From positions 12,646,501 through 12,710,500 of the forward strand of contig NC_089735.1 of the NCBI RefSeq assembly GCF_035083965.1: a stretch of 64,000 nucleotides of DNA. The letters are read 5' to 3'. The DNA is from Branchiostoma lanceolatum. Lineage: Eukaryota; Chordata; Leptocardii; Amphioxiformes; Branchiostomatidae. The notes below the pieces were generated by a model that made no database searches, was not told the origin of the DNA, and worked only from the letters and a program-made list of their open reading frames with translations. This document shows positions 1 to 64,000 of this stretch, piece after piece. The position numbers and the translations under genes were made by a program. Every line of letters starts with the position of its first letter. Position 1 is the first letter of the stretch.

Positions 1-217
1 TTACTTTGTCCAATGACTCCGAGTAACCTGTATATGCTGAGGGATTACTTTAAGCTGTGCAGGCTAATTCAACATGAGGAGTAAAAGGGCAAAATAAAGT
101 GCAATATGTAACTTAAACAGCTGGGTCTGTGAAATTTCACAAAGACTTGTAACTAAAATCATTTTAGCAGGTTAAGCAACTGCTTTATTGACACACACAA
201 GATTGTCCATAACCAAT

Positions 218-434
218 ACTGTTAATGCATTTAAGTTTGCATGGTTTTTATTTCGCGCTAAGGTGAAAATGGAGTGTTCGCAGTGGTTTTAAGTTCGCGG
301 CAGCGCTATAGTCACATACTGCTACTAACAGTATTAGACAAAAATATTAATGGTGGTTTTAAGTTGGCGGTGAAATGGTCGCCGCGAAAACCCGCGAACA
401 CAAAACCTCCGTGAACATTTCTGCATTTACAGTA
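218..434 (-). mobile_element. MITE, GCGAAC-rich family, copy 1
   Basis: A roughly 217-bp unit ending in the inverted terminal sequence ACTGTAAATGCA (left end diverged to ACTGTTAATGCA). Inside are repeated blocks of the type GGTTTTAAGTTCGCGG and CCGCGAAC. It matches the copies at 660-869 and, in the opposite orientation, 12272-12468. It has no coding capacity, as expected for a non-autonomous DNA transposon. Confidence 0.75.
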
Positions 435-659
435 GTATCTAATCTTCTCAATACATTTCCTGCAGCTATAAAGGCTCATACCAGCAGCTTAAAAGGACAG
501 CCAAAGCTTCCATCATACAAATCATGCTTACAGCCTTTCTTATCACCATGATCATAATTATAATAATAACTTTCAGCCTGCTAAGGTAGCCATATGGCAC
601 CAAATTTGATTAAATTTGCGGTCTGGCAGCAAGGTGATGGGTTAAAAGAGGACATTATA

Positions 660-869
660 ACTGAATGCATTTAAGTTTGCGTGGTTTTTATTTCGCGGTA
701 GCGAGAAAATGGAGTGTCCGCGGTGGTTTTAAGTTCGCGTTTGAAACAATAGTAGCGCTAAAGTCATGGGTGGGCAAAAAGTTTCGCGGTGGTTTTAAGT
801 TCCCGTTGAAAGTTCACCACGAAAACCGCGAACATAAAACCATCGCGAACATTTCTGCATTTACAGTAT
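660..869 (-). mobile_element. MITE, GCGAAC-rich family, copy 2
   Basis: Second copy of the family at 218-434, same orientation and about 210 bp, ending in GCATTTACAGTA. An open frame of about 94 codons overlaps it (665-949), but it only reads the MITE palindromes and is not a gene. Confidence 0.75.
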
Positions 870-1954
870 CTGCACGCACTCAATGCAGCAGGGTTCTCAT
901 CATTTCAGCTTTTAACTCAGAGGGAGTGATGCAACCTCTGCTGCACTAGGCTCCACTCATATTCAACTAAAGAATGGTCTGATGCAGAAAAGAATGACGG
1001 CTGCAGCAAGGGGCTTTGCATGAGAAAGGGCGTCAGGCATGATTTGTGCGGCGGAAGCTTTGACTCATTTCGATCTGCTGGCATGAGCGAAGAGCTGCGG
1101 GGAACTTAAGCTATTAGTTCTGGACAATTTTGTGCATAGTAATAAGGCAGGCGTCTGCCTACGCTCACTGCGGGATTGGAAGCCAGCTCAGCAAACACCT
1201 AACTAGGACAGCTCAGGGGATCTCTTACACCACAATTAATCTGAGAGGGTTCAAAGTATTGTTTCATTCTGCAGATTGAACTGGGAATATTCATCACAGT
1301 TGTCAAAAGTTTATCATGTTTTAAAATGATGATCATTCTTTAAAGACAGCAGTTTATATGCTGAACTTGTTATCTTATCACATGGCAAATGAATTCTCCC
1401 ATGTCATGTACACACTTTCAATTATGTGCCTGACCCTCAGACTAACTTATTACTTCTATATGACATGATTTATTTCATAATTTACAGGGTGGATCAACCA
1501 AATGGTTTATCGTGCCCCTGGATATTCAAAATCTTCTGCAGTAATAAAAGCAATATTCATCTTTCATTACATGCAGAATTTAATTGACAGTCAAATATTC
1601 CATGGATGATGTAGGATTTATGATAGTAATAAAGATGACAGCATCAATGATATAAGGTTGAAATTAGGCTGTCATCTGATATTCTGTCTTCAAATAACCA
1701 CTTAATAACATAAGAAATTGAAAAGAAGTCAGCTGGTTTGATATTGGTAAGATCGGCCAGCAAAGCATAACGTCTCAAGGTCTCCAGGGAAATATCCTTT
1801 TGAAAAAATCGTAATCAAATCGTAACTGATTTCACAAAACCATCATTGTAGTATCATTAAAAATAAGCGATATAAGGTGAACATGTTGCCTGTAACGTCT
1901 TTTTATGTCAACAGTTTGAATTGTAAACTGTGCATAAATGCTGAGAAGACGATC

Positions 1955-2015
1955 ATAGAAGAACTTTATTGCGCGACAATTGTACATGGCAAGAATTCTT
2001 TAACATAATACAAAA
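1955..2015 (-). mobile_element. LINE 3' tail fragment
   Basis: On the minus strand this reads a short LINE-like 3' end with the words ACAATTGT and GCGCAATAAAGTT. The same words end the LINE fragment at 20733-21153 and recur at 26236-26285, so these are three truncated insertions of one non-LTR family. No reverse-transcriptase sequence was recognised in the adjacent 500 bp. Confidence 0.5.
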
Positions 2016-4200
2016 TAGAAGTATTGAATAATATGATCATATCAAAATGATGAAATCTGGTGAACCCAGAATGATTATTAATCTAGCTGCTTGCTAGTGA
2101 TCCTTCAGTCTAATGTCAATGTCATCAGTCTCTTCGGGATGAGGAGATGTTCCTTGAATGATTGCACACAGAGTTCAGGTCAACAATTTCAGAGCCTCCA
2201 ATCCTCAACAAGGTGAAACGCCACACCCACGACATTAAAAATTCATGCAACCGTCGCCAAGGTCTCAGAAAAACCGGTTCAATTTCCTTATATGGTGAAC
2301 GTAGTTCTGAGACACTAATTAATGTGGTTATCATGATTTTGTCAAAAAGAGAAGAACTCTTCCTTTCTGCCCGTAGTACATACCAATTTGTATTGTTACT
2401 ACAATCAAATATAAAAGCCGTTTCTGGTATTTCCCAATCAAGATGGTGTCTTCTGATTACTGCTAATGACTCTTAATGATTAAGCAATCCCATCAAAGCT
2501 TCTATGGTCTAATTAATATATACATCTAGGGACTCCTTTAGATGCATCAGAAAATCTTTTTGATATTGGTAGATTACAAAATAGATCATTGACAGTCACT
2601 GTACAATATTACTTGTATCTATATTGGTTTGAGAAAAAAGAATAGGCTAAAATGATATCCTCAACATGTAATCTGACAAAATAGACAGACCTGCTACAAA
2701 TTGACATGAATTAATAACAACTTAGTGTTTTTTTTCTAATTTTCAAGGTGGCAGGTACACTTTAACATCCATAGATTGTCAGGTCGCTTTTTCCACAAAG
2801 TGAGATATTGATGACGGTACATTGCATGGACCACAAAACGTGATCAGACACATTATCTGCCTGTATTAATGGACTTCATTAATTAAACTCTGATTGTACT
2901 ATAGACCCAATGGGACCATTTGATGATTTGGAACTTTTACATTCCCCAAAATGAACATAAATCTTATCTACAGTATGTAGAATGAATTCATTCTAAAACA
3001 GGATTGAATTACTGTGAATCTTCAAATTTTTCCGGTGGTTTTATTTTTGCTATGACCTCTCCATTGCAAATTCATGGCAAGGTGACTATGCAATGTAAAA
3101 TGTATCACTGTACTGTACTTAACAATTTCAACCGCAAATTCACAAAACCTCCTGTGGCAAAATAAAACCTAGAACCACTGCAATAGAAAATGAATTTGCA
3201 ACTTATAATTTCAAACACAATAGAAAATGGGACTTAAGACTAATGGTCCCCTTTTTCCATAGCGTTGGAAATTAGTCTTCCTCCAAAATAAATATTAATC
3301 ATCATGATAAGCATTACTTAAGATTTCAGTTACATTGAGCCAATATTTTTCCCCCTTCGAGACTATTGATTCCCTCCTTTAAGCCTTAGGTGTTAACAAG
3401 GTATGGACGACATTGCTTCCATGTCCACAGTGATGAGGATCATCCCTGTGAATCTGCCCAGACAATGCATCAATATTTTAATCTCCGCCCGACATGCTTC
3501 TGCTGGGCGAGCCTTTCTCCAGGGAAGGTTCCACCCACTCCATTCCCAAATCAAAATCCTGAAGCAGAGCTATTCTGTATTCAGTGGCGATAGGACGCTA
3601 TCAGATTATGCAGCCTTTAATAATGATTGACTTGAACATTTTGGAGGAAAAGGTTATGGCAAGCAGATTGCTATGTGAATGTAATTCTCTTGCATAGATA
3701 TGATTTATGAATAACAATGATATTAGGCCAAAACATTTGAATTTGAGGCCGTGGCAAGCAATTGATAATATGACACAAACTGATTTTAAGATGCAAAAAA
3801 TTGCTCCTTCATATTGGAGACTGTATTCATTTTTGTATTAGAAAATGAGGCACATAAACATTCTATTTGCTAGAAATGTATCATAGCTTCCTCTTAATTT
3901 AAGAAGTACTGACTGCTTGCTTTTTTCTTGCATATATGAAATTATATTGCAGTAATAATGATGGAAAGACAAACTGTATTGTTTTGCTCATACTTATAGT
4001 GTCTAACCACAATTCAGTGTCTTTTGAAAGAAGCGGATGTTTGCAATGTGAACACAATTCTTTTGAAGAATGCTATGATTCTTAATCAGCATCATATTTG
4101 TCACCACAGGTTCTGGATCCACAACCATTTATCATACACTGTTATGGAACAGGTGAGATGAATTATGATAACCACACATTAAATATCACTGGCTTATGTA

Positions 4201-5926
4201 GAGTCAATTCCGTGTCACCGAGAGGGTTTTCAGGTAATATAGCTAGTGAGTTCAAACAATTTTAGATAAAAGACTATTCAAGTCAAAATACAGTAGATTC
4301 CGCATATCTGTATAGCCCATTTGTCAGCGCAAATTATACGACTCCCCGAACTATACGACTGTCCGAACTAGCGATATTGACGTCCCGAAGGAGGGGAGGG
4401 GGGGCGAATTGGATTTTGGGCAAGACACACAATTACGCTAACGATATCGCAACTTTATTTTGCAAAATTTTAATCAAAGTACAATCCGACCTTTTCGTCG
4501 ATCTTAACGTCACCATATTGGATTAAATATGCGATCCATTTTGTTCAGATAAGCCCGAACTGCGTGGGAAACTCCTGCCAAATAAAAAACTCCCGCCGCA
4601 TGTTGATCACGTGAAATCTTACAGTCAACCAATCAGAGCACAGGTTTTTATGACGTAAACCAATCAGCGCGTAGAAAAATGCATATCAATGAGTAAACAA
4701 AGATGGCCGCCCAGCGTCACCAGACCTTCGTCGCTTTATTTTTGTCTGAAATCGCGACGTAAAATACGATTCATCTACGCTACATAAGCAGGATTTTCAC
4801 GGGGAAAGAATCTGAGGAATAGGTTCTCCGTCGAATAAGGCCACAAATAACTGTAAATCGCGGCAAAATACAGCGTAGAGGCTCAAATGCTCCGACAAAA
4901 ATCGTGTTTTTCTTTTCGTATTTTTGTTCACTTTCGTCGCTTGAGCCTTGAAAAACAGGTTTTTAATGAGATCACCGTATGTCAAAGGCACCGATATCGA
5001 TTGTTTGCAAGCATGACAATAGCGAGTAACAAAAGAATGTGATTGTTGAACGGTAGACGGCGTCCCCACTCCCGAAACAACAATTCAAACCCAAAATTTA
5101 GCCTGTAGTTGTGGGTCATTTTACGATAGAATCGGACAAGATTCTATACAATACCCCGAACTTTACGATTATGGGCTATACAGATATGCATTGTTTTTAC
5201 AATTGAGTGAATGGTAAATGGTTTGGTGTTTTGGAATTCTATACAGAAAGACGAAATATACAGAAAAAAGGTATACAAATAATTGGCATATACTGTAGTT
5301 CTAAATTGTTCAAACAATCAAGAATGAAAGTTTGACCATGTTTGAACTTACTTATATATGTTGGAACTATTTGGAAAGTAATTGCACAAATATCTCTTTA
5401 TCTAGAACAATTTTCAAACATCTATGTGATTGTTTCACTATTCGAACATGTTGGAACAATTTGAATAATTTTTCAAATGGTAGATTTGGGTTATTGCCCC
5501 CATAAAAGTAGGTGCTAATCACACTCTATTGTCTGCCTCTGTATATTTTTAGATTTCACGTCTGGACTTTTGACTTCAGGTGTCTATGCATGGCACCCAG
5601 GCCTAATCCCCTATACTTCGAAGGGATGTGTGAATTGCCCTGTTCCCATCCCACTGACCCAGTTATACCATGTTGTTATGATGTTGGAACATGTAGGAAC
5701 AAATGATCAACCTATTTTCCAACAGTTTCGAAAATAATACAAATAACATGTGCAATGTTAGAAACTTGTCTAACATGTTGGAACACAGCAGAAACTATTT
5801 AGAACATCATATGAATGATGGAAATTGTTCTAAACAGTCACTTATCTCCCTTAGATTGTTACAAAGGTTTTACAAATGTTAGAACAAAAGGCAACAAACA
5901 CCCTCTCGGTAATGTGGAATCCACTC
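4201..5926. mobile_element. Outer non-autonomous DNA transposon with GAGTSRATTCC termini
   Basis: The ends are inverted repeats: the left reads GAGTCAATTCCGTGTCACCG and continues AGAGGGT, and the right, reverse-complemented, reads GAGTGGATTCCACATTACCG and continues AGAGGGT. TA dinucleotides flank both ends, consistent with a TA target duplication. Removing the inserted element at 4291-5295 leaves about 720 bp, full of short repeated words such as TTGGAAC and TTCAAA and without a coding frame. Superfamily is uncertain; the TA duplication suggests Tc1/mariner-like movement. Confidence 0.65.
4291..5295. mobile_element. Pogo/Tigger-like element nested in the outer transposon
   Basis: Starts CAGTAGATTCCGCATATC and ends with the inverted counterpart GGCATATACTG, flanked by TA on both sides (4289-4290, 5296-5297). 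A stronger internal inverted repeat, ATATCTGTATAGCCCAT, lies near both ends (about 4304-4320 and 5171-5190). CAGT-type ends with TA duplication are typical of pogo/Tigger elements. A 90-codon minus frame (4797-5069) with a short CHAC motif could be a remnant, but I cannot tie it to a transposase, so the copy is probably non-autonomous. Confidence 0.6.
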
Positions 5927-8900
5927 TAACAGCATACCTTTGGCATTTTGCAATTAGCACTACGATTTACAAGGCATTGTGATATACCACCTATTTTCCA
6001 ACGGGATATTGCCTGCTCCAACTAAAAAACTGTTATCTAAAACATTAGTTAAAGCCTTGCAAAGCCATGAATCTTGCCTTTCCTATGGTATTGTAATGGA
6101 TTAATTTTGCGAAGAGATCATTAAACCTGACCTCAATAACATCTAGCATGTACCTCATTAATCATCAACTTCTGTCAACAATTGTGTATTTCTAAAAGCA
6201 CCTTTCAAGTTCTACATGTATTCCTCAGTTTCTAAGAAAGCATTTAAAAACTCTTGGATAATCTTAATTTTTAATGTTTCCCACCATGACCCATTCATCA
6301 ATCTGTCACATTTCACCTTTGTTGGCCTTCTTCCTAGCACACTGCACTTTTAATGCCTTTTTGCTCCATTGGGTATAATAAGTCTAATATTCATAATTAC
6401 ATGCTTTTATCACAATGAGAATGTAACATTACTACAGCAGTAATGACTGTCCTCTTGTTGGCCATAAACTGTTTCAATTTCCGCTTTCAAGCAACACTGC
6501 CAACACTAAGTAAAGGTTTGAATGCATATCATGAAAGAATAACTTTGAAATTCATAATTTCTTTTCTGACTATGATGACCTCTGGCAGTCGGTTTTATCT
6601 TTAATTTTGACACAGAATACATTCCGTAATGTTATGAAATTGAACATGCTCAATTGTTGACTGTTGACGGTAAAATAGTCATGTCAAACTTTTTTTCTAA
6701 CATCTAAAAAATATGACAAAATGTCGCTAATCAATTTCATCACTTACACATAGTAAATACATGATAAATAAGCCTTGCTGAAAAAGGCTTTTTGTAATGG
6801 TATGACCTTTTTATTGTCCTCCTTTGACCTTTCTGGTTGATTGGCTTAATTTCTTATCAGTATTTCAGCTGCTGGAGCCATCACACTATCCTTTTCTCAT
6901 GCAAATGTAGCAAATTACACATCATTTTGCTACACAGTCCAGCACAGATCCATCAGGCTATTAAGTATTAATGACAAGCTTGACTCAATAAGGCATGGGC
7001 CGTCCCTTTATGGTCTGAAGGCATTCTTTTCAAATTGGTATTTTTGGATTGAGCTGTTGACATGACAGACACAGGGGTCCACCAATTCATCTTTATTTCG
7101 TATGATGATAAGTACTATGATATAAAAAATCTCCAACCTACCCTTTCCATCTTTATTGTTGTAACGGTACATGCATATACAATGTGTGTATCATACACAA
7201 TATGATATATCCTGAATGAAATATATACAGTTTTGCACAATTCTGTGTCAGTGGCAGTACAACAAATCCTACAATTTCTCATTCATCCCATTAAGAAATT
7301 AATAATGCCTCGGACGATATATTCACAAAAGGACATATCATTATCATAATGACTACTGTATAATATTAAGTAGTTTCCCCTTGTTGAAGAACACAGAAAA
7401 CACATTCAGAAATCCTCATGCTGTGAGCGAGAATATACACCGGCCCGCCATTCAAGGACACTTCAGGGGGAAAACATGGCATCAACAAGTTGCATCAAAA
7501 TATAATGGGAACATGAATGTCACTGAGCTTAGTCAGTAGTCTCTGGCCTTCAGATCTGCAATAATGGCAGCAATGCCTTTACTGGTGAACATTTACTGAT
7601 TTAGCCATTAGTTATAAAATTCTATGGTGCAGTATATATTAGAAATGCAAGAGCGCTTCGGGAAGCCACGATCCCTTGGCTTATTGTACACTTCCTCTTT
7701 TGGTGACGGAAGAAGTCTCTACCTACGCTGGGGAAACACAGGATTTTGAACCTGATCTTTGACCTCGTTTTCTCAAGCGGGCAAAGGAAACGAAGGAATC
7801 TCATTGGCTGTACATGCGTGCTGACTGACGGCTGTGGATGAAAGGGATAGTTGACAGCATTATCAGCGCTAATGCTTCACATGTCGGTATGGCTTGGGAG
7901 ATAGCAGGGGCGTCAGAAGGGTAGTCTGGACGCCAAGGAAAAAAACATTACGATTTCTCTGGTAAATCCTGCGTGCTGCTTCAATGATGAAGACTGGGGC
8001 CAAAGCTTTTTTTTAAATATCTGACGGGATTGTGTATTATCAATTGTTATCACAATGAATAAACTATAGACACCTTGCAAATATAATATAAGCAGCAACA
8101 GTGGGTGTTTCTGTATCAAATGCAACAGTACATAAAACAAATTTGAGTTCACAATTCAGGTTGAAAATTCCATCTGATTTCATCACTGATGACACGGATG
8201 GTGCGTCCTTGTCAAGCACCTTAGAATATATTCTAGATAATGTTCCCATGAGTTGATGTATCAGATAGCACGTAGCTCGAGGTCTTCCATACATACAACT
8301 CTGCGCAATGTACCAGGCTTATCTTCCTATCTCCACATTGATAAATTATTCATTCATCAAATTATGCAAAGAGAACGAAATGTCCCTCAACACTGATACT
8401 AGAAACCATCTTCTATCAAAACTGTTGTCAGTGAAAGCTTTAAGATAACACATGACATTGTCAAGGATCAAGCAGTGAGCTTCAATAACATTGGAAAAGT
8501 CATAATCAGAATACACATAAGGTTTGTATGGGTGTACTCCTGTAATAACCATTACGGCGTATTTACCTTATGAATAATTAAAACTGCTCGGTGGCTATAT
8601 TGAAATTGTTACAGTACATATGTTTGCCTCTATTCATCTGTATAAAAGCCTCTTTCTCTTGTGGAATGTATAGCAATTTTCTAGATGTACATTGATATGG
8701 ACAGGAAAACATGCACATTGTATGTGTAATGTGACTATATACTAGCTACTAGTAGACATTCCATGATGGCTTCAGGTACTTACACTTATATACCCTCTAG
8801 AAATGGTGGGAGATCTGAAATATTTCTAAATGAAAGGGGATCAAGAATTATTAACTATATTTAGATAAGAACATTACTGACCATTCTAATCAAAGAAAAA

Positions 8901-10763
8901 ATATTGCTTATTCCCCCTTCAAGATTTTTGAATGGCGCAGCCCTGACATACAATCTGCTTGGTCATAGTTCACTATACCTGTTTACTGCTTTCTTTTATT
9001 TACCAAGGTAAACAAACATCTCGCCATTGCAGACACGTCCCTTTTTAATGACAATTTTTGCCACTGTGTTGTGAAGCAAGCAAAAATACACGAAATTGCA
9101 ATTAGGATTATACAAGTCCATGCAAATAAACATGGAGTACAGTTCTCATGTTTTATGCATCCTTTGAACTATATCGGCACATATCCGTAATGGGTGCAAA
9201 AAGCTCCCACTGAATTAACTCAGCACATAAATGCATAAGGTGCCAGTAGAAAGTAATGCTTTTATCTAAATGTGCACGATCCCTATGTGCTTGCGCATGT
9301 CTATGTGAATCTTTTACAATAAATATGTGCATGTGTTATTCATTGGTATCATATCTCCTGAGATATGATCTATGAATCTTTATGCAGGGTGCAAAGCGAG
9401 GATATCTCTGGGTTATATGATGGATACCTTGGCCCTGGATTCTTATTAATGGCCATATGGGAGAGCTGTTTGTCAGAATCTACAGCTAAACAGACATTTT
9501 CTCCGTGTAACGTCGCTTGGTTGGCCGCGGGAGATTTATCTTCGTATAACCTAGGAGGCATACAAAGCACATGCGGACATTACCTGGGCACGCCACTATT
9601 CTATAATAGGTGAATCTAATTTCAAAGGGCTTTGCAATACATCCATATCAACAATCCAACATAATCTATGTGATGAAAACATCTTCAGGTATAACCACGC
9701 TGTTCAACATGCAGGAACATGTTTTAGTAATTTCATAAATCCCCTGTTCTAAATGCCATTGGTGTATTCGTGTGGTGCGTCTAAAATGTTCGTCTTGAGT
9801 GTGAATGGGCGGTTTTGAATGGCCGGCACACCCAGATAACCATAAAACCCTTCCCGTCAATGGATAGCTCATCCCACCTGAACATGCAACCAGTTAGCAT
9901 GAATATTGGGCCGCCATTATTGACTACATTAATGTTTTACCACCTGTTATGCCAGGAAATCCAATGGAATTTTCCTGCTCAAGAGCCAGAGGAAAAATAG
10001 CAGAAAATTTGGAGCCCACGTTTCTATCTTGAAACCAAAACCATATCAACCTGTTGTTTGAAGGGAAATACAAATGGTTGGGTGAAATTATTGATTTTTT
10101 CTTCATTTAGTTCTTGTATTGCCCCTTGTATTTGCACAGGAGCTCTTGTGTTACACTTAAGGGGAATTAAGTCCCTTGTATTGCTATCATTTGATAAATA
10201 GGGCAATTTGGTAGGGATTTTAGTGATAAACGTTGTGCCACTGTGTAATATATTATTTTACCCCAAAAAAGGATTTACCATTTACACAGGTAATTTAACC
10301 AAAGATAAACAGTTGTTTGTTGGCAATTATCTAGCCGATGTTTGCGGAAGTATCGCCTAAGGCGGGAGCGGTTTGTATACAAATCACCATGACAAAGTTG
10401 GACATACATGTATACAACATGTCCCAGCTGTGGTCCTCTTCTTAAAATCCTACACCCGAACCCAAAATCGCGCGGAGAATTCAAAAAGTCCCACGGGCCG
10501 CGTCCCCGTCCGCCACAGGCCACAGAAAAGATAGCCGAACAAGGCAAGGATTTCACATGACATGTTGAAAATTGTCGGAGATCTTACTTTGGTGGCTGGG
10601 CTATGAGATAGGACGGGTAAGGCGTTACAGCCGATAGGACATTCGGACAAGCGAACAGGTGCACGCCCCCCCCCCCTTAACGAACGTAGTTAGTTTAATA
10701 TTAAAGGAATATGATATAATATTAACACAACACAGTGCTAGGAAATATTAAAGGGGGTCGTAC

Positions 10764-11066
10764 CAAGATTCTCCCGGTGACGGTCTGGGCTGAGATGAGG
10801 ACACCTGCCCAGTCTTTCACCGCCGTCATCCAGCCGATCTCGGGGTCGGGCGACTTGACGAACACTCCCGTGTCCTGCATTTTGGTGGTCGATGGCGACT
10901 GTGCCACGACCTCGACAGGTTTCTCCGCCACTCGGCAGAAGAGCCAGGCGCCCAGTCTCCACAGTAGGATACATACTAAACCGCCGACGAAGGTGACGAA
11001 GCTAGACGTGAGGAAGGCCCACCACATGCGCTCCTTCTGGTTACAGTTGGCGTCCATGGTGTCCAT
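10764..11066 (-). CDS. KCNMA1: BK (slowpoke) calcium-activated potassium channel, first coding exon
   Basis: This exon encodes the N-terminus of a large-conductance Ca2+- and voltage-activated K+ channel pore subunit, a plasma-membrane protein. The 101 codons start MDTMDANC. They hold the extra S0 transmembrane helix (WWAFLTSSFVTFVGGL onward, residues about 13-35) and the conserved stretch MTAVKDWAGVLISAQTVTGR just before S1. The exon stops after GRIL with a GT donor at 10763-10762, the same junction as in vertebrate and fly slowpoke (V of LVF follows). The frame is open upstream to about 11187 without another ATG; a second ATG at 11057 is also possible. Remaining exons are outside the window to the left. 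The match is specific enough to be nearly certain. Confidence 0.93.
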
Positions 11067-12044
11067 GGGCAGGTAGGCCACGGCCGGCGCGGCCGGACGA
11101 GTCGCCGGAGCTGACAATCCCGGTGCTTCCGATGGAGGCAGTATCTTGACCGTGTCCTCTAAACAATCTGAGCCGAAGTCAGAGGACTAGAGCCCGCCCG
11201 ATTCCAACTAGCCTCCCGCTCCTCTCGGCACGACTCGCCTTCCGTCTGACTCCATGTTGTGATCGAGATCGATGGAACTGGCATGTACCAAGTATTCGGG
11301 GAGGGGCAGGTTGTACCATTAGCCAGTGGGGTACATCTCAAAGTAAGGATGTACCATTAATATGTAAAGGTAGACTCGATGTAAGACATCACACATCAAA
11401 AAGTATCAAAAGCCCAAAGACTAGCAGATATGTCTGATTTATCATATTTACGCTATTCTAGTAATTCACATTCCACCTCCCCAAATGCGCAGGTGCAAAA
11501 CAAATAAAACCAACTTGAAAAACACACCAAGCTTCGGTCTTCAAATCTTTGTCCTGACAATATTCAAAACCAGTGTCACGTTGTAAAAATCGTTGATGTT
11601 CATATTTAAATTGCACCTCCTTGTAAGAAACGCTTGCATAAGTTCGCAGGGCCATATCGGATTTCCGCGACACGCACCGATTTTCATCGCTGTAGGGGTC
11701 TCCACATTTCCAATGCAGAGTAGTAATGTAACGTCCCAGGCGTTAAACTTAAACGCCTTCCAGCAAATTGGTTACCAGTCGTGCTGAACAATCAATGTTG
11801 CCATTTCTCCCGTACTGGGAATGTTAATTTGGCGTTGGGGTCGTTTTTAACACGCCCCTTGTTGTTCGTTTGAACGTTGCTATGTTGACAGTGTAACGTG
11901 ATATGTATACAGTACAGGTGTCATTGCCCTGAATGACACATCCTTAATCCAAAGGTACGTGTTAACGTTACAGTGCTCACAAAAATCCCTCAGTAGTTTT
12001 GTGCCAAAGAGTATTTTAAGACATGTCAAGGCATCGTTGGAACG

Positions 12045-12060
12045 ACACAATTTCTTACTT

Positions 12061-12116
<56 letters not shown>

Positions 12117-12152
12117 TCGTTCTTTCTTTCTTTCTTTCTTTCTTTCTTTGGC
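12045..12152. repeat. (CTTT)n microsatellite
   Basis: About 100 bp of tandem CTTT units, starting with a few CTTA units and interrupted once by a G near 12119. It creates a long Ser/Phe/Leu-only open frame that is not a gene. Confidence 0.97.
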
Positions 12153-12271
12153 GTTAAGAAAATATGCTCTTGTCGCAGACAACAAGACCCTAGTAATTAG
12201 GTAAACTAGATTCGTTTGCTAAAAGGTCTAACCAGTTACTGGTTACTGATGCCGAAAAAAGGAGGAATGCG

Positions 12272-12468
12272 TACTGTAAATGCAGAAATGTTCGCGGCCG
12301 GTTTTATGTTCGCGGTTTTCGCGGAGACCGTTTCACCGCGAACATTTTTGTCCAATACTGTAGCAGTATGTTACTATAGCGCTGCCGCAAATTTAAAACC
12401 ACCGCGAACACCCCATTTTCGCCTTATTGCGAAATAAAAACCACGCGAACTTAAATGCATTTACAGTA
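12272..12468 (+). mobile_element. MITE, GCGAAC-rich family, copy 3 (best preserved)
   Basis: Starts TACTGTAAATGCAG and ends GCATTTACAGTA, forming a clean terminal inverted repeat of about 13 bp. Internal words such as GTTCGCGG, AACCACCGCGAAC and GCGAAATAAAAACC match the copies at 218-434 and 660-869 on the other strand. Length is about 197 bp with no coding frame; the terminal TA may be the target duplication. Confidence 0.8.
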
Positions 12469-13225
12469 TCCTGACGTCTTCTTGTTTCACATCCGAATGC
12501 TTTCCTGCATGCGGCTACATTCGCCGCTAGGGGTGCACCTTGTCGTATGTCTGATCGAGTGTTTCCAAGGGACAATTTTCTAAGTCAGGTTCAATATTTC
12601 AAACAATTTTGGGACATCATTGTTAGCAGTAACACCTAGCTTCAGGGCACTTTGAACCAGTAACACCTAGCTACGTACAGTGCACAGTGAAACAGTAAAA
12701 ACATATTGCCCTGATGAAGATGACAGGCGGTCCTCGAAACTTTGGCTCCTGTTAAATATGTGGTTGTGAATAAAAGAACTTTGCTAATACGTCATTCACC
12801 AACCTGATGAAATTATTCACTGATATGATATTACAGTTCTTGTATAAGACGAACTTTGAGTATATCCCATTTCATTTATTCAACATCTGTAATATGTTTA
12901 TGCGGTTTATAACTTATGATGCATACGAAAAGAAACAGATGGATACGTACTTATGTGAGTGGTATTTTATTCAAGTTAAGGGACTACTAGTAACAATGCA
13001 AACAAACCAGCAAAATGTCATCGTCACATCCGACAATGCTATTCTCTATCCACCACGTACAGCGAGATACGTTGAGTAAAGTCTTTGAACAAGCGGGCTT
13101 TGGAAAGTATTAACTTATAAGGAAGGACGCAATTCTAATGTGCCCTAGGATGGATTGTATACCGACAATATATAGGACATCAACACACTGCTTGATGCTG
13201 AAGCGCCCTCTGGCGCCTGTCGGGT

Positions 13226-16200
13226 TTAGCGCAGGTTCCCTGACCAATACTTCCCGTCCAAGTGGGTGCGAAGGCTGGGGTTCACAGAAAGGGCTCGCTT
13301 GGCACCTGTGAGCAGAGTCAAGAAAAATCAGAATTTCTGATGAAACAAGGAAACAAACGATAAAACATAGACAGTCACTACATTCTGCGAGAGAGAGCAA
13401 TTAGCAAAGGGTGAGGCCTTCAAAATAAAATCATTTTCCTCACATAGGCGTGTAACACATGGCCTTTTCACTAAACCCCTCGGTATGAGATTAGTCTGAT
13501 CAACTTTAGATCTATGTCGAAATCTCAACAACAACAAAAAAATGTCAGAAATATTATACTTTTCTGTAGCGGAAAAAGAGTCCACGGACGAACGTTAACA
13601 CATGCAGAAAGATCCTCTTCTCGCATCACTCCAAACCTCTACATTTCCAAGAAATTTGCCGTCTCTCTCCGCCTTTTTCCTGTCAACACACTTCCTTAGT
13701 ACACCATTGAATGTGTCTGAATGTTCGTCCATATCTCACCGTAAACGTCAGCTTTGTTTCCAGTTCGGATCTTCGGGCACCGAGCCTTCCGAGTCGGGTC
13801 CTCGTGGAACCGTCGGTCCTGTTCGGTACCGTAGTGCTGCCCGATCTGCAGTGCGCCCACGCCTGCTAGGACCGCTTCTTCGCCAGCTGGGCTTGACCTT
13901 CAAACGTTAGAAAACAATGGATAAAAAAAAAACATTCATATCAACAGAGTACAAAAATATTGGGGAAAAACACATGGGCACTAAAAACATAGCTTCATGA
14001 ACCAAATGTGTATCGGAACTTGTCTATATCGAATTATAACAAATACCAACGAAATGTTGTGTTTAATACAGTCTAATGTTTGAATCGTACCTTTTGTGTC
14101 TGCCGGTGTCGCGTGTTCCAATCATAGTTTCACCAGTCAACAGCGTTTCCAACAAGTTGGATGCATACTTGTCCACCATACCAGTCTTGGTGCCCTGCAA
14201 AGAAAGAACGCATCAGTCACAACGACCAACATATTATCATTGGGTACCGTAGGCCGACTTCTCCCTCTTCGCAGCCAGGGGCTGAACTGCGAGGAGCGCA
14301 CAATTGGCGGGGCTAGATCGCAAGGGTCTGGAGCGGCTGCCATTCTGCGCTAACTCAGGTGGCTTCAATACGACAAATGCCCCATGTGCGGCCATAGGAC
14401 TGTAGGTTTTGAACCACTCACATGACCGAGAAGGACCCCTCCTCTTTTCGATAAGTGCGATGGGTTCTTTTACGTGCTCGAGGTGTGGCTCTTCTCAAAC
14501 ACGGGACCTCCATTTAACGTCCTATCCGAAGCTAGGTACTCATTTACACCTGAGTGAAGTGAGAAGAGTTGTGCAAAGTGCCTTTCATAAGGGCACAACG
14601 TCAACGGGACAAATCAGGGAACCCCGGATTCAGTACCTCTGGGTTCCGGGGCCAAACACCCTGCCACTGCGCCACGGCGACGCCACATATATTACACATT
14701 GGAGTGGGAAAACAGCAACAACTGTGCATGGACACGTTTGTAGACTAATCTGCTCATACTCAGTTTACCTTTTCTTCTCTCTCGGAGATCCATCCCAACG
14801 TTTTCTGCACGAGCTCGTCCCGGGTCTGATCGCGAATCTCTGGCGGACAGAAGCGCAGTTGAGCCTGCAGACATACGAGCTCTCCTTCCATCACGGCTTT
14901 CAGCTGTAAAGATTTCCGACAAAACACTTATTTTCATATAACTTAATATTTGCCCCCGATTGTGCACTGTGAATTGTAAGGTGTAATAATGTACACTGTA
15001 GCATCCATCCCATTATAGGTGATGCCAGAATTAGAAGCAATCAATAAATCTATCTACTGGCCAAATCTGAGCTGAAAAAAAAATACTGAAAATATTGCTT
15101 ACATCTCTTTCAGTCTTGTCAGACTGGCTGGGCAAAGTCACATCGGACCGACCCAAGCCACGACCTGACCGTCCCAGGGCGTCCTCCCTCTCTTGCGGCC
15201 AACGGGACGTCTCGTAGCGCCGTGGATCAGTGTGCGAGACGCTTCTGGTAGAAACACCGGTGCGAGACGGTTTCGTGACGTCCGGACGACCACCTGTTTT
15301 TCCACCAACATCTTCTCGCTCCTCCAGCTTTTCCAGAATCCCGATGTTTTGTGCGTAAACGTCGTACACCATCTGTTTGCTGGCTGCATGAAACAATAAG
15401 CGATCATTTTAATTATCAATTTCAGCAATAGTACTAGAGTTAAATATTTGTGCTACATATTCTTCAGATTTGCTATGTTTCTTTTTGAGTTGAATGTGTG
15501 ATAGTTGTGTGCCGATTTGTTCTAAATAGAGAGAACGCTAGCGACCCCAAAAACACCCATCCCAATAAAATGGTATGGCGACCCTGTGACGTCACAATTC
15601 AAGATGGCGGCCACCACACATGCCAACGGATCCAACAAAGGTTTTGCTACGCAAACCTGTAATTTCAGCAATAGCACTAAACATTATGTTTGTCGAAGCC
15701 AATGTTGCAATTTTTCAGTATCCAAGCATGATGGCGTTGCGAGGCTATGGGAAAATGTTTATGCTATTCCACATCTACCAGATAGGGGGCAGTACTGACC
15801 TTGCAACGACCGATGCCGCTGCTCCGTTTTCTGGGGTGCGTAGCTCCCTCCCGCCGATCTGTAGTTACCGTGCGGCTCCCGGTAGTGGGCGCCACCAGAC
15901 TGTTCCTGGACGGCGTCGTACCCGTGCCCATGATGGCGTCTCTCACTCACCTGTTCGATACGGAATGCACCAAATATATAAATATAGAATACAACACGGA
16001 GTATCACCCGAGGTACCAGCCCGACCGCAGGTACTCACGACGCCAACCCTTTTAATGTGTTCTTATAACGTTACATGTACTACACTGTACCGTATAGATT
16101 TGGTCAATCCTGACCAAACATGAAGCACACATATCTAGCTTGTTACTGTGCATATGTAAATATGCCTTCCCGAACATTTGAAATGAGCAGATACCATGTC

Positions 16201-16581
16201 TGTGTGTCGACTGTTGCCATGGCTACTGGCCGTATACGGTTGAGGTTGAGTTGTCCTGGATCCAGATCCATAAGTTCTTGAGGCTCCGGTGTAACGCTCG
16301 TGGTCTCTGTCGCCTCTTCCACCACGGTCTGTTAACAGTAATAATGTTGTGTTATCAATGAGACACGTAACCATCCAGCTAGACGAGCTTTCCAGATATA
16401 GATATCGGTGCAGGTCAATCACTCATGACTTAGCGTTTTCCGTCAAACCACGGTACATACAAGCGTTACATATGCACCGACTGTATAAAAGACCAGTATC
16501 GATCACAAACTATGAATTATAGAAGAAGTGTCTGTAACTGTAATCTTACTTACCGTTGCTATGTCCCGAGTACCAGCTCAT
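13226..16581 (-). CDS. Gene A: uncharacterised Gly/Arg-rich protein, eight exons, 356 aa
   Basis: Exons (minus): 16581-16554, 16328-16195, 15950-15800, 15383-15103, 14903-14769, 14194-14091, 13897-13740, 13305-13226. They total 1071 nt, start MSWYSGHSN and end SGNLR-stop; all introns are GT-AG. Residues 1-104 are low-complexity (Gly, Arg, His, Ser, Tyr) and probably disordered. From ASKQMVYDVY (residue 105) the sequence becomes conserved with gene B: LGRSDV.LPSQSDKTERD, then a helical block with LVCLQAQLRFCPPEIRDQTR (about 208-227), an LLETLLTGET block, PAGEEAVLAGVGALQ, and a tail RALSVNPSLR. I do not recognise the family and see no signal peptide or membrane segment. It shares its 5' region head-to-head with P1. 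Introns carry a SINE and a CRE repeat. Existence is well supported by the independent paralogue; function is unknown. Confidence 0.82.
14375..14690 (-). mobile_element. tRNA-derived SINE in gene A intron 5
   Basis: Read on the minus strand it begins near 14690 with a tRNA-like head: GTGGCGCAGTGGCAGGGTG resembles an A box, followed by GGGGTTCCCTGA resembling a B box. The body carries the words AGTGCCTTT and GAAGTGAG in a spaced pattern I associate with dispersed tRNA-type SINEs of invertebrates. The element lies between the exons at 14769-14903 and 14091-14194. Exact ends and target duplications were not resolved. Confidence 0.55.
15436..15660 (+). mobile_element. CRE/YY1-bearing repeat, copy a
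   Basis: First of five copies of a 225-370-bp repeat. It begins around GAGTTAAATATTTGTGC, carries TGACGTCA at 15587-15594 and AAGATGGCGGCC at 15601-15612, and ends CGCAAACCTG. It is flanked by a near-identical direct repeat, AATTTCAGCAATAGYACTA, likely an 18-bp target duplication with one mismatch. It lies in a gene A intron and has lost part of the internal segment seen in copy b. No coding capacity. Confidence 0.65.
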
Positions 16582-17092
16582 TTCTCATGAGAAGTCACTA
16601 ATACCTCCCCCTGGCCTGCCTAGCGCCGAAAGCTTGTCTGAGGTCGTACCACGGTGTATCCTGTTCTAGCTCGGCGGGACTTTCGACGGAGAACGGTTCT
16701 TTCCACGGGTTTCTATGGGGATAACATGACATCACGCAATGTTTTGCCAGGGTCCGCCTTGTTCAATGTACAGTTTGGGTATTTCCACCGCGTGAGTCAT
16801 GACCCTGCGAAACTGAAAGCTGTAACTTCCCGTTTTTCAGATTACACAATAGGGGGCGGGACTTTCCAGAATCCAGGGTTATGATACTGAGTGAGAGGGT
16901 TTCTTGGATGTCACTAGAATCCCCACGGTTTCGGTGCAAGTGAATCACTGGAAATCACCGTGACGCCACATTTGAAAAATTCCCCTTTTCAAAATCGCCA
17001 TTTGCTACTAGTGTTGGCGTTTACTTTTGGAGGTAGTACACCGCTTCTCAGTTCTGTGAGCCAGGTGGCCTGTGAGGTGTCTCCAGACGACA
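16582..17092. promoter_or_regulatory. Shared divergent promoter of gene A and P1
   Basis: The start codons of gene A (minus, 16581) and P1 (plus, 17093) are 511 bp apart, so their promoters must overlap or be shared. Motifs that can be read directly: AP-1 type TGAGTCA (16793-16799), interferon-response type GAAACTGAAAG (16809-16819), canonical kappaB GGGACTTTCC (16858-16867), and a decayed GGAAATCACCGTGACG block (from 16950). The order AP-1, GAAANNGAAA, kappaB is kept upstream of P2 at 23564-23667. Motif identity is certain as sequence; factor binding is inferred. Confidence 0.65.
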
Positions 17093-20000
17093 ATGCCTAC
17101 CCGCTACGTTCTGAAGATTCCCTGCCCTATCACGGGATGCGCCGGACAGTAAGTACACCTAAACTACACATATGGCGCTGCTCTGCTAGGCGTAGCCTGG
17201 AAACCATATATACATACCATCGGGGGCTCCCCGATATCTCTACGGTGCTGGGAGTGATGCCCGCCCGCCCAGACAGCTTAGCCCGCTCGGGGACCGGTGT
17301 GGGTTTACGGCCTTGGATTAAGTTAGTTCCCCCCCCCCCTAGGATGGCGGCGGAACTCTTTATTGCAGCTAAAGTAGAAAGGCTGCGAAATTCTATATGG
17401 CAGCTAAGTAGACAGGCTGACAGAAACAGCTCAATAAAGCAGACTGGGCCCGGTAAAACACCCCTATATACTAAGCCGACCCCTAGAGACTCTAGAGACT
17501 GGGACCAGGCTATACTAGGCGCGTGGTGAATGTACATTAGGGCCGCATTCACTTGTTGTACACAATGCATGGCCCTTTATTGAAGAAGAAATATGCTTGT
17601 GTGCCGTGCAACAAGTAAATGCAGTCCTGTTAAGTCACCACGGCTATACAGCAAGGACAACTAGATTTCATTCTCGACGAGGCAACGGCTGTATGATTCT
17701 TCCCAACGGTGGCATGAAGCTAGCCTCTACCAGGCTCCGCGGATGGCTGGAAAAATAGTAGAAATTGGCCAAATAGAGTGAATAGTATGCTAAGGGAGTC
17801 GGCTACGGAGAGAGGGTCCAATATGCCAACTGTACCCCTATAGCAAACTAACCTCACTTTTATGTTTCTCTGTCTATTTGGCCAATTTCTACTCTTTCCA
17901 GCCGCCTCTGGAGCCTGGCATAGGCTAGCATGAAGCTAGGTTCCACTAATATAGGGCCTGTGACGTGCATGTATGTACAGGGGGAATGAATATCTGCTTT
18001 GTGCGGTCCCTCTTTTATTTCTGTTCCTGCCCCCTCGAATAAACTGTTCGCTTATATCCCATTTCCACTAGCGGCTGCTACCAATAAAAATTCGACTGCT
18101 CACTCAGTGAATTTCATAGACAAAGAACGAACCATTTTAAGTATTGTGTGTTTTGTTGTTGTTCCATCGTGCGTGATATTCTAATTATAAAAGTAAGTGT
18201 GACACAAACCCAACTAGAGTTAAGTATTTGTGCTACATATACTTCAGGTTTGCTATGTTAATTCAACGATTACGGAGTCTTTTCATAAATATGAATTGGT
18301 ATTGAATGTTTCTTTTTATTTGAGTTGAAGTTGTGTGCTGATTTGTTTAAAAAAAAGAGAGAACGCTATGATTTTTCCTCAAAACATCTGTTTGGAAACT
18401 AGCAAGAAAAAACACCCCTCCCTCAAAATGGTCACACCCAACATTAGCGACCCAAAAAAACATCCCTCCAAATAAAATTGGTATTGAATCCAATATGGTG
18501 ACCCTGTGACGTCACAATTCAAGATGGCGGCCACCAATCAAGCCAATGAACCCAACAAAGGTTTTGCTACGCAAACCTGCAATTTTGGGCACTCAAAAGT
18601 TGCTAAGCTAAGGGATCGCCGTCTAGTAGACTATGTACTATGTTTTTTATTTATCTATTCATTTATCAATCTTTAATGTAATTTCATTATTTCCCAGGTC
18701 CAAGCTCTCCCAATGGGTCTGCGCGAAAGACAACGGCACCATGTACGTAGATGAGGACGGCTTCCTGTCCTGTTACTCAAACAACCACCGCGCCAAGATC
18801 ATCTATTGGAAATTCGACTGTGGTGAGAGGGGCTCAGGGAGCAAGCACAACTACGAGCGATATGTGGTAAAACTTTATACTCATAACAAACACAAAACAA
18901 GAGTTCCACGACCTCATATCTCCATGAACGATTCTATTCATGCAAATGACTTACACATTTGCATAATATATGCTTGGTCATTAACGCATTTATCTAACTT
19001 ACACATGTTGCAATATTAACAGTCCTATAATTTTCCAATTAGATGAATTATGGTGTTTTTGCATTAATTATGCAAATTAGGAATCTATTTGCATAATTGG
19101 TATCTGTTGATGCTCCACTTTCCATAAACTACATGTTACATGTATTTGATGGAAAACACTGCAAATATAGATTTTCCTCATTAGCTATGCAAATTAAGTC
19201 ACAATTGGCATAATTTGCACTTCATTACGTATATCTCTGTCTAAGCTACCTTCATACTAAGAACCATGTTGACAGTCCTATAATTTTCCAATTAGATGAG
19301 AAATGGTGTTTTGAATCAATTATGCAAATTAGGAATTTATTTGCATAATTGGTATCTGTTGATGATCCACTTTCCATAAACTACATACGTTACATGTATT
19401 TGAGTCTGATAATGGAAAACACTGCAAATATAGATTTTCCTCATTAGCTATGCAAATTAAGTCCAAATTAGCATAATTTGCACTTCATTGTGTACATCTC
19501 TATCTTAGCTACCTGCATACTAAATATCAAGGAAATCCGTCGTTCCTTTGTTCAGTTATTTTCCTTAGAAGATTTTCACAAAAACGGCCCTGCAGTTCCA
19601 GAGGAAGCTGCTAGGGGGCCCAAACCTACACCACTTCTTTATTACATCACAAGCTATCTGCCACCCAAAAATCAAGACCACAGCACGTCCAGGTCATAAG
19701 ATACAAAAATTGAAGTTCTGCTGCAGTACCAAGGTCACATACCAGGGGGCCCAAAATCGACCTTGAACTTCGGCTTCACAACACCTGCCCATATACCAAA
19801 TATCATTGTAATCCATCAAGAGGTTTTTGAGTTATGCTTACTACAGTAGTGCGGAAACACAAACAAACACACAGACAAACAAACACACAGACAAACACAC
19901 CCAAAACTATATCTCCATTTTTCATGGAGATAATTAAAGTTACGTATTTGTGCTACATATACTTCAGGTTTGCTATGTTAGTTAAGCGATTACGGGGTAT

Positions 20001-20712
20001 TTTTATAGATATGAACTGGTATTGAATTTTTATTTTTATTTGAGCTGAATGTGTGATAGTTGTGTGCCGATTTCTTAAAAATAGAGAGAACGCTAAGGGA
20101 CCCCCAAAAAAACACCCCTTCCAATGACATGTTACGGCTACCCTGCGACATCACAAAATCAAGATGGCGGTCACCACACATACCAACGGATCCAACAAAG
20201 GTTTTGCCACGCAAACCTGAAATTGGCACAATGCGATACATAAGCATAATTATTGATATACGTATCATGAAGAATTGTACGGGTAGGGCCTAGGGGGGGA
20301 GGGGGTACAAAATTTATCGGCTGATTGTGACAATATTGAACCTTTTTTATCTAATTTCAAATCTCGTTATCCAGTCGGCAGACCTGGAAGGGTTCTCCCA
20401 CGCCATGGCCATCGGCCTGCCTCACCTGAAGGAAGCTGGAGCAGTCTGGGTCACCAAACTCATACAGAGCGTCGAGAAACAGTTTTTGTACGTATCTAAA
20501 TAACGTTTGCTGCATAACTTGCTTTTATCTAAGAAAAAAGACAAACTTGCTAGTATATAGGAAATATGAGCTGACTTCCATGGCGCAGTCTGATTTTATA
20601 GCCCTCTTCAATACCTGCAGTTATGTTGATCCTCTACGTATACAGCCAAAAAACGTTCTGCCATTGTGACTGACAGATTTCTTTATTTTTCTGCAGAAAC
20701 GGAGACTACTAG
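17093..20712 (+). CDS. P1: small cysteine-containing protein, four exons, 117 aa
   Basis: Exons: 17093-17148, 18698-18866, 20375-20487, 20697-20712, total 354 nt, all GT-AG. It starts MPTRYVLKIPCPITGC, so the first exon gives a C-x4-C pair. Exon 2 adds three more cysteines within WVCA, FLSC and FDCG, around the block NGTMYVDEDGFLSC and KIIYWKFDCG, then SGSKHNYER. Exon 3 is a helical tail, SADLEGFSHAMAIGLPHLKE and so on, ending KQF; exon 4 adds LNGDY-stop. The spaced cysteines suggest a small metal-binding fold, but this is inference. No signal peptide or membrane segment. P2 and P3 share exon structure, phases and residues. I do not know the family. Introns carry MITEs and CRE repeats, and a LINE fragment starts about 20 bp after the stop. 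Confidence 0.82.
17193..17512. mobile_element. TAGCCT-family MITE, P1 intron 1
   Basis: A 320-bp element starting TAGCCTGG and ending CCAGGCTA, flanked by 9-bp direct repeats TGCTAGGCG and TACTAGGCG (8 of 9 identical). It overlaps an open frame on each strand that has no gene-like features. Similar termini and 9-bp duplications occur at 17721-17927, 28854-28965 and 34111-34327. Confidence 0.75.
17721..17927. mobile_element. TAGCCT-family MITE with long inverted arms, P1 intron 1
   Basis: A 207-bp element beginning TAGCCTCTACCAGGCTCC and ending in the inverted counterpart GGAGCCTGGCATAGGCTA. Inner arms such as AGTAGAAATTGGCCAAATAG also pair with the right side. It is flanked by perfect 9-bp duplications GCATGAAGC (17712-17720, 17928-17936). 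Non-coding; the perfect duplication suggests a fairly recent insertion. Confidence 0.82.
18214..18586 (+). mobile_element. CRE/YY1-bearing repeat, copy b (longest)
   Basis: Runs from CTAGAGTTAAGTATTTGTGC through TTCAGGTTTGCTATGTTA to GCTACGCAAACCTG; the inner word CAGGTTTGC pairs with the terminal GCAAACCTG as a short inverted repeat. It contains TGACGTCA followed by CAAGATGGCGGCC, as in the other copies. It lies in P1 intron 1, about 110 bp before exon 2. Confidence 0.7.
18893..19940 (-). repeat. Long octamer-bearing interspersed repeat, P1 intron 2
   Basis: It begins with the word AGAGTTCCACGACCTCATAT, the reverse complement of the right end of the copies at 26325-28382 and 32585-33720, and ends near ATTTTTCATGGAGAT. 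The middle is a 250-bp direct duplication (19018-19258 and 19270-19520) containing several ATGCAAAT or ATTTGCAT octamers. The right half carries words such as CTGCAGTACCAAGGTC and GAGTTATGCTTAC that recur at 52730-53040. No coding frame; the transposition class is unknown. Confidence 0.65.
19935..20221 (+). mobile_element. CRE/YY1-bearing repeat, copy c
   Basis: Same repeat as 18214-18586, with CTTCAGGTTTGCTATGTTAG near the start and CACGCAAACCTG at the end. The CRE is decayed to GCGACATCAC, while AAGATGGCGG survives. It abuts the octamer-bearing repeat in P1 intron 2, about 150 bp before exon 3. Confidence 0.7.
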
Positions 20713-20732
20713 GGAGGGGCATTCGACGAAAA

Positions 20733-21153
20733 AATACGTTATATAATAACTTTATTGCACAACAATTGTACAAGGTACAAAGTATGGCATTCACTGGTAT
20801 ATTCTATTAGGCTAATCAGTCTATCTTATACAATATGGTGTAGTAGTATGGGATGACAATGGGATTTTACAATCATTGGAGGAGTTTCTAACGTCTAGAC
20901 ATTCTTTGATATACTTCCCAATGTATACCATGCATGGGTTGTCACCTTTTATCATGTACTTAAATTTGCTATTCAAGTCCATTGAGATAAATCCTGGTAG
21001 ATCCGACGATATCATTGAGTATAGTGAAGTACGTACATCACAATATTTGGGACATACAATCAAAAAGTGATATTCGCCTTCAACTACCTCTGGACAAAAT
21101 GGACAAACACTCTGGTCGATAGGAAGTTTTTGAATAAGATATGATATCAGCAT
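20733..21153 (-). mobile_element. LINE ORF2 C-terminal fragment and 3' tail
   Basis: The minus frame 21153-20821 reads as the end of a non-LTR retrotransposon ORF2. After LPIDQSVCPFC there is a C-x2-C...H...C knuckle (CPFC, then YHFLIVCPKYCDVR), which is the usual cysteine-rich C-terminus of LINE polyproteins. The reverse transcriptase is absent, so the copy is strongly 5'-truncated. Its 3' end reads TTGTGCAATAAAGTTATTAT, shared with the tails near 1955 and 26236. It lies antisense about 20 bp after the P1 stop codon, so it probably forms part of the P1 3' UTR. Confidence 0.75.
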
Positions 21154-23559
21154 CCATACGCAAAGTGATATGTGCCCAGGACTAACGACAATATATACTT
21201 AAGCTAATTATGCATAGCAGTACCTAAAGCTGGATAGGGCCTAAACTTTTTTTCATTCCAGAGGATATTTGGATTGAAACTCTGTTCACCTTGTTGTTGT
21301 TCACTTTGTAAAGCAATAGTGCGATCGTATATGACAAAAATTATGCCAACTGACATTCTTCTCGACGTATGAAGTTTGCACTGTGTGGTTCGACTAATAA
21401 ATACAGTGTACGAGCTAAGACTGCTTAATGCAAAATGACTTGTTATCATTTTGTATATACTTATTTACACATGATTAAGATAAGAGAAGACATTATTTCG
21501 ATAGCTATGATGAGTTGGTCATGATAAAGATGTCTATCTGTACAATTAAAGTACGTTTATACGTTTGTTCTCCTGGAGCAAGTGTCTGTGACTTGTTTTG
21601 TGTCTCGGGCATTTATGACGTGTCGTAATATCTATTAGGGGGTGTCGGAGAGGGGTAGTATCTCTTATGGATGGACAGTAGTGCTCTGCAGACCAGATAT
21701 GTTACGTAGATATCTATACCGATAGCAAAGTAAAGAAAACAAGTTGTTAACGTCGGTTGTGATGTTTATCTACGTTGACAATAGCAACCCGGACTTCCTA
21801 ACAACAACGCGAAACATCTCTACTGTAATTTTTCTTGAGCTCCGACAATTTCCAACCGGATAATCTAACGTTACACTTTGTTTGTTTATTTGTTTGAGCC
21901 TTTGATAATTCCAGTTTAGTGGCTAACATTTGAATAGTTAGCGACTATCTGTACAAATAGCTTGGTGGCCAGGAGTAGCAAGGAAAAGTTATGACTCGAT
22001 GATTTCACCTATTGAATACCGGTTTGTACCACAAAGTAATATCGCAGTTAACATATTCAAAGTAATGTTACTCTTCACCGTTTGTGTTTGATTTGATTTA
22101 TTCATTTGCCTGTCAAAAAAAAGCCAGCCAGGGCTACCCAACTACAAAGGGCTAGCCCTGGTAACTATTTGTATTACACGAGCCAGTGAACTTTGACCTT
22201 TGACCGGGAAGCTACCACACCTGTGCCGTTTCAAGCGATTTAATTTTAGTTTGTGTGGGTGTTTGACCTTGCCACCTTTGAATTCTCAGTTGTTTTGTTA
22301 TTTTTGTACGTAGTGACAAGTGTGTGATCAAGAAGAGCATGAAAGGAAAAAGTTGAACACCAGATAATGATAACTGAAGGTATTTTCCATAGTGTCGGGA
22401 GTCTCAGGACACAGTCAACATGACACAGTGCACCAGTAAACACTGTTATCCAGCCGTCATCGTCGGACTACTTTCACTATTGAGGAGGCTAAAAAACTAC
22501 TCAGTGGTGGTAATTCCCATGATGCGATGTATACTTTTGCATATTTTTTTTATATTTTAATTGGAACGTGGTTTATCATCTTTATGGGTAATAACCATTG
22601 AAAATGCTCTGTGTCTTAGTTCTTTTCGTACATTTACAAATGTATATCTAAATAAAGGTGCATATATGGGAGTATATGAGACACAAATTCACGTTATATT
22701 TGTGTACTAAGATATTCTTACTGACTTAGAGTTTATATTTCTAATCCCAAAAAAAAACAATTATATAGTACCCAAGACATACTACTAGTATATTGGGTAC
22801 GTATTGACCAGGGGAGGGGGCATTATACATATATACATCGCCGATATATATAAACACTGGACACATAATAAAATTATCAAGGTACCTGGCAGCTAAAGCT
22901 ATTACACAAAACATGTCACAACACTTATGTATGAGTTCCTACATTATATCTTTCTACTAAGATGTTCTTACTGACTTGGAGTTTATATTTCTAATAAAGT
23001 TTTATGGTTTTTATACCATGCACATGACTATTTCTTTTCAAACATACTTTGTGACAATACAAAATACCTATAACAATAGAATGACACACCTGCATACATA
23101 ATCCACCATAAAAGACAGGCAACTTTTCAACATACCACATACCAAAATGGCTACTCAATTCCCACCTAGTCTTCTCATAAATAAATGATGGCCTGCCAAA
23201 AGCCAATCACTCATCGAGTGCAAGTCAATATAGACCATCGTCATTATTCACTTGTTTGGATATCCAGTATGAACAACACCAATTTACAGTGCCATAGACA
23301 TAATACATTAACACATGACCCACAACAACAACCGTCGCCATGGCAATGTCTTTTTTCCATTGCCAGTCTTGTTTCATTTGGATGCTTTATTTTGGTTAAC
23401 TTTATTCGTTTTACCGAGGACATTACATAATGTCTTTGGTTTTACTTCTTAAGTTCGAATTTCATACAGGTCACAAGCTTTGAACGCACGTAACATATAC
23501 GTTGTGATAATACCAACGCCCTTTTGTAACACGTAGCTAACGTTGCATTCAAGTTCTTT
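21154..23559. other. Intergenic between P1 and P2
   Basis: No gene seen. It contains a LINE-type tail on the minus strand at 22084-22170 (CCAGGGCTA and GGGCTAGCCCTGG words), a decayed copy of the regulatory block (22436-22525), and a pair of direct repeats of about 60 bp (22685-22745 and 22938-22998) sharing TTCTTACTGACTT. No gene A-like partner for P2 was found on the minus strand here. Confidence 0.5.
22436..22525 (+). promoter_or_regulatory. Decayed copy of the AP-1/kappaB block
   Basis: Carries ACTTTCACTATTGAG and then GGTAATTCCCATGATG (from 22509), matching the block at 30370, 31385 and 36478 (GGAAATTCCCGTGATG) with changes. It lies about 1.3 kb upstream of P2. The resemblance is clear, but the kappaB-like core is degraded and it may be a relic. 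Confidence 0.5.
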
Positions 23560-23700
23560 CGCGTGAGTCATGCGCCTGCGAAACTGAAAGTTTGAGTAAT
23601 GAGGGGATTCCTGATATGGCACTAAAACCACCGAAGTCCCGATAACACTGACTCACTAGGAATCCCCGTGACAGCACATAAAAAATCCCCTTTTCATAAT
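23560..23700 (+). promoter_or_regulatory. P2 promoter module with AP-1, GAAANNGAAA and kappaB-like sites
   Basis: Direct reading gives TGAGTCA (23564-23570), GAAACTGAAAG (23580-23590), GGGGATTCCT (23603-23612), a second AP-1 TGACTCA (23649-23655) and GGAATCCCC followed by GTGACAGCA (23659-23676). The order and spacing of the first two match the A/P1 promoter (16793, 16809) almost base for base, and a CCCCTTTTCA word follows both. It lies 90-230 bp above the P2 start codon. Binding is inferred. Confidence 0.68.
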
Positions 23701-23789
23701 AATCGTCAATATTTGCTTCTGCTTTGGGAGAGCAATACCACTTCTCAGTTTTCGGTGCTTGTCTGGTGGTTTGGTGTCTTCAGACAAAA

Positions 23790-25139
23790 ATGCCTACCCG
23801 CTACGCGTTGAAGGTTCCCTGTCCTGTCACGGGATGCTCGGGGCAGTAAGTACAACCTAAATTACACTTTACCAAGTGACGTTAGAGTAATATGTTGCTA
23901 CCAGACAGTGGCTGTGAAGTGGTCATACATGCCAGGGCTACTATGATGTTGTTTTTGTGCCGTTCCATTCATATTCATAGTCAGAGTAACAAAACGTCAC
24001 TGCCCAGCCCCTCCCAAAAAATAGAGGGGGGCTGCTAGAACCGTTATCGAGTCAGACTACATTTAATTTCTGTCGATAGAAGATAATGTCTAAAATGAAA
24101 CTCCATTCTAACAAACGCTCACACACTGTTTGTTCCCTAATATTAATCACCATATGTCCACTCCATTGTTCAGTTTAATCGGTTAGTGCGTGCTATAAAC
24201 ATTGAATTGTGGTTGTAGGAACCGGTTAATCTCCGGATGGGTCTGTAATGCAGACAACGGCACCATGTACGTGGATGAGGACGGCTATCTGTCCTGTCAG
24301 ACAATGGCTCACCGCGACAAAATCATCTACTGGAAGTTCGACTGTGGCGAGAGGGACCCAGGGAGCAAACACAACTACGAAAGATGGCAGGTAAACTTCA
24401 TAGACACAGTAGAAAATAAATTCAAACCTGTAAACCAACATGGTATGTGAAAATATGATTTCTAAACAGGATCGGAGAGATGTCGTTTAAGGAGTTGGAC
24501 GATTATCTTTTGTGAACAAATACTGGTGACCAAATGATGTAGCGCACAAAGTGATATAACGTTAGTAAAAAAACAGTTAACATTTTCCCCCTTTTTATTT
24601 AGTCGGCAGATCTGGAAGGATTCATGCACGCCATGTCCATCGGTCTGCCTCACCTGAAGGAAGCCGGAGCAGTCTGGGTCACCAAACTCATACAAAGCGT
24701 AGACAAACAATTCAAGTACGTATTTCTGTATCATTAATCGCATTCTGTGTCAAAATTACAGAATTATCATGTGTCTAGCTAGCATTTGACAACTTACCTA
24801 AATATGATAAGATGATAAAACTTTCGTTGACATATGATCACACTCTCTAGATTCAAACGAAATACATAGCTATCTAAAATATAGCTTCTCTATCGATTAT
24901 ATGTCGATTTATATGCAATTCCATCATACTGTCCCAACAGATAGTCGTCTCACTAACGATGACAAATATTTTTTGACCACCAAGTTCAAAATGGTGAAAG
25001 GGTAGCGGAAATTGCAATGCACCTTATGTATATATTTTAGGCCTCTGAAATTGTGAACACAATACGAGTGCGTACAGTAATAATACAACCGATTTACCAT
25101 CGTGACTGACTGATTTCCTTACTTTCTTACAGAGGATGA
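23790..25139 (+). CDS. P2: small cysteine-containing protein, four exons, 115 aa
   Basis: Exons: 23790-23845, 24219-24390, 24603-24715, 25133-25139, total 348 nt, all GT-AG with the same phases as P1. It starts MPTRYALKVPCPVTGCSGQ. Exon 2 reads NRLISGWVCNADNGTMYVDE, GYLSCQTMAHR, KIIYWKFDCGERDPGSKHNY. Exon 3 differs from P1 exon 3 at three of 37 codons (SADLEGFMHAMSIGLPHLKE), so P1 and P2 are the closest pair in the cluster. The last exon adds only KG-stop. Cysteines are conserved with P1 and P3. No gene A-type partner lies upstream. An AATAAA at 25839-25844 is a plausible poly(A) signal. Function unknown. Confidence 0.83.
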
Positions 25140-26324
25140 GGCTTCTAATGGCTGATGAGGAGAAAATCCAAGTCCATATGACCTGTGACCTTGCTTCTAC
25201 TCTCATCTGGCTGGGTTTATGTTGCTTTAGTTTATTTCTTTTCATTTTATTTGCGTTCGAATTTCTTATAGGTCACAACAATTGAACGTAATAGATATTG
25301 TGATAATGTCAGTCATAAACAAACTTCCTAGATTAAAGAAGACACTGCTTGTACTTACGGAAACCCGACAGTCCAGCTCATGACAGATTTTGAAGTTCTG
25401 ACTCATTCCAGCGGACAATTTAATCATTGTATGTTAATTAGGAAAAACTGCTACGTACACTAACAAATAACTGAATACAAAATCATCACCTTGATGGCCT
25501 TACACCTATGATTTAGCAAAAAAACCCAGCTTTGTCGATCTGTATGTTGTATATGTTTGCAATTGAAACAGATAAATATGCGGTATTAAGCAAGGAGGTT
25601 GTATTCGACACTTTTGAAAAGGTATCTACTTACAAAAAAAAACAGCTTTGTCGATCTATATTGTTGTCACACTTCTAAGCTTCTTTAATCTTTACTGTAC
25701 GTCAGTTTTATGCTTAGATTGCTGAAATAGAAAATTTCAAATGTTGTATTTGTTTGCAATATGTGTGATTAAGCAAGGAGATTGTATCGGACACTTTGAC
25801 AAATACATATCTAACTCATAATGCTATACAGACTGTCAAATAAACTGAAAAATGAGTCAAATAAATGTTCTTTTGTGACTTGTGAATTGCCAAGTTGGTG
25901 ATATTCTCTCAAATGCCGAAACACAGTGCAAATCATCTGTGATAACTGTGAGCTCGAGATTGATCGCGCTCATGTAGGCCAATTTATATATAACTCTATG
26001 CAAAAACGAGACATTGTTTTACATTCCTGACACGTTTACATCTACATTGAATACTAGTACTATCATCATATACTGTACAGAATACTATCATCGTCATCAC
26101 TACATTGTATACTGTTTTAGCCATTAGAATGCACATTATCAGATCGATTGTTATTCTTGTAAAAGATAAGTTCTTTGAAATTGTTACATATTAGAAATAG
26201 TCGATTGTTATGAATCTACAAATTGCCATACATTGTACCCGTTACGTTTGTTGCGCAATAAAGTTCTTCTTCTCCTCTTGTAACGTTATGCAAGATCGAG
26301 AAGCAATATAACATTATCCTTTTT
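25140..26324 (+). other. P2 3' side and intergenic
   Basis: Holds the probable P2 3' UTR with AATAAA at 25839-25844. A local duplication (about 25515-25615 and 25640-25800) shares AGCTTTGTCGATCT and ATTAAGCAAGGAG. A LINE tail with GCGCAATAAAGTTCTTCTT lies at 26236-26285 (plus). No further gene seen. Confidence 0.45.
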
Positions 26325-28382
26325 ATCTTCGCCGAGTACTTGTACTCGGAGAAGATTATGTTTTCGGTTGAAAAATCTGTTGGGTGGGTCTTTATGTATG
26401 TCAGGAGCATAACTCAAGAAAGCTTCAATGAATCTTTCTGATTTTTGGTAGGTGTGTAGTGGTTGTGCAAAGGAAGGTCAAGTTCAAAAATGGTTTACCT
26501 GGCGTTTTCCAACAGTACTGCAGCAGACTTTACATTTTTTTGTGTTTGTATGTAGGCAAAAAAAGTGACGGAAACGTTGATGGATGTTCATGACTTTTTG
26601 CAGGTGTGTAGATATTGTAAAAACGGAGGTCAAGTTCAAAAATGGTTCACCTGGCATTTTCCGTCGGTACTGCAGCGGGCTTTATATGTGTGTGAATTTG
26701 TATGTCGCCAGCATAACTCGAGGTGCTGTTGACGGCTGTGCATGAGATTCAGTTGGTAGGTAGGAGCGTTAAAGAGGAAGGTCAAGTTCGATAATGGGCC
26801 TCCTAGCGGATAATTAAGGTACTGCAGCTGAGTTTTAAATTTTGTGGTCGAATTTTCTGGAAGTGCCAGGTTCATGCTTTTTCACCAATACATAGGGTCT
26901 GGAGCAGGGAATGGATGGTGTAAGTTTGGCCCCCCTAGCGGCTTATTTGGACCTGCAGTTGGCGTTTTTGTTGAAACCTTTGGAGGCTAATAACTACAGA
27001 AGGGGTTGACGGATCGTCATGATCTTTGGTATGTAAATAGCTTGGGTAATGTCTAACATATTCAAATACATATTATGAAAACCAGGAACTTATTTGCATA
27101 ATGAATGAATAAAGTTTATCAATCCGCTTAAAGTTTGTTGTCGAATTTTTTGCAGGTAGTAAGGTTATAATTTTTTGAGTGGCAGATAGATCTTGGGGCA
27201 GAGAGTAAGTGATGTAAATTTGGGCCCCCTTGCGGCTTGCCTTAAACTACAGTGGGCCTATTTGTTTGTAACTTTTGAGGAGGATAACTCAAGCAGGGGT
27301 TGATGGATTATTCTTGTATTTGGTATAAATGTTCCTTAGGTGATGATCAGCATAATGATATGCTCATTATGCAGATCATGACCTACCTAACGTAATAATT
27401 GGCATATATAGGACTGCCGCACCATAGTACGAGGTATGTGTTAGTACACACCTGGCGTCCAGAATCTAGGTCAACAGCTGGCGTCCTGAATCTAGGTCAA
27501 CAGCTAGCTTACTAGCTGGGCAATCGAAAGAACAGGACTAAAATGAATCTGTTATGTTTGGTATGAAGATTTAAAAGCGGATCTTATGATTGACGTAACA
27601 TGGTAATTATGCCAAACAGGACCTAATTTGCATGATTAATGAAATGTTTTTAAATGCGCTGAGTTCTATGTTTGTGCCCGTTTATATGCATTTTAGTCGT
27701 ATTCTAGTCTTTGTGAAAGCTTGTATCAAGGTCTGCATATTGTTCAGTTACCAGGGCTAACCCTTTGTAATAGCCTTAGCCTTTTGTAGCCCTTGCTGTA
27801 CTTATCTACAGCCGAAAAAAACAAATAAAAACAAATCACCTTTGAAAACTATGTCATCCTTCACTGAAAGAGAGGCTAGTAATTATCGATTATAATCGAA
27901 ATATCAATTATTCAAATGACCTCATTTGAATTATTGCTGAGATTATACTTCAAGATAATAACACTATGCTCGTAAATGACAGGACTTTTTACATTCATGT
28001 TGGGTATTTTAAAATAGCTGAATCTGATAATTGATATAGCCAAGCCAAGTTAAACAATTACATGCTGATTATGCAAAACAGGGTCTAATATTTGATAGAG
28101 TTATACTACGTTTCGAAAATCCATCCAGTTTTCTTGCGTATCTTATTACCTGGATGTCTAACCGTCATTGACATTCCATGAGAGGACTTTCAGGCCTGTG
28201 GCATATCAAGCCACTGAGAAAGAGGGGAATATTGATAGATATTATTTAAGCAAATAAAGACTTGAATTTAATTGTTGTTGGCTATGTAATGCCATATTGG
28301 TAAATGGCGGGAGTTTGGTACTTGCATCTGTCGGTACAATTCATATTATTTGGCGAAGATATGAGGTCGTGGAACTCTAGTT
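26325..28382 (+). repeat. Long interspersed repeat, 2-kb copy
   Basis: Starts with ATCTTCGCCGAG and a small hairpin, and ends GGCGAAGATATGAGGTCGTG followed by GAACTCTAG, so the two ends form a short inverted repeat. The body repeats sentence-like modules of about 150 bp containing AGGTCAAGTTC, CCCCTAGCGG, TACTGCAG and TATGCAAA words. The copy at 32585-33720 has the same start, end and modules. A LINE-type tail with TTACCAGGGCTAACCC sits inside at about 27755-27840. No open frame fits a transposase; class unknown. Confidence 0.6.
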
Positions 28383-28853
28383 CAGTCTATTTTAGAGGCC
28401 TACTTCGACATATACAAATAGAGCGGGGAGGACTACATTGTAGTTACTGAATTTCACTCATAATAAGGCCACACCATCTTAATTTTTCGGATGACATCCG
28501 CGCGCGCATTGATTTTCGCCTGTTCTCCAACAACAACAAAAAAAATCACCTCCGAAGAAACTTGTAGAGTCATATTGCCGCAAAGGGGCAGCATTGAGCC
28601 GGCTTATCGTAATACACTATATACACTCACATTGCCCAACACAACTGGTATGTATGTGACTAGGAGCGATTGAAGCGGGCGCCGCCCCTCATGAGCCCAG
28701 TAGTATATTGTTCATGATATGACAATACTTGCTCTGACTGAAGGCGTGATGTTGTGTACACAGCCGAACACATTTCTTTTCTTCTTTGAACGGCCAAATG
28801 TTACATATGGGTCTTTAAACCAGGCATCATCCATGTTAAAAGCACTTTAATAT

Positions 28854-28965
28854 TAGCCTGGGTGCCATCCTATTTCTACCGGGGCTCCTACACTCGCTTC
28901 CCTAAAAAAAATTTTAGGGAAGCGAGTGTAGGAGCCCCGGTAGAAATAGGATGGCACCCAGGCCA
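28854..28965. mobile_element. Perfect-palindrome MITE of the TAGCCT family
   Basis: Two perfect 52-bp inverted arms (28856-28907 and 28912-28963) separated by AAAA, starting TAGCCTGGGTGCC. The flanks are 9-bp direct repeats CTTTAATAT (28845-28853, 28966-28974). Perfect arm identity suggests a young insertion or arm homogenisation. Transcribed, it would form a near-ideal RNA hairpin. Confidence 0.85.
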
Positions 28966-29195
28966 CTTTAATATGAGCTAATGCCAACAAATAAAGACTT
29001 GTTTGTTTTTTACACTGTGTTCTGTGGTTTAATTGGCAATACCAGCTATTTAGTCCTCCGGTTTATCTTTTTTTTTGCTAGATTTTTCTTTTTTTCGCCC
29101 TCGCGCATTAGTTTTGGGGACTCCAAACGATGTCATCCATAAAATTAAGATGGTGTGGCCTAAGCGTCACGATAACAGTTCCCAGATTGTAAGAC

Positions 29196-29476
29196 AATTA
29201 CGGGTTTGCGTAGCAAAACATTTGTTGGATCCGTTGGCATGTGTGGTGGCCGCCATCTTGAATTGTGACGTCACAGGGTCGCCATACCATTTTATTGGGA
29301 GGGGTGTTTTTTGGGGTTGCTAGCGTTCTCTCTATTTCTAACAAATCGGCACACAACTATCACACATCAACTAAAATAAAAATTCAATACCAATTCATAT
29401 TTATAAAAAGACCCCGTAACCGCTAAACTAACCTAGCAAACCTGAAGCATATGCGGCAAAAATACTTAACTCTAGT
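29196..29476 (-). mobile_element. CRE/YY1-bearing repeat, copy d
   Basis: Minus-strand copy of the five-member family: it reads GGTTTGCGTAGCAAAAC at the left, then GGCCGCCATCTTG and GTGACGTCAC, and TTCAGGTTTGCTAGGTTAG at the right. Both the CRE palindrome and the YY1-like site are intact. The plus-strand open frame at 29075-29323 runs through it and is not a gene. Confidence 0.72.
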
Positions 29477-30189
29477 TTAAAGTAAACAATGCTGTGCAAA
29501 ATCCACCACTTAACCTTTGACCGGTAAGGCTCCGGTTATATATAGCCGAACATGGCCTCCCGATCTTCCCTCAATCATGGGGGTGGTTCGGGACGCTTGG
29601 TCGACTGGTGTTCGGCACGGTTGGCCGATGTTCGGCTAGGCTAGCCGAAAAACGGATTAATGTTTTGAAATTTTCAAAACAAGTTCGGTTGTGGACAGGA
29701 GTTCTGGAATGGGTTAGCTGGTGGTTGGGAGTACGCCAGTAGTGGTCAGGGCCTTTTAGGGAGGCAAATTTGACTCTTAACCTAAAAGATGGCTTGTATG
29801 CCTTTTTCCGTTAAGCGTTATGCGCTATTTTAATTCACCGTTAATCATAGCCGGCCCGCTCCAAAATTCAACGTTAAACGTTATCGATATATTAATCGTG
29901 AAGCGTTACTGGTCGTTTCAATTCTACGTAGCGCGTTATTTGTCATCCTGAATTTTGAGTAATTCCTCGTTACGCAGGAAATAGCGTTTCAGCGGGTCAA
30001 GATTTCAAAATATTCTCTTAACTAATCGCACTAGTGTCATTTTAAGGACAAATGAGCTAGAATTCTGTGTCGTTACGTTGATTTATTAAACATGTATTGG
30101 CTTTTTTCTCTAGCGACTTCTTGGTTACATTTTTTAAAGCAGTGACAGATGAACAAAAAACGTTGAGATAAAAAAGCGGAACTCTAGAC

Positions 30190-30470
30190 AGTAGACAATA
30201 ATAGCGCTCACACAATGCCATGCAGGACCGTAGTCAGGGCATAATCAACATGACCCAGGGAGTCAGTAAACACTATTGTGGACCCGTCACGGTGGTTTCC
30301 ACTGACTCATACACGAACAGCTTTCACTATCACTATTCGGAAGGCTTGCAAGCCACCTACATGAGAAGTGGAAATTCCCGTGATGTAATATGTTGTGACG
30401 AAGGGCAGTTGAAGTATACAGATACAGATCATTTGTACAAAGGAAATGTAGTAGCTGTACAAAAACAATG
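30190..30470 (+). promoter_or_regulatory. Regulatory block, upstream copy 1 of the alpha-kinase
   Basis: Contains AP-1 TGACTCA (30303-30309), CTTTCACTATCAC and a palindromic kappaB site GGAAATTCCC followed by GTGATG (30370-30385). The whole 280-bp segment is repeated about 1 kb downstream (31180-31470) with small differences. An apparent 100-codon frame across it is not conserved in the second copy, which favours a regulatory over a coding role. Confidence 0.55.
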
Positions 30471-30582
30471 GGCCGGTTTACACGAGTCACTTACGACGTG
30501 TGTCCTAGGTCAAATGTCCTAGGACAAGTGTCGCAGGACAGTTTTTATTTAGTAAAAACTCTGTGCCTCGTGTAAACCGGCC
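30471..30582. mobile_element. Small MITE with GGCCGGTTTACACGAG ends
   Basis: A 112-bp unit whose ends, GGCCGGTTTACACGAG and CTCGTGTAAACCGGCC, are perfect inverted repeats of 16 bp. Inside, AGTGTCGCAGGACA and TGTCCTAGG words recur. It sits immediately after the first regulatory block and is absent at the equivalent place in the second, so it inserted after or at the edge of the duplication. Confidence 0.72.
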
Positions 30583-31179
30583 AAATTAAAGACTGCTACA
30601 ATAAAAAAGTAAATGACTTCCGAACGTTCTGACTGTAATCAATAATTGATGCAGACACAGTGTAACGATTTTGAGAATTTTTTTCGACAGCTAGGATGAA
30701 AATCTCACTTGTTTAGGTAACAAACTGCGAAAGACACTAATAGCACCAGACGAAGAGAAAATGACTTAACCATGTTTATCGTCGTTAACATTAACTCGCG
30801 CGCATAGTTCGTGTACTCTAGCATATGGTACTAGTACTTCTCTCGTACACCCGGTACTCCTAGCGACAGGGATAGGCCATAACGTTACATATGCTATGTG
30901 GCCAAAGTTGAATGATATGTCAGCTATCAACGTCATCTCACTTAAAGTGTATTTTTTTAACCGTCAGACCACCGTTGCCATCGCAACGGTCGCTGTGACC
31001 TATGTTAAACTATGGGACTAGTTCGATTGGACCGAAAATCGCACACCCATCTGCTAAGGCTAAAACTAATTCCATATCACTTAAAGCGTTATACTAACAT
31101 AATTCCGGCGACTTCTTGGTTATAAATATATTGTTATTTTTTTGGAATCAGTGACAGGTCAACAAAAAAGGTTGAGGTG

Positions 31180-31470
31180 AAAAAGCGGGACTCCAGACAG
31201 CAATAGCGCACGGGGCTCACACAGCGTCGGAACCGCCTGAGTCAGGACACAATCAACATGACTCAGGGAGTCAGTAAACACTATTGTGGACCCGTCACGG
31301 TCGAGTTTCCACTGCACTGACGCATACCCGAACAACTTTCACTATCATTACTGAGAAGGCTTGCAAGCCACCTACATGAGAAGTGGAAATTCCCGTGATG
31401 TAACATGTTACGACGAAGGGCAATTGAAGTACACAGTACACAGATACAGATCATTTCTGCAAAGGAAAAT
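31180..31470 (+). promoter_or_regulatory. Regulatory block, upstream copy 2 of the alpha-kinase
   Basis: Direct repeat of 30190-30470. The kappaB palindrome GGAAATTCCC with GTGATG is intact (31385-31400), while the AP-1 core has become TGACGCA. It lies about 690 bp upstream of the alpha-kinase start codon. Confidence 0.55.
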
Positions 31471-31850
31471 GTACATTATGTAGTCTTTTAAAAGAGCAAC
31501 ATAAACCTCCCGCCCTTGTCTGATTGGAGTTGATGCTAGAAATTCCATGCCGTGAGGTTTATCATAAAAACACTCCTTTCATCTGCTGTACAGAGGTACG
31601 AGATCGTACCGAAAAATTAGAGAAGATGACTATGGGTTGGTTTCACAACACTTGGCTGTACAGTACAACTTGCATTTTCAGTACGTAGGAACACGCACTG
31701 AGTATGGTGTGTCGTTCTGCGTAGATACAATCTTATTTAGCGTGATTAGAAAGCAAATCTAATAGCTGAAAGCAAAGAAATAGAATGCATCTATTATGCA
31801 GTAGCCTACAATAAATGATATTTGCTCGCTAAAGAGAAGCCTATCTAGGT

Positions 31851-31945
31851 ATAAGAGGGAATTTCCACATACGTAGTTCCGTCGACCCTAACTGAATTGA
31901 AACGCTATAAAATCATGCGAACGTCACCCTGTATGGATCACCCAG
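31851..31945 (+). promoter_or_regulatory. Core promoter of the alpha-kinase gene: kappaB site and TATA box
   Basis: GGGAATTTCC (31857-31866), a canonical kappaB sequence, is followed 40 bp later by TATAAAA (31906-31912). Transcription would then start near 31937, giving a 5' leader of about 140 nt before the ATG at 32078. A GAATTGAAACGC word (from 31893) lies between them and weakly resembles an interferon-response half-site. The core layout is direct; regulation is inferred. Confidence 0.6.
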
Positions 31946-32077
31946 TTGTCATTACTAATGGGACGTCCCCAGTTGACTAGCGATTCAAGTTTCGAAACCT
32001 CCTCCAAGCGTTTTATTCGGGGAGGGTCTGTGTTGTTAGCGTCTTGCCTCTTAAAAGTTGCATCAAAATCCTTCGCC

Positions 32078-35000
32078 ATGTCGGGACCGATGGTTTATGT
32101 CACAACCAAGACTTACGACGTCGCCACCAACCGTTGGGGCGAGCGGCCCACCATCCTGTCCATGGACGCCCGTCCGTTCGGAGAGGGCGGCATGAGGAGA
32201 GCTTACAGCGCCAAGGACTGGGGCATTCTCAAGTCGTCCTGTCAGCCCAAGGTGGTGAAACTACAGATACACAAACGCTACACCAAGGCAGAGGCAGAAG
32301 CAGACGTCAAGATGCAGATGAAGTGTGTGGCTCTTGCCGAAGAATATAACAGCCACAGTTGCATACCCAAGAAGGTAGGCCTTTTTTTGTTCCCCTAAAC
32401 TTTTACCCTGTTTTGCAAGAGCTTGGATGACACAACAAACGCATGGTATCAGTTGTATGATCTAACTGTTACAATATCTCTGCAACAAGCTCTACTACTA
32501 TATAATCTTCTGAAATAGATGACAATCACAACAAATCTTAGAGTGAGACAGACGCATCCCTAACTAGAATGGCCACATATTGCCATTACCTTCGCCGAGA
32601 AGGTTATGCAGAGGACAGCGTTTGTTTGTGTGTTTGTTTGTAACGTACAGCATAACTCGAGAAGGCTTGGATGGATTGTCTTTATATTTGGTAGGTGGGT
32701 AGGTCTTGATGAGACATGGAAATGATTAGATTTTGGGTCCCCTAGCGGCTTGTTACGGTTCTGCAGCGGAACTTCCTGTTTTGATATCTCGTGTTCTGGA
32801 CATGCTATGGTCCTGATTTTTGAGTGGTAGATAGCTCTTTGGACAGAGAGTAAGTGGTATAGGTTTGGGCCCCCTAGCGGGTTTTTTGGAACTGCAGGAG
32901 CAGGTTTTCCTTCAGACTTTGAAAGGTAATAACTCAAAAAGGGCTTGATGGATGGTAATGATTTTTGGTAAGTAGATAACTTGAGTGATGATGTACATGA
33001 TTAGATACTTATTATGCAAATCAACATCTAATTTGCATAATTAATGAGGAAAGTTTATACAGCCGCCAAATTCCATGATAGGACTCTCAAACATGTAACA
33101 TATGTAACTGAAGAAGAGAGAAATGTTAATAGATATCAACTATGCAAATGAGGACCTCATTTGCATAATTAATGAGAAAATACTATAACTCAAGATGGGC
33201 TTGATGGATGGTAATGATTTCTGGTATGTACATAACTTACGTGATACTTTGTATGATTGGACGATAATCATGCAAATCAGATTCTAATTTGCATAATTAA
33301 TGAGACAATTTTAAAAGACCGTTGTGTTCTTTGAAATGACTATTCAAATATGTGACATTTGTAACTGAGGAATGTTGATAGATAGAACATATGCAATTGT
33401 AGGCCTAATTTGCATAATTAATGAGAAACTACTAGTATTCCATACAGGTAAATGATGGCAATTTCATACTTGTGGCATTTGGAAGTTATGTGAATGTGAA
33501 CATCATTGAATCAAATTATGCTAATAAGGAGCTCAATTGCATAATTGATTATATGTGTTTGCATGACCTTTTTAAGCTCATACTTTGGACAACTTCTGTT
33601 ATTTGGGTGAAGACAATGGACTGGTATGATTTATAATTGATGAGAAACACTCCTAATACGTCAGTCATCATAAAGGTTAAAATCATTTGGCGAAGGTATG
33701 AGGTCGTGGAACTCTAGTTGTTTTATTCATTCACCCTGTTTCTTACAATTAGCCTCCGGGCAAGAATTTGCAATAAAACCATTACTATCTAACAACAGCT
33801 GACCGAAACTGTCTCTTGTCTGTCCAGGTCTCGTTCTGCAGCGCCCAGTTGGTTCAGTTCCACGCGGGGCCGTACAAAGGGCAGTACGGCCTGATGGAGG
33901 ACTACATACCAGGCACTTTCGAGAAACACAACCTTAACTTCCCCATGAGACCTCTCTCCACCCGCAACACCCCACAGGCCTTCTCACACTTCACGTTCGA
34001 GCGGACAGACGGCAGGATGGTGGTGTGTGACGTACAGGGTGTGGGAGACCAATACACGGACCCACAGGTAAAGGCGTTGTTTTATCGACTATCTAGAACC
34101 CAGCTAGACGTAGCCTGGGTGCCAGACCACCGCGCTCCTGGCGCTAATCCTTCGGCCGGGGAAGCAACTCGCGCCGCCGCCACAGACAGCACACGGCCCA
34201 CTAGCGCGATAGAAATCAGGGTTCGGCTGCCAAGCGCTCCCGGGTGCCAACTCTATCCCTACTACTAGGTCTTCCCGCCCAAAAGGGCTTATCATCGCAT
34301 CGCGCGAAAGGTCTGGTATCCAGGCTAAGCTAGACGCAGTGGTCACTAGTACATCTGTACCTATTACCGCTTCCCCCACTGACTACAAAATGTTTTTTTT
34401 TATATGGAAACTAGAAACAACAATTGCGATAGATTGGAAAACAATGAAGCAGAGCTTATCATCCTCGTGTATTTATATCAAACAGTGTCAATTGGTACTT
34501 GGTACAAAAATCTGGAGAAATTATTCATAACAGTTTCATAAACATTGTACATTGAATAAAATAGAAGACGAATGTCATTTTGTGGTAGAATGTGGATTAT
34601 ATACCAAAGAAAGAAATGAACTGTTTAAGCTTGTAGAAAAACTATTTCCCTACTTCAGGCATTTAAGTATTGTTCAAAAATTCATATTTCTAATGCGACT
34701 AGACAAACCTCCCATTGAAAAACACGTCTGTTCTTTTATATCTACTATAACCAAAAAGCGAGGAGAAGTAGAATTTATCTAATGATAGTCATATTCTTTT
34801 ATATCTGTTAACTGTACTTGTATTTTGTTTTGTTGTGACCTGACCAAGTGTGGCAGAAATGTGCAATAAAGGTCTTCATTCATTCATATCAGTTCAAATG
34901 TGTATTTTGTTTCGCATTTTCAGATCCACTGCATGGACGCCGGCCTGCAGTACGGACAGGGGGACTTTGGCGCGCACGGAATCATCTCGTTTGTCAGCAA

Positions 35001-35118
35001 CCACAGGTGTAACTCCATCTGCCGGGCCCTGAAGCTCACCCCGATCCAGGAGTTACCGCACCACTGGGGCTCCCCGCCCGGCAAGGCAGCTACAGCCCCC
35101 GTACCGCGGTATTACTGA
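32078..35118 (+). CDS. Stand-alone alpha-kinase, three exons, 243 aa
   Basis: Exons: 32078-32374, 33828-34067, 34924-35118, all phase 0. The protein is an atypical (alpha) protein kinase, the family of eEF2K, TRPM6/7 and ALPK1-3, which phosphorylates Ser/Thr. Visible motifs, in order: glycine-rich ARPFGEGGMRRAY (about residues 28-40), the putative ATP lysine in KVVKL (about 58-62), EDYIPGTFEKHN, FSHFTFER, the catalytic-loop block VCDVQGVGDQYTDPQIHC, then GDFGAHG and the zinc cluster NHRCNSIC. The usual GNLG reads GDFG here. At 243 residues it is little more than the catalytic domain, with no regulatory extension or membrane segment. The start is the first ATG after a TATA box. ALPK1 is an innate sensor kinase in vertebrates; an immune role here is inference. 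Introns carry the octamer repeat, a MITE and a LINE fragment. Confidence 0.92.
32585..33720 (+). repeat. Long octamer-bearing interspersed repeat, alpha-kinase intron 1
   Basis: Starts TACCTTCGCCGAGAAGGTTA and ends GGCGAAGGTATGAGGTCGTG, then GAACTCTAG. Between are repeated modules, and from 32990 to 33450 at least seven ATGCAAAT/ATTTGCAT octamers (for example near 33014, 33031, 33141, 33160, 33269, 33286, 33410). It fills most of the 1.45-kb intron. Same family as 26325-28382 and 18893-19940. Confidence 0.65.
34111..34327. mobile_element. TAGCCT-family MITE, alpha-kinase intron 2
   Basis: A 217-bp element starting TAGCCTGGGTGCCAGACC and ending GGTCTGGTATCCAGGCTA, flanked by perfect 9-bp duplications AGCTAGACG (34102-34110, 34328-34336). 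GC-rich and non-coding, although it extends an open frame from exon 2. It lies 43 bp after the exon 2 donor. Confidence 0.85.
34530..34890 (+). mobile_element. LINE 3' fragment, alpha-kinase intron 2
   Basis: The plus frame 34552-34782 reads IEDECHFVVECGLYTKERNE, the H...C...R pattern that ends many LINE ORF2 proteins. It is followed by a short 3' UTR and a tail GCAATAAAGGTC with ATTC units, typical of CR1/L2-like 3' ends. The 5' part with the reverse transcriptase is missing. It ends about 35 bp before the exon 3 acceptor. Confidence 0.72.
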
Positions 35119-35879
35119 CTGTGCAGGGAGGGGGGGGGGGCTTCCTCACTGTTGTGCTAGGCGCGTAGCCAAGTTTGACGTAACCAAACCTCCTAACGTG
35201 ATGTTACGTGTGTCTTATAACGGAATATTACATCTCACAAGATGACATGTTAGACACATTATTAAATTACTCACTAACTTAGACGCTTAAGTCTTACTTT
35301 AAATATCTATGTAGGTTCCAAAAGGAAGTCAAACCCCAAAAGCTTAGATTGTATTCCGTGGCAGTTGGTAGAATAGTCACTTGTTCCATTTGTCACCATT
35401 GTTAACTTGCACTGTCTGTGTACGTTTTCTATACATTGTTCCATGTTGCAAGAACTTGCAAATAAAATATATTATCTATATATAACGTTACATCTGAAAG
35501 TTTAATTACTACTGTATGTAAGGACATTAATTAAAACTCACGCTTATTGCAAAGGGGCGCACCTCCCAAACAAGCTTAAGTCATCATTGGCAAATCGAGA
35601 GTCCACAAATAACTCCCAGCGGTGGAAATTCCCTGAAACTTATTCTTTAAGTAAAACCCAATCTTCGTATTCTCTTCGTAATTTCTTGCCATCTATAACC
35701 CTACCCTGTTTTAATCGCACACAAAGTAACTATATCTATTCATTTTCATGGAATGAAAAGACAGTTAAAGACATCTAAACATTTTTAAGTCAAATGCAAT
35801 ATTCATGAATGACTTTAAGGTTTTTATCCACTTCATGTGTAAGAATATGCTGTTCTTTTCGAGATTGGTTCGGGCATAC

Positions 35880-36100
35880 AATATTGCATTGTCCCGTGGA
35901 AACTCCCAAAGTTTGGGAATTTCCGAGGGACAATGAAATATTGTACAGTACTGAATATATACTCTCCAAGCAGAGGAGGGGTTCCGGCTGGCTGCAGCGG
36001 CATGGGTTGGCGACACACACACAAAATGACAAAGTAGAAAGCCCGACAAAAACGCCTAACACGTCAAAAACCAGCCGGAACCCCTCCTCTGCTTGGAGAG
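35880..36100. mobile_element. Two adjacent inverted-repeat structures (MITE-like)
   Basis: The first is a near-palindrome of 22-bp arms around 35891-35935 (TTGTCCCGTGGAAACTCCC and its counterpart), containing GGGAATTTCC at 35915-35924. The second is a perfect 30-bp inverted repeat, 35962-35991 against 36071-36100, beginning CTCTCCAAGCAGAGGAGG, with a 79-bp spacer. Coding frames across them are by-products. Confidence 0.6.
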
Positions 36101-36383
36101 TGCTGAAAATATAGCACAGGCAGCAGAATTCAAAACATGCATGTACTGATACGTGCCATTGTCAAACGGGGCGTCCCAAAATGACTCACCTTTCCATCAA
36201 CATGATAGTGTTATTTTCAACCTTCGCCCGTTGTGTAACACGCCAAATGACCTTTATTCCGCTAGATTAAACAAACATAACGACCTCGGGCGTTATTCTT
36301 TATCATAAATGTGTGATTAAGATTTTGTGAAGGCCTGGTCAACAACTCTCCGCCACTAGACAGTAAACAATGTTATCGATCTA

Positions 36384-36500
36384 ACCAAGGAGGTTGATCT
36401 AACCGTCACGGTGGTTCCCGCTGACTCATACCCGGACTGCTTTCACTATTGAGAAGTGATGCAAACTATTCAGGGTCGGAAATCCCCGTGATGACATGTT
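36384..36500 (+). promoter_or_regulatory. Further copy of the AP-1/kappaB block
   Basis: Reads TGACTCA (36422-36428), CTTTCACTATTGAG and GGAAATCCCC followed by GTGATGACA (36478-36496), with a sequence match to the blocks at 30190 and 31180. No gene start follows it closely on the plus strand; gene B ends 1.1 kb to the right on the other strand. It may be a relic promoter of a lost gene copy. Confidence 0.5.
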
Positions 36501-37598
36501 TAATAAACTTATCACAGACATAGAGAGGAACGGCTAAATCAGACAGAAATCTAGCGTGGCAAGCTGAGACTATTTTGACAACTTTAGGGGGTAGGATTCT
36601 TCCTGAGGACAAGAAGGGTGACACAGCTTTTTGTGGAACTTCTACTGACAAAATGCCAGCTGTTATTTCAAAACTACCCGTATATCCGTTAATAAACCAC
36701 TTTCAAAGTCCCAAACACTCGTGCACACAAGCCGTACAGTATTCAGCACAATATGTACGACGGTAACTACGGCATTTTTAATCAAACCAGTCTTGCCTAG
36801 TTCTTTTAATTATTCACCGTACAGTTTCGTACCGCGAAATCCGCCACATGGTACGACGTTACATGGTACGAGGGCCTCACCAAGAAATAAGGTGCACAAC
36901 TCAAATTTCGGGGAAATATGTAATGTTTTATCAATATCCGCCTGATTTTAAATCATTGTGGTCACTACTTAACAGTCGACGTCCTTTTCAGTTTTGAATG
37001 CCAGTATGGAAGTGGGAGTGTATTGCATGTTGTGTATGCAGTGGGATTGGGGATATTTGTTGACCTCGCGATAGAAATATTGTGCGGTTGTAAGCTATCG
37101 TTGTATAGATAAATACCATTGATTAAAACTACAACAAAAGATCTGAATACAATATGTGGTTTATTCATTGTCGCAAACCTCACATTAAGAATCCTTCATT
37201 TTTTCACACACAACGAAGTGCGAGTACCACAAATATATTTTAGGAACATGCAAATGATATATTTCCTGCTCAGATTACTTACGCGCCACGGTAATGCAAG
37301 CTTGCCTGTGGAAGTCATGCTATGTAACTACCAAGGAATATCTAATTATCAAATTCACGCAGTGTTGAATCTAATTGTTATATTCTTTTCTATTTCTGCT
37401 TGTAGTAATACATTTCAAGCATCACTTAAAACACGTATTCAATACAATTTTACCAGGTGGTGTATACAGTAGCACTGAACAGTTACGATTGAGACAACTG
37501 GTGTTTTGATAACATTTTCTGATAGACTCAGATCTGTTAGCAAAGCATAACTGCATAACTCATATAACGTTATGTGTTTACAACATAGTTCACTGGTT

Positions 37599-40500
37599 TT
37601 AGCGCAGGTCTGACTCAAAGTGTTCACGCAGGTGTGGGTTCACATCAACAAGTCGCTGTGCACCTGGAAAATGAAAAAAAAAATAGATAAGAATATGGCG
37701 CATTTGCGTCTGTACAAGAGAAACAGAATTAACATAGATACGATAAATGACGTCATTTTATAACTAGTGTAGATGATGATGATGCACGTCGACTTCAGTA
37801 AAGCCAAACATTTTCTTCCAGCTTTCATTTTCAAACACTAACAAGTCTAAGACATCCAATATTCCTGCCTGACTTGAAACGTTATAGGCTCGAGGGAAGA
37901 AACAAAATGGCTAATCAGAAAGGGACGCTTTTAGTAGCAGGGATAATATCTCACCGTGTATCTCTGGCACTGGCCCGCTGCGAATCTTGGGGCACTGGGC
38001 CTTCTTGTTGGGGTCGTCGTGGAACTGTTTGTCCTGCTCGGCACCGTAGTGTTGTCCCCTCTGTAGGGCTTGCACACCGCCCATCACCGCCTCTTCACCC
38101 GCGGGCCCGGTACTAAGGAATACAACACACAAATATTATGTTTAAACTCTTGTGATATACGCGTACATGTTGTTATATGTAAAAATCAGGGAACTTTAAA
38201 AAATTTCAACAAGTACTGAGCATGGCAATATCATATCTTTCTGACGTAATTTGTCAGCTGTCAGACTCGACATGCTTGAGATTTTGAATATTGAATTGCA
38301 TGCTTAGTCTCTATAGTAGGCTCTCTGGACATTCGGCGGGGCTTAAAATACAATTTTTGCTGATGACTTCTTTTTGTACTGGGTCGTTTGTGCAGTCAGC
38401 CAGTATTACCATTGGGCCCAGAGAGCCTGCTATATCGATCGAGGCTATTGCCGAATGCTCACCTTTCTTCCCACTGAGTCGGCACCTGCAGTTTAGTTCC
38501 CCCAGTCAAAAGGATCTCAACTACTTGGGAGGCGTACGCGTCTGCCAGTCCCTTCTTCAGACCCTGTAAAGAAAGACAAGATTTACTTTTTAATCATATC
38601 TTCTTCAGTGTCATTCATTTATTCTACACAGACATAGTGTTAGACATTTGTACGTTTTACAATTCTTCACATGCTAAGTAATCAGATACGGGCTAGTGAC
38701 GTGAGAGTATACGAAAAAAAAATTTCCCCACATAAATAAGATTATATGCACATCGTACCTGCTTTTCTCTTGCGGCCACCCAACCCAGGGTCTTGTCCAC
38801 GAGTTCCTTACGGGTCTGATCACGGATCTCAGGCGGGCAGAAGCGCAGCTGGGCCTGAAGGCAGACCAGCTCGGCCTCGACGATCGCCTTCACCTGTCAA
38901 AAGAACGCATCCTACTACAATTTTTCTTCATGCTTGGGATTCATCTTTTAGATCCATGGTTTAATCTTTCAAAGGGACAGAATCAAGTCCTACTATGAAA
39001 ATTTTAGAAAAAAGGGTGCAAGGTAGTGTACAATTTTAAAAGCGTCAGAATGAAAGTTAGGCAAAATAATTCTGCATCACTCACATCACGCCTTGTCTTC
39101 TGTGACTGGTCAGGCAGCTTAATGTCGGAGCGCCCAGGACCACGTTTGTTCTTCGAAACCCCATTCTTTTTGCCATGTTGCCCCTTGCCCTGTTTGCCAT
39201 TCTCTGCTTGACCGGGTCCATGGTGAGACTTCGTGCGCCAAGGATCCTGCTGCTGTTCCATCATCTCGTGCTGTGGGCCTGCTGTCTCGCGAGACTTGGG
39301 CTTCCCATCATCTTTGTCTTTGAAGCCCTCGGGTCCGGCCGGGTCGTCGAAGTCCTCAAATTCCTCCAGCATGCCGATGGTGGTAGCGTAAACATCGTAA
39401 ACCATCTGCTTGCTCGCTAGAAATACAAAGGAAATGTTCTGCTCATTGTCGTTGTTCTTGTCAAGAAACAACTTCGCCAAAAGCATCCTTATGTCACCCT
39501 CCTAAAAGCAGGACCCCTATCGCTCGATTCGTTGGCTCGTTCGCGTATGGGCCCTGCTCTTAAGCCCCAGTAGACACGGTTCTGGCGACGTTACTGACAG
39601 TTGCTCATGAGTAATCAATGAGCTATCCTTATTTGGCACAATTTGGCGGTTAATTTGTTCTGAACCTAAAGTAACGATGTTAGACGTAACCTGATTGGTT
39701 GATAGCTTCCCCGCGTCCTTTGCGCCTTTGCTCTAGATGAGGTTTAGCAAACCCTCTGATTGGCTGAAGCAGTTTTGGTGGCGACGTCGCCAGAACCGTG
39801 TCTACCGCGGCCTTGTGTCTGATTTTCTGTTTCTGTACTACATACAGCAGTAAAGGACGAGCGATAAAAAAAACATTTTCACTCTCTCAATGCTGGGTAG
39901 GTTAGAAATTCTATGTTGTTCTTGTCCATCTTCTTGGACCACGCCTCCCACTAAACCTGGGGAATTGCATGATGATTACATACCCTGAAGGGAGCGATGC
40001 CGTTGCTCTTTTATCTGCATCTCACGCAGTTCCATCTCTCGCTGGTGGTCGTAGCCGTGTTGGCCGTGGAACACACCGCCTGGCTGTTCATGGTACGCCG
40101 CCGAGTTGTTGTGACGACCGCCTTGTCGGGACCCATAGCTTTGCTGGGGAGGCGGGAATGGCCGAGGTTATAGTAAGTTCAGTGTATCTTGAACATTGGG
40201 GACGCTAAAGCACACTGTTGGACAGATTTGCCTATCATTTATACGGTGGCAAATTTCTAGACCAGGAATATGAAGCAGCGATTTTGCTGTAGTATACGCA
40301 CACCCGGCAAAACTTAGAAGGGATAAAAGACTTCCGGGTCCATTTAAAAAGCCTCTTCTCCACCAAGGATGGGTTTTGAAAAAAGTGCAAAAAATGTTGG
40401 TACTTAATTAAAGGGTTTGCGGGTCAATAGAAATGTCTCGTCAGAAAATGGGAGGAATACAATTCCCCGCTTGGAGATATAAATATAGATATCGAGTCAT

Positions 40501-42116
40501 GGATGATGACCGAAATACCACAGAATATGTCTGCCGTTTCCAAAAGAATTCTTCGGACAAAGTGCACTCTAGTCCCCGAACACTAAAATCCTAATACCTG
40601 TCCGTGTTGGTTGTGGTGATGACCAGTTGTCATATGAGCACCAGACTGCCCCTGGTTTCTCAGGTGGTTGTCACGGCCGTGCTGCCCCGGACCACCGTAG
40701 CTACCTCCCGATGTCCCTCGGTCATAGCCCGGCTGTTGGTATTGATCATATCAAAGCAAAAACATAGTAGGTTATGTACATTCAGTTGCCACGTCTCAGA
40801 ATTTCTTTAATTAATCTATTACATAGAGTGGTCATTCTGTTCCAGCATCTACGTATGTAAGTGTTCTACAAGACTCGACGAAAATGACAAGTTAAAATAT
40901 ATAGTGAAGATATGTAGAGGGAGTCTTTACTTACTAGAGAAGGGCTGAGCAACAGATTTGTTGGTGGAGAAGTGAGCAAGAAAGTTGCGTGGAATAAATA
41001 TTCAACACTGGCTTGAGAAATACGCGCGAGAGAATGGTTGGATATGGGGCAGCTCGAGTATAGCAAAATGAAAGTGAAAGCATTTACTCTGTGCAGCCTC
41101 CGTACAATTAAGGAATAAAACTATCTAAGCGACTACTCGTGGGCTAGTCTGTATATAACGCAAACTCCAGCTGTCCGGGGATTTCTGTCCCCTCCCCGCG
41201 GTTACAGGACGGCAAGCCGTTACAGGAGCTTGATTGAGTTCAGGCTACTCGTGGGCTAAGTGCAAATGTTATGTATGATATTTCAATAGAATGCCCTGCC
41301 TGGACATTACCCGATAAATATCGATATCGAGTCATGCATAATGAACGAAAGACCACAGAATATATGAAAAATATTTTGCGGACAAACCGCAATCTAGCAA
41401 CCCCCCCTCCCCCCCCCCCCCCCCTCACTAAAATCCTAATACCTGGCCGTGTTGGTGGTGATGACCAGTTGTTACGTGAGCACCAGACTGCCCCTGGTTT
41501 CTCAGGTGGTTATCGCGGCCGTGCTGCCCCGGACCACCGTAGCTACCTCCCGATGTCCCTCGGTCATAGCCCGGCTGCTGGCCGCCTCCGTACTTCTGGT
41601 CGTCCGGGCGGTATTGTTGGTCAGAGGAGGCATCCGTGTCCATGTCCTCGGGATATTCGTTTCCCTGGTTACCTGAAAAACGCAGAGTGGCGTTCATTCT
41701 AATTCTGCAATCATTTTCAAGCCTGCGGTGTGGAGGATTGGTCAAGTTATAATTTTAATGACAAATTATAGCATAACCAATTCTGAAAGTGGCGTGGGGT
41801 TGGTCTCATGAGTCATGACAGTGCGAAATACTTCAAATAGAAGAATTTGGTCTTGGCTTGATTAATTGATATAAACAGCAGTGACAAAAAAAACTACGTG
41901 GGAATACAGAGTCTAAAATCGTACACATAATTTAAGCTCCAACACATTTGTAATGCCATGGGAATAAAGGTTTGATACACTTCACTCACTTAAATCGTAC
42001 ACATAATTCATGCTCAACACACATATGTAATGCCATGGGAATAAAGGTTTGATACACTTACCCTTGGTGAATAAATTTGTCACTGCTTCTTTTCCCTTGG
42101 TGAAAAATTGAGCCAT
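37599..42116 (-). CDS. Gene B: uncharacterised Gly/His/Gln-rich protein, nine exons, 456 aa
   Basis: Exons (minus): 42116-42062, 41672-41443, 40732-40598, 40143-39984, 39416-39085, 38893-38759, 38563-38463, 38112-37955, 37663-37599; total 1371 nt, all GT-AG. It starts MAQFFTKGKEAVTNLFTK. Residues 19-193 are Gly/Gln/His/Tyr-rich and probably disordered. From ASKQMVYDVY (194) it aligns with gene A through LPDQSQKTRRD, LVCLQAQLRFCPPEIRDQTR (314-333), PAGEEAVMGGVQALQ and RLVDVNPHLREHFESDLR-stop. The linker (about 210-285) is highly charged. The exons at 41443-41672 and 40598-40732 share a near-identical 45-residue segment (PGYDRGTSGGSYGGPGQHGR and on), an in-frame exon duplication. It is divergent from P3. 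Family and function are not recognised. Confidence 0.84.
38310..38445. mobile_element. MITE-like inverted repeat, gene B intron
   Basis: Ends read ATAGTAGGCTCTCTGG on the left and CCAGAGAGCCTGCTAT on the right, an imperfect inverted repeat of 16 bp, about 130 bp in total. It lies just after the exon at 38463-38563 in transcription order. Non-coding. Confidence 0.55.
39503..39813. mobile_element. Long-TIR MITE (CAGGACCC family), copy 1, gene B intron
   Basis: Begins AAGCAGGACCCCTATCGCTC and contains ATTTGGCGGTTAATTTGTTC and CTGATTGG (CCAAT) words found in the copies at 45964-46307 and 50822-51112. The right terminal repeat is cut short compared with the full copy. Confidence 0.7.
41917..42060. 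repeat. Tandem duplication next to the gene B exon 1 donor
   Basis: Two units of about 72 bp sharing GCCATGGGAATAAAGGTTTG and ATACACTT; the second ends exactly at the splice donor of exon 1 (intron begins at 42061). A mutation-level duplication of intron start sequence, possibly regulatory. No coding content. Confidence 0.75.
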
Positions 42117-42824
42117 TGTTCAGACTGGACTTGGACAGTAAGTGTTAGCTAGTATTGCACCAGTACCGGTGTAGCTGTGTTCGTGCGCAGTTATGGCACG
42201 GAACTGACTGGTATACCCTGGTATCGGCGTGTGACTCAGCCTGTGATTATCATACGTCGGGACTTTTCCATACGTAACCACTTGGAACATCACGTGATCA
42301 TCTGGGGGGTTTCCGTGAGAGCGGAACGGTAAACAAAACATATCCCCTGGTTTGCCAAACTGTTTGCGTTGCAAAACTACTGCTGTACACCCACTTTGGA
42401 GGCTCTCAAACCGTTCTTTATAAAAATATCAAAAATAGAATAGTCAGCTTTTTATTCGTTATCCTAGCAGGTACCCAAAATTGACTAAAAGAGGCTTCTT
42501 GGAAATATATGTAGGGCGGGAAAATCCCACTGTCACTGGAGCTTTTTGAAAAATGAGCTGAGGAAGTGAAACTTACTTCTGCGTACTCAGTGCCTTATAA
42601 GGGATCGAAACTACAGGGCTTTCTTTTTCGAACGAAGCTTTTTATAGAAGTGATAGCACGTAGCACGATCGCGACTACTGAGAAACCCACGCCATGACAT
42701 GGCTGATTTATGCAAATTACTATAGGAGCATTGACTTCCTAGTGGAGTTTAGGACTCCCTGTTGTGAACGGTTTTTAAGTTCTGTTGAGAACGTTGTTGC
42801 ACACATACTTTAGTGACACCGAAC
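42117..42824. promoter_or_regulatory. Shared divergent promoter of gene B and P3
   Basis: The 708 bp between the start codons of gene B and P3 contain GGGACTTTTCC (42259-42269, kappaB-like), GGAAAATCCC (42519-42528, canonical kappaB), GGAAGTGAAACT (42562-42573, an ETS/IRF or interferon-response composite) and a TATA-like TTATAAGGG (42595-42603) facing P3. The factor classes match those at the A/P1 and P2 promoters, but the arrangement differs. Motifs are direct readings; function is inferred. Confidence 0.65.
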
Positions 42825-45269
42825 ATGCCGACTCGATATGCAGTGAAGATTACGTGTCCGATCGCTGGCTGCCCGGGACAGTAAGTGGGCAGGTTTTACT
42901 TTTACTGATAGACCGACAATTTTAGGGTAACCAAAGGGCCGTAATAATCTACACAACACTCAACCATCTGTATGTACCATGTCATACACTAGCGTTAACA
43001 GTCGGAAGAACTAACATATCAAGGCGAGCGCATACTTTATGTACATTAAGTTCCCGTGCCTGTATGCTGACGTGTCACAATTTCGCAGTATTGCAGCGTC
43101 ATCTAGCGGTTATGTTGATTACTCCAGTAGACCACTTTTGCACAGTCTCCCCTTACCTTCGGGCGGAAGGATATACTTTCACTGTATTCTAAGTTAGTCT
43201 GCACTGTCTATTCTAGTAGAATTTCTACTTTCTTAGAGAAGTAGATAAGTCTGTGCCAGCGTAAAAGAATCACTGAAGATGTGTGCCAAAAACTCATGTT
43301 AGTTAAAGTTAAAATCCTCCCACACCATTATTGATGTATAGAGCGGTGCCCATTTCCGTTTCATAGCCTTGGGCCACACTGTGGTGCAATCACTGTAGCA
43401 GGGGGCTAGTCCACTGGCAGTGAAGTGTGTTTAACTTCCATACTGTTTCGAAGTATGTACCATTTTTATAAAGTCTTTGGTATGACTCTATGCCTCTTGT
43501 CCAGAGGTATCCTACCTGGGGCTTGAACCCCAGTCCTTTTGGTCCAAGTAATTTGAACCAGAGGTGGCGAGAGACAGAAGCGCAGACCACTATACCACAG
43601 GGACACCCCTCGCCAAAAACTCATGACTTGAGTGGAATTTCAGGGGTAGATTGAATGGATGGGTGTGCGCTCAGGACGGAGGAACCATCTATGTAGACGA
43701 GGACGGCTATCTGTCCTGTCAGACAATGGCTCACCGCGCCAAGATCATCTACTGGAGGTTCGACTGTGGAGACAGAAGCTCCGGAAGTAAACACAACTAT
43801 CACAAATACCAGGTAAGGCTTAGATGAAGTCGTCCGAGGTTAGACCACGTTGTCTTGGCCGTGATATGGTAGCGTCAGACGACACAAGAGGTTGGGGGCG
43901 ATCTCGCGTATATCTTAGATTTAAACGGAGAAGAAAAAGAAATGATGTAAGGCACGGAGGCAATGAAAGCATTAGGAAAAATAAACTACTATTCACTAAG
44001 AATAGATGCATGCATTGTAGGAGGAATCTTTACATGTAGAAAGATGAGGAAGCCAGGAATAATATCGAATGCGAAAAAAAATGAATATATATAACACCCA
44101 CCAGTTTAATTCCGGACTTCCAGTTTAATTCCGGACTGACCTCCCATATCTCAGTAACCTACTTGGGCTAATATTGTAAACTATACGTAAAAATGATGTA
44201 AGAAATACGTAACCGCCATTAATGACCCCCTGGGGATTAGCCCAAATCTGCAGAAATCTGTGACCTTGAGCCAGAAATCTGGAGAAATCTGTGACCTTGA
44301 GCCAGAAATCTGGGACTTGAGCCAGAAATCATAGGGATTGTGTATAGTCCCAGATTTCTGGCTCAAGTCCCAGATTTCTGTAGATTTCTGCAGATTTCCG
44401 GCTCAAGGTCACAGAAATCTGCAGATGTAAGGTTGCTGAGATATGGGAGGTCAGTCCGGAATTAAACTGGAAGTCTGGAATTAAATTGGAGGGTGTTATA
44501 TATATATAAAGAACAAAGCAGAGGCGAGATGATGAAGTGTGAAAAAGGGAAGGGTAGAAAATCACATTAGAATTATCTTTAGCTTAAGAAATTTGAAAAT
44601 AGAAAAAGGTCCATACACTTGATAGGGGGCATGTTCGAATTGGTGTTCTTTAACTTTCAGTCCCCTGATCTGGAGGGCTTCACACATGGTCTGGCGGTCG
44701 GCCTGCCACATTTCGGGGCGGCGGAAGCGGCCTGGCTCACCAAGCTCATCCAGGCCGTGGAGGCACAGTTCAGGTAAGTAATCTTAGTTCCTAGCGGTCC
44801 TCACAGTAAAGCCCGTCACACATCCAGGACCTTCCCTCGACTTTGCTCCCGAGGTCGGTGCTAGGTTGGGAGTAGCCTGGAATCTATACTATTCTAGCTC
44901 GAGTTCGCTCCTCTGATCCCATCTTAGAATCTTAGAAGAATATGACTTATCATTAAACTACTCTCCTCTTAACATCACAAAACCCACACATTATAGAAAA
45001 AGTGGGATCATTCGTCTTCCACTGTCTCGGAAAAAGAAGTCAAACCCAAATAAGATATATTTTAGTGTTAGTATTTAGACTAGAAAAGTCACATGCTGTA
45101 TTGTTATATATTGTCTGTCCGTCCTTTCATGTACTTGCAATTAGCCTACGGGCAAGAACTTGCAATAAACTTATTATTATTTATATTAACAAAAAAGAGC
45201 CAACGTGACTATGCGATTAGAAATTTTTTAATTATACTGTTGTCTGTTTGTTTCAGGAATGGCTGTTGA
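42825..45269 (+). CDS. P3: small cysteine-containing protein, four exons, 116 aa
   Basis: Exons: 42825-42880, 43644-43812, 44661-44773, 45257-45269, total 351 nt, same structure and phases as P1 and P2. It starts MPTRYAVKITCPIAGCPGQ. Exon 2 reads GRLNGWVCAQDGGTIYVDED, GYLSCQTMAHR, IIYWRFDCGDRSSGSKHNYH; exon 3 reads SPDLEGFTHGLAVGLPHFGA; the end is RNGC-stop, adding a cysteine that P1 and P2 lack. It is the most divergent of the three. Introns contain a SINE close to the exon 2 acceptor, a long-TIR MITE and a LINE tail. AATAAA at 45805-45810 is a possible poly(A) signal. Function unknown. Confidence 0.83.
43299..43611 (-). mobile_element. Full-length tRNA-derived SINE, P3 intron 1
   Basis: On the minus strand it starts near 43611 with GTGGTATAGTGGTCTGCGC, an A-box-like tRNA head, and GGGGTTCAAGCCCCA, a B-box match. 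It ends in a 3' segment with TCCTCCCACACC on the plus strand. Perfect 14-bp target duplications GCCAAAAACTCATG flank it (43285-43298, 43612-43625). The second duplication ends 18 bp before the exon 2 acceptor at 43643. A second copy lies at 47435-47712. Confidence 0.85.
44085..44508. mobile_element. Long-TIR MITE, P3 intron 2
   Basis: Inverted ends of about 70 bp carry AACACCC, TTTAATTCCGG (twice) and CTCCCATATCTCAG on the left, and the complement on the right. TATATA at both edges may be the target duplication. The centre is a second inverted set of CAGAAATCTG and GACTTGAGCCAG repeats. Non-coding. Confidence 0.75.
45110..45190 (+). mobile_element. LINE 3' tail, P3 intron 3
   Basis: Reads CAATTAGCCTACGGGCAAGA and CTTGCAATAAAC followed by ATT units. 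The same tail appears at 33750-33780 and, reversed, at 61425-61510, so these are truncated copies of one non-LTR element with an A+T microsatellite end. It ends about 65 bp before exon 4 of P3. Confidence 0.65.
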
Positions 45270-46543
45270 CAAAGGATTTGTCGGCTACGAGGCAACGCAG
45301 AAAGCAGATGTTGGTCAGAGAGGCAAAATCGTTTAATACGTTGGCCATGCTCTCCGTTTCTGTGACAAACCGCATCTCGTTCGGAAATGCACGGATTTTG
45401 CCTTCAACATCTATTTTGGAGATAAGCTATATACTATCAACTTGTCCAGGATCGGTAAAAGTCTATAGTCTTATGTTCCTTAGCGCCTTTCCTTTATTTC
45501 CCCTTTGTTTTATTTGTACCGGGCACTTGTGTTGCATCTATCCCATGCGCAACTGCTGATAATCTCAAATATGAGGCTAAGCAGTTAAGAAGAAGAAGGA
45601 GAAGACGTGCGAACTGTCCCATAAATATTCCTACTACGTTCTGTTACAGATCCTTCCATGATATCGTTTGATATTGTATTCTTCAAACCCTATAAGTGTG
45701 GGGTAGTGACTTAACAAAACCTTAAGAAAGACGCAAGATGTTATACTGCTTTTCACCAACGTGAGCATATAAATTTATTTGTATCTGGCTGCACAATGCA
45801 AATTAATAAACACCTTTTTTTCAATGTGCCATATACATGTATCATAATTCTTTGGATGTAACGCAAATATTCATAGTAACCCAGTCCAACAACTGATTCT
45901 GAATAAGGATTGTATTGAGAAATATAACATTTATAAGAGAGGGGAGCAATGCATCATCATTAAATCAGGACCCATATCGCTCCACGTTGGCTCTCGCGTA
46001 GGGGCCCTGATCTTCAGCGCCGGTAGACATGGTTCTGGCGCCGTCACCACCAAAACAGCTGCAGCCAATCAGAGGGTTTGCTTCCCCTCATCTGGCGCAA
46101 AAGCGCAAAGAACGCTGGGAAGCTATCAACCAATCAGGTTACGTCTCACATCGTTACTTTAGGTTTAGAACAAATTAACCACCAAATAAGGATAGCTCAT
46201 TAATTATTCATGAGCAACTGTCAGTAACAGCGCCAGAGCCATGTCTGCCGGCGCTGAAGATCAGGGCCCCTTCGCGAGAGCCAACGTGGAGCGATAGGGG
46301 TCCTGGTTTAATGAGGGTGGAGCAATGTAGAAGACTACGATGTCTTCCGTATTTCCTGTAAGTCGCCAGTCGTAATAGAGAAATAAAAGTTGATTTCCTA
46401 CACCGATTTATCTAAAAGGAAAATGGGTAAAACAAAGCTAGCTTGTTACAAGTCGTATCCACAGTACACAAAAATCACGGGAGTTATGTATATCTACCAA
46501 ATAATTCAAGGAATTAAAATGAATGTTGCAGACACTACTCTTA
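45270..46543. other. Convergent 3' region of P3 and the oxygenase gene
   Basis: Holds the P3 3' UTR with AATAAA (45805-45810) and the long-TIR MITE at 45964-46307. No further gene was seen; the frame at 45248-45559 overlaps the P3 stop in another phase and has no support. Confidence 0.45.
45964..46307. mobile_element. Long-TIR MITE (CAGGACCC family), complete copy
   Basis: About 344 bp with terminal inverted repeats of roughly 80 bp. The left begins ATCAGGACCCATATCGCTCC and the right ends GGAGCGATAGGGGTCCTGGT. TTAA on both edges (45960-45963, 46308-46311) suggests the TTAA target duplication of piggyBac-type or Kolobok-type elements. It carries ACCAATCAGG and CCAATCAGAG (CCAAT boxes) but no coding frame. 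Confidence 0.78.
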
Positions 46544-49500
46544 TCAAATATACGACAAAGATCTCTGCTTATTTCTCAGCTCAAGTTTGAAAAGTAACAT
46601 GGCCACTGCCTCTACATCACCGTTTCCATTTTCCGCGTCTTCTAAAGTTTTTAAAATCTCGTCTTTTTCTTCAGACGACAGAAAGTCTTCGATCTCTTCC
46701 ATCTGCTCTCTCAGCGCTTCGCTGTCGGATCGGAGTTCCCGCTCATGTCCGGAGCCCAGACTGGGAGACATCTTCACGGCAAAGGTGTACCTCGCGCCTG
46801 TGGAGTTAGTTATTGAAATTGATAAGAGAAACGGGCATGCGCATGTGACTTATGATGACAACGACAAAAAAAAACACAAAAAAAAATTTCACGCAGGAAA
46901 AAAATAAAAAAATTAACCAAGGTAGAAAAAAATAGCGCTGTTCCTGCAGAAAAAAATAAAAAAATAAACCAAGGTAGAAAAAAAATAGTGATGTTCTTGT
47001 GGGCCACCGTAAAAAAAGCACATAGAGCGCGCAAAGTTTGCAAAAGAAACTGTCGATATCAACAACAAACGTTTACACTAAATGAAATCAATTTCTTTTG
47101 GTTCAGTTTATTTCTCAACACTAACAGACATACACTAAGCTGAAAGCTATTCTATAATGTAAGGCCCCCTTTTCCACTGGATGGAGATCGCTGAGTGACC
47201 GTTGAGGGACCACAATTTGGCTTGTATGACCTATGACTTTATAAATTGAACCTATGATGACTTTTAAGGCGACAAAACCCAAATTTACAAAATACACTTT
47301 TTCGTCAATGACACTCGTTTAACCGACACTATTGAAATAATATGTTTGCCATTCAACCGTCCCGGAAAGGGGCTATATGGATTGCAATCTTCAGAACAAT
47401 TTCACACTTATGAAAAAAACGCGGGTATGAAACAAAACCACATCTGGTTCAAATTACTTGGACCAGAAGGACTGGGGTTCAAGCCCCAGGTAGGACACCT
47501 CTGGACAAGAGGCGCATTGAGTCATACCAAAGACTTTTAAAAAATGGTACATACTTCTGAAACAGTATGGAAGTTACACACACTTCACTGCCAGTGGACT
47601 AGCCCCCTGCTGCAGTGATTGCACCACAGTGTGGCCCAGGGATATGAAACGGAGATGGGCACCGCCCTATACATCAATTTTGGTGTGGGAGGATTTTAAC
47701 TTTTTTAAACTAATGAAACAAAACGTCTGTTCTCACCGTTGATGAGAGCGCTCGGTGGTCTTGCAGAATGCATGATGGAGCAGGGAAAGACGGCGACGCG
47801 CCCGTACACAGGCTTCACCGCAACGAACGGCTCAAGATCGTCATGGAAGAACGCAGTTTCCCCAAACTTGTTCACCTGTGGACGACATGTGATTATTCCT
47901 ATTACACGTGCCCGGTGGGAAATACGTATATATGGTAGGGCTTGAAATATTTCATCTGCATATCTGGTGCAGGTGGGTGAATTCCACCATTGACAGGTCC
48001 CTAGACTTTGTATGGTCAACATGTAAGAAAAAGGCTGTCAAAAGTCAACTACCTGAAATTTAGATCATGGAAAACTCACATTGGCAGCGTAGTCTGACCT
48101 CTAAAGTGTTAATCTAGTGAGTTTCGTCCCTTTTCCACCGGCGCAAACTGGTGAAATTGTAGCATAACCCACCGAGATGACCTTTGGCCTCCCTACACAA
48201 GAAATGATCACATCCAAACTGCAACTATTTCAAAGTGTACCGGACACTCCAAACATGGCTTAAACCCTGTTTTCTAACTAAATAGAATAGCCACAACCCT
48301 TACCTGTCAATTCCAGCTCAAAAACGCCAACATTTCCGACAAAGAGGCCTCCTACAGTTACTTTTAACAAGGCTATACATGGCTTTGCGCATGACTGTAA
48401 CCGTGACCTTTGGCCAGGTAACACGTAAGATTCCCTACACCAGACAAATCACACCTGCACCGCACCGCCGAGAATTTAAAAAGGAGATTGGAAAAACTAT
48501 CATCAAATTCTCAACCATATTCACTTGAACCAATTTCAACTCTTTATTTATCATGTTAGTTGCCCTTTTACAGCACATGTGGTAGCTTTCAGCAGGATTA
48601 ACAAAAATCCACTTACGTCACCGGTGCAGGTATATAGACCCTTCCAAGACTTTTCGACAGGCTTTGTTTAAAAGTACACGAAACATTACTATAGAAATGC
48701 GACCCTTCAAACAACAAATAACGAAGCCCAGTACAGTATCACCACCTTAGTGTCCCTCGCCAGCGCCCTATTATATAGATACGGGTCAGCTGCTAAGCTA
48801 AGTTATGGTGCTAGGCGTAGAAAAAAAAAGGCCAAAAATATGTCTTACGTTGATGAAGGTTAGACATCCAGGTAACAAGATACGCCAAAAATAGTTACTC
48901 AAGCAACTGGATAAAATTTTGAAACAGTCAGACGTTTCAGATAGCATCCGCTATCTTTCGTCAGTGACTAAGGACAGATTAGCCTGAATTCAATCAAGCC
49001 TCCTGTGAACGCTCGCCGCCCTGTAACCGCCTCGCAACCCAAGAGCTTGATGGCTTGGGCCCCTAACTCAAGGGAATCCTCCTTTCTAAATATGGATAAT
49101 TGATGCAGCTGTCATCAGCCCACAGAGCTGCCTGCTCAGGCCAGACTCTAGTTGCTAAGGATCTATTGCTGTTGCTATCCAGTGATTGACAGCTGCAGAT
49201 GTCTGATCTGCAGGTAGTAGGAAGAGAGTTTCACAGGCCGTTTCTCTGTACTTTGAACATTTTTCGGCAGTCAAGTCTTTTCTTGTTGGATTTTCAAACT
49301 TGGTTTTTGATGTGGGAAGAAACTGACATTGTCTGCCTCTAAAGGAACAGATAAACTAAGGAGGTTTAAAATCCCTTTTAACAGGCTTGGATACATCTCA
49401 TTTCTCACCCTCCCAACATCTGGATCTCATTTCCCATCCCTTCCTCCCCGTCTGCTTGTGGTGCCAGTTGTGACAGCTAACAGACAGGATGACAAGGTGG

Positions 49501-52496
49501 TTTCTATGGCAATGGAAGCCTAGCTGAAATACTGCCCTATGATTGGTGTTACCATTTTTGATAACAGTTCTCCTGGCTTAGAGCAACCAGAGCACAAACT
49601 CCGCGGGGAGGGGAGAGAAACCCCCGGACAGCTGGAGTTTGCGTTATACAGACTAAGGACAGATCTGGTAGAACTATGTTTTTAAACCAAACCTCTGAAT
49701 AGATATGTTAATGAAGTAAAGACAATTTCAGATGGTTCAATAGAATCTGTCCTTAGTCACTGACGAAAGATAGCGGATGGCTATCTGAAACGTCTGACTG
49801 TTTCACAATTTTATCCAGTTGCTTGAGAAACTATTTTTGGCGTACCAAAATATGTCTGTTTGTCCAAAGTTAAAGGTATTTGGTCGGTTTATATGAAGCA
49901 TTTATAAATTCTGAGCTACGGAGTTTATATGTCAATCATCAAGTTCACCATGGCAACGCCCACGTACCTCCCAGTCCGGGTTGAGGTAGATGAGTAGTGT
50001 GAACTCGTCCCGGGCGTTCTCACAGTCCTCGTGGATCATGGTGTGGTCGGCCATGCGGATTAGGTTAAGCGCCACGTCATACGGGTAGAACCCGCTGTTC
50101 CCGCTCACGTGACTCACGATCTCACGACTCGCCCGCCAAAAGAAACTCTTGGCGAACACGTCAATGTCAAAACCTACCGTGAGGAAAAAGACAGCGCGCT
50201 GTTATAAAACCCTCGTCATATACTCAGGATTTCCTCATGTCTTTGCTCCCGACCACTCCTCAACCAAGGTCGGCAGGTTGGCGTTGTATAAGCTAGTTCA
50301 CGGTTGCTACTACGCATGTGCAGTGTCAAAGGTGAAGGCCCCGAGACGTAAACAAAACCCGTCGGGGCGTTGTTATGCAGATCGAGACAATGTCGAGACG
50401 AGAACTGTTTACAAGCCGGGGGCCTTCACCTTTGACACTGCACATGCGTAGTAGCAACCGTGAGCTAGCTTATTGGGAGTAGCATGTGATACATCGTATT
50501 TTAGGTAGAGTTCACACCTCTGATCGCATCTAAAAAGAAATGAGCTCCCCGAGTTTAATCTGTCAAAATGCATAGTTAGCTGGCTTATGCGACTTTAACA
50601 AGACTGCCAATCAGAGTTGACCTAGCTCAGGACTAACTCCCAACCAATTGAGAGGGTCGGGAGGCTATGGTCGGCTATGTGTGACAGAGGCTTAAGACAG
50701 GACAAATTTTACCAACGTCCACACATAGACATTCATTGTTTCATGCCTAAAACAAGTAGGAAGATGATGGCTATTGTCCTTTTATTTTTTCTTCAAACAA
50801 CCATATGACAGTCTGTTTCGACTCACTCGTGAATAATTAATGAGCTATCCTTATTCGGCACAATTTGGCGGTTAATTTGTTCTGAACCTAAAGTAACGAT
50901 GTGAGACGTAACCTGATTGGTTGAGAGCTTCCCAGCGTCCTTTGTGGGTTTGCATAAGATGAGCTTGAGCAGTGCTTGAGCAAACCCTCTGATTCGCTGA
51001 AGCTGTTTTGGAGGCGACGGCGGTAGAACCGTGTCTACCAGGGCCAAAGAGCAGGGCCCCTACGCGAGCGAGCTAACGAATCGAGCGATAGGGGCTCTGC
51101 TTTCAAGAGGGTGATTTCAACTTGGCTACTCTCTAACCAATACTACACCACCCCCTTCTCTCTACGCTTTTACCTGTGATCCAGCGAACATTGTCCGAAT
51201 CCTCCTCTGGATTCGCGTCCGTGTAGGTACAATTCGCTGCCAAATAGTTGGTCAGCGCGAGAATTTCGTCGGGAGTGAAAATATCATCCAGAACAGTGAT
51301 GGTTCTGCCGTCAGGTAGGCTGAACCTAGCAGAAAATTTGCACAACATATGATCACTCGTATCTGGTCACCGGACAAACGTCTGTCGATCAACAATACAG
51401 GTCATGACGTCACAATCACATCACTGAAGATAGAACAAGTGGGATGAATTATCCTTCCATTCATTCATTCATTCATTCACTCATTCACTCATTCACTCAC
51501 TCACTCACTCACTCACTCACTCACTCACTCACTCACTCACTCAATCCTTCCATTCTGACACCATTCTGACCATACACATTTTAAACCACTATATATATCA
51601 CGTCACGTATTCTTCGTAAGGTTGTGATTGCCTCCCCTTTAGTCAACACAGAAATATGTTTGCTTGATGCAGGGTACACACCTTCTTGTGACGTGTTTTT
51701 CCACGTCTATTCGCCTCAGGGCTGAATCTGGCTGCGGGAAATAGCTGTACCTCTCTTTCATCTCTTCCAGCTCGGCCTTAGACAAACTGCCACTCATCCA
51801 CGGGTCTGAGTCAGGGAGGTCGCTCTCTTCTGTCGTCTGACGCGGCGTTGCCATGACGACCAAGGCGTACAGGGCAGGTGCTGTCTGCATGGCTGGTGGC
51901 TTCATGACGAAACTCAAGTCGCATGGCATGAAGACGACCCGGCCTTTCCTCGGATGCGCCGCGTGCATTCGTCCTAGTTCGTCGTGTATGGTCAAATGTC
52001 CGTACCAGTTTTTTCGCCAAACGTCGTTCAAGAACACAACGACTCTGTAGTCGTTCTCATCCACACACGTGTTTTGGTACAACGGGAAGTCACCTCGGCT
52101 GAGAATGTATTCCTTAACGTTTGTGGGTCTGAATTCTTTCCCTCGCTTTTCCGTCAGAAAAGCGTTCATTGCCCGCCAAGATTTGCTCCTTCGAAAAGCT
52201 GCAGTGGGTAGTGTGGATTGCCAGGGGGCGTTCGTGTAGTTACCATGATCTGAATTGTTCAGGAAGTTGTTGGAGTCAAATGTGTAAAAGTCATCCGTGA
52301 TGCTGAATTTCCAATCCAGTCGCAGCATGTATCCCCGGATTCCTTTGATGATGTCACGTGACAGGATGTCGTCAATGATCACCACAGGTCTCTTATCTGA
52401 ACTATGACCTTCCCACGTCACTGTCGTCAGGCTCGAACTGAGACAAATAAGCCCCAGAAAAAAGACCAAACACTGAAGCTCGCTCACAGCGCTCAT
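46544..52496 (-). CDS. Secreted two-domain 2-oxoglutarate/Fe(II) oxygenase-like protein, 521 aa
   Basis: Exons (minus): 52496-51682, 51325-51174, 50173-49968, 47875-47737, 46797-46544, total 1566 nt, all GT-AG. The start MSAVSELQ leads a signal-peptide-like core (CLVFFLGLICL). Domain 2 (about 273-445) has the prolyl-hydroxylase-type iron site: H370-x-D372 in MIHEDC, distal H427 in PCSIMHSARPPS and R440 in ARYTFAVK for 2-oxoglutarate. Domain 1 (about 35-220, in one exon) aligns with it (FLND, GRVVFMPC, KPPA), but the four positions are Y140, N142, F196 and L209, so it should be inactive. The C-terminus is acidic and helical (REQMEEIEDFLSSEEKDE). The frame stays open upstream, but AG at about 52530 and a donor-like GTACG near 53818 suggest a 5' UTR exon there. 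Substrate unknown. Confidence 0.85.
46860..46995. repeat. A-rich tandem repeat
   Basis: Two units of about 60 bp sharing AACCAAGGTAGAAAAAAA, AATAAAAAAAT and a GTTC/TTCC word, next to the last oxygenase exon. It yields Phe-rich frames on the minus strand that are not genes. Confidence 0.8.
47435..47712 (+). mobile_element. 5'-truncated copy of the P3 intron SINE
   Basis: Matches 43299-43611 in opposite orientation from GGTTCAAATTACTTGGACC onward, including the B-box GGGGTTCAAGCCCCA and the 3' words TGCACCACAGTGTGG and GTGTGGGAGGATTTTAAC. The A-box head is missing. It lies in the last intron of the oxygenase gene, ending about 25 bp from exon 4. Confidence 0.8.
48931..48964 (-). ncRNA. Hammerhead ribozyme motif, left arm
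   Basis: Minus strand: CTGACGA, then a 7-bp hairpin AGATAGC-GGAT-GCTATCT (after one unpaired A), then GAAAC and GTC. The flanks AGTCA (5') and TGACT (3') pair as stem I. All conserved core positions (CTGANGA, GAA, cleavage triplet GTC) are present, with a minimal two-pair stem III (AC with GT). Self-cleavage is predicted, not shown. Confidence 0.7.
48980..49652. mobile_element. Element inserted into the hammerhead-bearing element
   Basis: Flanked by perfect 12-bp direct repeats CTAAGGACAGAT (48968-48979, 49653-49664), which look like the target duplication. The left end reads TAGCCTGAATTCAATCAAGC and the right GGAGTTTGCGTTATACAGA. Both words recur in inverted arrangement at about 41132-41260 in gene B intron 2, so this is a second, shorter family member there. 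About 673 bp, no coding frame. Confidence 0.65.
49760..49794 (+). ncRNA. Hammerhead ribozyme motif, right arm
   Basis: Plus strand: CTGACGA, stem II AGATAGC paired with GCTATCT around a GGATG loop, GAAAC and GTC, with stem I AGTCA/TGACT. Same core as the left arm, with one extra G in the loop. Conserved core nucleotides are all present. Confidence 0.7.
50289..50472. repeat. Long inverted repeat upstream of oxygenase exon 3
   Basis: Arms of about 54 bp (50289-50343 and 50418-50472), nearly perfect, starting TAAGCTAGTTCACGGTTGC and containing CTACGCATGTGCAGTG and CAAAGGTGAAGGCC. Probably a MITE; target duplications were not resolved. It sits in the intron about 115 bp from the exon 3 acceptor. 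Confidence 0.75.
50822..51112. mobile_element. Long-TIR MITE (CAGGACCC family), copy 3
   Basis: Matches the middle and right end of 45964-46307: ATTTGGCGGTTAATTTGTTC, CTGATTGGTTGAG and the terminal CGAGCGATAGGGGCTCTGCT. The left terminal repeat is missing. It lies 60 bp before exon 2 in the oxygenase gene. Confidence 0.7.
51462..51545. repeat. (CATT)n/(CACT)n microsatellite
   Basis: About 80 bp of CATT units grading into CACT units in oxygenase intron 1. Confidence 0.95.
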
Positions 52497-52729
52497 TTTG
52501 ACAAATGTGGCCGTTTTTACTTCAGCTCCTGTTGAAAGTAGGAATAAGAAGTTCTTCAACAGTTTCGAAACACTCCATAACATATGAAAACTCTCTACCC
52601 CTACCCCCACCCCGCAACAAAAAAGTGTTGACAGAAGTTGTCAATTTCCTCCTTATCTTACAAGATAGACAAGAAAGATGACGAAACCTGGCGAAAATAA
52701 TATTGTTGGAATCTACACAAGTACCATCT

Positions 52730-53040
52730 AGTGCACCACTTCATCCTTTTATCACAAGCTATCTATCACCAAAAAAATCAAGACCATAGCACGTCCATGA
52801 CAAAAGATACAAAAACCGAAAGTCCAACTGCAGTACCAAGGTCACATACCAGGGGCCCCAAGTCGTCCCCTAAGACCTACCCACGTACCAAATATCATCG
52901 TAATCCATCTAGACGTTTTCGAGTTATGCTGACTACAAAATCCGGAAACACAAACAGACAAACACACAGGCCAATAAGAATTTGGCTCGCCCCTGAGGCG
53001 TCGCCAAAAACTATACCTCTATTGTTAATTAAGGGTTAAT
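52730..53040 (-). repeat. Partial copy of the long interspersed repeat
   Basis: Shares ATCACAAGCTATCT, CTGCAGTACCAAGGTCACAT, TACCAAATATCAT and GTAATCCATC with 19630-19930. It ends near CCAAAAACTATACCTC. Only one terminal portion of the family is present. It lies upstream of the oxygenase start codon, probably in its 5' UTR intron. Confidence 0.6.
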
Positions 53041-54164
53041 GACCAGCCCCGAGGTGTATATGGTGTCGGTTAATAATTAATAATACTGATAATTTCGGTT
53101 AATCATTAATGTCGGTAATCATCTAGTGTTTTACGTCGGAGAGTGCCCAGGATGTCAGCTATATATCGGGTGTGTTTCTCAGGTTCTAACTGGGGGTGGG
53201 GTCTGCAGTAGAATTTTGGGGGCATTTTGGGGGCATTTTGGCCCTAGATCCGAGAGGACTATTATTAAACCCTTTGTTTGATAATAGTCTGATTGATAAT
53301 AATAATTTGGAGGCCCTGGAAACAATCTACCATCCAGGCTAGCTGAAGGCCTTAAGGGTGGTTATACCGGTTATACAGATGCAGAATCTTCTGCAGACAT
53401 TTTCTCTGATCTGAATCATTACACCATCTGATATGGATTCTTTTAGTCTAGATAAGACTACCAGTTTCAATATTTTTGTTGTCCCTGGTCAAACTAGAAA
53501 TTTGTGTCCTTTGTAAATCACGCCAATCCAAAATAACAGGCACAAAAAAATGGTAAACTGACGAGGTAGGATCGTACATATGATTTTCCTACTGAGTATT
53601 GAGACATTTTCGCAAAAGGAAGTTACAAACTAGGGAAACAAACAAAATTAACATTACATTATTTTCTAGAGTGGCAGGTCAATTCTTTACCGAGGGACAA
53701 TCGCTTATTTTGTTACATCACACTGAGCATTCAAAACACATTGACAAGGGCAGAAAGTAAACGAGCACTTATGAACTAGTGAAAAACTGAATTTAACGTA
53801 ATCAGAGTATAACGTACCTTCAGTGACGAATTCGAGCAAACAACTCAACCAGACCAGTTCTATCGGTGTACCTCCTCAACTATAGTGACGCTTACAACAC
53901 GCAAAGAAGGGCTTAAAGTGAAGGGAATTTTTCTTAAACTGTGAGGTACTGTAGACAACTTTCTACAGGCAACTTTTGCCTGCAGGTCACATTTGCCAGC
54001 AAACTTCCGGGTATTGAATTCCCAGCATCCTTTGCTGTTGCTGCAGTGCTTCTAAGAAAATCCGCTAGATGGCGGTAATGCACTGCTTTATGATGGGTTG
54101 ATCACCATCGGACTATGTTGGAAAGTCAGGGAAGGGAGTAAGTCAACGCATATAGGTGTCATAG

Positions 54165-54418
54165 TTATTACAGCTTTGCGTAGCAAAACCTTTGTTGGAC
54201 CCGTTTGCATGTGTGGTGGCCGCCATCTTGATTTTGTGACGTTGCAGGGTAGCCATACCATTTCATTGGGAGGTGTGTTTTGGGGGTCGCTACTACGCTA
54301 GCGTTCTCTCTATTTGTCGCAAATCGGCACACAACTATCACACATTCAACTCAAATAAAATTCAATACCAATTCATATTTATAAAGAGACCCCGTAATCA
54401 CTAAACTAACATAGCAAA
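54165..54418 (-). mobile_element. CRE/YY1-bearing repeat, copy e
   Basis: Minus-strand copy starting GCTTTGCGTAGCAAAACC and running to ACTAACATAGCAAAC. GGCCGCCATCTTG is intact; the CRE has become TGACGTTGCA. A LINE tail follows immediately. Confidence 0.68.
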
Positions 54419-54539
54419 CGCTTTAGTTTTGTGATATTTTTTTGTTAATTTTGTTTCTTCTATGTTTTTAGCTTGGCGTTTTATGTATCTGTTTGGCGTG
54501 CTTTGTGAACGTTTGTAATGAACTCTGTGAACGTTTGTA

Positions 54540-54632
54540 ATGAATACTGTTACCAGGGCTAACCCTTTGTAATAGCCTTTGGCTAGTTGGGTATCCCTGG
54601 CTGTACTTTTTACAGTCGAATAAATCAAATCA
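54540..54632 (+). mobile_element. LINE 3' tail
   Basis: Reads TTACCAGGGCTAACCCTTTG, GTTGGGTATCCCTGGCTG and ends AATAAATCAAATCAAA. The same tail appears at 27755-27840 (plus) and 22084-22170 (minus), so it is a recurrent non-LTR 3' end; no coding part remains. Confidence 0.65.
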
Positions 54633-55237
54633 AACCTGTAGATATGTGTCGGGCCCTACTGGTTGCATGATGCCAAGCCAAGATCACTGTGACCATGGTT
54701 ACGTTCAGTGCCCCCACCTCATGCCTGTGAACTAAAGTAAAGTACAATGTACTTCGAGGCGACAGTTTTTACGGAAATTTGTTACTTTATCAGTTGGTTG
54801 GTGGCTTAATTTGTCTTTTGTTGTTGTTGGCATGTTGGTCGCTTACAAACACTTCAATGACAAACGTAGGCGGTTTCGGCCAACTCCTGTATAACTTTTA
54901 GTTTATATGACTTATGTAACCTTAAGCACAAGTACGTACTATTTCTGCATATCTAGATCTATATCTTGTGCTGAGCATACGAAACGTTTCGGAAGTGAGG
55001 TGCATGACTCGGATTACACATGGGGGTCTCCATAGTTTTGTCGCTGAACTTGACACACCACCAGAAGAGACATCTAGCATCCTTTCATGGAAGCGCATGA
55101 CAGTATAAGCTACATGCACCATTCTAGTTCTTCGGTGTAAGCTTACCGATTCGGGTGGTGAAAAGTTTGAGAAACATTGTTTTCGCAGAACATGACTATT
55201 ACGTTTTTGCCTTCACACATCTGTGCACACACGAACG

Positions 55238-55299
<62 letters not shown>

Positions 55300-55350
55300 C
55301 GCACACACACACACACACATACACAAACACACACACCGTGACACACGTGC
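55238..55350. repeat. (CA)n microsatellite
   Basis: About 110 bp of AC dinucleotides with short interruptions, preceded by a CG alternation. It produces long His-Thr and Val-Cys frames that are not genes. Confidence 0.97.
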
Positions 55351-57214
55351 GCGGCGCATGCGCATGCACACGCACGCACGTACTAACATGCACACATACT
55401 CAACCGCTCAGGGCTAACTCAGTCGCTCAACCACACCCATTCCGTCACTAGTTACATTCACACATACTGAAGGGCTATATGATCGACATTTATTGCAACA
55501 TCACTTATAGTCACGTCATCTCTGGCCAAAGAGATGTCCCGACTACTACTGTTCTAGTCCCACCCAGTCCTGACATGTTCCATCCTTTTGACGCGGATCA
55601 CTCCACCGTGGGGTGATGACGTCACGAATGTCAGGCGATCATTCATGGCGACATCAAGCCAGTCATCATGTGACCTTTTCCCCATCAACTTCCAATTTTC
55701 GTACATGATGAGTCGAAGGTTTCAACCCCGATATGCACCCTACTGGTACGGGTTGCCGTCCTTACGAGAGGATATGTTTGTTTGTTTGTTTGTTTTGCAT
55801 AACCGGTAAACCGCTTCTCGAAGTAACACACCGGTGTTGTACTGTAACATTAAACCAGACTGAAAAATACAAATATTGCTAAGAGCGAATAGGACACGGT
55901 CGTCGACAGGCAAGTCGACGAAAACTAGTAAGGCAACATTTGAAATCAAATACGCAATGCTTACCTTCGCATGGTCTAGCCTGACAAACTACTGACTCTG
56001 TTTATTCTTACTCAAACACATTCATATACACACTGACCAGCGCCTCTAGATCTGTCCTGCCACTTGCTACATAATGTAATCGAACACCACAGCGTGTTTG
56101 TTACACCTCCAGTAACCATGGTGACAGCCGTCTGGTCTAGGTCATTGACCTCATTTGTTTGGAGAAGAAGAAGAAGAAGAAACGGAGAAAAACAATATGT
56201 CTCCCTTCCATGAAGGTAAACATAGATTTCATTCTGTGTAGTTTAATAAATAAATAAATAGATATGAAAAGACAGCTGGAATAGCACTGGTTTTTCAGTA
56301 CTATAGATATTCTTGTCCCGTCCATTTCCCTCCCCCCATAAGTTCCTATGTCATATGGAGGACGTCAAACATCGGAACTTCGCTGCCTTACCCCAAAAAC
56401 TCTACCATAACCAAATTATTCACGACAGCCATTCGCTAGGCCCTGACAGTGCATTCAAGTGGAAGTCATCAGTTATAGTTTTTATGTCTCAGAACACTTT
56501 ATGGTCGAGATATTTATGACCGTCCTCTCAGCAGCTTGCCTATGCTTCGATGAAAAATAAATGACACTACCTGCTACTGTTTGACGATAAGAATTGTGAT
56601 TTCTTCCATATACTTATCACAACCGCCACGTGTTAAAGAAACCTTGATCATCCAGGCTGATAAGGTGTAAAACATCATCAACAAACGACAATAAGCTTTA
56701 TTTTAAGCTCACGTTTCGTCGAAGTAATAAACTTTTACAGCATCCGTCTCTCTGGCTGAACGTTGTCATTTCAGTGCAATCAATCAGATGACTATTTGTC
56801 GTAATTACTAAATGCATATGAACACATTAGCTTCACATTTGTCTTCAGACAGCGAGACAAAGCGCAGCAGTCACACACAAAAGACAAATGATGGAACACG
56901 ACAGGTAAAAATGCGAAGCTGCCATATCAGCAGCCAAGTGTAACAAACACGTGCGTGTTTATTGTAATACGAGAACCAATTCATATGACAAGTAATCATG
57001 ATGTATGCCTGCAGATAGCGGCGGTATTGTTAGGCAATATCAAAACGGCGTTTTATCACAATAAAACACAGGTGCGTGGATGGGACAAGCTTGTGAGTTT
57101 ACTCTGCGACATAACTTAGAACTCGCCCATAAAACTGCGTTAGAGTGGTGGCATTTGACGAATCTTTGTTTCTACTTCTTTATTGTGTTTCGAATTCCCG
57201 AAGCACTGTGATGA

Positions 57215-57720
<506 letters not shown>

Positions 57721-60700
57721 ATATTGTTTATTTCTTATTAGTGACAGTACATGTTACATACTTCACTAATCTTCCTGGAGTCATAATGGTAACAAACACA
57801 TTAAATTACAAAACCTACTAACACGTGTGTCTACACTATTTACAATAACACTATACTTGCAACAACATTGATAACAAGAAAAATAATGGAGCTGAGAGGT
57901 CAAAGGTCGGAGTAAACAATATATACATGTATAAACGTTCGTCAAGCTACCACCAATACTGCAAGGGCCTGTTCGTGTACATTTGTGTTTTAGCCTGTCC
58001 TTGATGTGTGTGTTTTTTTTTATTTTTAAATAAAATAAAAATTGATAGTGCAGATGATTTAAGATGTTCTGGGAAAGTGTTGTATGGTTTTGTACACCTG
58101 TACAAGGTCAAATGTCCTGGTAGCGTGGTGGATGGTAGTAACCAGTTTATCCCGGATTCATAACCACTATGACATTGATTTTGTATTTACATAAGAAAAG
58201 ATTACTTTAAAAGACGCATGGAAGATGGAAAAGAAAACACAAACGATAAGAAGATTTGAGGCACCTCTTCTCCTTGGATTCAGTACCTTGGACAGAGCCC
58301 TCCATGGACTGTTTCTTTTATTCCCTCCTTTTTCCAATGTTTGAAAGAACAACATGTTAGAAATGAATCTTTAAAGGAAAGAGCCAACGACAGTGGACAT
58401 CATAATACGTTCATCATTTTGGAAATAGAAATCCAAGTTCAGATTACCTGACCTCCAGTCAAGCAGCTACCGTTGCGATAGTAATTTGGAAAGAACATTG
58501 ACTTAAGTATGTTTTCTGTGCTAATTCCTCTAAATCCGGTTCATCAAAGATGGGGGATCCCATCAAATTTCCATAGAAATGGATTAATGTTATTGGCAGA
58601 ACAAACAATTAGGTTTATGTATTACCGCCATTAAGGCAATGTTCCTCGTACATCAGGGCCACCGTCCCCTTACGCAGAGCGTGATTATTGGCAGGGGAAA
58701 TACTGTAAAGAACTGTATTCATTGGATGTTTCAACAAGCAATTACGGCCTAGTTTCGGGGGGTTAAACTCAATGATCCATACGAGGGGGCTTTAAAGGTC
58801 CCAGAAATTGAAACACTCAGTCATCCGCGCCCCATTACCATAATTTGGCCATTTGGAACCATTTACATAGCACAGTGACAAGACAGTTGCCTTAGCTAGC
58901 GACAGAAAAAGCCGAGGATTCTGTGCGAAGAGCTTACGTTCCCTGGAGGCATGTGTGGCTAAGTTGCCTCAACTTTGTTTCTGTCAAGTTTGATACACAT
59001 TCTTAGCTCCAGTCGATACATCGAGGATCCCGGTGAGCCGGGAAGGCAAAAACCGCGCCCCCGGCGGCGAGGGACTTCGCCGGCTCGTTTGTCATTGTTT
59101 GATGGCTCACTCAAGCCAATTTGTCCCCAAAATTGCATTTTCCTTTCAAAGTTTTACTTGAGACGAATGGCTCTCTTTTCTTCTGGTATGACCCGCTAGA
59201 TTCTAATGTCCTATGGTTTCCAATGGTGGGATAAAGAAGCATTTCTATCGACGGGATCTTTGTTTTGTGTGCATGGGTGAAAGATGCATACAGTGTGTAG
59301 AACAGTCATTAGTTGTAGGATTACGTGCGTCAGGGTGTAAGGCTATTTTTCTTGTCAGAACTGCAAAGGTGATTAGCGTTTAAATCTTGTTAAAAGTTTC
59401 CACGTTTCTTTTCTAAGACACCGGCATTGCAGAGGGGCAGTAAGGGGCGAGTTTCCGCAGTACAGTTGTAAACCTGACTATTTATTTTGTTCAAGAGAGC
59501 TGTAATATACCACATTCAACGGCCATAGGCAGCCGTAAAATCTACGTTAGAAATAAAGGCTTCTTCCCTGCTGTCTGGCGTTGTGAAAACAGTATGGTCG
59601 GAGATTGACTTATCAGTGGCCCGATCGTTTGTCACTCAAAATGGTCCACTCAACTTTGCGACAGACGACTCGATTTGGGGCTATAAAGAAGACAGACGCA
59701 TCCATCCAGTGGTAGATATTCCTGCAATATTAATGCGCCATCTACCGACTCTTCCAGCAGAAATTGTGTAATCCTCGCCATATTTCTAATTTCATATCGG
59801 TGCGTCCGGGGATCAGACTCGGGACAGAGGAGAGTGGGGAGGGATTGTTGGCGCGATGAGTGACTAATACCCCCATCATCACCAACATCTGCTCATCCCT
59901 GTCTTCTTTTCATTTTCTTGAATTACTGCGCGCCTTTTTATCCGAATTTATGTGTCCCCTTAGCGCACCGAATACACATTGCGGTGCGCTGCAATTACCC
60001 CGATATTATTGTTCACTCAGCCGGCTTTACCGCGGCGGTAATTTATAGAGGCTTCCCGGCTGCGGATTACTCTGGCCCGTAATGGCGGGATGGGGTTTTG
60101 GCATCTGCGTTAGGAGAAAGTGTCCAGTCGACGCCGTGGGTCTTAAGGTTGGACAAAATAGCCTACTTAGAGAGGGGGCGCCGCGCGCTTTGATCTAAAG
60201 GTAGACGTACATTATGACAAAAGCCTTTAGTCACTTATACGGCCATCACCACCGGGGTGATATTGATCACTTGGTCGGGAAATATCGTTTGGGACACAGA
60301 CCGCCATCTCTCACCGACCATAGCGGCTACTCCAATGGTCGTAAATGTGGCATTGTCGGTTCCGCCAATGGGCTAGAATAATTCGGTGGGGAATTGCCCC
60401 CCTCTGCATTTGATTTAAGGTAAAACTCGAAATTACATCGGCACCGAACCGTGCATGTCACTGCGCCGCGCGCCACCAGCGCACATTTTTAGACCCAAAC
60501 TGCAGGTATCAAAATTGTCTCCTCTGTGATGCCGTCATTTTTTACGGAGTAAATAGCTCGTGGTAGTGTGACGGCGAAGTGGACATAGGCTCCGTTCTCT
60601 CTATTGATTCTTCCAGGTTTCTCGGGGGACTATAAAACAGGATGGGGGGACAGTTCATCGAATTTCATTGACTAACCACTTTCCTAGATTTATGGCCCAA

Positions 60701-61424
60701 TTTCTCACTCTCTGATGGAAAACGGAGCCGCTTTCAGGAAAATTGAGGTTATTCCGAAACGCTACTCTATTTGGCCGTGATGGAGGTTTCTTTCGCATTA
60801 CCTAGAAGTTGACTGAAATTTGGCTTTCCCAATCTTAACAAAACAGATGGAGGTTGAAATGGTAAGAGAAGGGCGCGCGTGGTCGCAGCCCGGCTCTTTA
60901 TGGTAATTTACGCGGGGTGAACTCTACCGAGGGCTCTTCACCTGCTCCCGAGCGGAAATAAATAAACTGTCGGTGACACTTTGACTGCATAAAGAATGCA
61001 TTGAGTGCATATCATCCATTATTGATCATCATCGAACCGTTTGTACATGATCTTTGCGGCCCAATCGAAGTAGCTAACAGGGGAAACATTGGGAGGATGA
61101 TTTAAGGAAGAAAGGATGAACAGGGGTCGTATACAACTAGTGCAAGCTGCTGCTGACCTTACGGCTGGGAGTGCTGTATCCGAGCGCGATCGGAGATGAG
61201 GAGAAAAAGTTTGTAGTGCGCCCGTGTGGAAGCTCTGACCTGGTCGCCGCTCCAGTGGTGTGCACACGCGCTGACAACAAGACGCGATCAATACTTCAAC
61301 ATTATGTCCAAGATACCACATACTGCATTGGTGTATCAAACCCTTTTTTTAAAAATCCTAGGTGTACTTGTCGGGGATGGAGTATAATTTGTGTGCTACA
61401 CCGTATCGTCTCTCAATACAACAA

Positions 61425-61510
61425 AATATAATAAATAATGTTCTATTTGCAAGTTCTTGCCCGAGGGCTAATTGCAACATGAAACAATGCATAGCAAGGG
61501 TATACTCTAC
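61425..61510 (-). mobile_element. LINE 3' tail
   Basis: Reverse complement of the tail at 45110-45190: GCAAGTTCTTGCCCGAGGGC and TAATTGCAAC with ATA-rich flank. Truncated, no coding sequence. Confidence 0.65.
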
Positions 61511-61789
61511 AGATAGTGCGAGTTAACAATGTTGACAACTAGAACACATGGCTATTCTAAGAACTACAATCTACGCTTTTGACCATAGATGGCTTGATGA
61601 CGGTGATTTTACTAACCTTCATGATCATCTACTGACTACGGTTTATTTTTCCTTTCTTTTACAAGGGTAAATCTTTCAATGTTAGCACACCGCTTTCCAT
61701 GGAATCCTTGAAAACCCATGTAGACACACAATACAAGGGAATAAAAAAAGCTAACGCAAGATATCAGATATTCAAGAAACTGAATAGAT

Positions 61790-61915
61790 TTGGGAAACAG
61801 TCAGACGTTTCATATACCATCTACTACCTTTCGTTTCCAAAATCTACCCAGTTGCTTGAGTATCTGCTATCCTTCCTATCTCATTACCTGGATGTACAAC
61901 CTTCATCGACGTAAA
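61790..61915 (-). mobile_element. Diverged single arm of the hammerhead-bearing element
   Basis: On the minus strand it shares GATGAAGGTTGTACATCCAG, CTCAAGCAACTGG and GAAACGTCTGACTGTTTC with 48865-48979. The ribozyme core is eroded (the CTGANGA box is lost), so it is not expected to cleave. Confidence 0.6.
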
Positions 61916-63455
61916 AAAATAACATGTATTGACAGTTCGTAACATAAAACCAAATCATTATCCGTACTCATTAGCCCAGTTACAGCTCGGTTGTTTTAAT
62001 GGGATGATTTTCTTAAAATCTTTTTTTTTTTTTCTCTTTTTTTTTTCAAATCTTACTATATACTTGACTATCTTAACAAACGGTGTATGACAGACCTGGA
62101 CAGTGCCGTTACCTACCGCCATGTCCGAGACGGCGGTAACACCGCCCTACTGCCCGATAATGACTTGTCATCCCGAAACTGCCTAGCCCCATAATTAGAC
62201 AGGCGGGAGATGGAGTCCCCCCCGTCATGCATCAACCTCCGGTCTGACATTTTGGGAACGCGATGACTCATGGTTGAAACAAGTCACAGGGTCGACTGTA
62301 ATCAGCGACGTGTCTGAAATGTTTAGTGGCATCTACAAATGTAAATCCGAAATGGAGGCCTAATCTTTCTTAAGTCTCACTTTCATCTGTCATTTTCACA
62401 GTAAGGGGTGGAGTTATCTCTGAAAATAAACGCTCTTGTGTTTCCCTTTCCTCATCTTTTTTGTGTGTGTGTGTTTGTCACTGAGAGGCTAATGGCTTGA
62501 TGTTTACAAAATACAAGCGGTATCTTTTTGTTGTAGATCCTACCAGGAAATTAAGCCAAAAACAGCCTGGTATTTTTTGTATCCCGATACGACCTTTGCT
62601 TGAATGGAAAGGAAACGTGCTATCGCGAAGATCACTATTTTGTCAACTTTCCAGGTCGTGTTGCCTATTCTGTTCCCTTCAGACGGTAAAAAACGTCATC
62701 ATTTATTCCGTCGGTCTGTTGCTTCAATCTCTTTTTTCAGTTCCTGTATTCCACAGATGACTATTAACCACAAGGATGAATGTGCAAAGTGATCTTCCTG
62801 AAAATTTGACAATAGTTTTAATCCGTCTTTCACGTGCCGATATTGCTTTAGTGACATCGCAATAAATCATTCCTATCAGTCATCGAGCGGTCATGTTTGT
62901 TTCCGGAGCTAAACTGTCTATTAAACTACGGTTTAATGACTGAGAATGTCAAAGGACTAAGTTCTAAAGATTGAAAACGCTCAGTACTTCCCGCGTCATG
63001 TTGTTTCTTCACTCCTTTCTTTCTTATTTCGCGGTTCCGTCACCTTGTAACCTGTATAGTTGTCACTTGTGTGTAATTCGTAATGTCATCTCCGATGTTC
63101 CCGTCGACCATATCCGCCAACATCTCATATCCGGCGGGCGTGACTGATAAAGAGGTCCGACCGCTGTTCCATCCATCTCGCGTGGGGGAGGGTCGAAGTT
63201 CACTGAATTTGACGTCAAATAATGGCGGAGGTGTCGGGGTGGCTGCAAATTGGTTGGAAAGTTTATGATGCATCGTCTGCGCTTGGTCATCACACGGGCG
63301 CGCGATTTACGACGCAATGAAGCCGGGACTTAAGTTCGGTCGTGGATGGATGGAAAGTGTCTGCCAATATCTTGGCGGGAAAGATTAGTTCTGGGAGAGG
63401 TGAGACGGGGGCGTGTCCAATCGAGGTACATGCTGTCACAGAAATCACGGTCGCC

Positions 63456-63930
63456 GTGAAAGGAGGGATAACGTGTAGTGGCGGGTTCCCGCCCTCGCAG
63501 ACGTTATTTACCTCAACTCACGTTCGTCGACAGGTTGTCGTCTGACGACACGTTTTTTCCTGAGATATTCTATCCTTCTGACCAAGAACGCCGTAAAAGT
63601 TTTGTAAGGGCATGGAATATAGAGTGTGGCACACTCTCCCCGAAGGAGGGATAACGTGTAGTGGCGGGTTCCCGCCCTCGCTGAAGATATTTATCTCAGT
63701 TCACGTTAATCAACAGGTTCTCGTCTGAAGTCTGACAACTCATTTTTTTTCCTCAGCAATTCTGTCTTTCTTACCGAGAACATGATCAAAGTTTTGCATT
63801 AAAACATGGTAGAACGTAGAGTGTGCCTCGAAACTTTCAACCAAACCGGAGGGGTTATGTGTAGTGGCGGGTTCCCGCCTTTGCAGACGATATTTACCTC
63901 AGCACACGTTCGTCGACGGGTACGGTTGTC
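63456..63930 (+). repeat. Three tandem units with a GGCGGGTTCCCGCC palindrome
   Basis: Units of about 183 and 203 bp spacing each carry GTGTAGTGGCGGGTTCCCGCC-type cores; the 14-bp palindrome GGCGGGTTCCCGCC lies at 63480-63493, 63663-63676 and 63866-63879. Downstream, ATATTTACCTCA and CACGTTCGTCGAC words repeat too. TTCCCGCC is an E2F/DP-like site. The array may continue past the window. Confidence 0.8.
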
Positions 63931-64000
63931 GTCACATTTCTCCTCGGTCTCTTATCCAGAACATGAAACGTTTTATAGTTACTGTAGATTATATCCGGTT

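Follow-up and report, generated by a model that had tools for sequence, protein, structure and literature searches.

The question raised by this locus of Branchiostoma lanceolatum is whether the promoters of a gene cluster share an AP-1, ISRE and kappaB signature, and what would account for it. The window that we analysed is the whole 64,000-nt stretch of DNA, in which the cluster would comprise at least six genes: the plus-strand paralogues P1, P2 and P3, the minus-strand genes A and B, and PK. A and B are paralogous and lie head-to-head with P1 and P3, respectively; gene starts and splice sites were read from the sequence. An earlier note had claimed that A/P1 and P2 hold the three sites in the same order with near-identical spacing, and that B/P3 shares the signature; as vertebrates use these signals to turn on genes of the virus response, it suggested that such enhancer logic might be older than the vertebrates. 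All of the sites it quoted were found by sequence check: AP-1 TGAGTCA at 16793 (A/P1) and 23564 (P2), GAAACTGAAAG at 16809 and 23580 with no other copy on either strand of the window, strict kappaB GGGACTTTCC at 16858 (A/P1), GGGGATTCCT at 23603 (P2) with one mismatch to the kappaB pattern, and, at B/P3, GGGACTTTTCC at 42259, GGAAAATCCC at 42519 and GGAAGTGAAACT at 42562. The features of A/P1 and P2 are as follows.

16579..16581, minus strand: proposed start codon of gene A, read by eye, head-to-head with P1, with a GTAAGT donor after it
16789..16820, plus strand: A/P1 shared block, AP-1 TGAGTCA (16793) and ISRE GAAACTGAAAGC (16809)
16858..16867, plus strand: A/P1 kappaB GGGACTTTCC, overlapping the GC box GGGCGGGA (16854), without P2 counterpart
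17093..17148, plus strand: P1 exon 1 (MPTRYVLKIPCPITGCAG...), other exons near 18.71 and 20.37 kb
23560..23591, plus strand: P2 shared block, AP-1 (23564) and ISRE GAAACTGAAAGT (23580)
23603..23612, plus strand: P2 kappaB-like GGGGATTCCT with one mismatch, non-homologous with the kappaB of P1
23649..23668, plus strand: P2 second AP-1 (TGACTCA) and kappaB-like GGAATCCCCG, with a degenerate P1 counterpart at 16941
23790..23845, plus strand: P2 exon 1, with exon 2 at about 24.22-24.39 kb and exon 3 at about 24.60-24.72 kb

The order of the trio is indeed the same in A/P1 and P2. AP-1 and ISRE start 16 bp apart in each promoter, but the distance from ISRE to kappaB differs (49 bp in P1, 23 bp in P2). 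When the two promoters are aligned, the kappaB site of P1 falls in a stretch missing from P2, and the P2 site at 23603, one base off consensus, pairs with a non-kappaB stretch of P1 near 16895; the blastn alignment of 16892-17169 to 23600-23867 agrees with this. The downstream exons of gene A are paralogous to gene B, and P1 and P2 are identical at 28 of 35 fourfold sites. P1 and P2 are recent tandem paralogues with homologous promoters, so that the shared AP-1/ISRE order is inherited and counts as one event. The agreement in order and spacing is thus due to the duplication and, with the kappaB sites unaligned, is not a sign of selection. Nor is the shared block conserved beyond expectation: its best 31-mer matches at 29/31, and a window as good was obtained in 19% of simulations at 74% background identity (P 0.19). 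Young duplicates with an unremarkable block are what would be expected if one fortuitous AP-1/ISRE pair had been copied with P1/P2, the other sites being background or repeat-borne and picked post hoc. The evidence from the remaining promoters bears on this explanation by chance and duplication.

42114..42116, minus strand: proposed start codon of gene B, read by eye, head-to-head with P3
42232..42314, plus strand: B/P3 promoter, AP-1 (42232), GGGACTTTTCC (42259) and kappaB GGGGGTTTCC (42305)
42514..42573, plus strand: B/P3 promoter, GGGCGGGA (42514) overlapping kappaB GGAAAATCCC (42519), then GGAAGTGAAACT (42562)
42825..42880, plus strand: P3 exon 1, with exon 2 at about 43.65-43.81 kb and exon 3 at about 44.66-44.77 kb
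31857..31866, plus strand: PK kappaB GGGAATTTCC, starting 49 bp before the start of TATAAAA (31906)
32078..35022, plus strand: PK alpha-kinase gene (PF02816), with three exons that carry the domain; eEF2K is its closest solved chain

P3 is an old paralogue, differing at 11/19 and 12/20 fourfold sites in exons 1-2 (207 of 324 nt, exon 3 being left out). Similarity of its promoter to those of P1 and P2 was not significant (P 0.50 and 0.37). In 200 mononucleotide shuffles for each of the pairs P1-P3, P2-P3, P1-PK, P2-PK and P3-PK, none was significant (P 0.14-0.90), and homology of the P3, PK and P1/P2 promoters is thus unsupported. The B/P3 promoter holds AP-1, two strict kappaB sites and one IRF/ETS-like site, and is the main independent support for the signature.

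We scored three motif classes at A/P1, P2, PK and B/P3, which gives 12 promoter-by-class incidences. Nine of them were occupied, against a mean of 0.72 over 2000 permuted trios (maximum 4; 0/2000 reached 9). The chance-and-duplication account does not explain that, with P1/P2 counted once by leaving out P2, A/P1, PK and B/P3 keep 7/9 incidences (mean 0.63, 0/2000 permuted trios as high). All three classes came together in same-promoter shuffles at frequencies of 0.0005 for A/P1 and 0.00025 for B/P3. At PK there are 2 kappaB matches against 0.03 expected (P 0.0015), the second being GGGACGTCCC at 31960, downstream of the TATAAAA; AP-1 and IRF sites were not found in this promoter. Strict kappaB is present at three promoters, P2 being the one without, full 12-bp IRF sites at two, and IRF sites with at most one mismatch occur once each in A/P1, P2 and B/P3 and zero times in PK. 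Among 30 consensuses scored at the four promoters, IRF, ISRE, kappaB and AP-1 ranked top save for one post hoc pattern, and all four were absent from the single control interval, which lies upstream of a gene for a putative 2OG-oxygenase. The signature common to the cluster promoters is therefore statistically supported in its motif content, although P3 does not keep the order.

The earlier note had also proposed a comparison of motif density with shuffled background, and the signature withstood it both at the promoters and across the window. In 400 dinucleotide shuffles by 4-kb blocks, observed against expected counts were 19 and 9.6 for AP-1, 17 and 4.2 for the ISRE pattern GAAANNGAAA, 21 and 6.2 for kappaB GGGRNNYYCC, 3 and 0.15 for the 12-bp IRF GAAASYGAAASY, and 2 and 0.03 for AP-1 within 30 bp of ISRE. 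An order-3 Markov null (300 sequences) gave 8.0, 6.2 and 7.2 for AP-1, ISRE and kappaB; the observed counts were reached in 0/300 sequences, and that of GAAASYGAAASY in 1/300, which also speaks against chance. Like-built control motifs had observed/expected ratios at least as high in 1/23 cases for AP-1, 1/31 for ISRE, 4/400 for kappaB and 0/43 for the 12-bp IRF. The control medians were 1.20 for ISRE and 1.39 for kappaB, and since these exceed 1 the simple null is somewhat lenient. The patterns were in part fixed after the sites were seen, and the loose IRF pattern GRAASYGAAASY lets in the P3 site.

Some of the matches lie in a dispersed element, with four copies in about 14 kb.

22243..22599, plus strand: copy c22k, kappaB-like GGTAATTCCC, AP-1 region missing
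30100..30504, plus strand: copy c30k, AP-1 (30303), IRF-like GCTTTCACTATC (30320, 1 mismatch), kappaB GGAAATTCCC (30370)
31099..31513, plus strand: copy c31k, AP-1 (31238 and 31259), IRF-like (31335, 1 mismatch), kappaB (31385)
36251..36560, plus strand: copy c36k, AP-1 (36422), kappaB GGAAATCCCC (36478)

Conservation is 0.95 in the kappaB columns against a core average of 0.73; no such excess over the core is seen for AP-1 (0.71) or for the IRF-like stretch (0.56, a value that depends on the alignment). Copy c22k precedes the ATG of P2 by about 1.2 kb, and c30k and c31k lie before PK. Both the clustering of copies and these positions would suit an element that brought the three sites beside P2 and PK as distal enhancers. 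However, no copy is recognisable at the proximal P1, P2 and P3 sites (nhmmer matches at P1 have E 0.25-0.49), and c22k lacks AP-1; we consider spread by such a putative mobile element a very improbable source of the signature. We counted the matches within 16582-42824, keeping 20 of the 21 kappaB matches (one of two overlapping matches, at 17223, was dropped beforehand). The shares were 13/19 for AP-1 (P 0.015), 9/17 for ISRE (0.22) and 15/20 for kappaB (0.002). With the four copies and one palindromic stretch taken out, they were 9/15 (0.09), 9/17 (0.18) and 10/15 (0.03), with 4/4 for the loose IRF (0.02), so the clustering is weaker once repeats are removed. The window contains 10 near-perfect IRF sites, with 1 mismatch or none, and 5 of these lie in one of the four promoters or in one of the four copies of the element. 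The part of the window-wide excess held by repeats, and a further trio that lies away from any identified promoter, near 62.2 kb, favour chance with duplication, which we still regard as rather unlikely given the incidences and null counts above.

The sites may also be functional for constitutive, stress or cell-cycle control, with TGAGTCA bound by bZIP factors of the stress response, GGGCGGGA(AA) by Sp/KLF or E2F, and the GAAA and GGAA sites by ETS factors or by repressors such as PRDM1. The box GGGCGGGA is in 3/4 promoters, which hold 3 of the 6 window copies, and at P3 it reads GGGCGGGAAA, which we take to be E2F-like. The ETS/IRF composite element (EICE) is GGAANNGAAA, and GGAAGTGAAACT at 42562 agrees with it in sequence. 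Although these points suit such control, GGGCGGGA was picked post hoc, and the strict kappaB sites at three promoters and the full 12-bp IRF sites at two are left unexplained by such factors; we judge this alternative distinctly unlikely.

The PK protein, spliced by eye, is an alpha-kinase (PF02816, 155 bits against a curated cutoff of 21.3, with the whole profile covered, positions 1-185), and its nearest PDB chain is eEF2K (4.9e-37; ALPK1 1.9e-7). P2 as one long gene ending in the kinase was set aside on reading the sequence, as PK appears to have its own in-frame ATG and a TATA match upstream. P1, P2 and P3 encode a cysteine-containing N-terminal module. An immune function of these proteins is unsupported, because searches with the module gave nothing above the cutoff in Pfam and no match in NCBIfam or PDB; relatives were not confirmed in IMG/VR viral contigs or GTDB contigs, and Rfam (gathering threshold) and tRNA scans found nothing. 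Open-literature searches for alpha-kinase returned, by title, only TRPM channels and ABCF ATPases with amphioxus/Branchiostoma and only sponges with oyster, and those for amphioxus ATAC-seq and NF-kappaB were off-topic by title.

The IFNB1 enhancer has AP-1, IRF and kappaB sites in that order, with several overlapping IRF sites at fixed tight spacing. A/P1 and P2 have this order, and AP-1/ATF, IRF and kappaB occur together in both, with strict kappaB in A/P1 and a one-mismatch site in P2. Unlike IFNB1, there is at most a single 12-bp IRF site per promoter, the AP-1 to ISRE gap is 9 bp, ISRE to kappaB varies as above, and no interferon gene was recognised in the window. In AP-1/IRF composite elements (AICE) AP-1 and GAAA are adjacent or about 4 bp apart, and from TGAGTCA to GAAA there are 9 bp in P1 and P2. 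The IFNB1 enhanceosome combines ATF2/c-Jun, IRF3/7 and NF-kappaB, according to an excerpt of a preprint (PMC13405385). The excerpt of PMC6504791 describes TAP1/LMP2 (PSMB9) as head-to-head genes with a TATA-less GC-box promoter and an IRF1-binding site. A/P1 resembles this structure: its proposed start codons, read by eye, are 511 bp apart, a scan for TATA patterns found no match in the interval, and it has the GGGCGGGA box and an ISRE; its genes are unrelated to TAP1 and LMP2, and B/P3 has TATA-like matches. At the amphioxus gsdme promoter, BbIRF1/8 and, slightly, p65 are reported to regulate through IRF1 and RelA motifs with reporter support, in the excerpt of PMC10155998. The cluster, known here from sequence, likewise has IRF and Rel motifs, whereas gsdme is a single gene for which that excerpt mentions no AP-1 element. 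At the level of factors the idea is thus not new, since ISRE and kappaB motifs are reported as targets of amphioxus IRF1/8 and p65 (PMC10155998).

The best reading, which we hold to be somewhat probable, is an NF-kappaB/IRF/AP-1-responsive gene cluster; factor binding, induction and an immune role are what we infer for it. The promoters would most likely be inducible via IRF, Rel/NF-kappaB and bZIP (AP-1) factors, and we therefore propose that the cluster may be switched on jointly by infection or stress. Tandem duplication would have copied the P1/P2 arrangement, with kappaB sites turning over afterwards, while P3 and partly PK (kappaB only) would retain the types of motif but arrange them differently. 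Flexible ('billboard') promoters agree with this better than a fixed enhanceosome does. More tentatively, and with considerable doubt, A, P1, P2, P3, B and the alpha-kinase might form an invertebrate defence cluster under common AP-1/IRF/NF-kappaB control that predates interferons, survived promoter turnover and was reinforced by a duplicated and portable AP-1/IRF-like/kappaB element (c22k, c30k, c31k and c36k). Should these sites mediate induction of the cluster, several promoters together would show which part of the code that vertebrates use against viruses (motif set, order or spacing) existed without interferon. In the P1/P2/P3 series, inheritance by duplication could be distinguished from maintenance by selection, and the P gene family and an eEF2K-like kinase would gain a testable link to immunity.

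The window is 64 kb of DNA with introns, presumably from an animal, in which a tRNA scan found none and an Rfam scan gave no match at the gathering threshold. The plus-strand paralogues P1, P2 and P3 have similar first exons, each ending at a GTAAGT donor, and exons 2 and 3 are common to all three. Their N-terminal module, queried with P2, stayed below the Pfam cutoff (best 11.7 bits against 27) and matched nothing in NCBIfam or PDB, and we therefore call it an unnamed domain. The minus-strand genes A and B are paralogues of each other through their inner exons; their starts, read from the sequence, are less sure than these exons because the proposed first exons are unlike each other. The spliced protein of PK, an alpha-kinase gene, matches PF02816 (155 bits), and its nearest solved chain is eEF2K (4.9e-37), with ALPK1 much weaker (1.9e-7).

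Genes and PK promoter (position, strand, description)
16581, minus: proposed start codon of A, head-to-head with P1 and 511 bp from it
17093, plus: first exon start of P1; N-terminal module 17093-20496
23790, plus: first exon start of P2; N-terminal module 23790-24720
31857 and 31906: kappaB GGGAATTTCC and TATAAAA of the PK promoter, which is absent from the earlier note
32078, plus: ATG of PK, between P2 and B; kinase domain split over three exons
42116, minus: proposed start codon of B, head-to-head with P3 and 708 bp from it
42825, plus: first exon start of P3; N-terminal module 42825-44780

Within gene B, a Gly/Gln/His-rich stretch is duplicated in tandem (40456-40739 and 41285-41581), and a full 12-bp IRF site GAAAGTGAAAGC at 41070 and an AP-1 site at 41809 are probably intronic.

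The motifs quoted in the earlier note were all found at their coordinates, and a scan against shuffled background placed the AP-1, ISRE and kappaB counts above both shuffles and order-3 Markov sequence. Against 400 dinucleotide shuffles of the window, done by block (the order-1 null), AP-1 occurred 19 times (9.6 expected), the ISRE pattern GAAANNGAAA 17 times (4.2), kappaB 21 times (6.2) and AP-1/ISRE pairs at most 30 bp apart twice (0.03). Order-3 Markov expectations were 8.0, 6.2 and 7.2 for the three motifs, whose observed counts were each reached in 0 of 300 sequences; at least one pair appeared in 13 of the 300 and two in none. Control motifs of like build equalled or exceeded the observed/expected ratio in 1 of 23 cases for AP-1, 1 of 31 for ISRE and 4 of 400 for kappaB. 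Since the median control ratio was 1.20 for ISRE and 1.39 for kappaB, the order-1 null is somewhat lenient. The motif content of the window exceeds chance, and the AP-1/ISRE/kappaB signature is real in terms of motif statistics. The contrast between cluster and flank is weak once repeats are dropped (P 0.09 for AP-1, 0.18 for ISRE, 0.03 for kappaB), and the trio is also present near 62.2 kb, away from any identified promoter.

At the four promoters (A/P1, P2, PK, B/P3), 9 of 12 promoter-by-class incidences were filled, against a mean of 0.72 and a maximum of 4 for 2000 permuted trios; the loose IRF pattern was widened so that the P3 site qualifies, and the strict pattern fits neither the P2 kappaB nor the 11-bp P3 site. 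Without P2 the figure was 7 of 9 against 0.63, reached by 0 of 2000 permuted trios. When 30 consensuses were compared there, the IRF, ISRE, kappaB and AP-1 patterns came top, excepting GGGCGGGA, which joined the 30 only after being noticed in the sequence. It lies at 16854, 31508 and 42514 (three of the four promoters, three of six window copies); in A/P1 and B/P3 it overlaps the kappaB site. One interval from beyond the cluster served as the only control; it lies upstream of a putative 2OG-oxygenase gene and had no AP-1, IRF/ISRE or kappaB site. Two open frames, 51642-52640 and 47708-48037 (minus), have weak 2OG-Fe(II) oxygenase similarity, under Pfam cutoffs. The PK promoter holds two kappaB sites against 0.03 expected, one of them 3' of the TATA match, and neither an AP-1 nor an IRF site. 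P1 16777-16830 and PK 31857-31911 align weakly and non-significantly (P 0.14), with a kappaB-like site, a broken AP-1 and an ISRE-like stretch in like order.

The P1 and P2 promoters can be aligned along their proximal length, and 7 of 35 fourfold sites differ between their coding exons, so the duplication is recent. Their AP-1 (TGAGTCA) and ISRE block is identical at 29 of 31 positions (28 of 31 when counted over the columns taken for the conservation simulation), against 74% in the rest of the aligned promoter; this higher identity is suggestive, but 19% of simulations yield an equally good window at some position. The sequence 5' of the block shows no significant similarity (P 0.13). The ISRE-to-kappaB distance is 49 bp in P1 and 23 bp in P2, and the two kappaB sites do not align. 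With promoters that align, a recent duplication and unaligned kappaB sites, the order and AP-1/ISRE spacing are therefore inherited, whereas kappaB has turned over. The earlier note had claimed the same order and near-identical spacing for the whole trio; the spacing stands for AP-1 and ISRE, through duplication, and fails for kappaB. As spacing conservation the signature is weaker than claimed.

P3 is more diverged: 11 of 19 and 12 of 20 fourfold sites (exons 1-2 only) differ from P1 and P2, and its promoter has no significant alignment to theirs (P 0.50 and 0.37). The B/P3 sites previously quoted are present where described.

B/P3 promoter sites and dispersed element copies (position, description)
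42232: AP-1
42259: one-mismatch kappaB
42305 and 42519: strict kappaB
42562: IRF-type site GGAAGTGAAACT
22243-22599: c22k, element copy with GGAAATTCCCGTGATG-like sequence
30100-30504: c30k, likewise
31099-31513: c31k, likewise
36251-36560: c36k, likewise

Diverged and unaligned yet with the same motif classes, B/P3 provides independent support for the signature. The best P2/P3 local alignment (starting 23570/42553) covers both IRF-type sites and is non-significant.

Ten IRF sites in the window have one mismatch or none, five of them within the four promoters and four element copies. The best conserved part of the element is a kappaB site with GTGATG directly after it, the kappaB columns scoring 0.95 against 0.73 for the core; neither AP-1 (0.71) nor the IRF-like stretch (0.56, a value hinging on the aligner's placing of CTTTCACTATT) does better than the core. 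The c30k and c31k copies differ by a 7-bp indel, which argues that the element is probably noncoding. An inverted-repeat structure at 35880-36100, perhaps a mobile element, has two kappaB matches (35898, 35915) in a palindrome. A dispersed repeat family (15478-15664, 20033-20224, 29196-29382, 54167-54360) occurs in both orientations, at about 86-94% identity to its first copy.

The best-supported reading is that pattern-recognition signalling would activate Rel, IRF and bZIP factors, which would bind the cluster promoters and turn on the whole cluster jointly. The arrangement appears flexible and not a rigid enhanceosome. In amphioxus, ISRE and kappaB motifs are reported targets of IRF1/8 and p65, with gsdme regulated by IRF1/8 and slightly by p65 (PMC10155998). 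Invertebrates without interferons are described as having IRFs, and invertebrate IRF1-like proteins as retaining GAAA-recognising elements (PMC7819612). Amphioxus poly(I:C) RNA-seq reportedly showed enrichment of NF-kappaB and RIG-I-like pathways, with interferon not detected in that study (PMC5752451), and in silico work has described IRF and NF-kappaB sites occurring together in promoters (PMC4430024). The signature is ordinary in kind, and it is a good lead for experiment.
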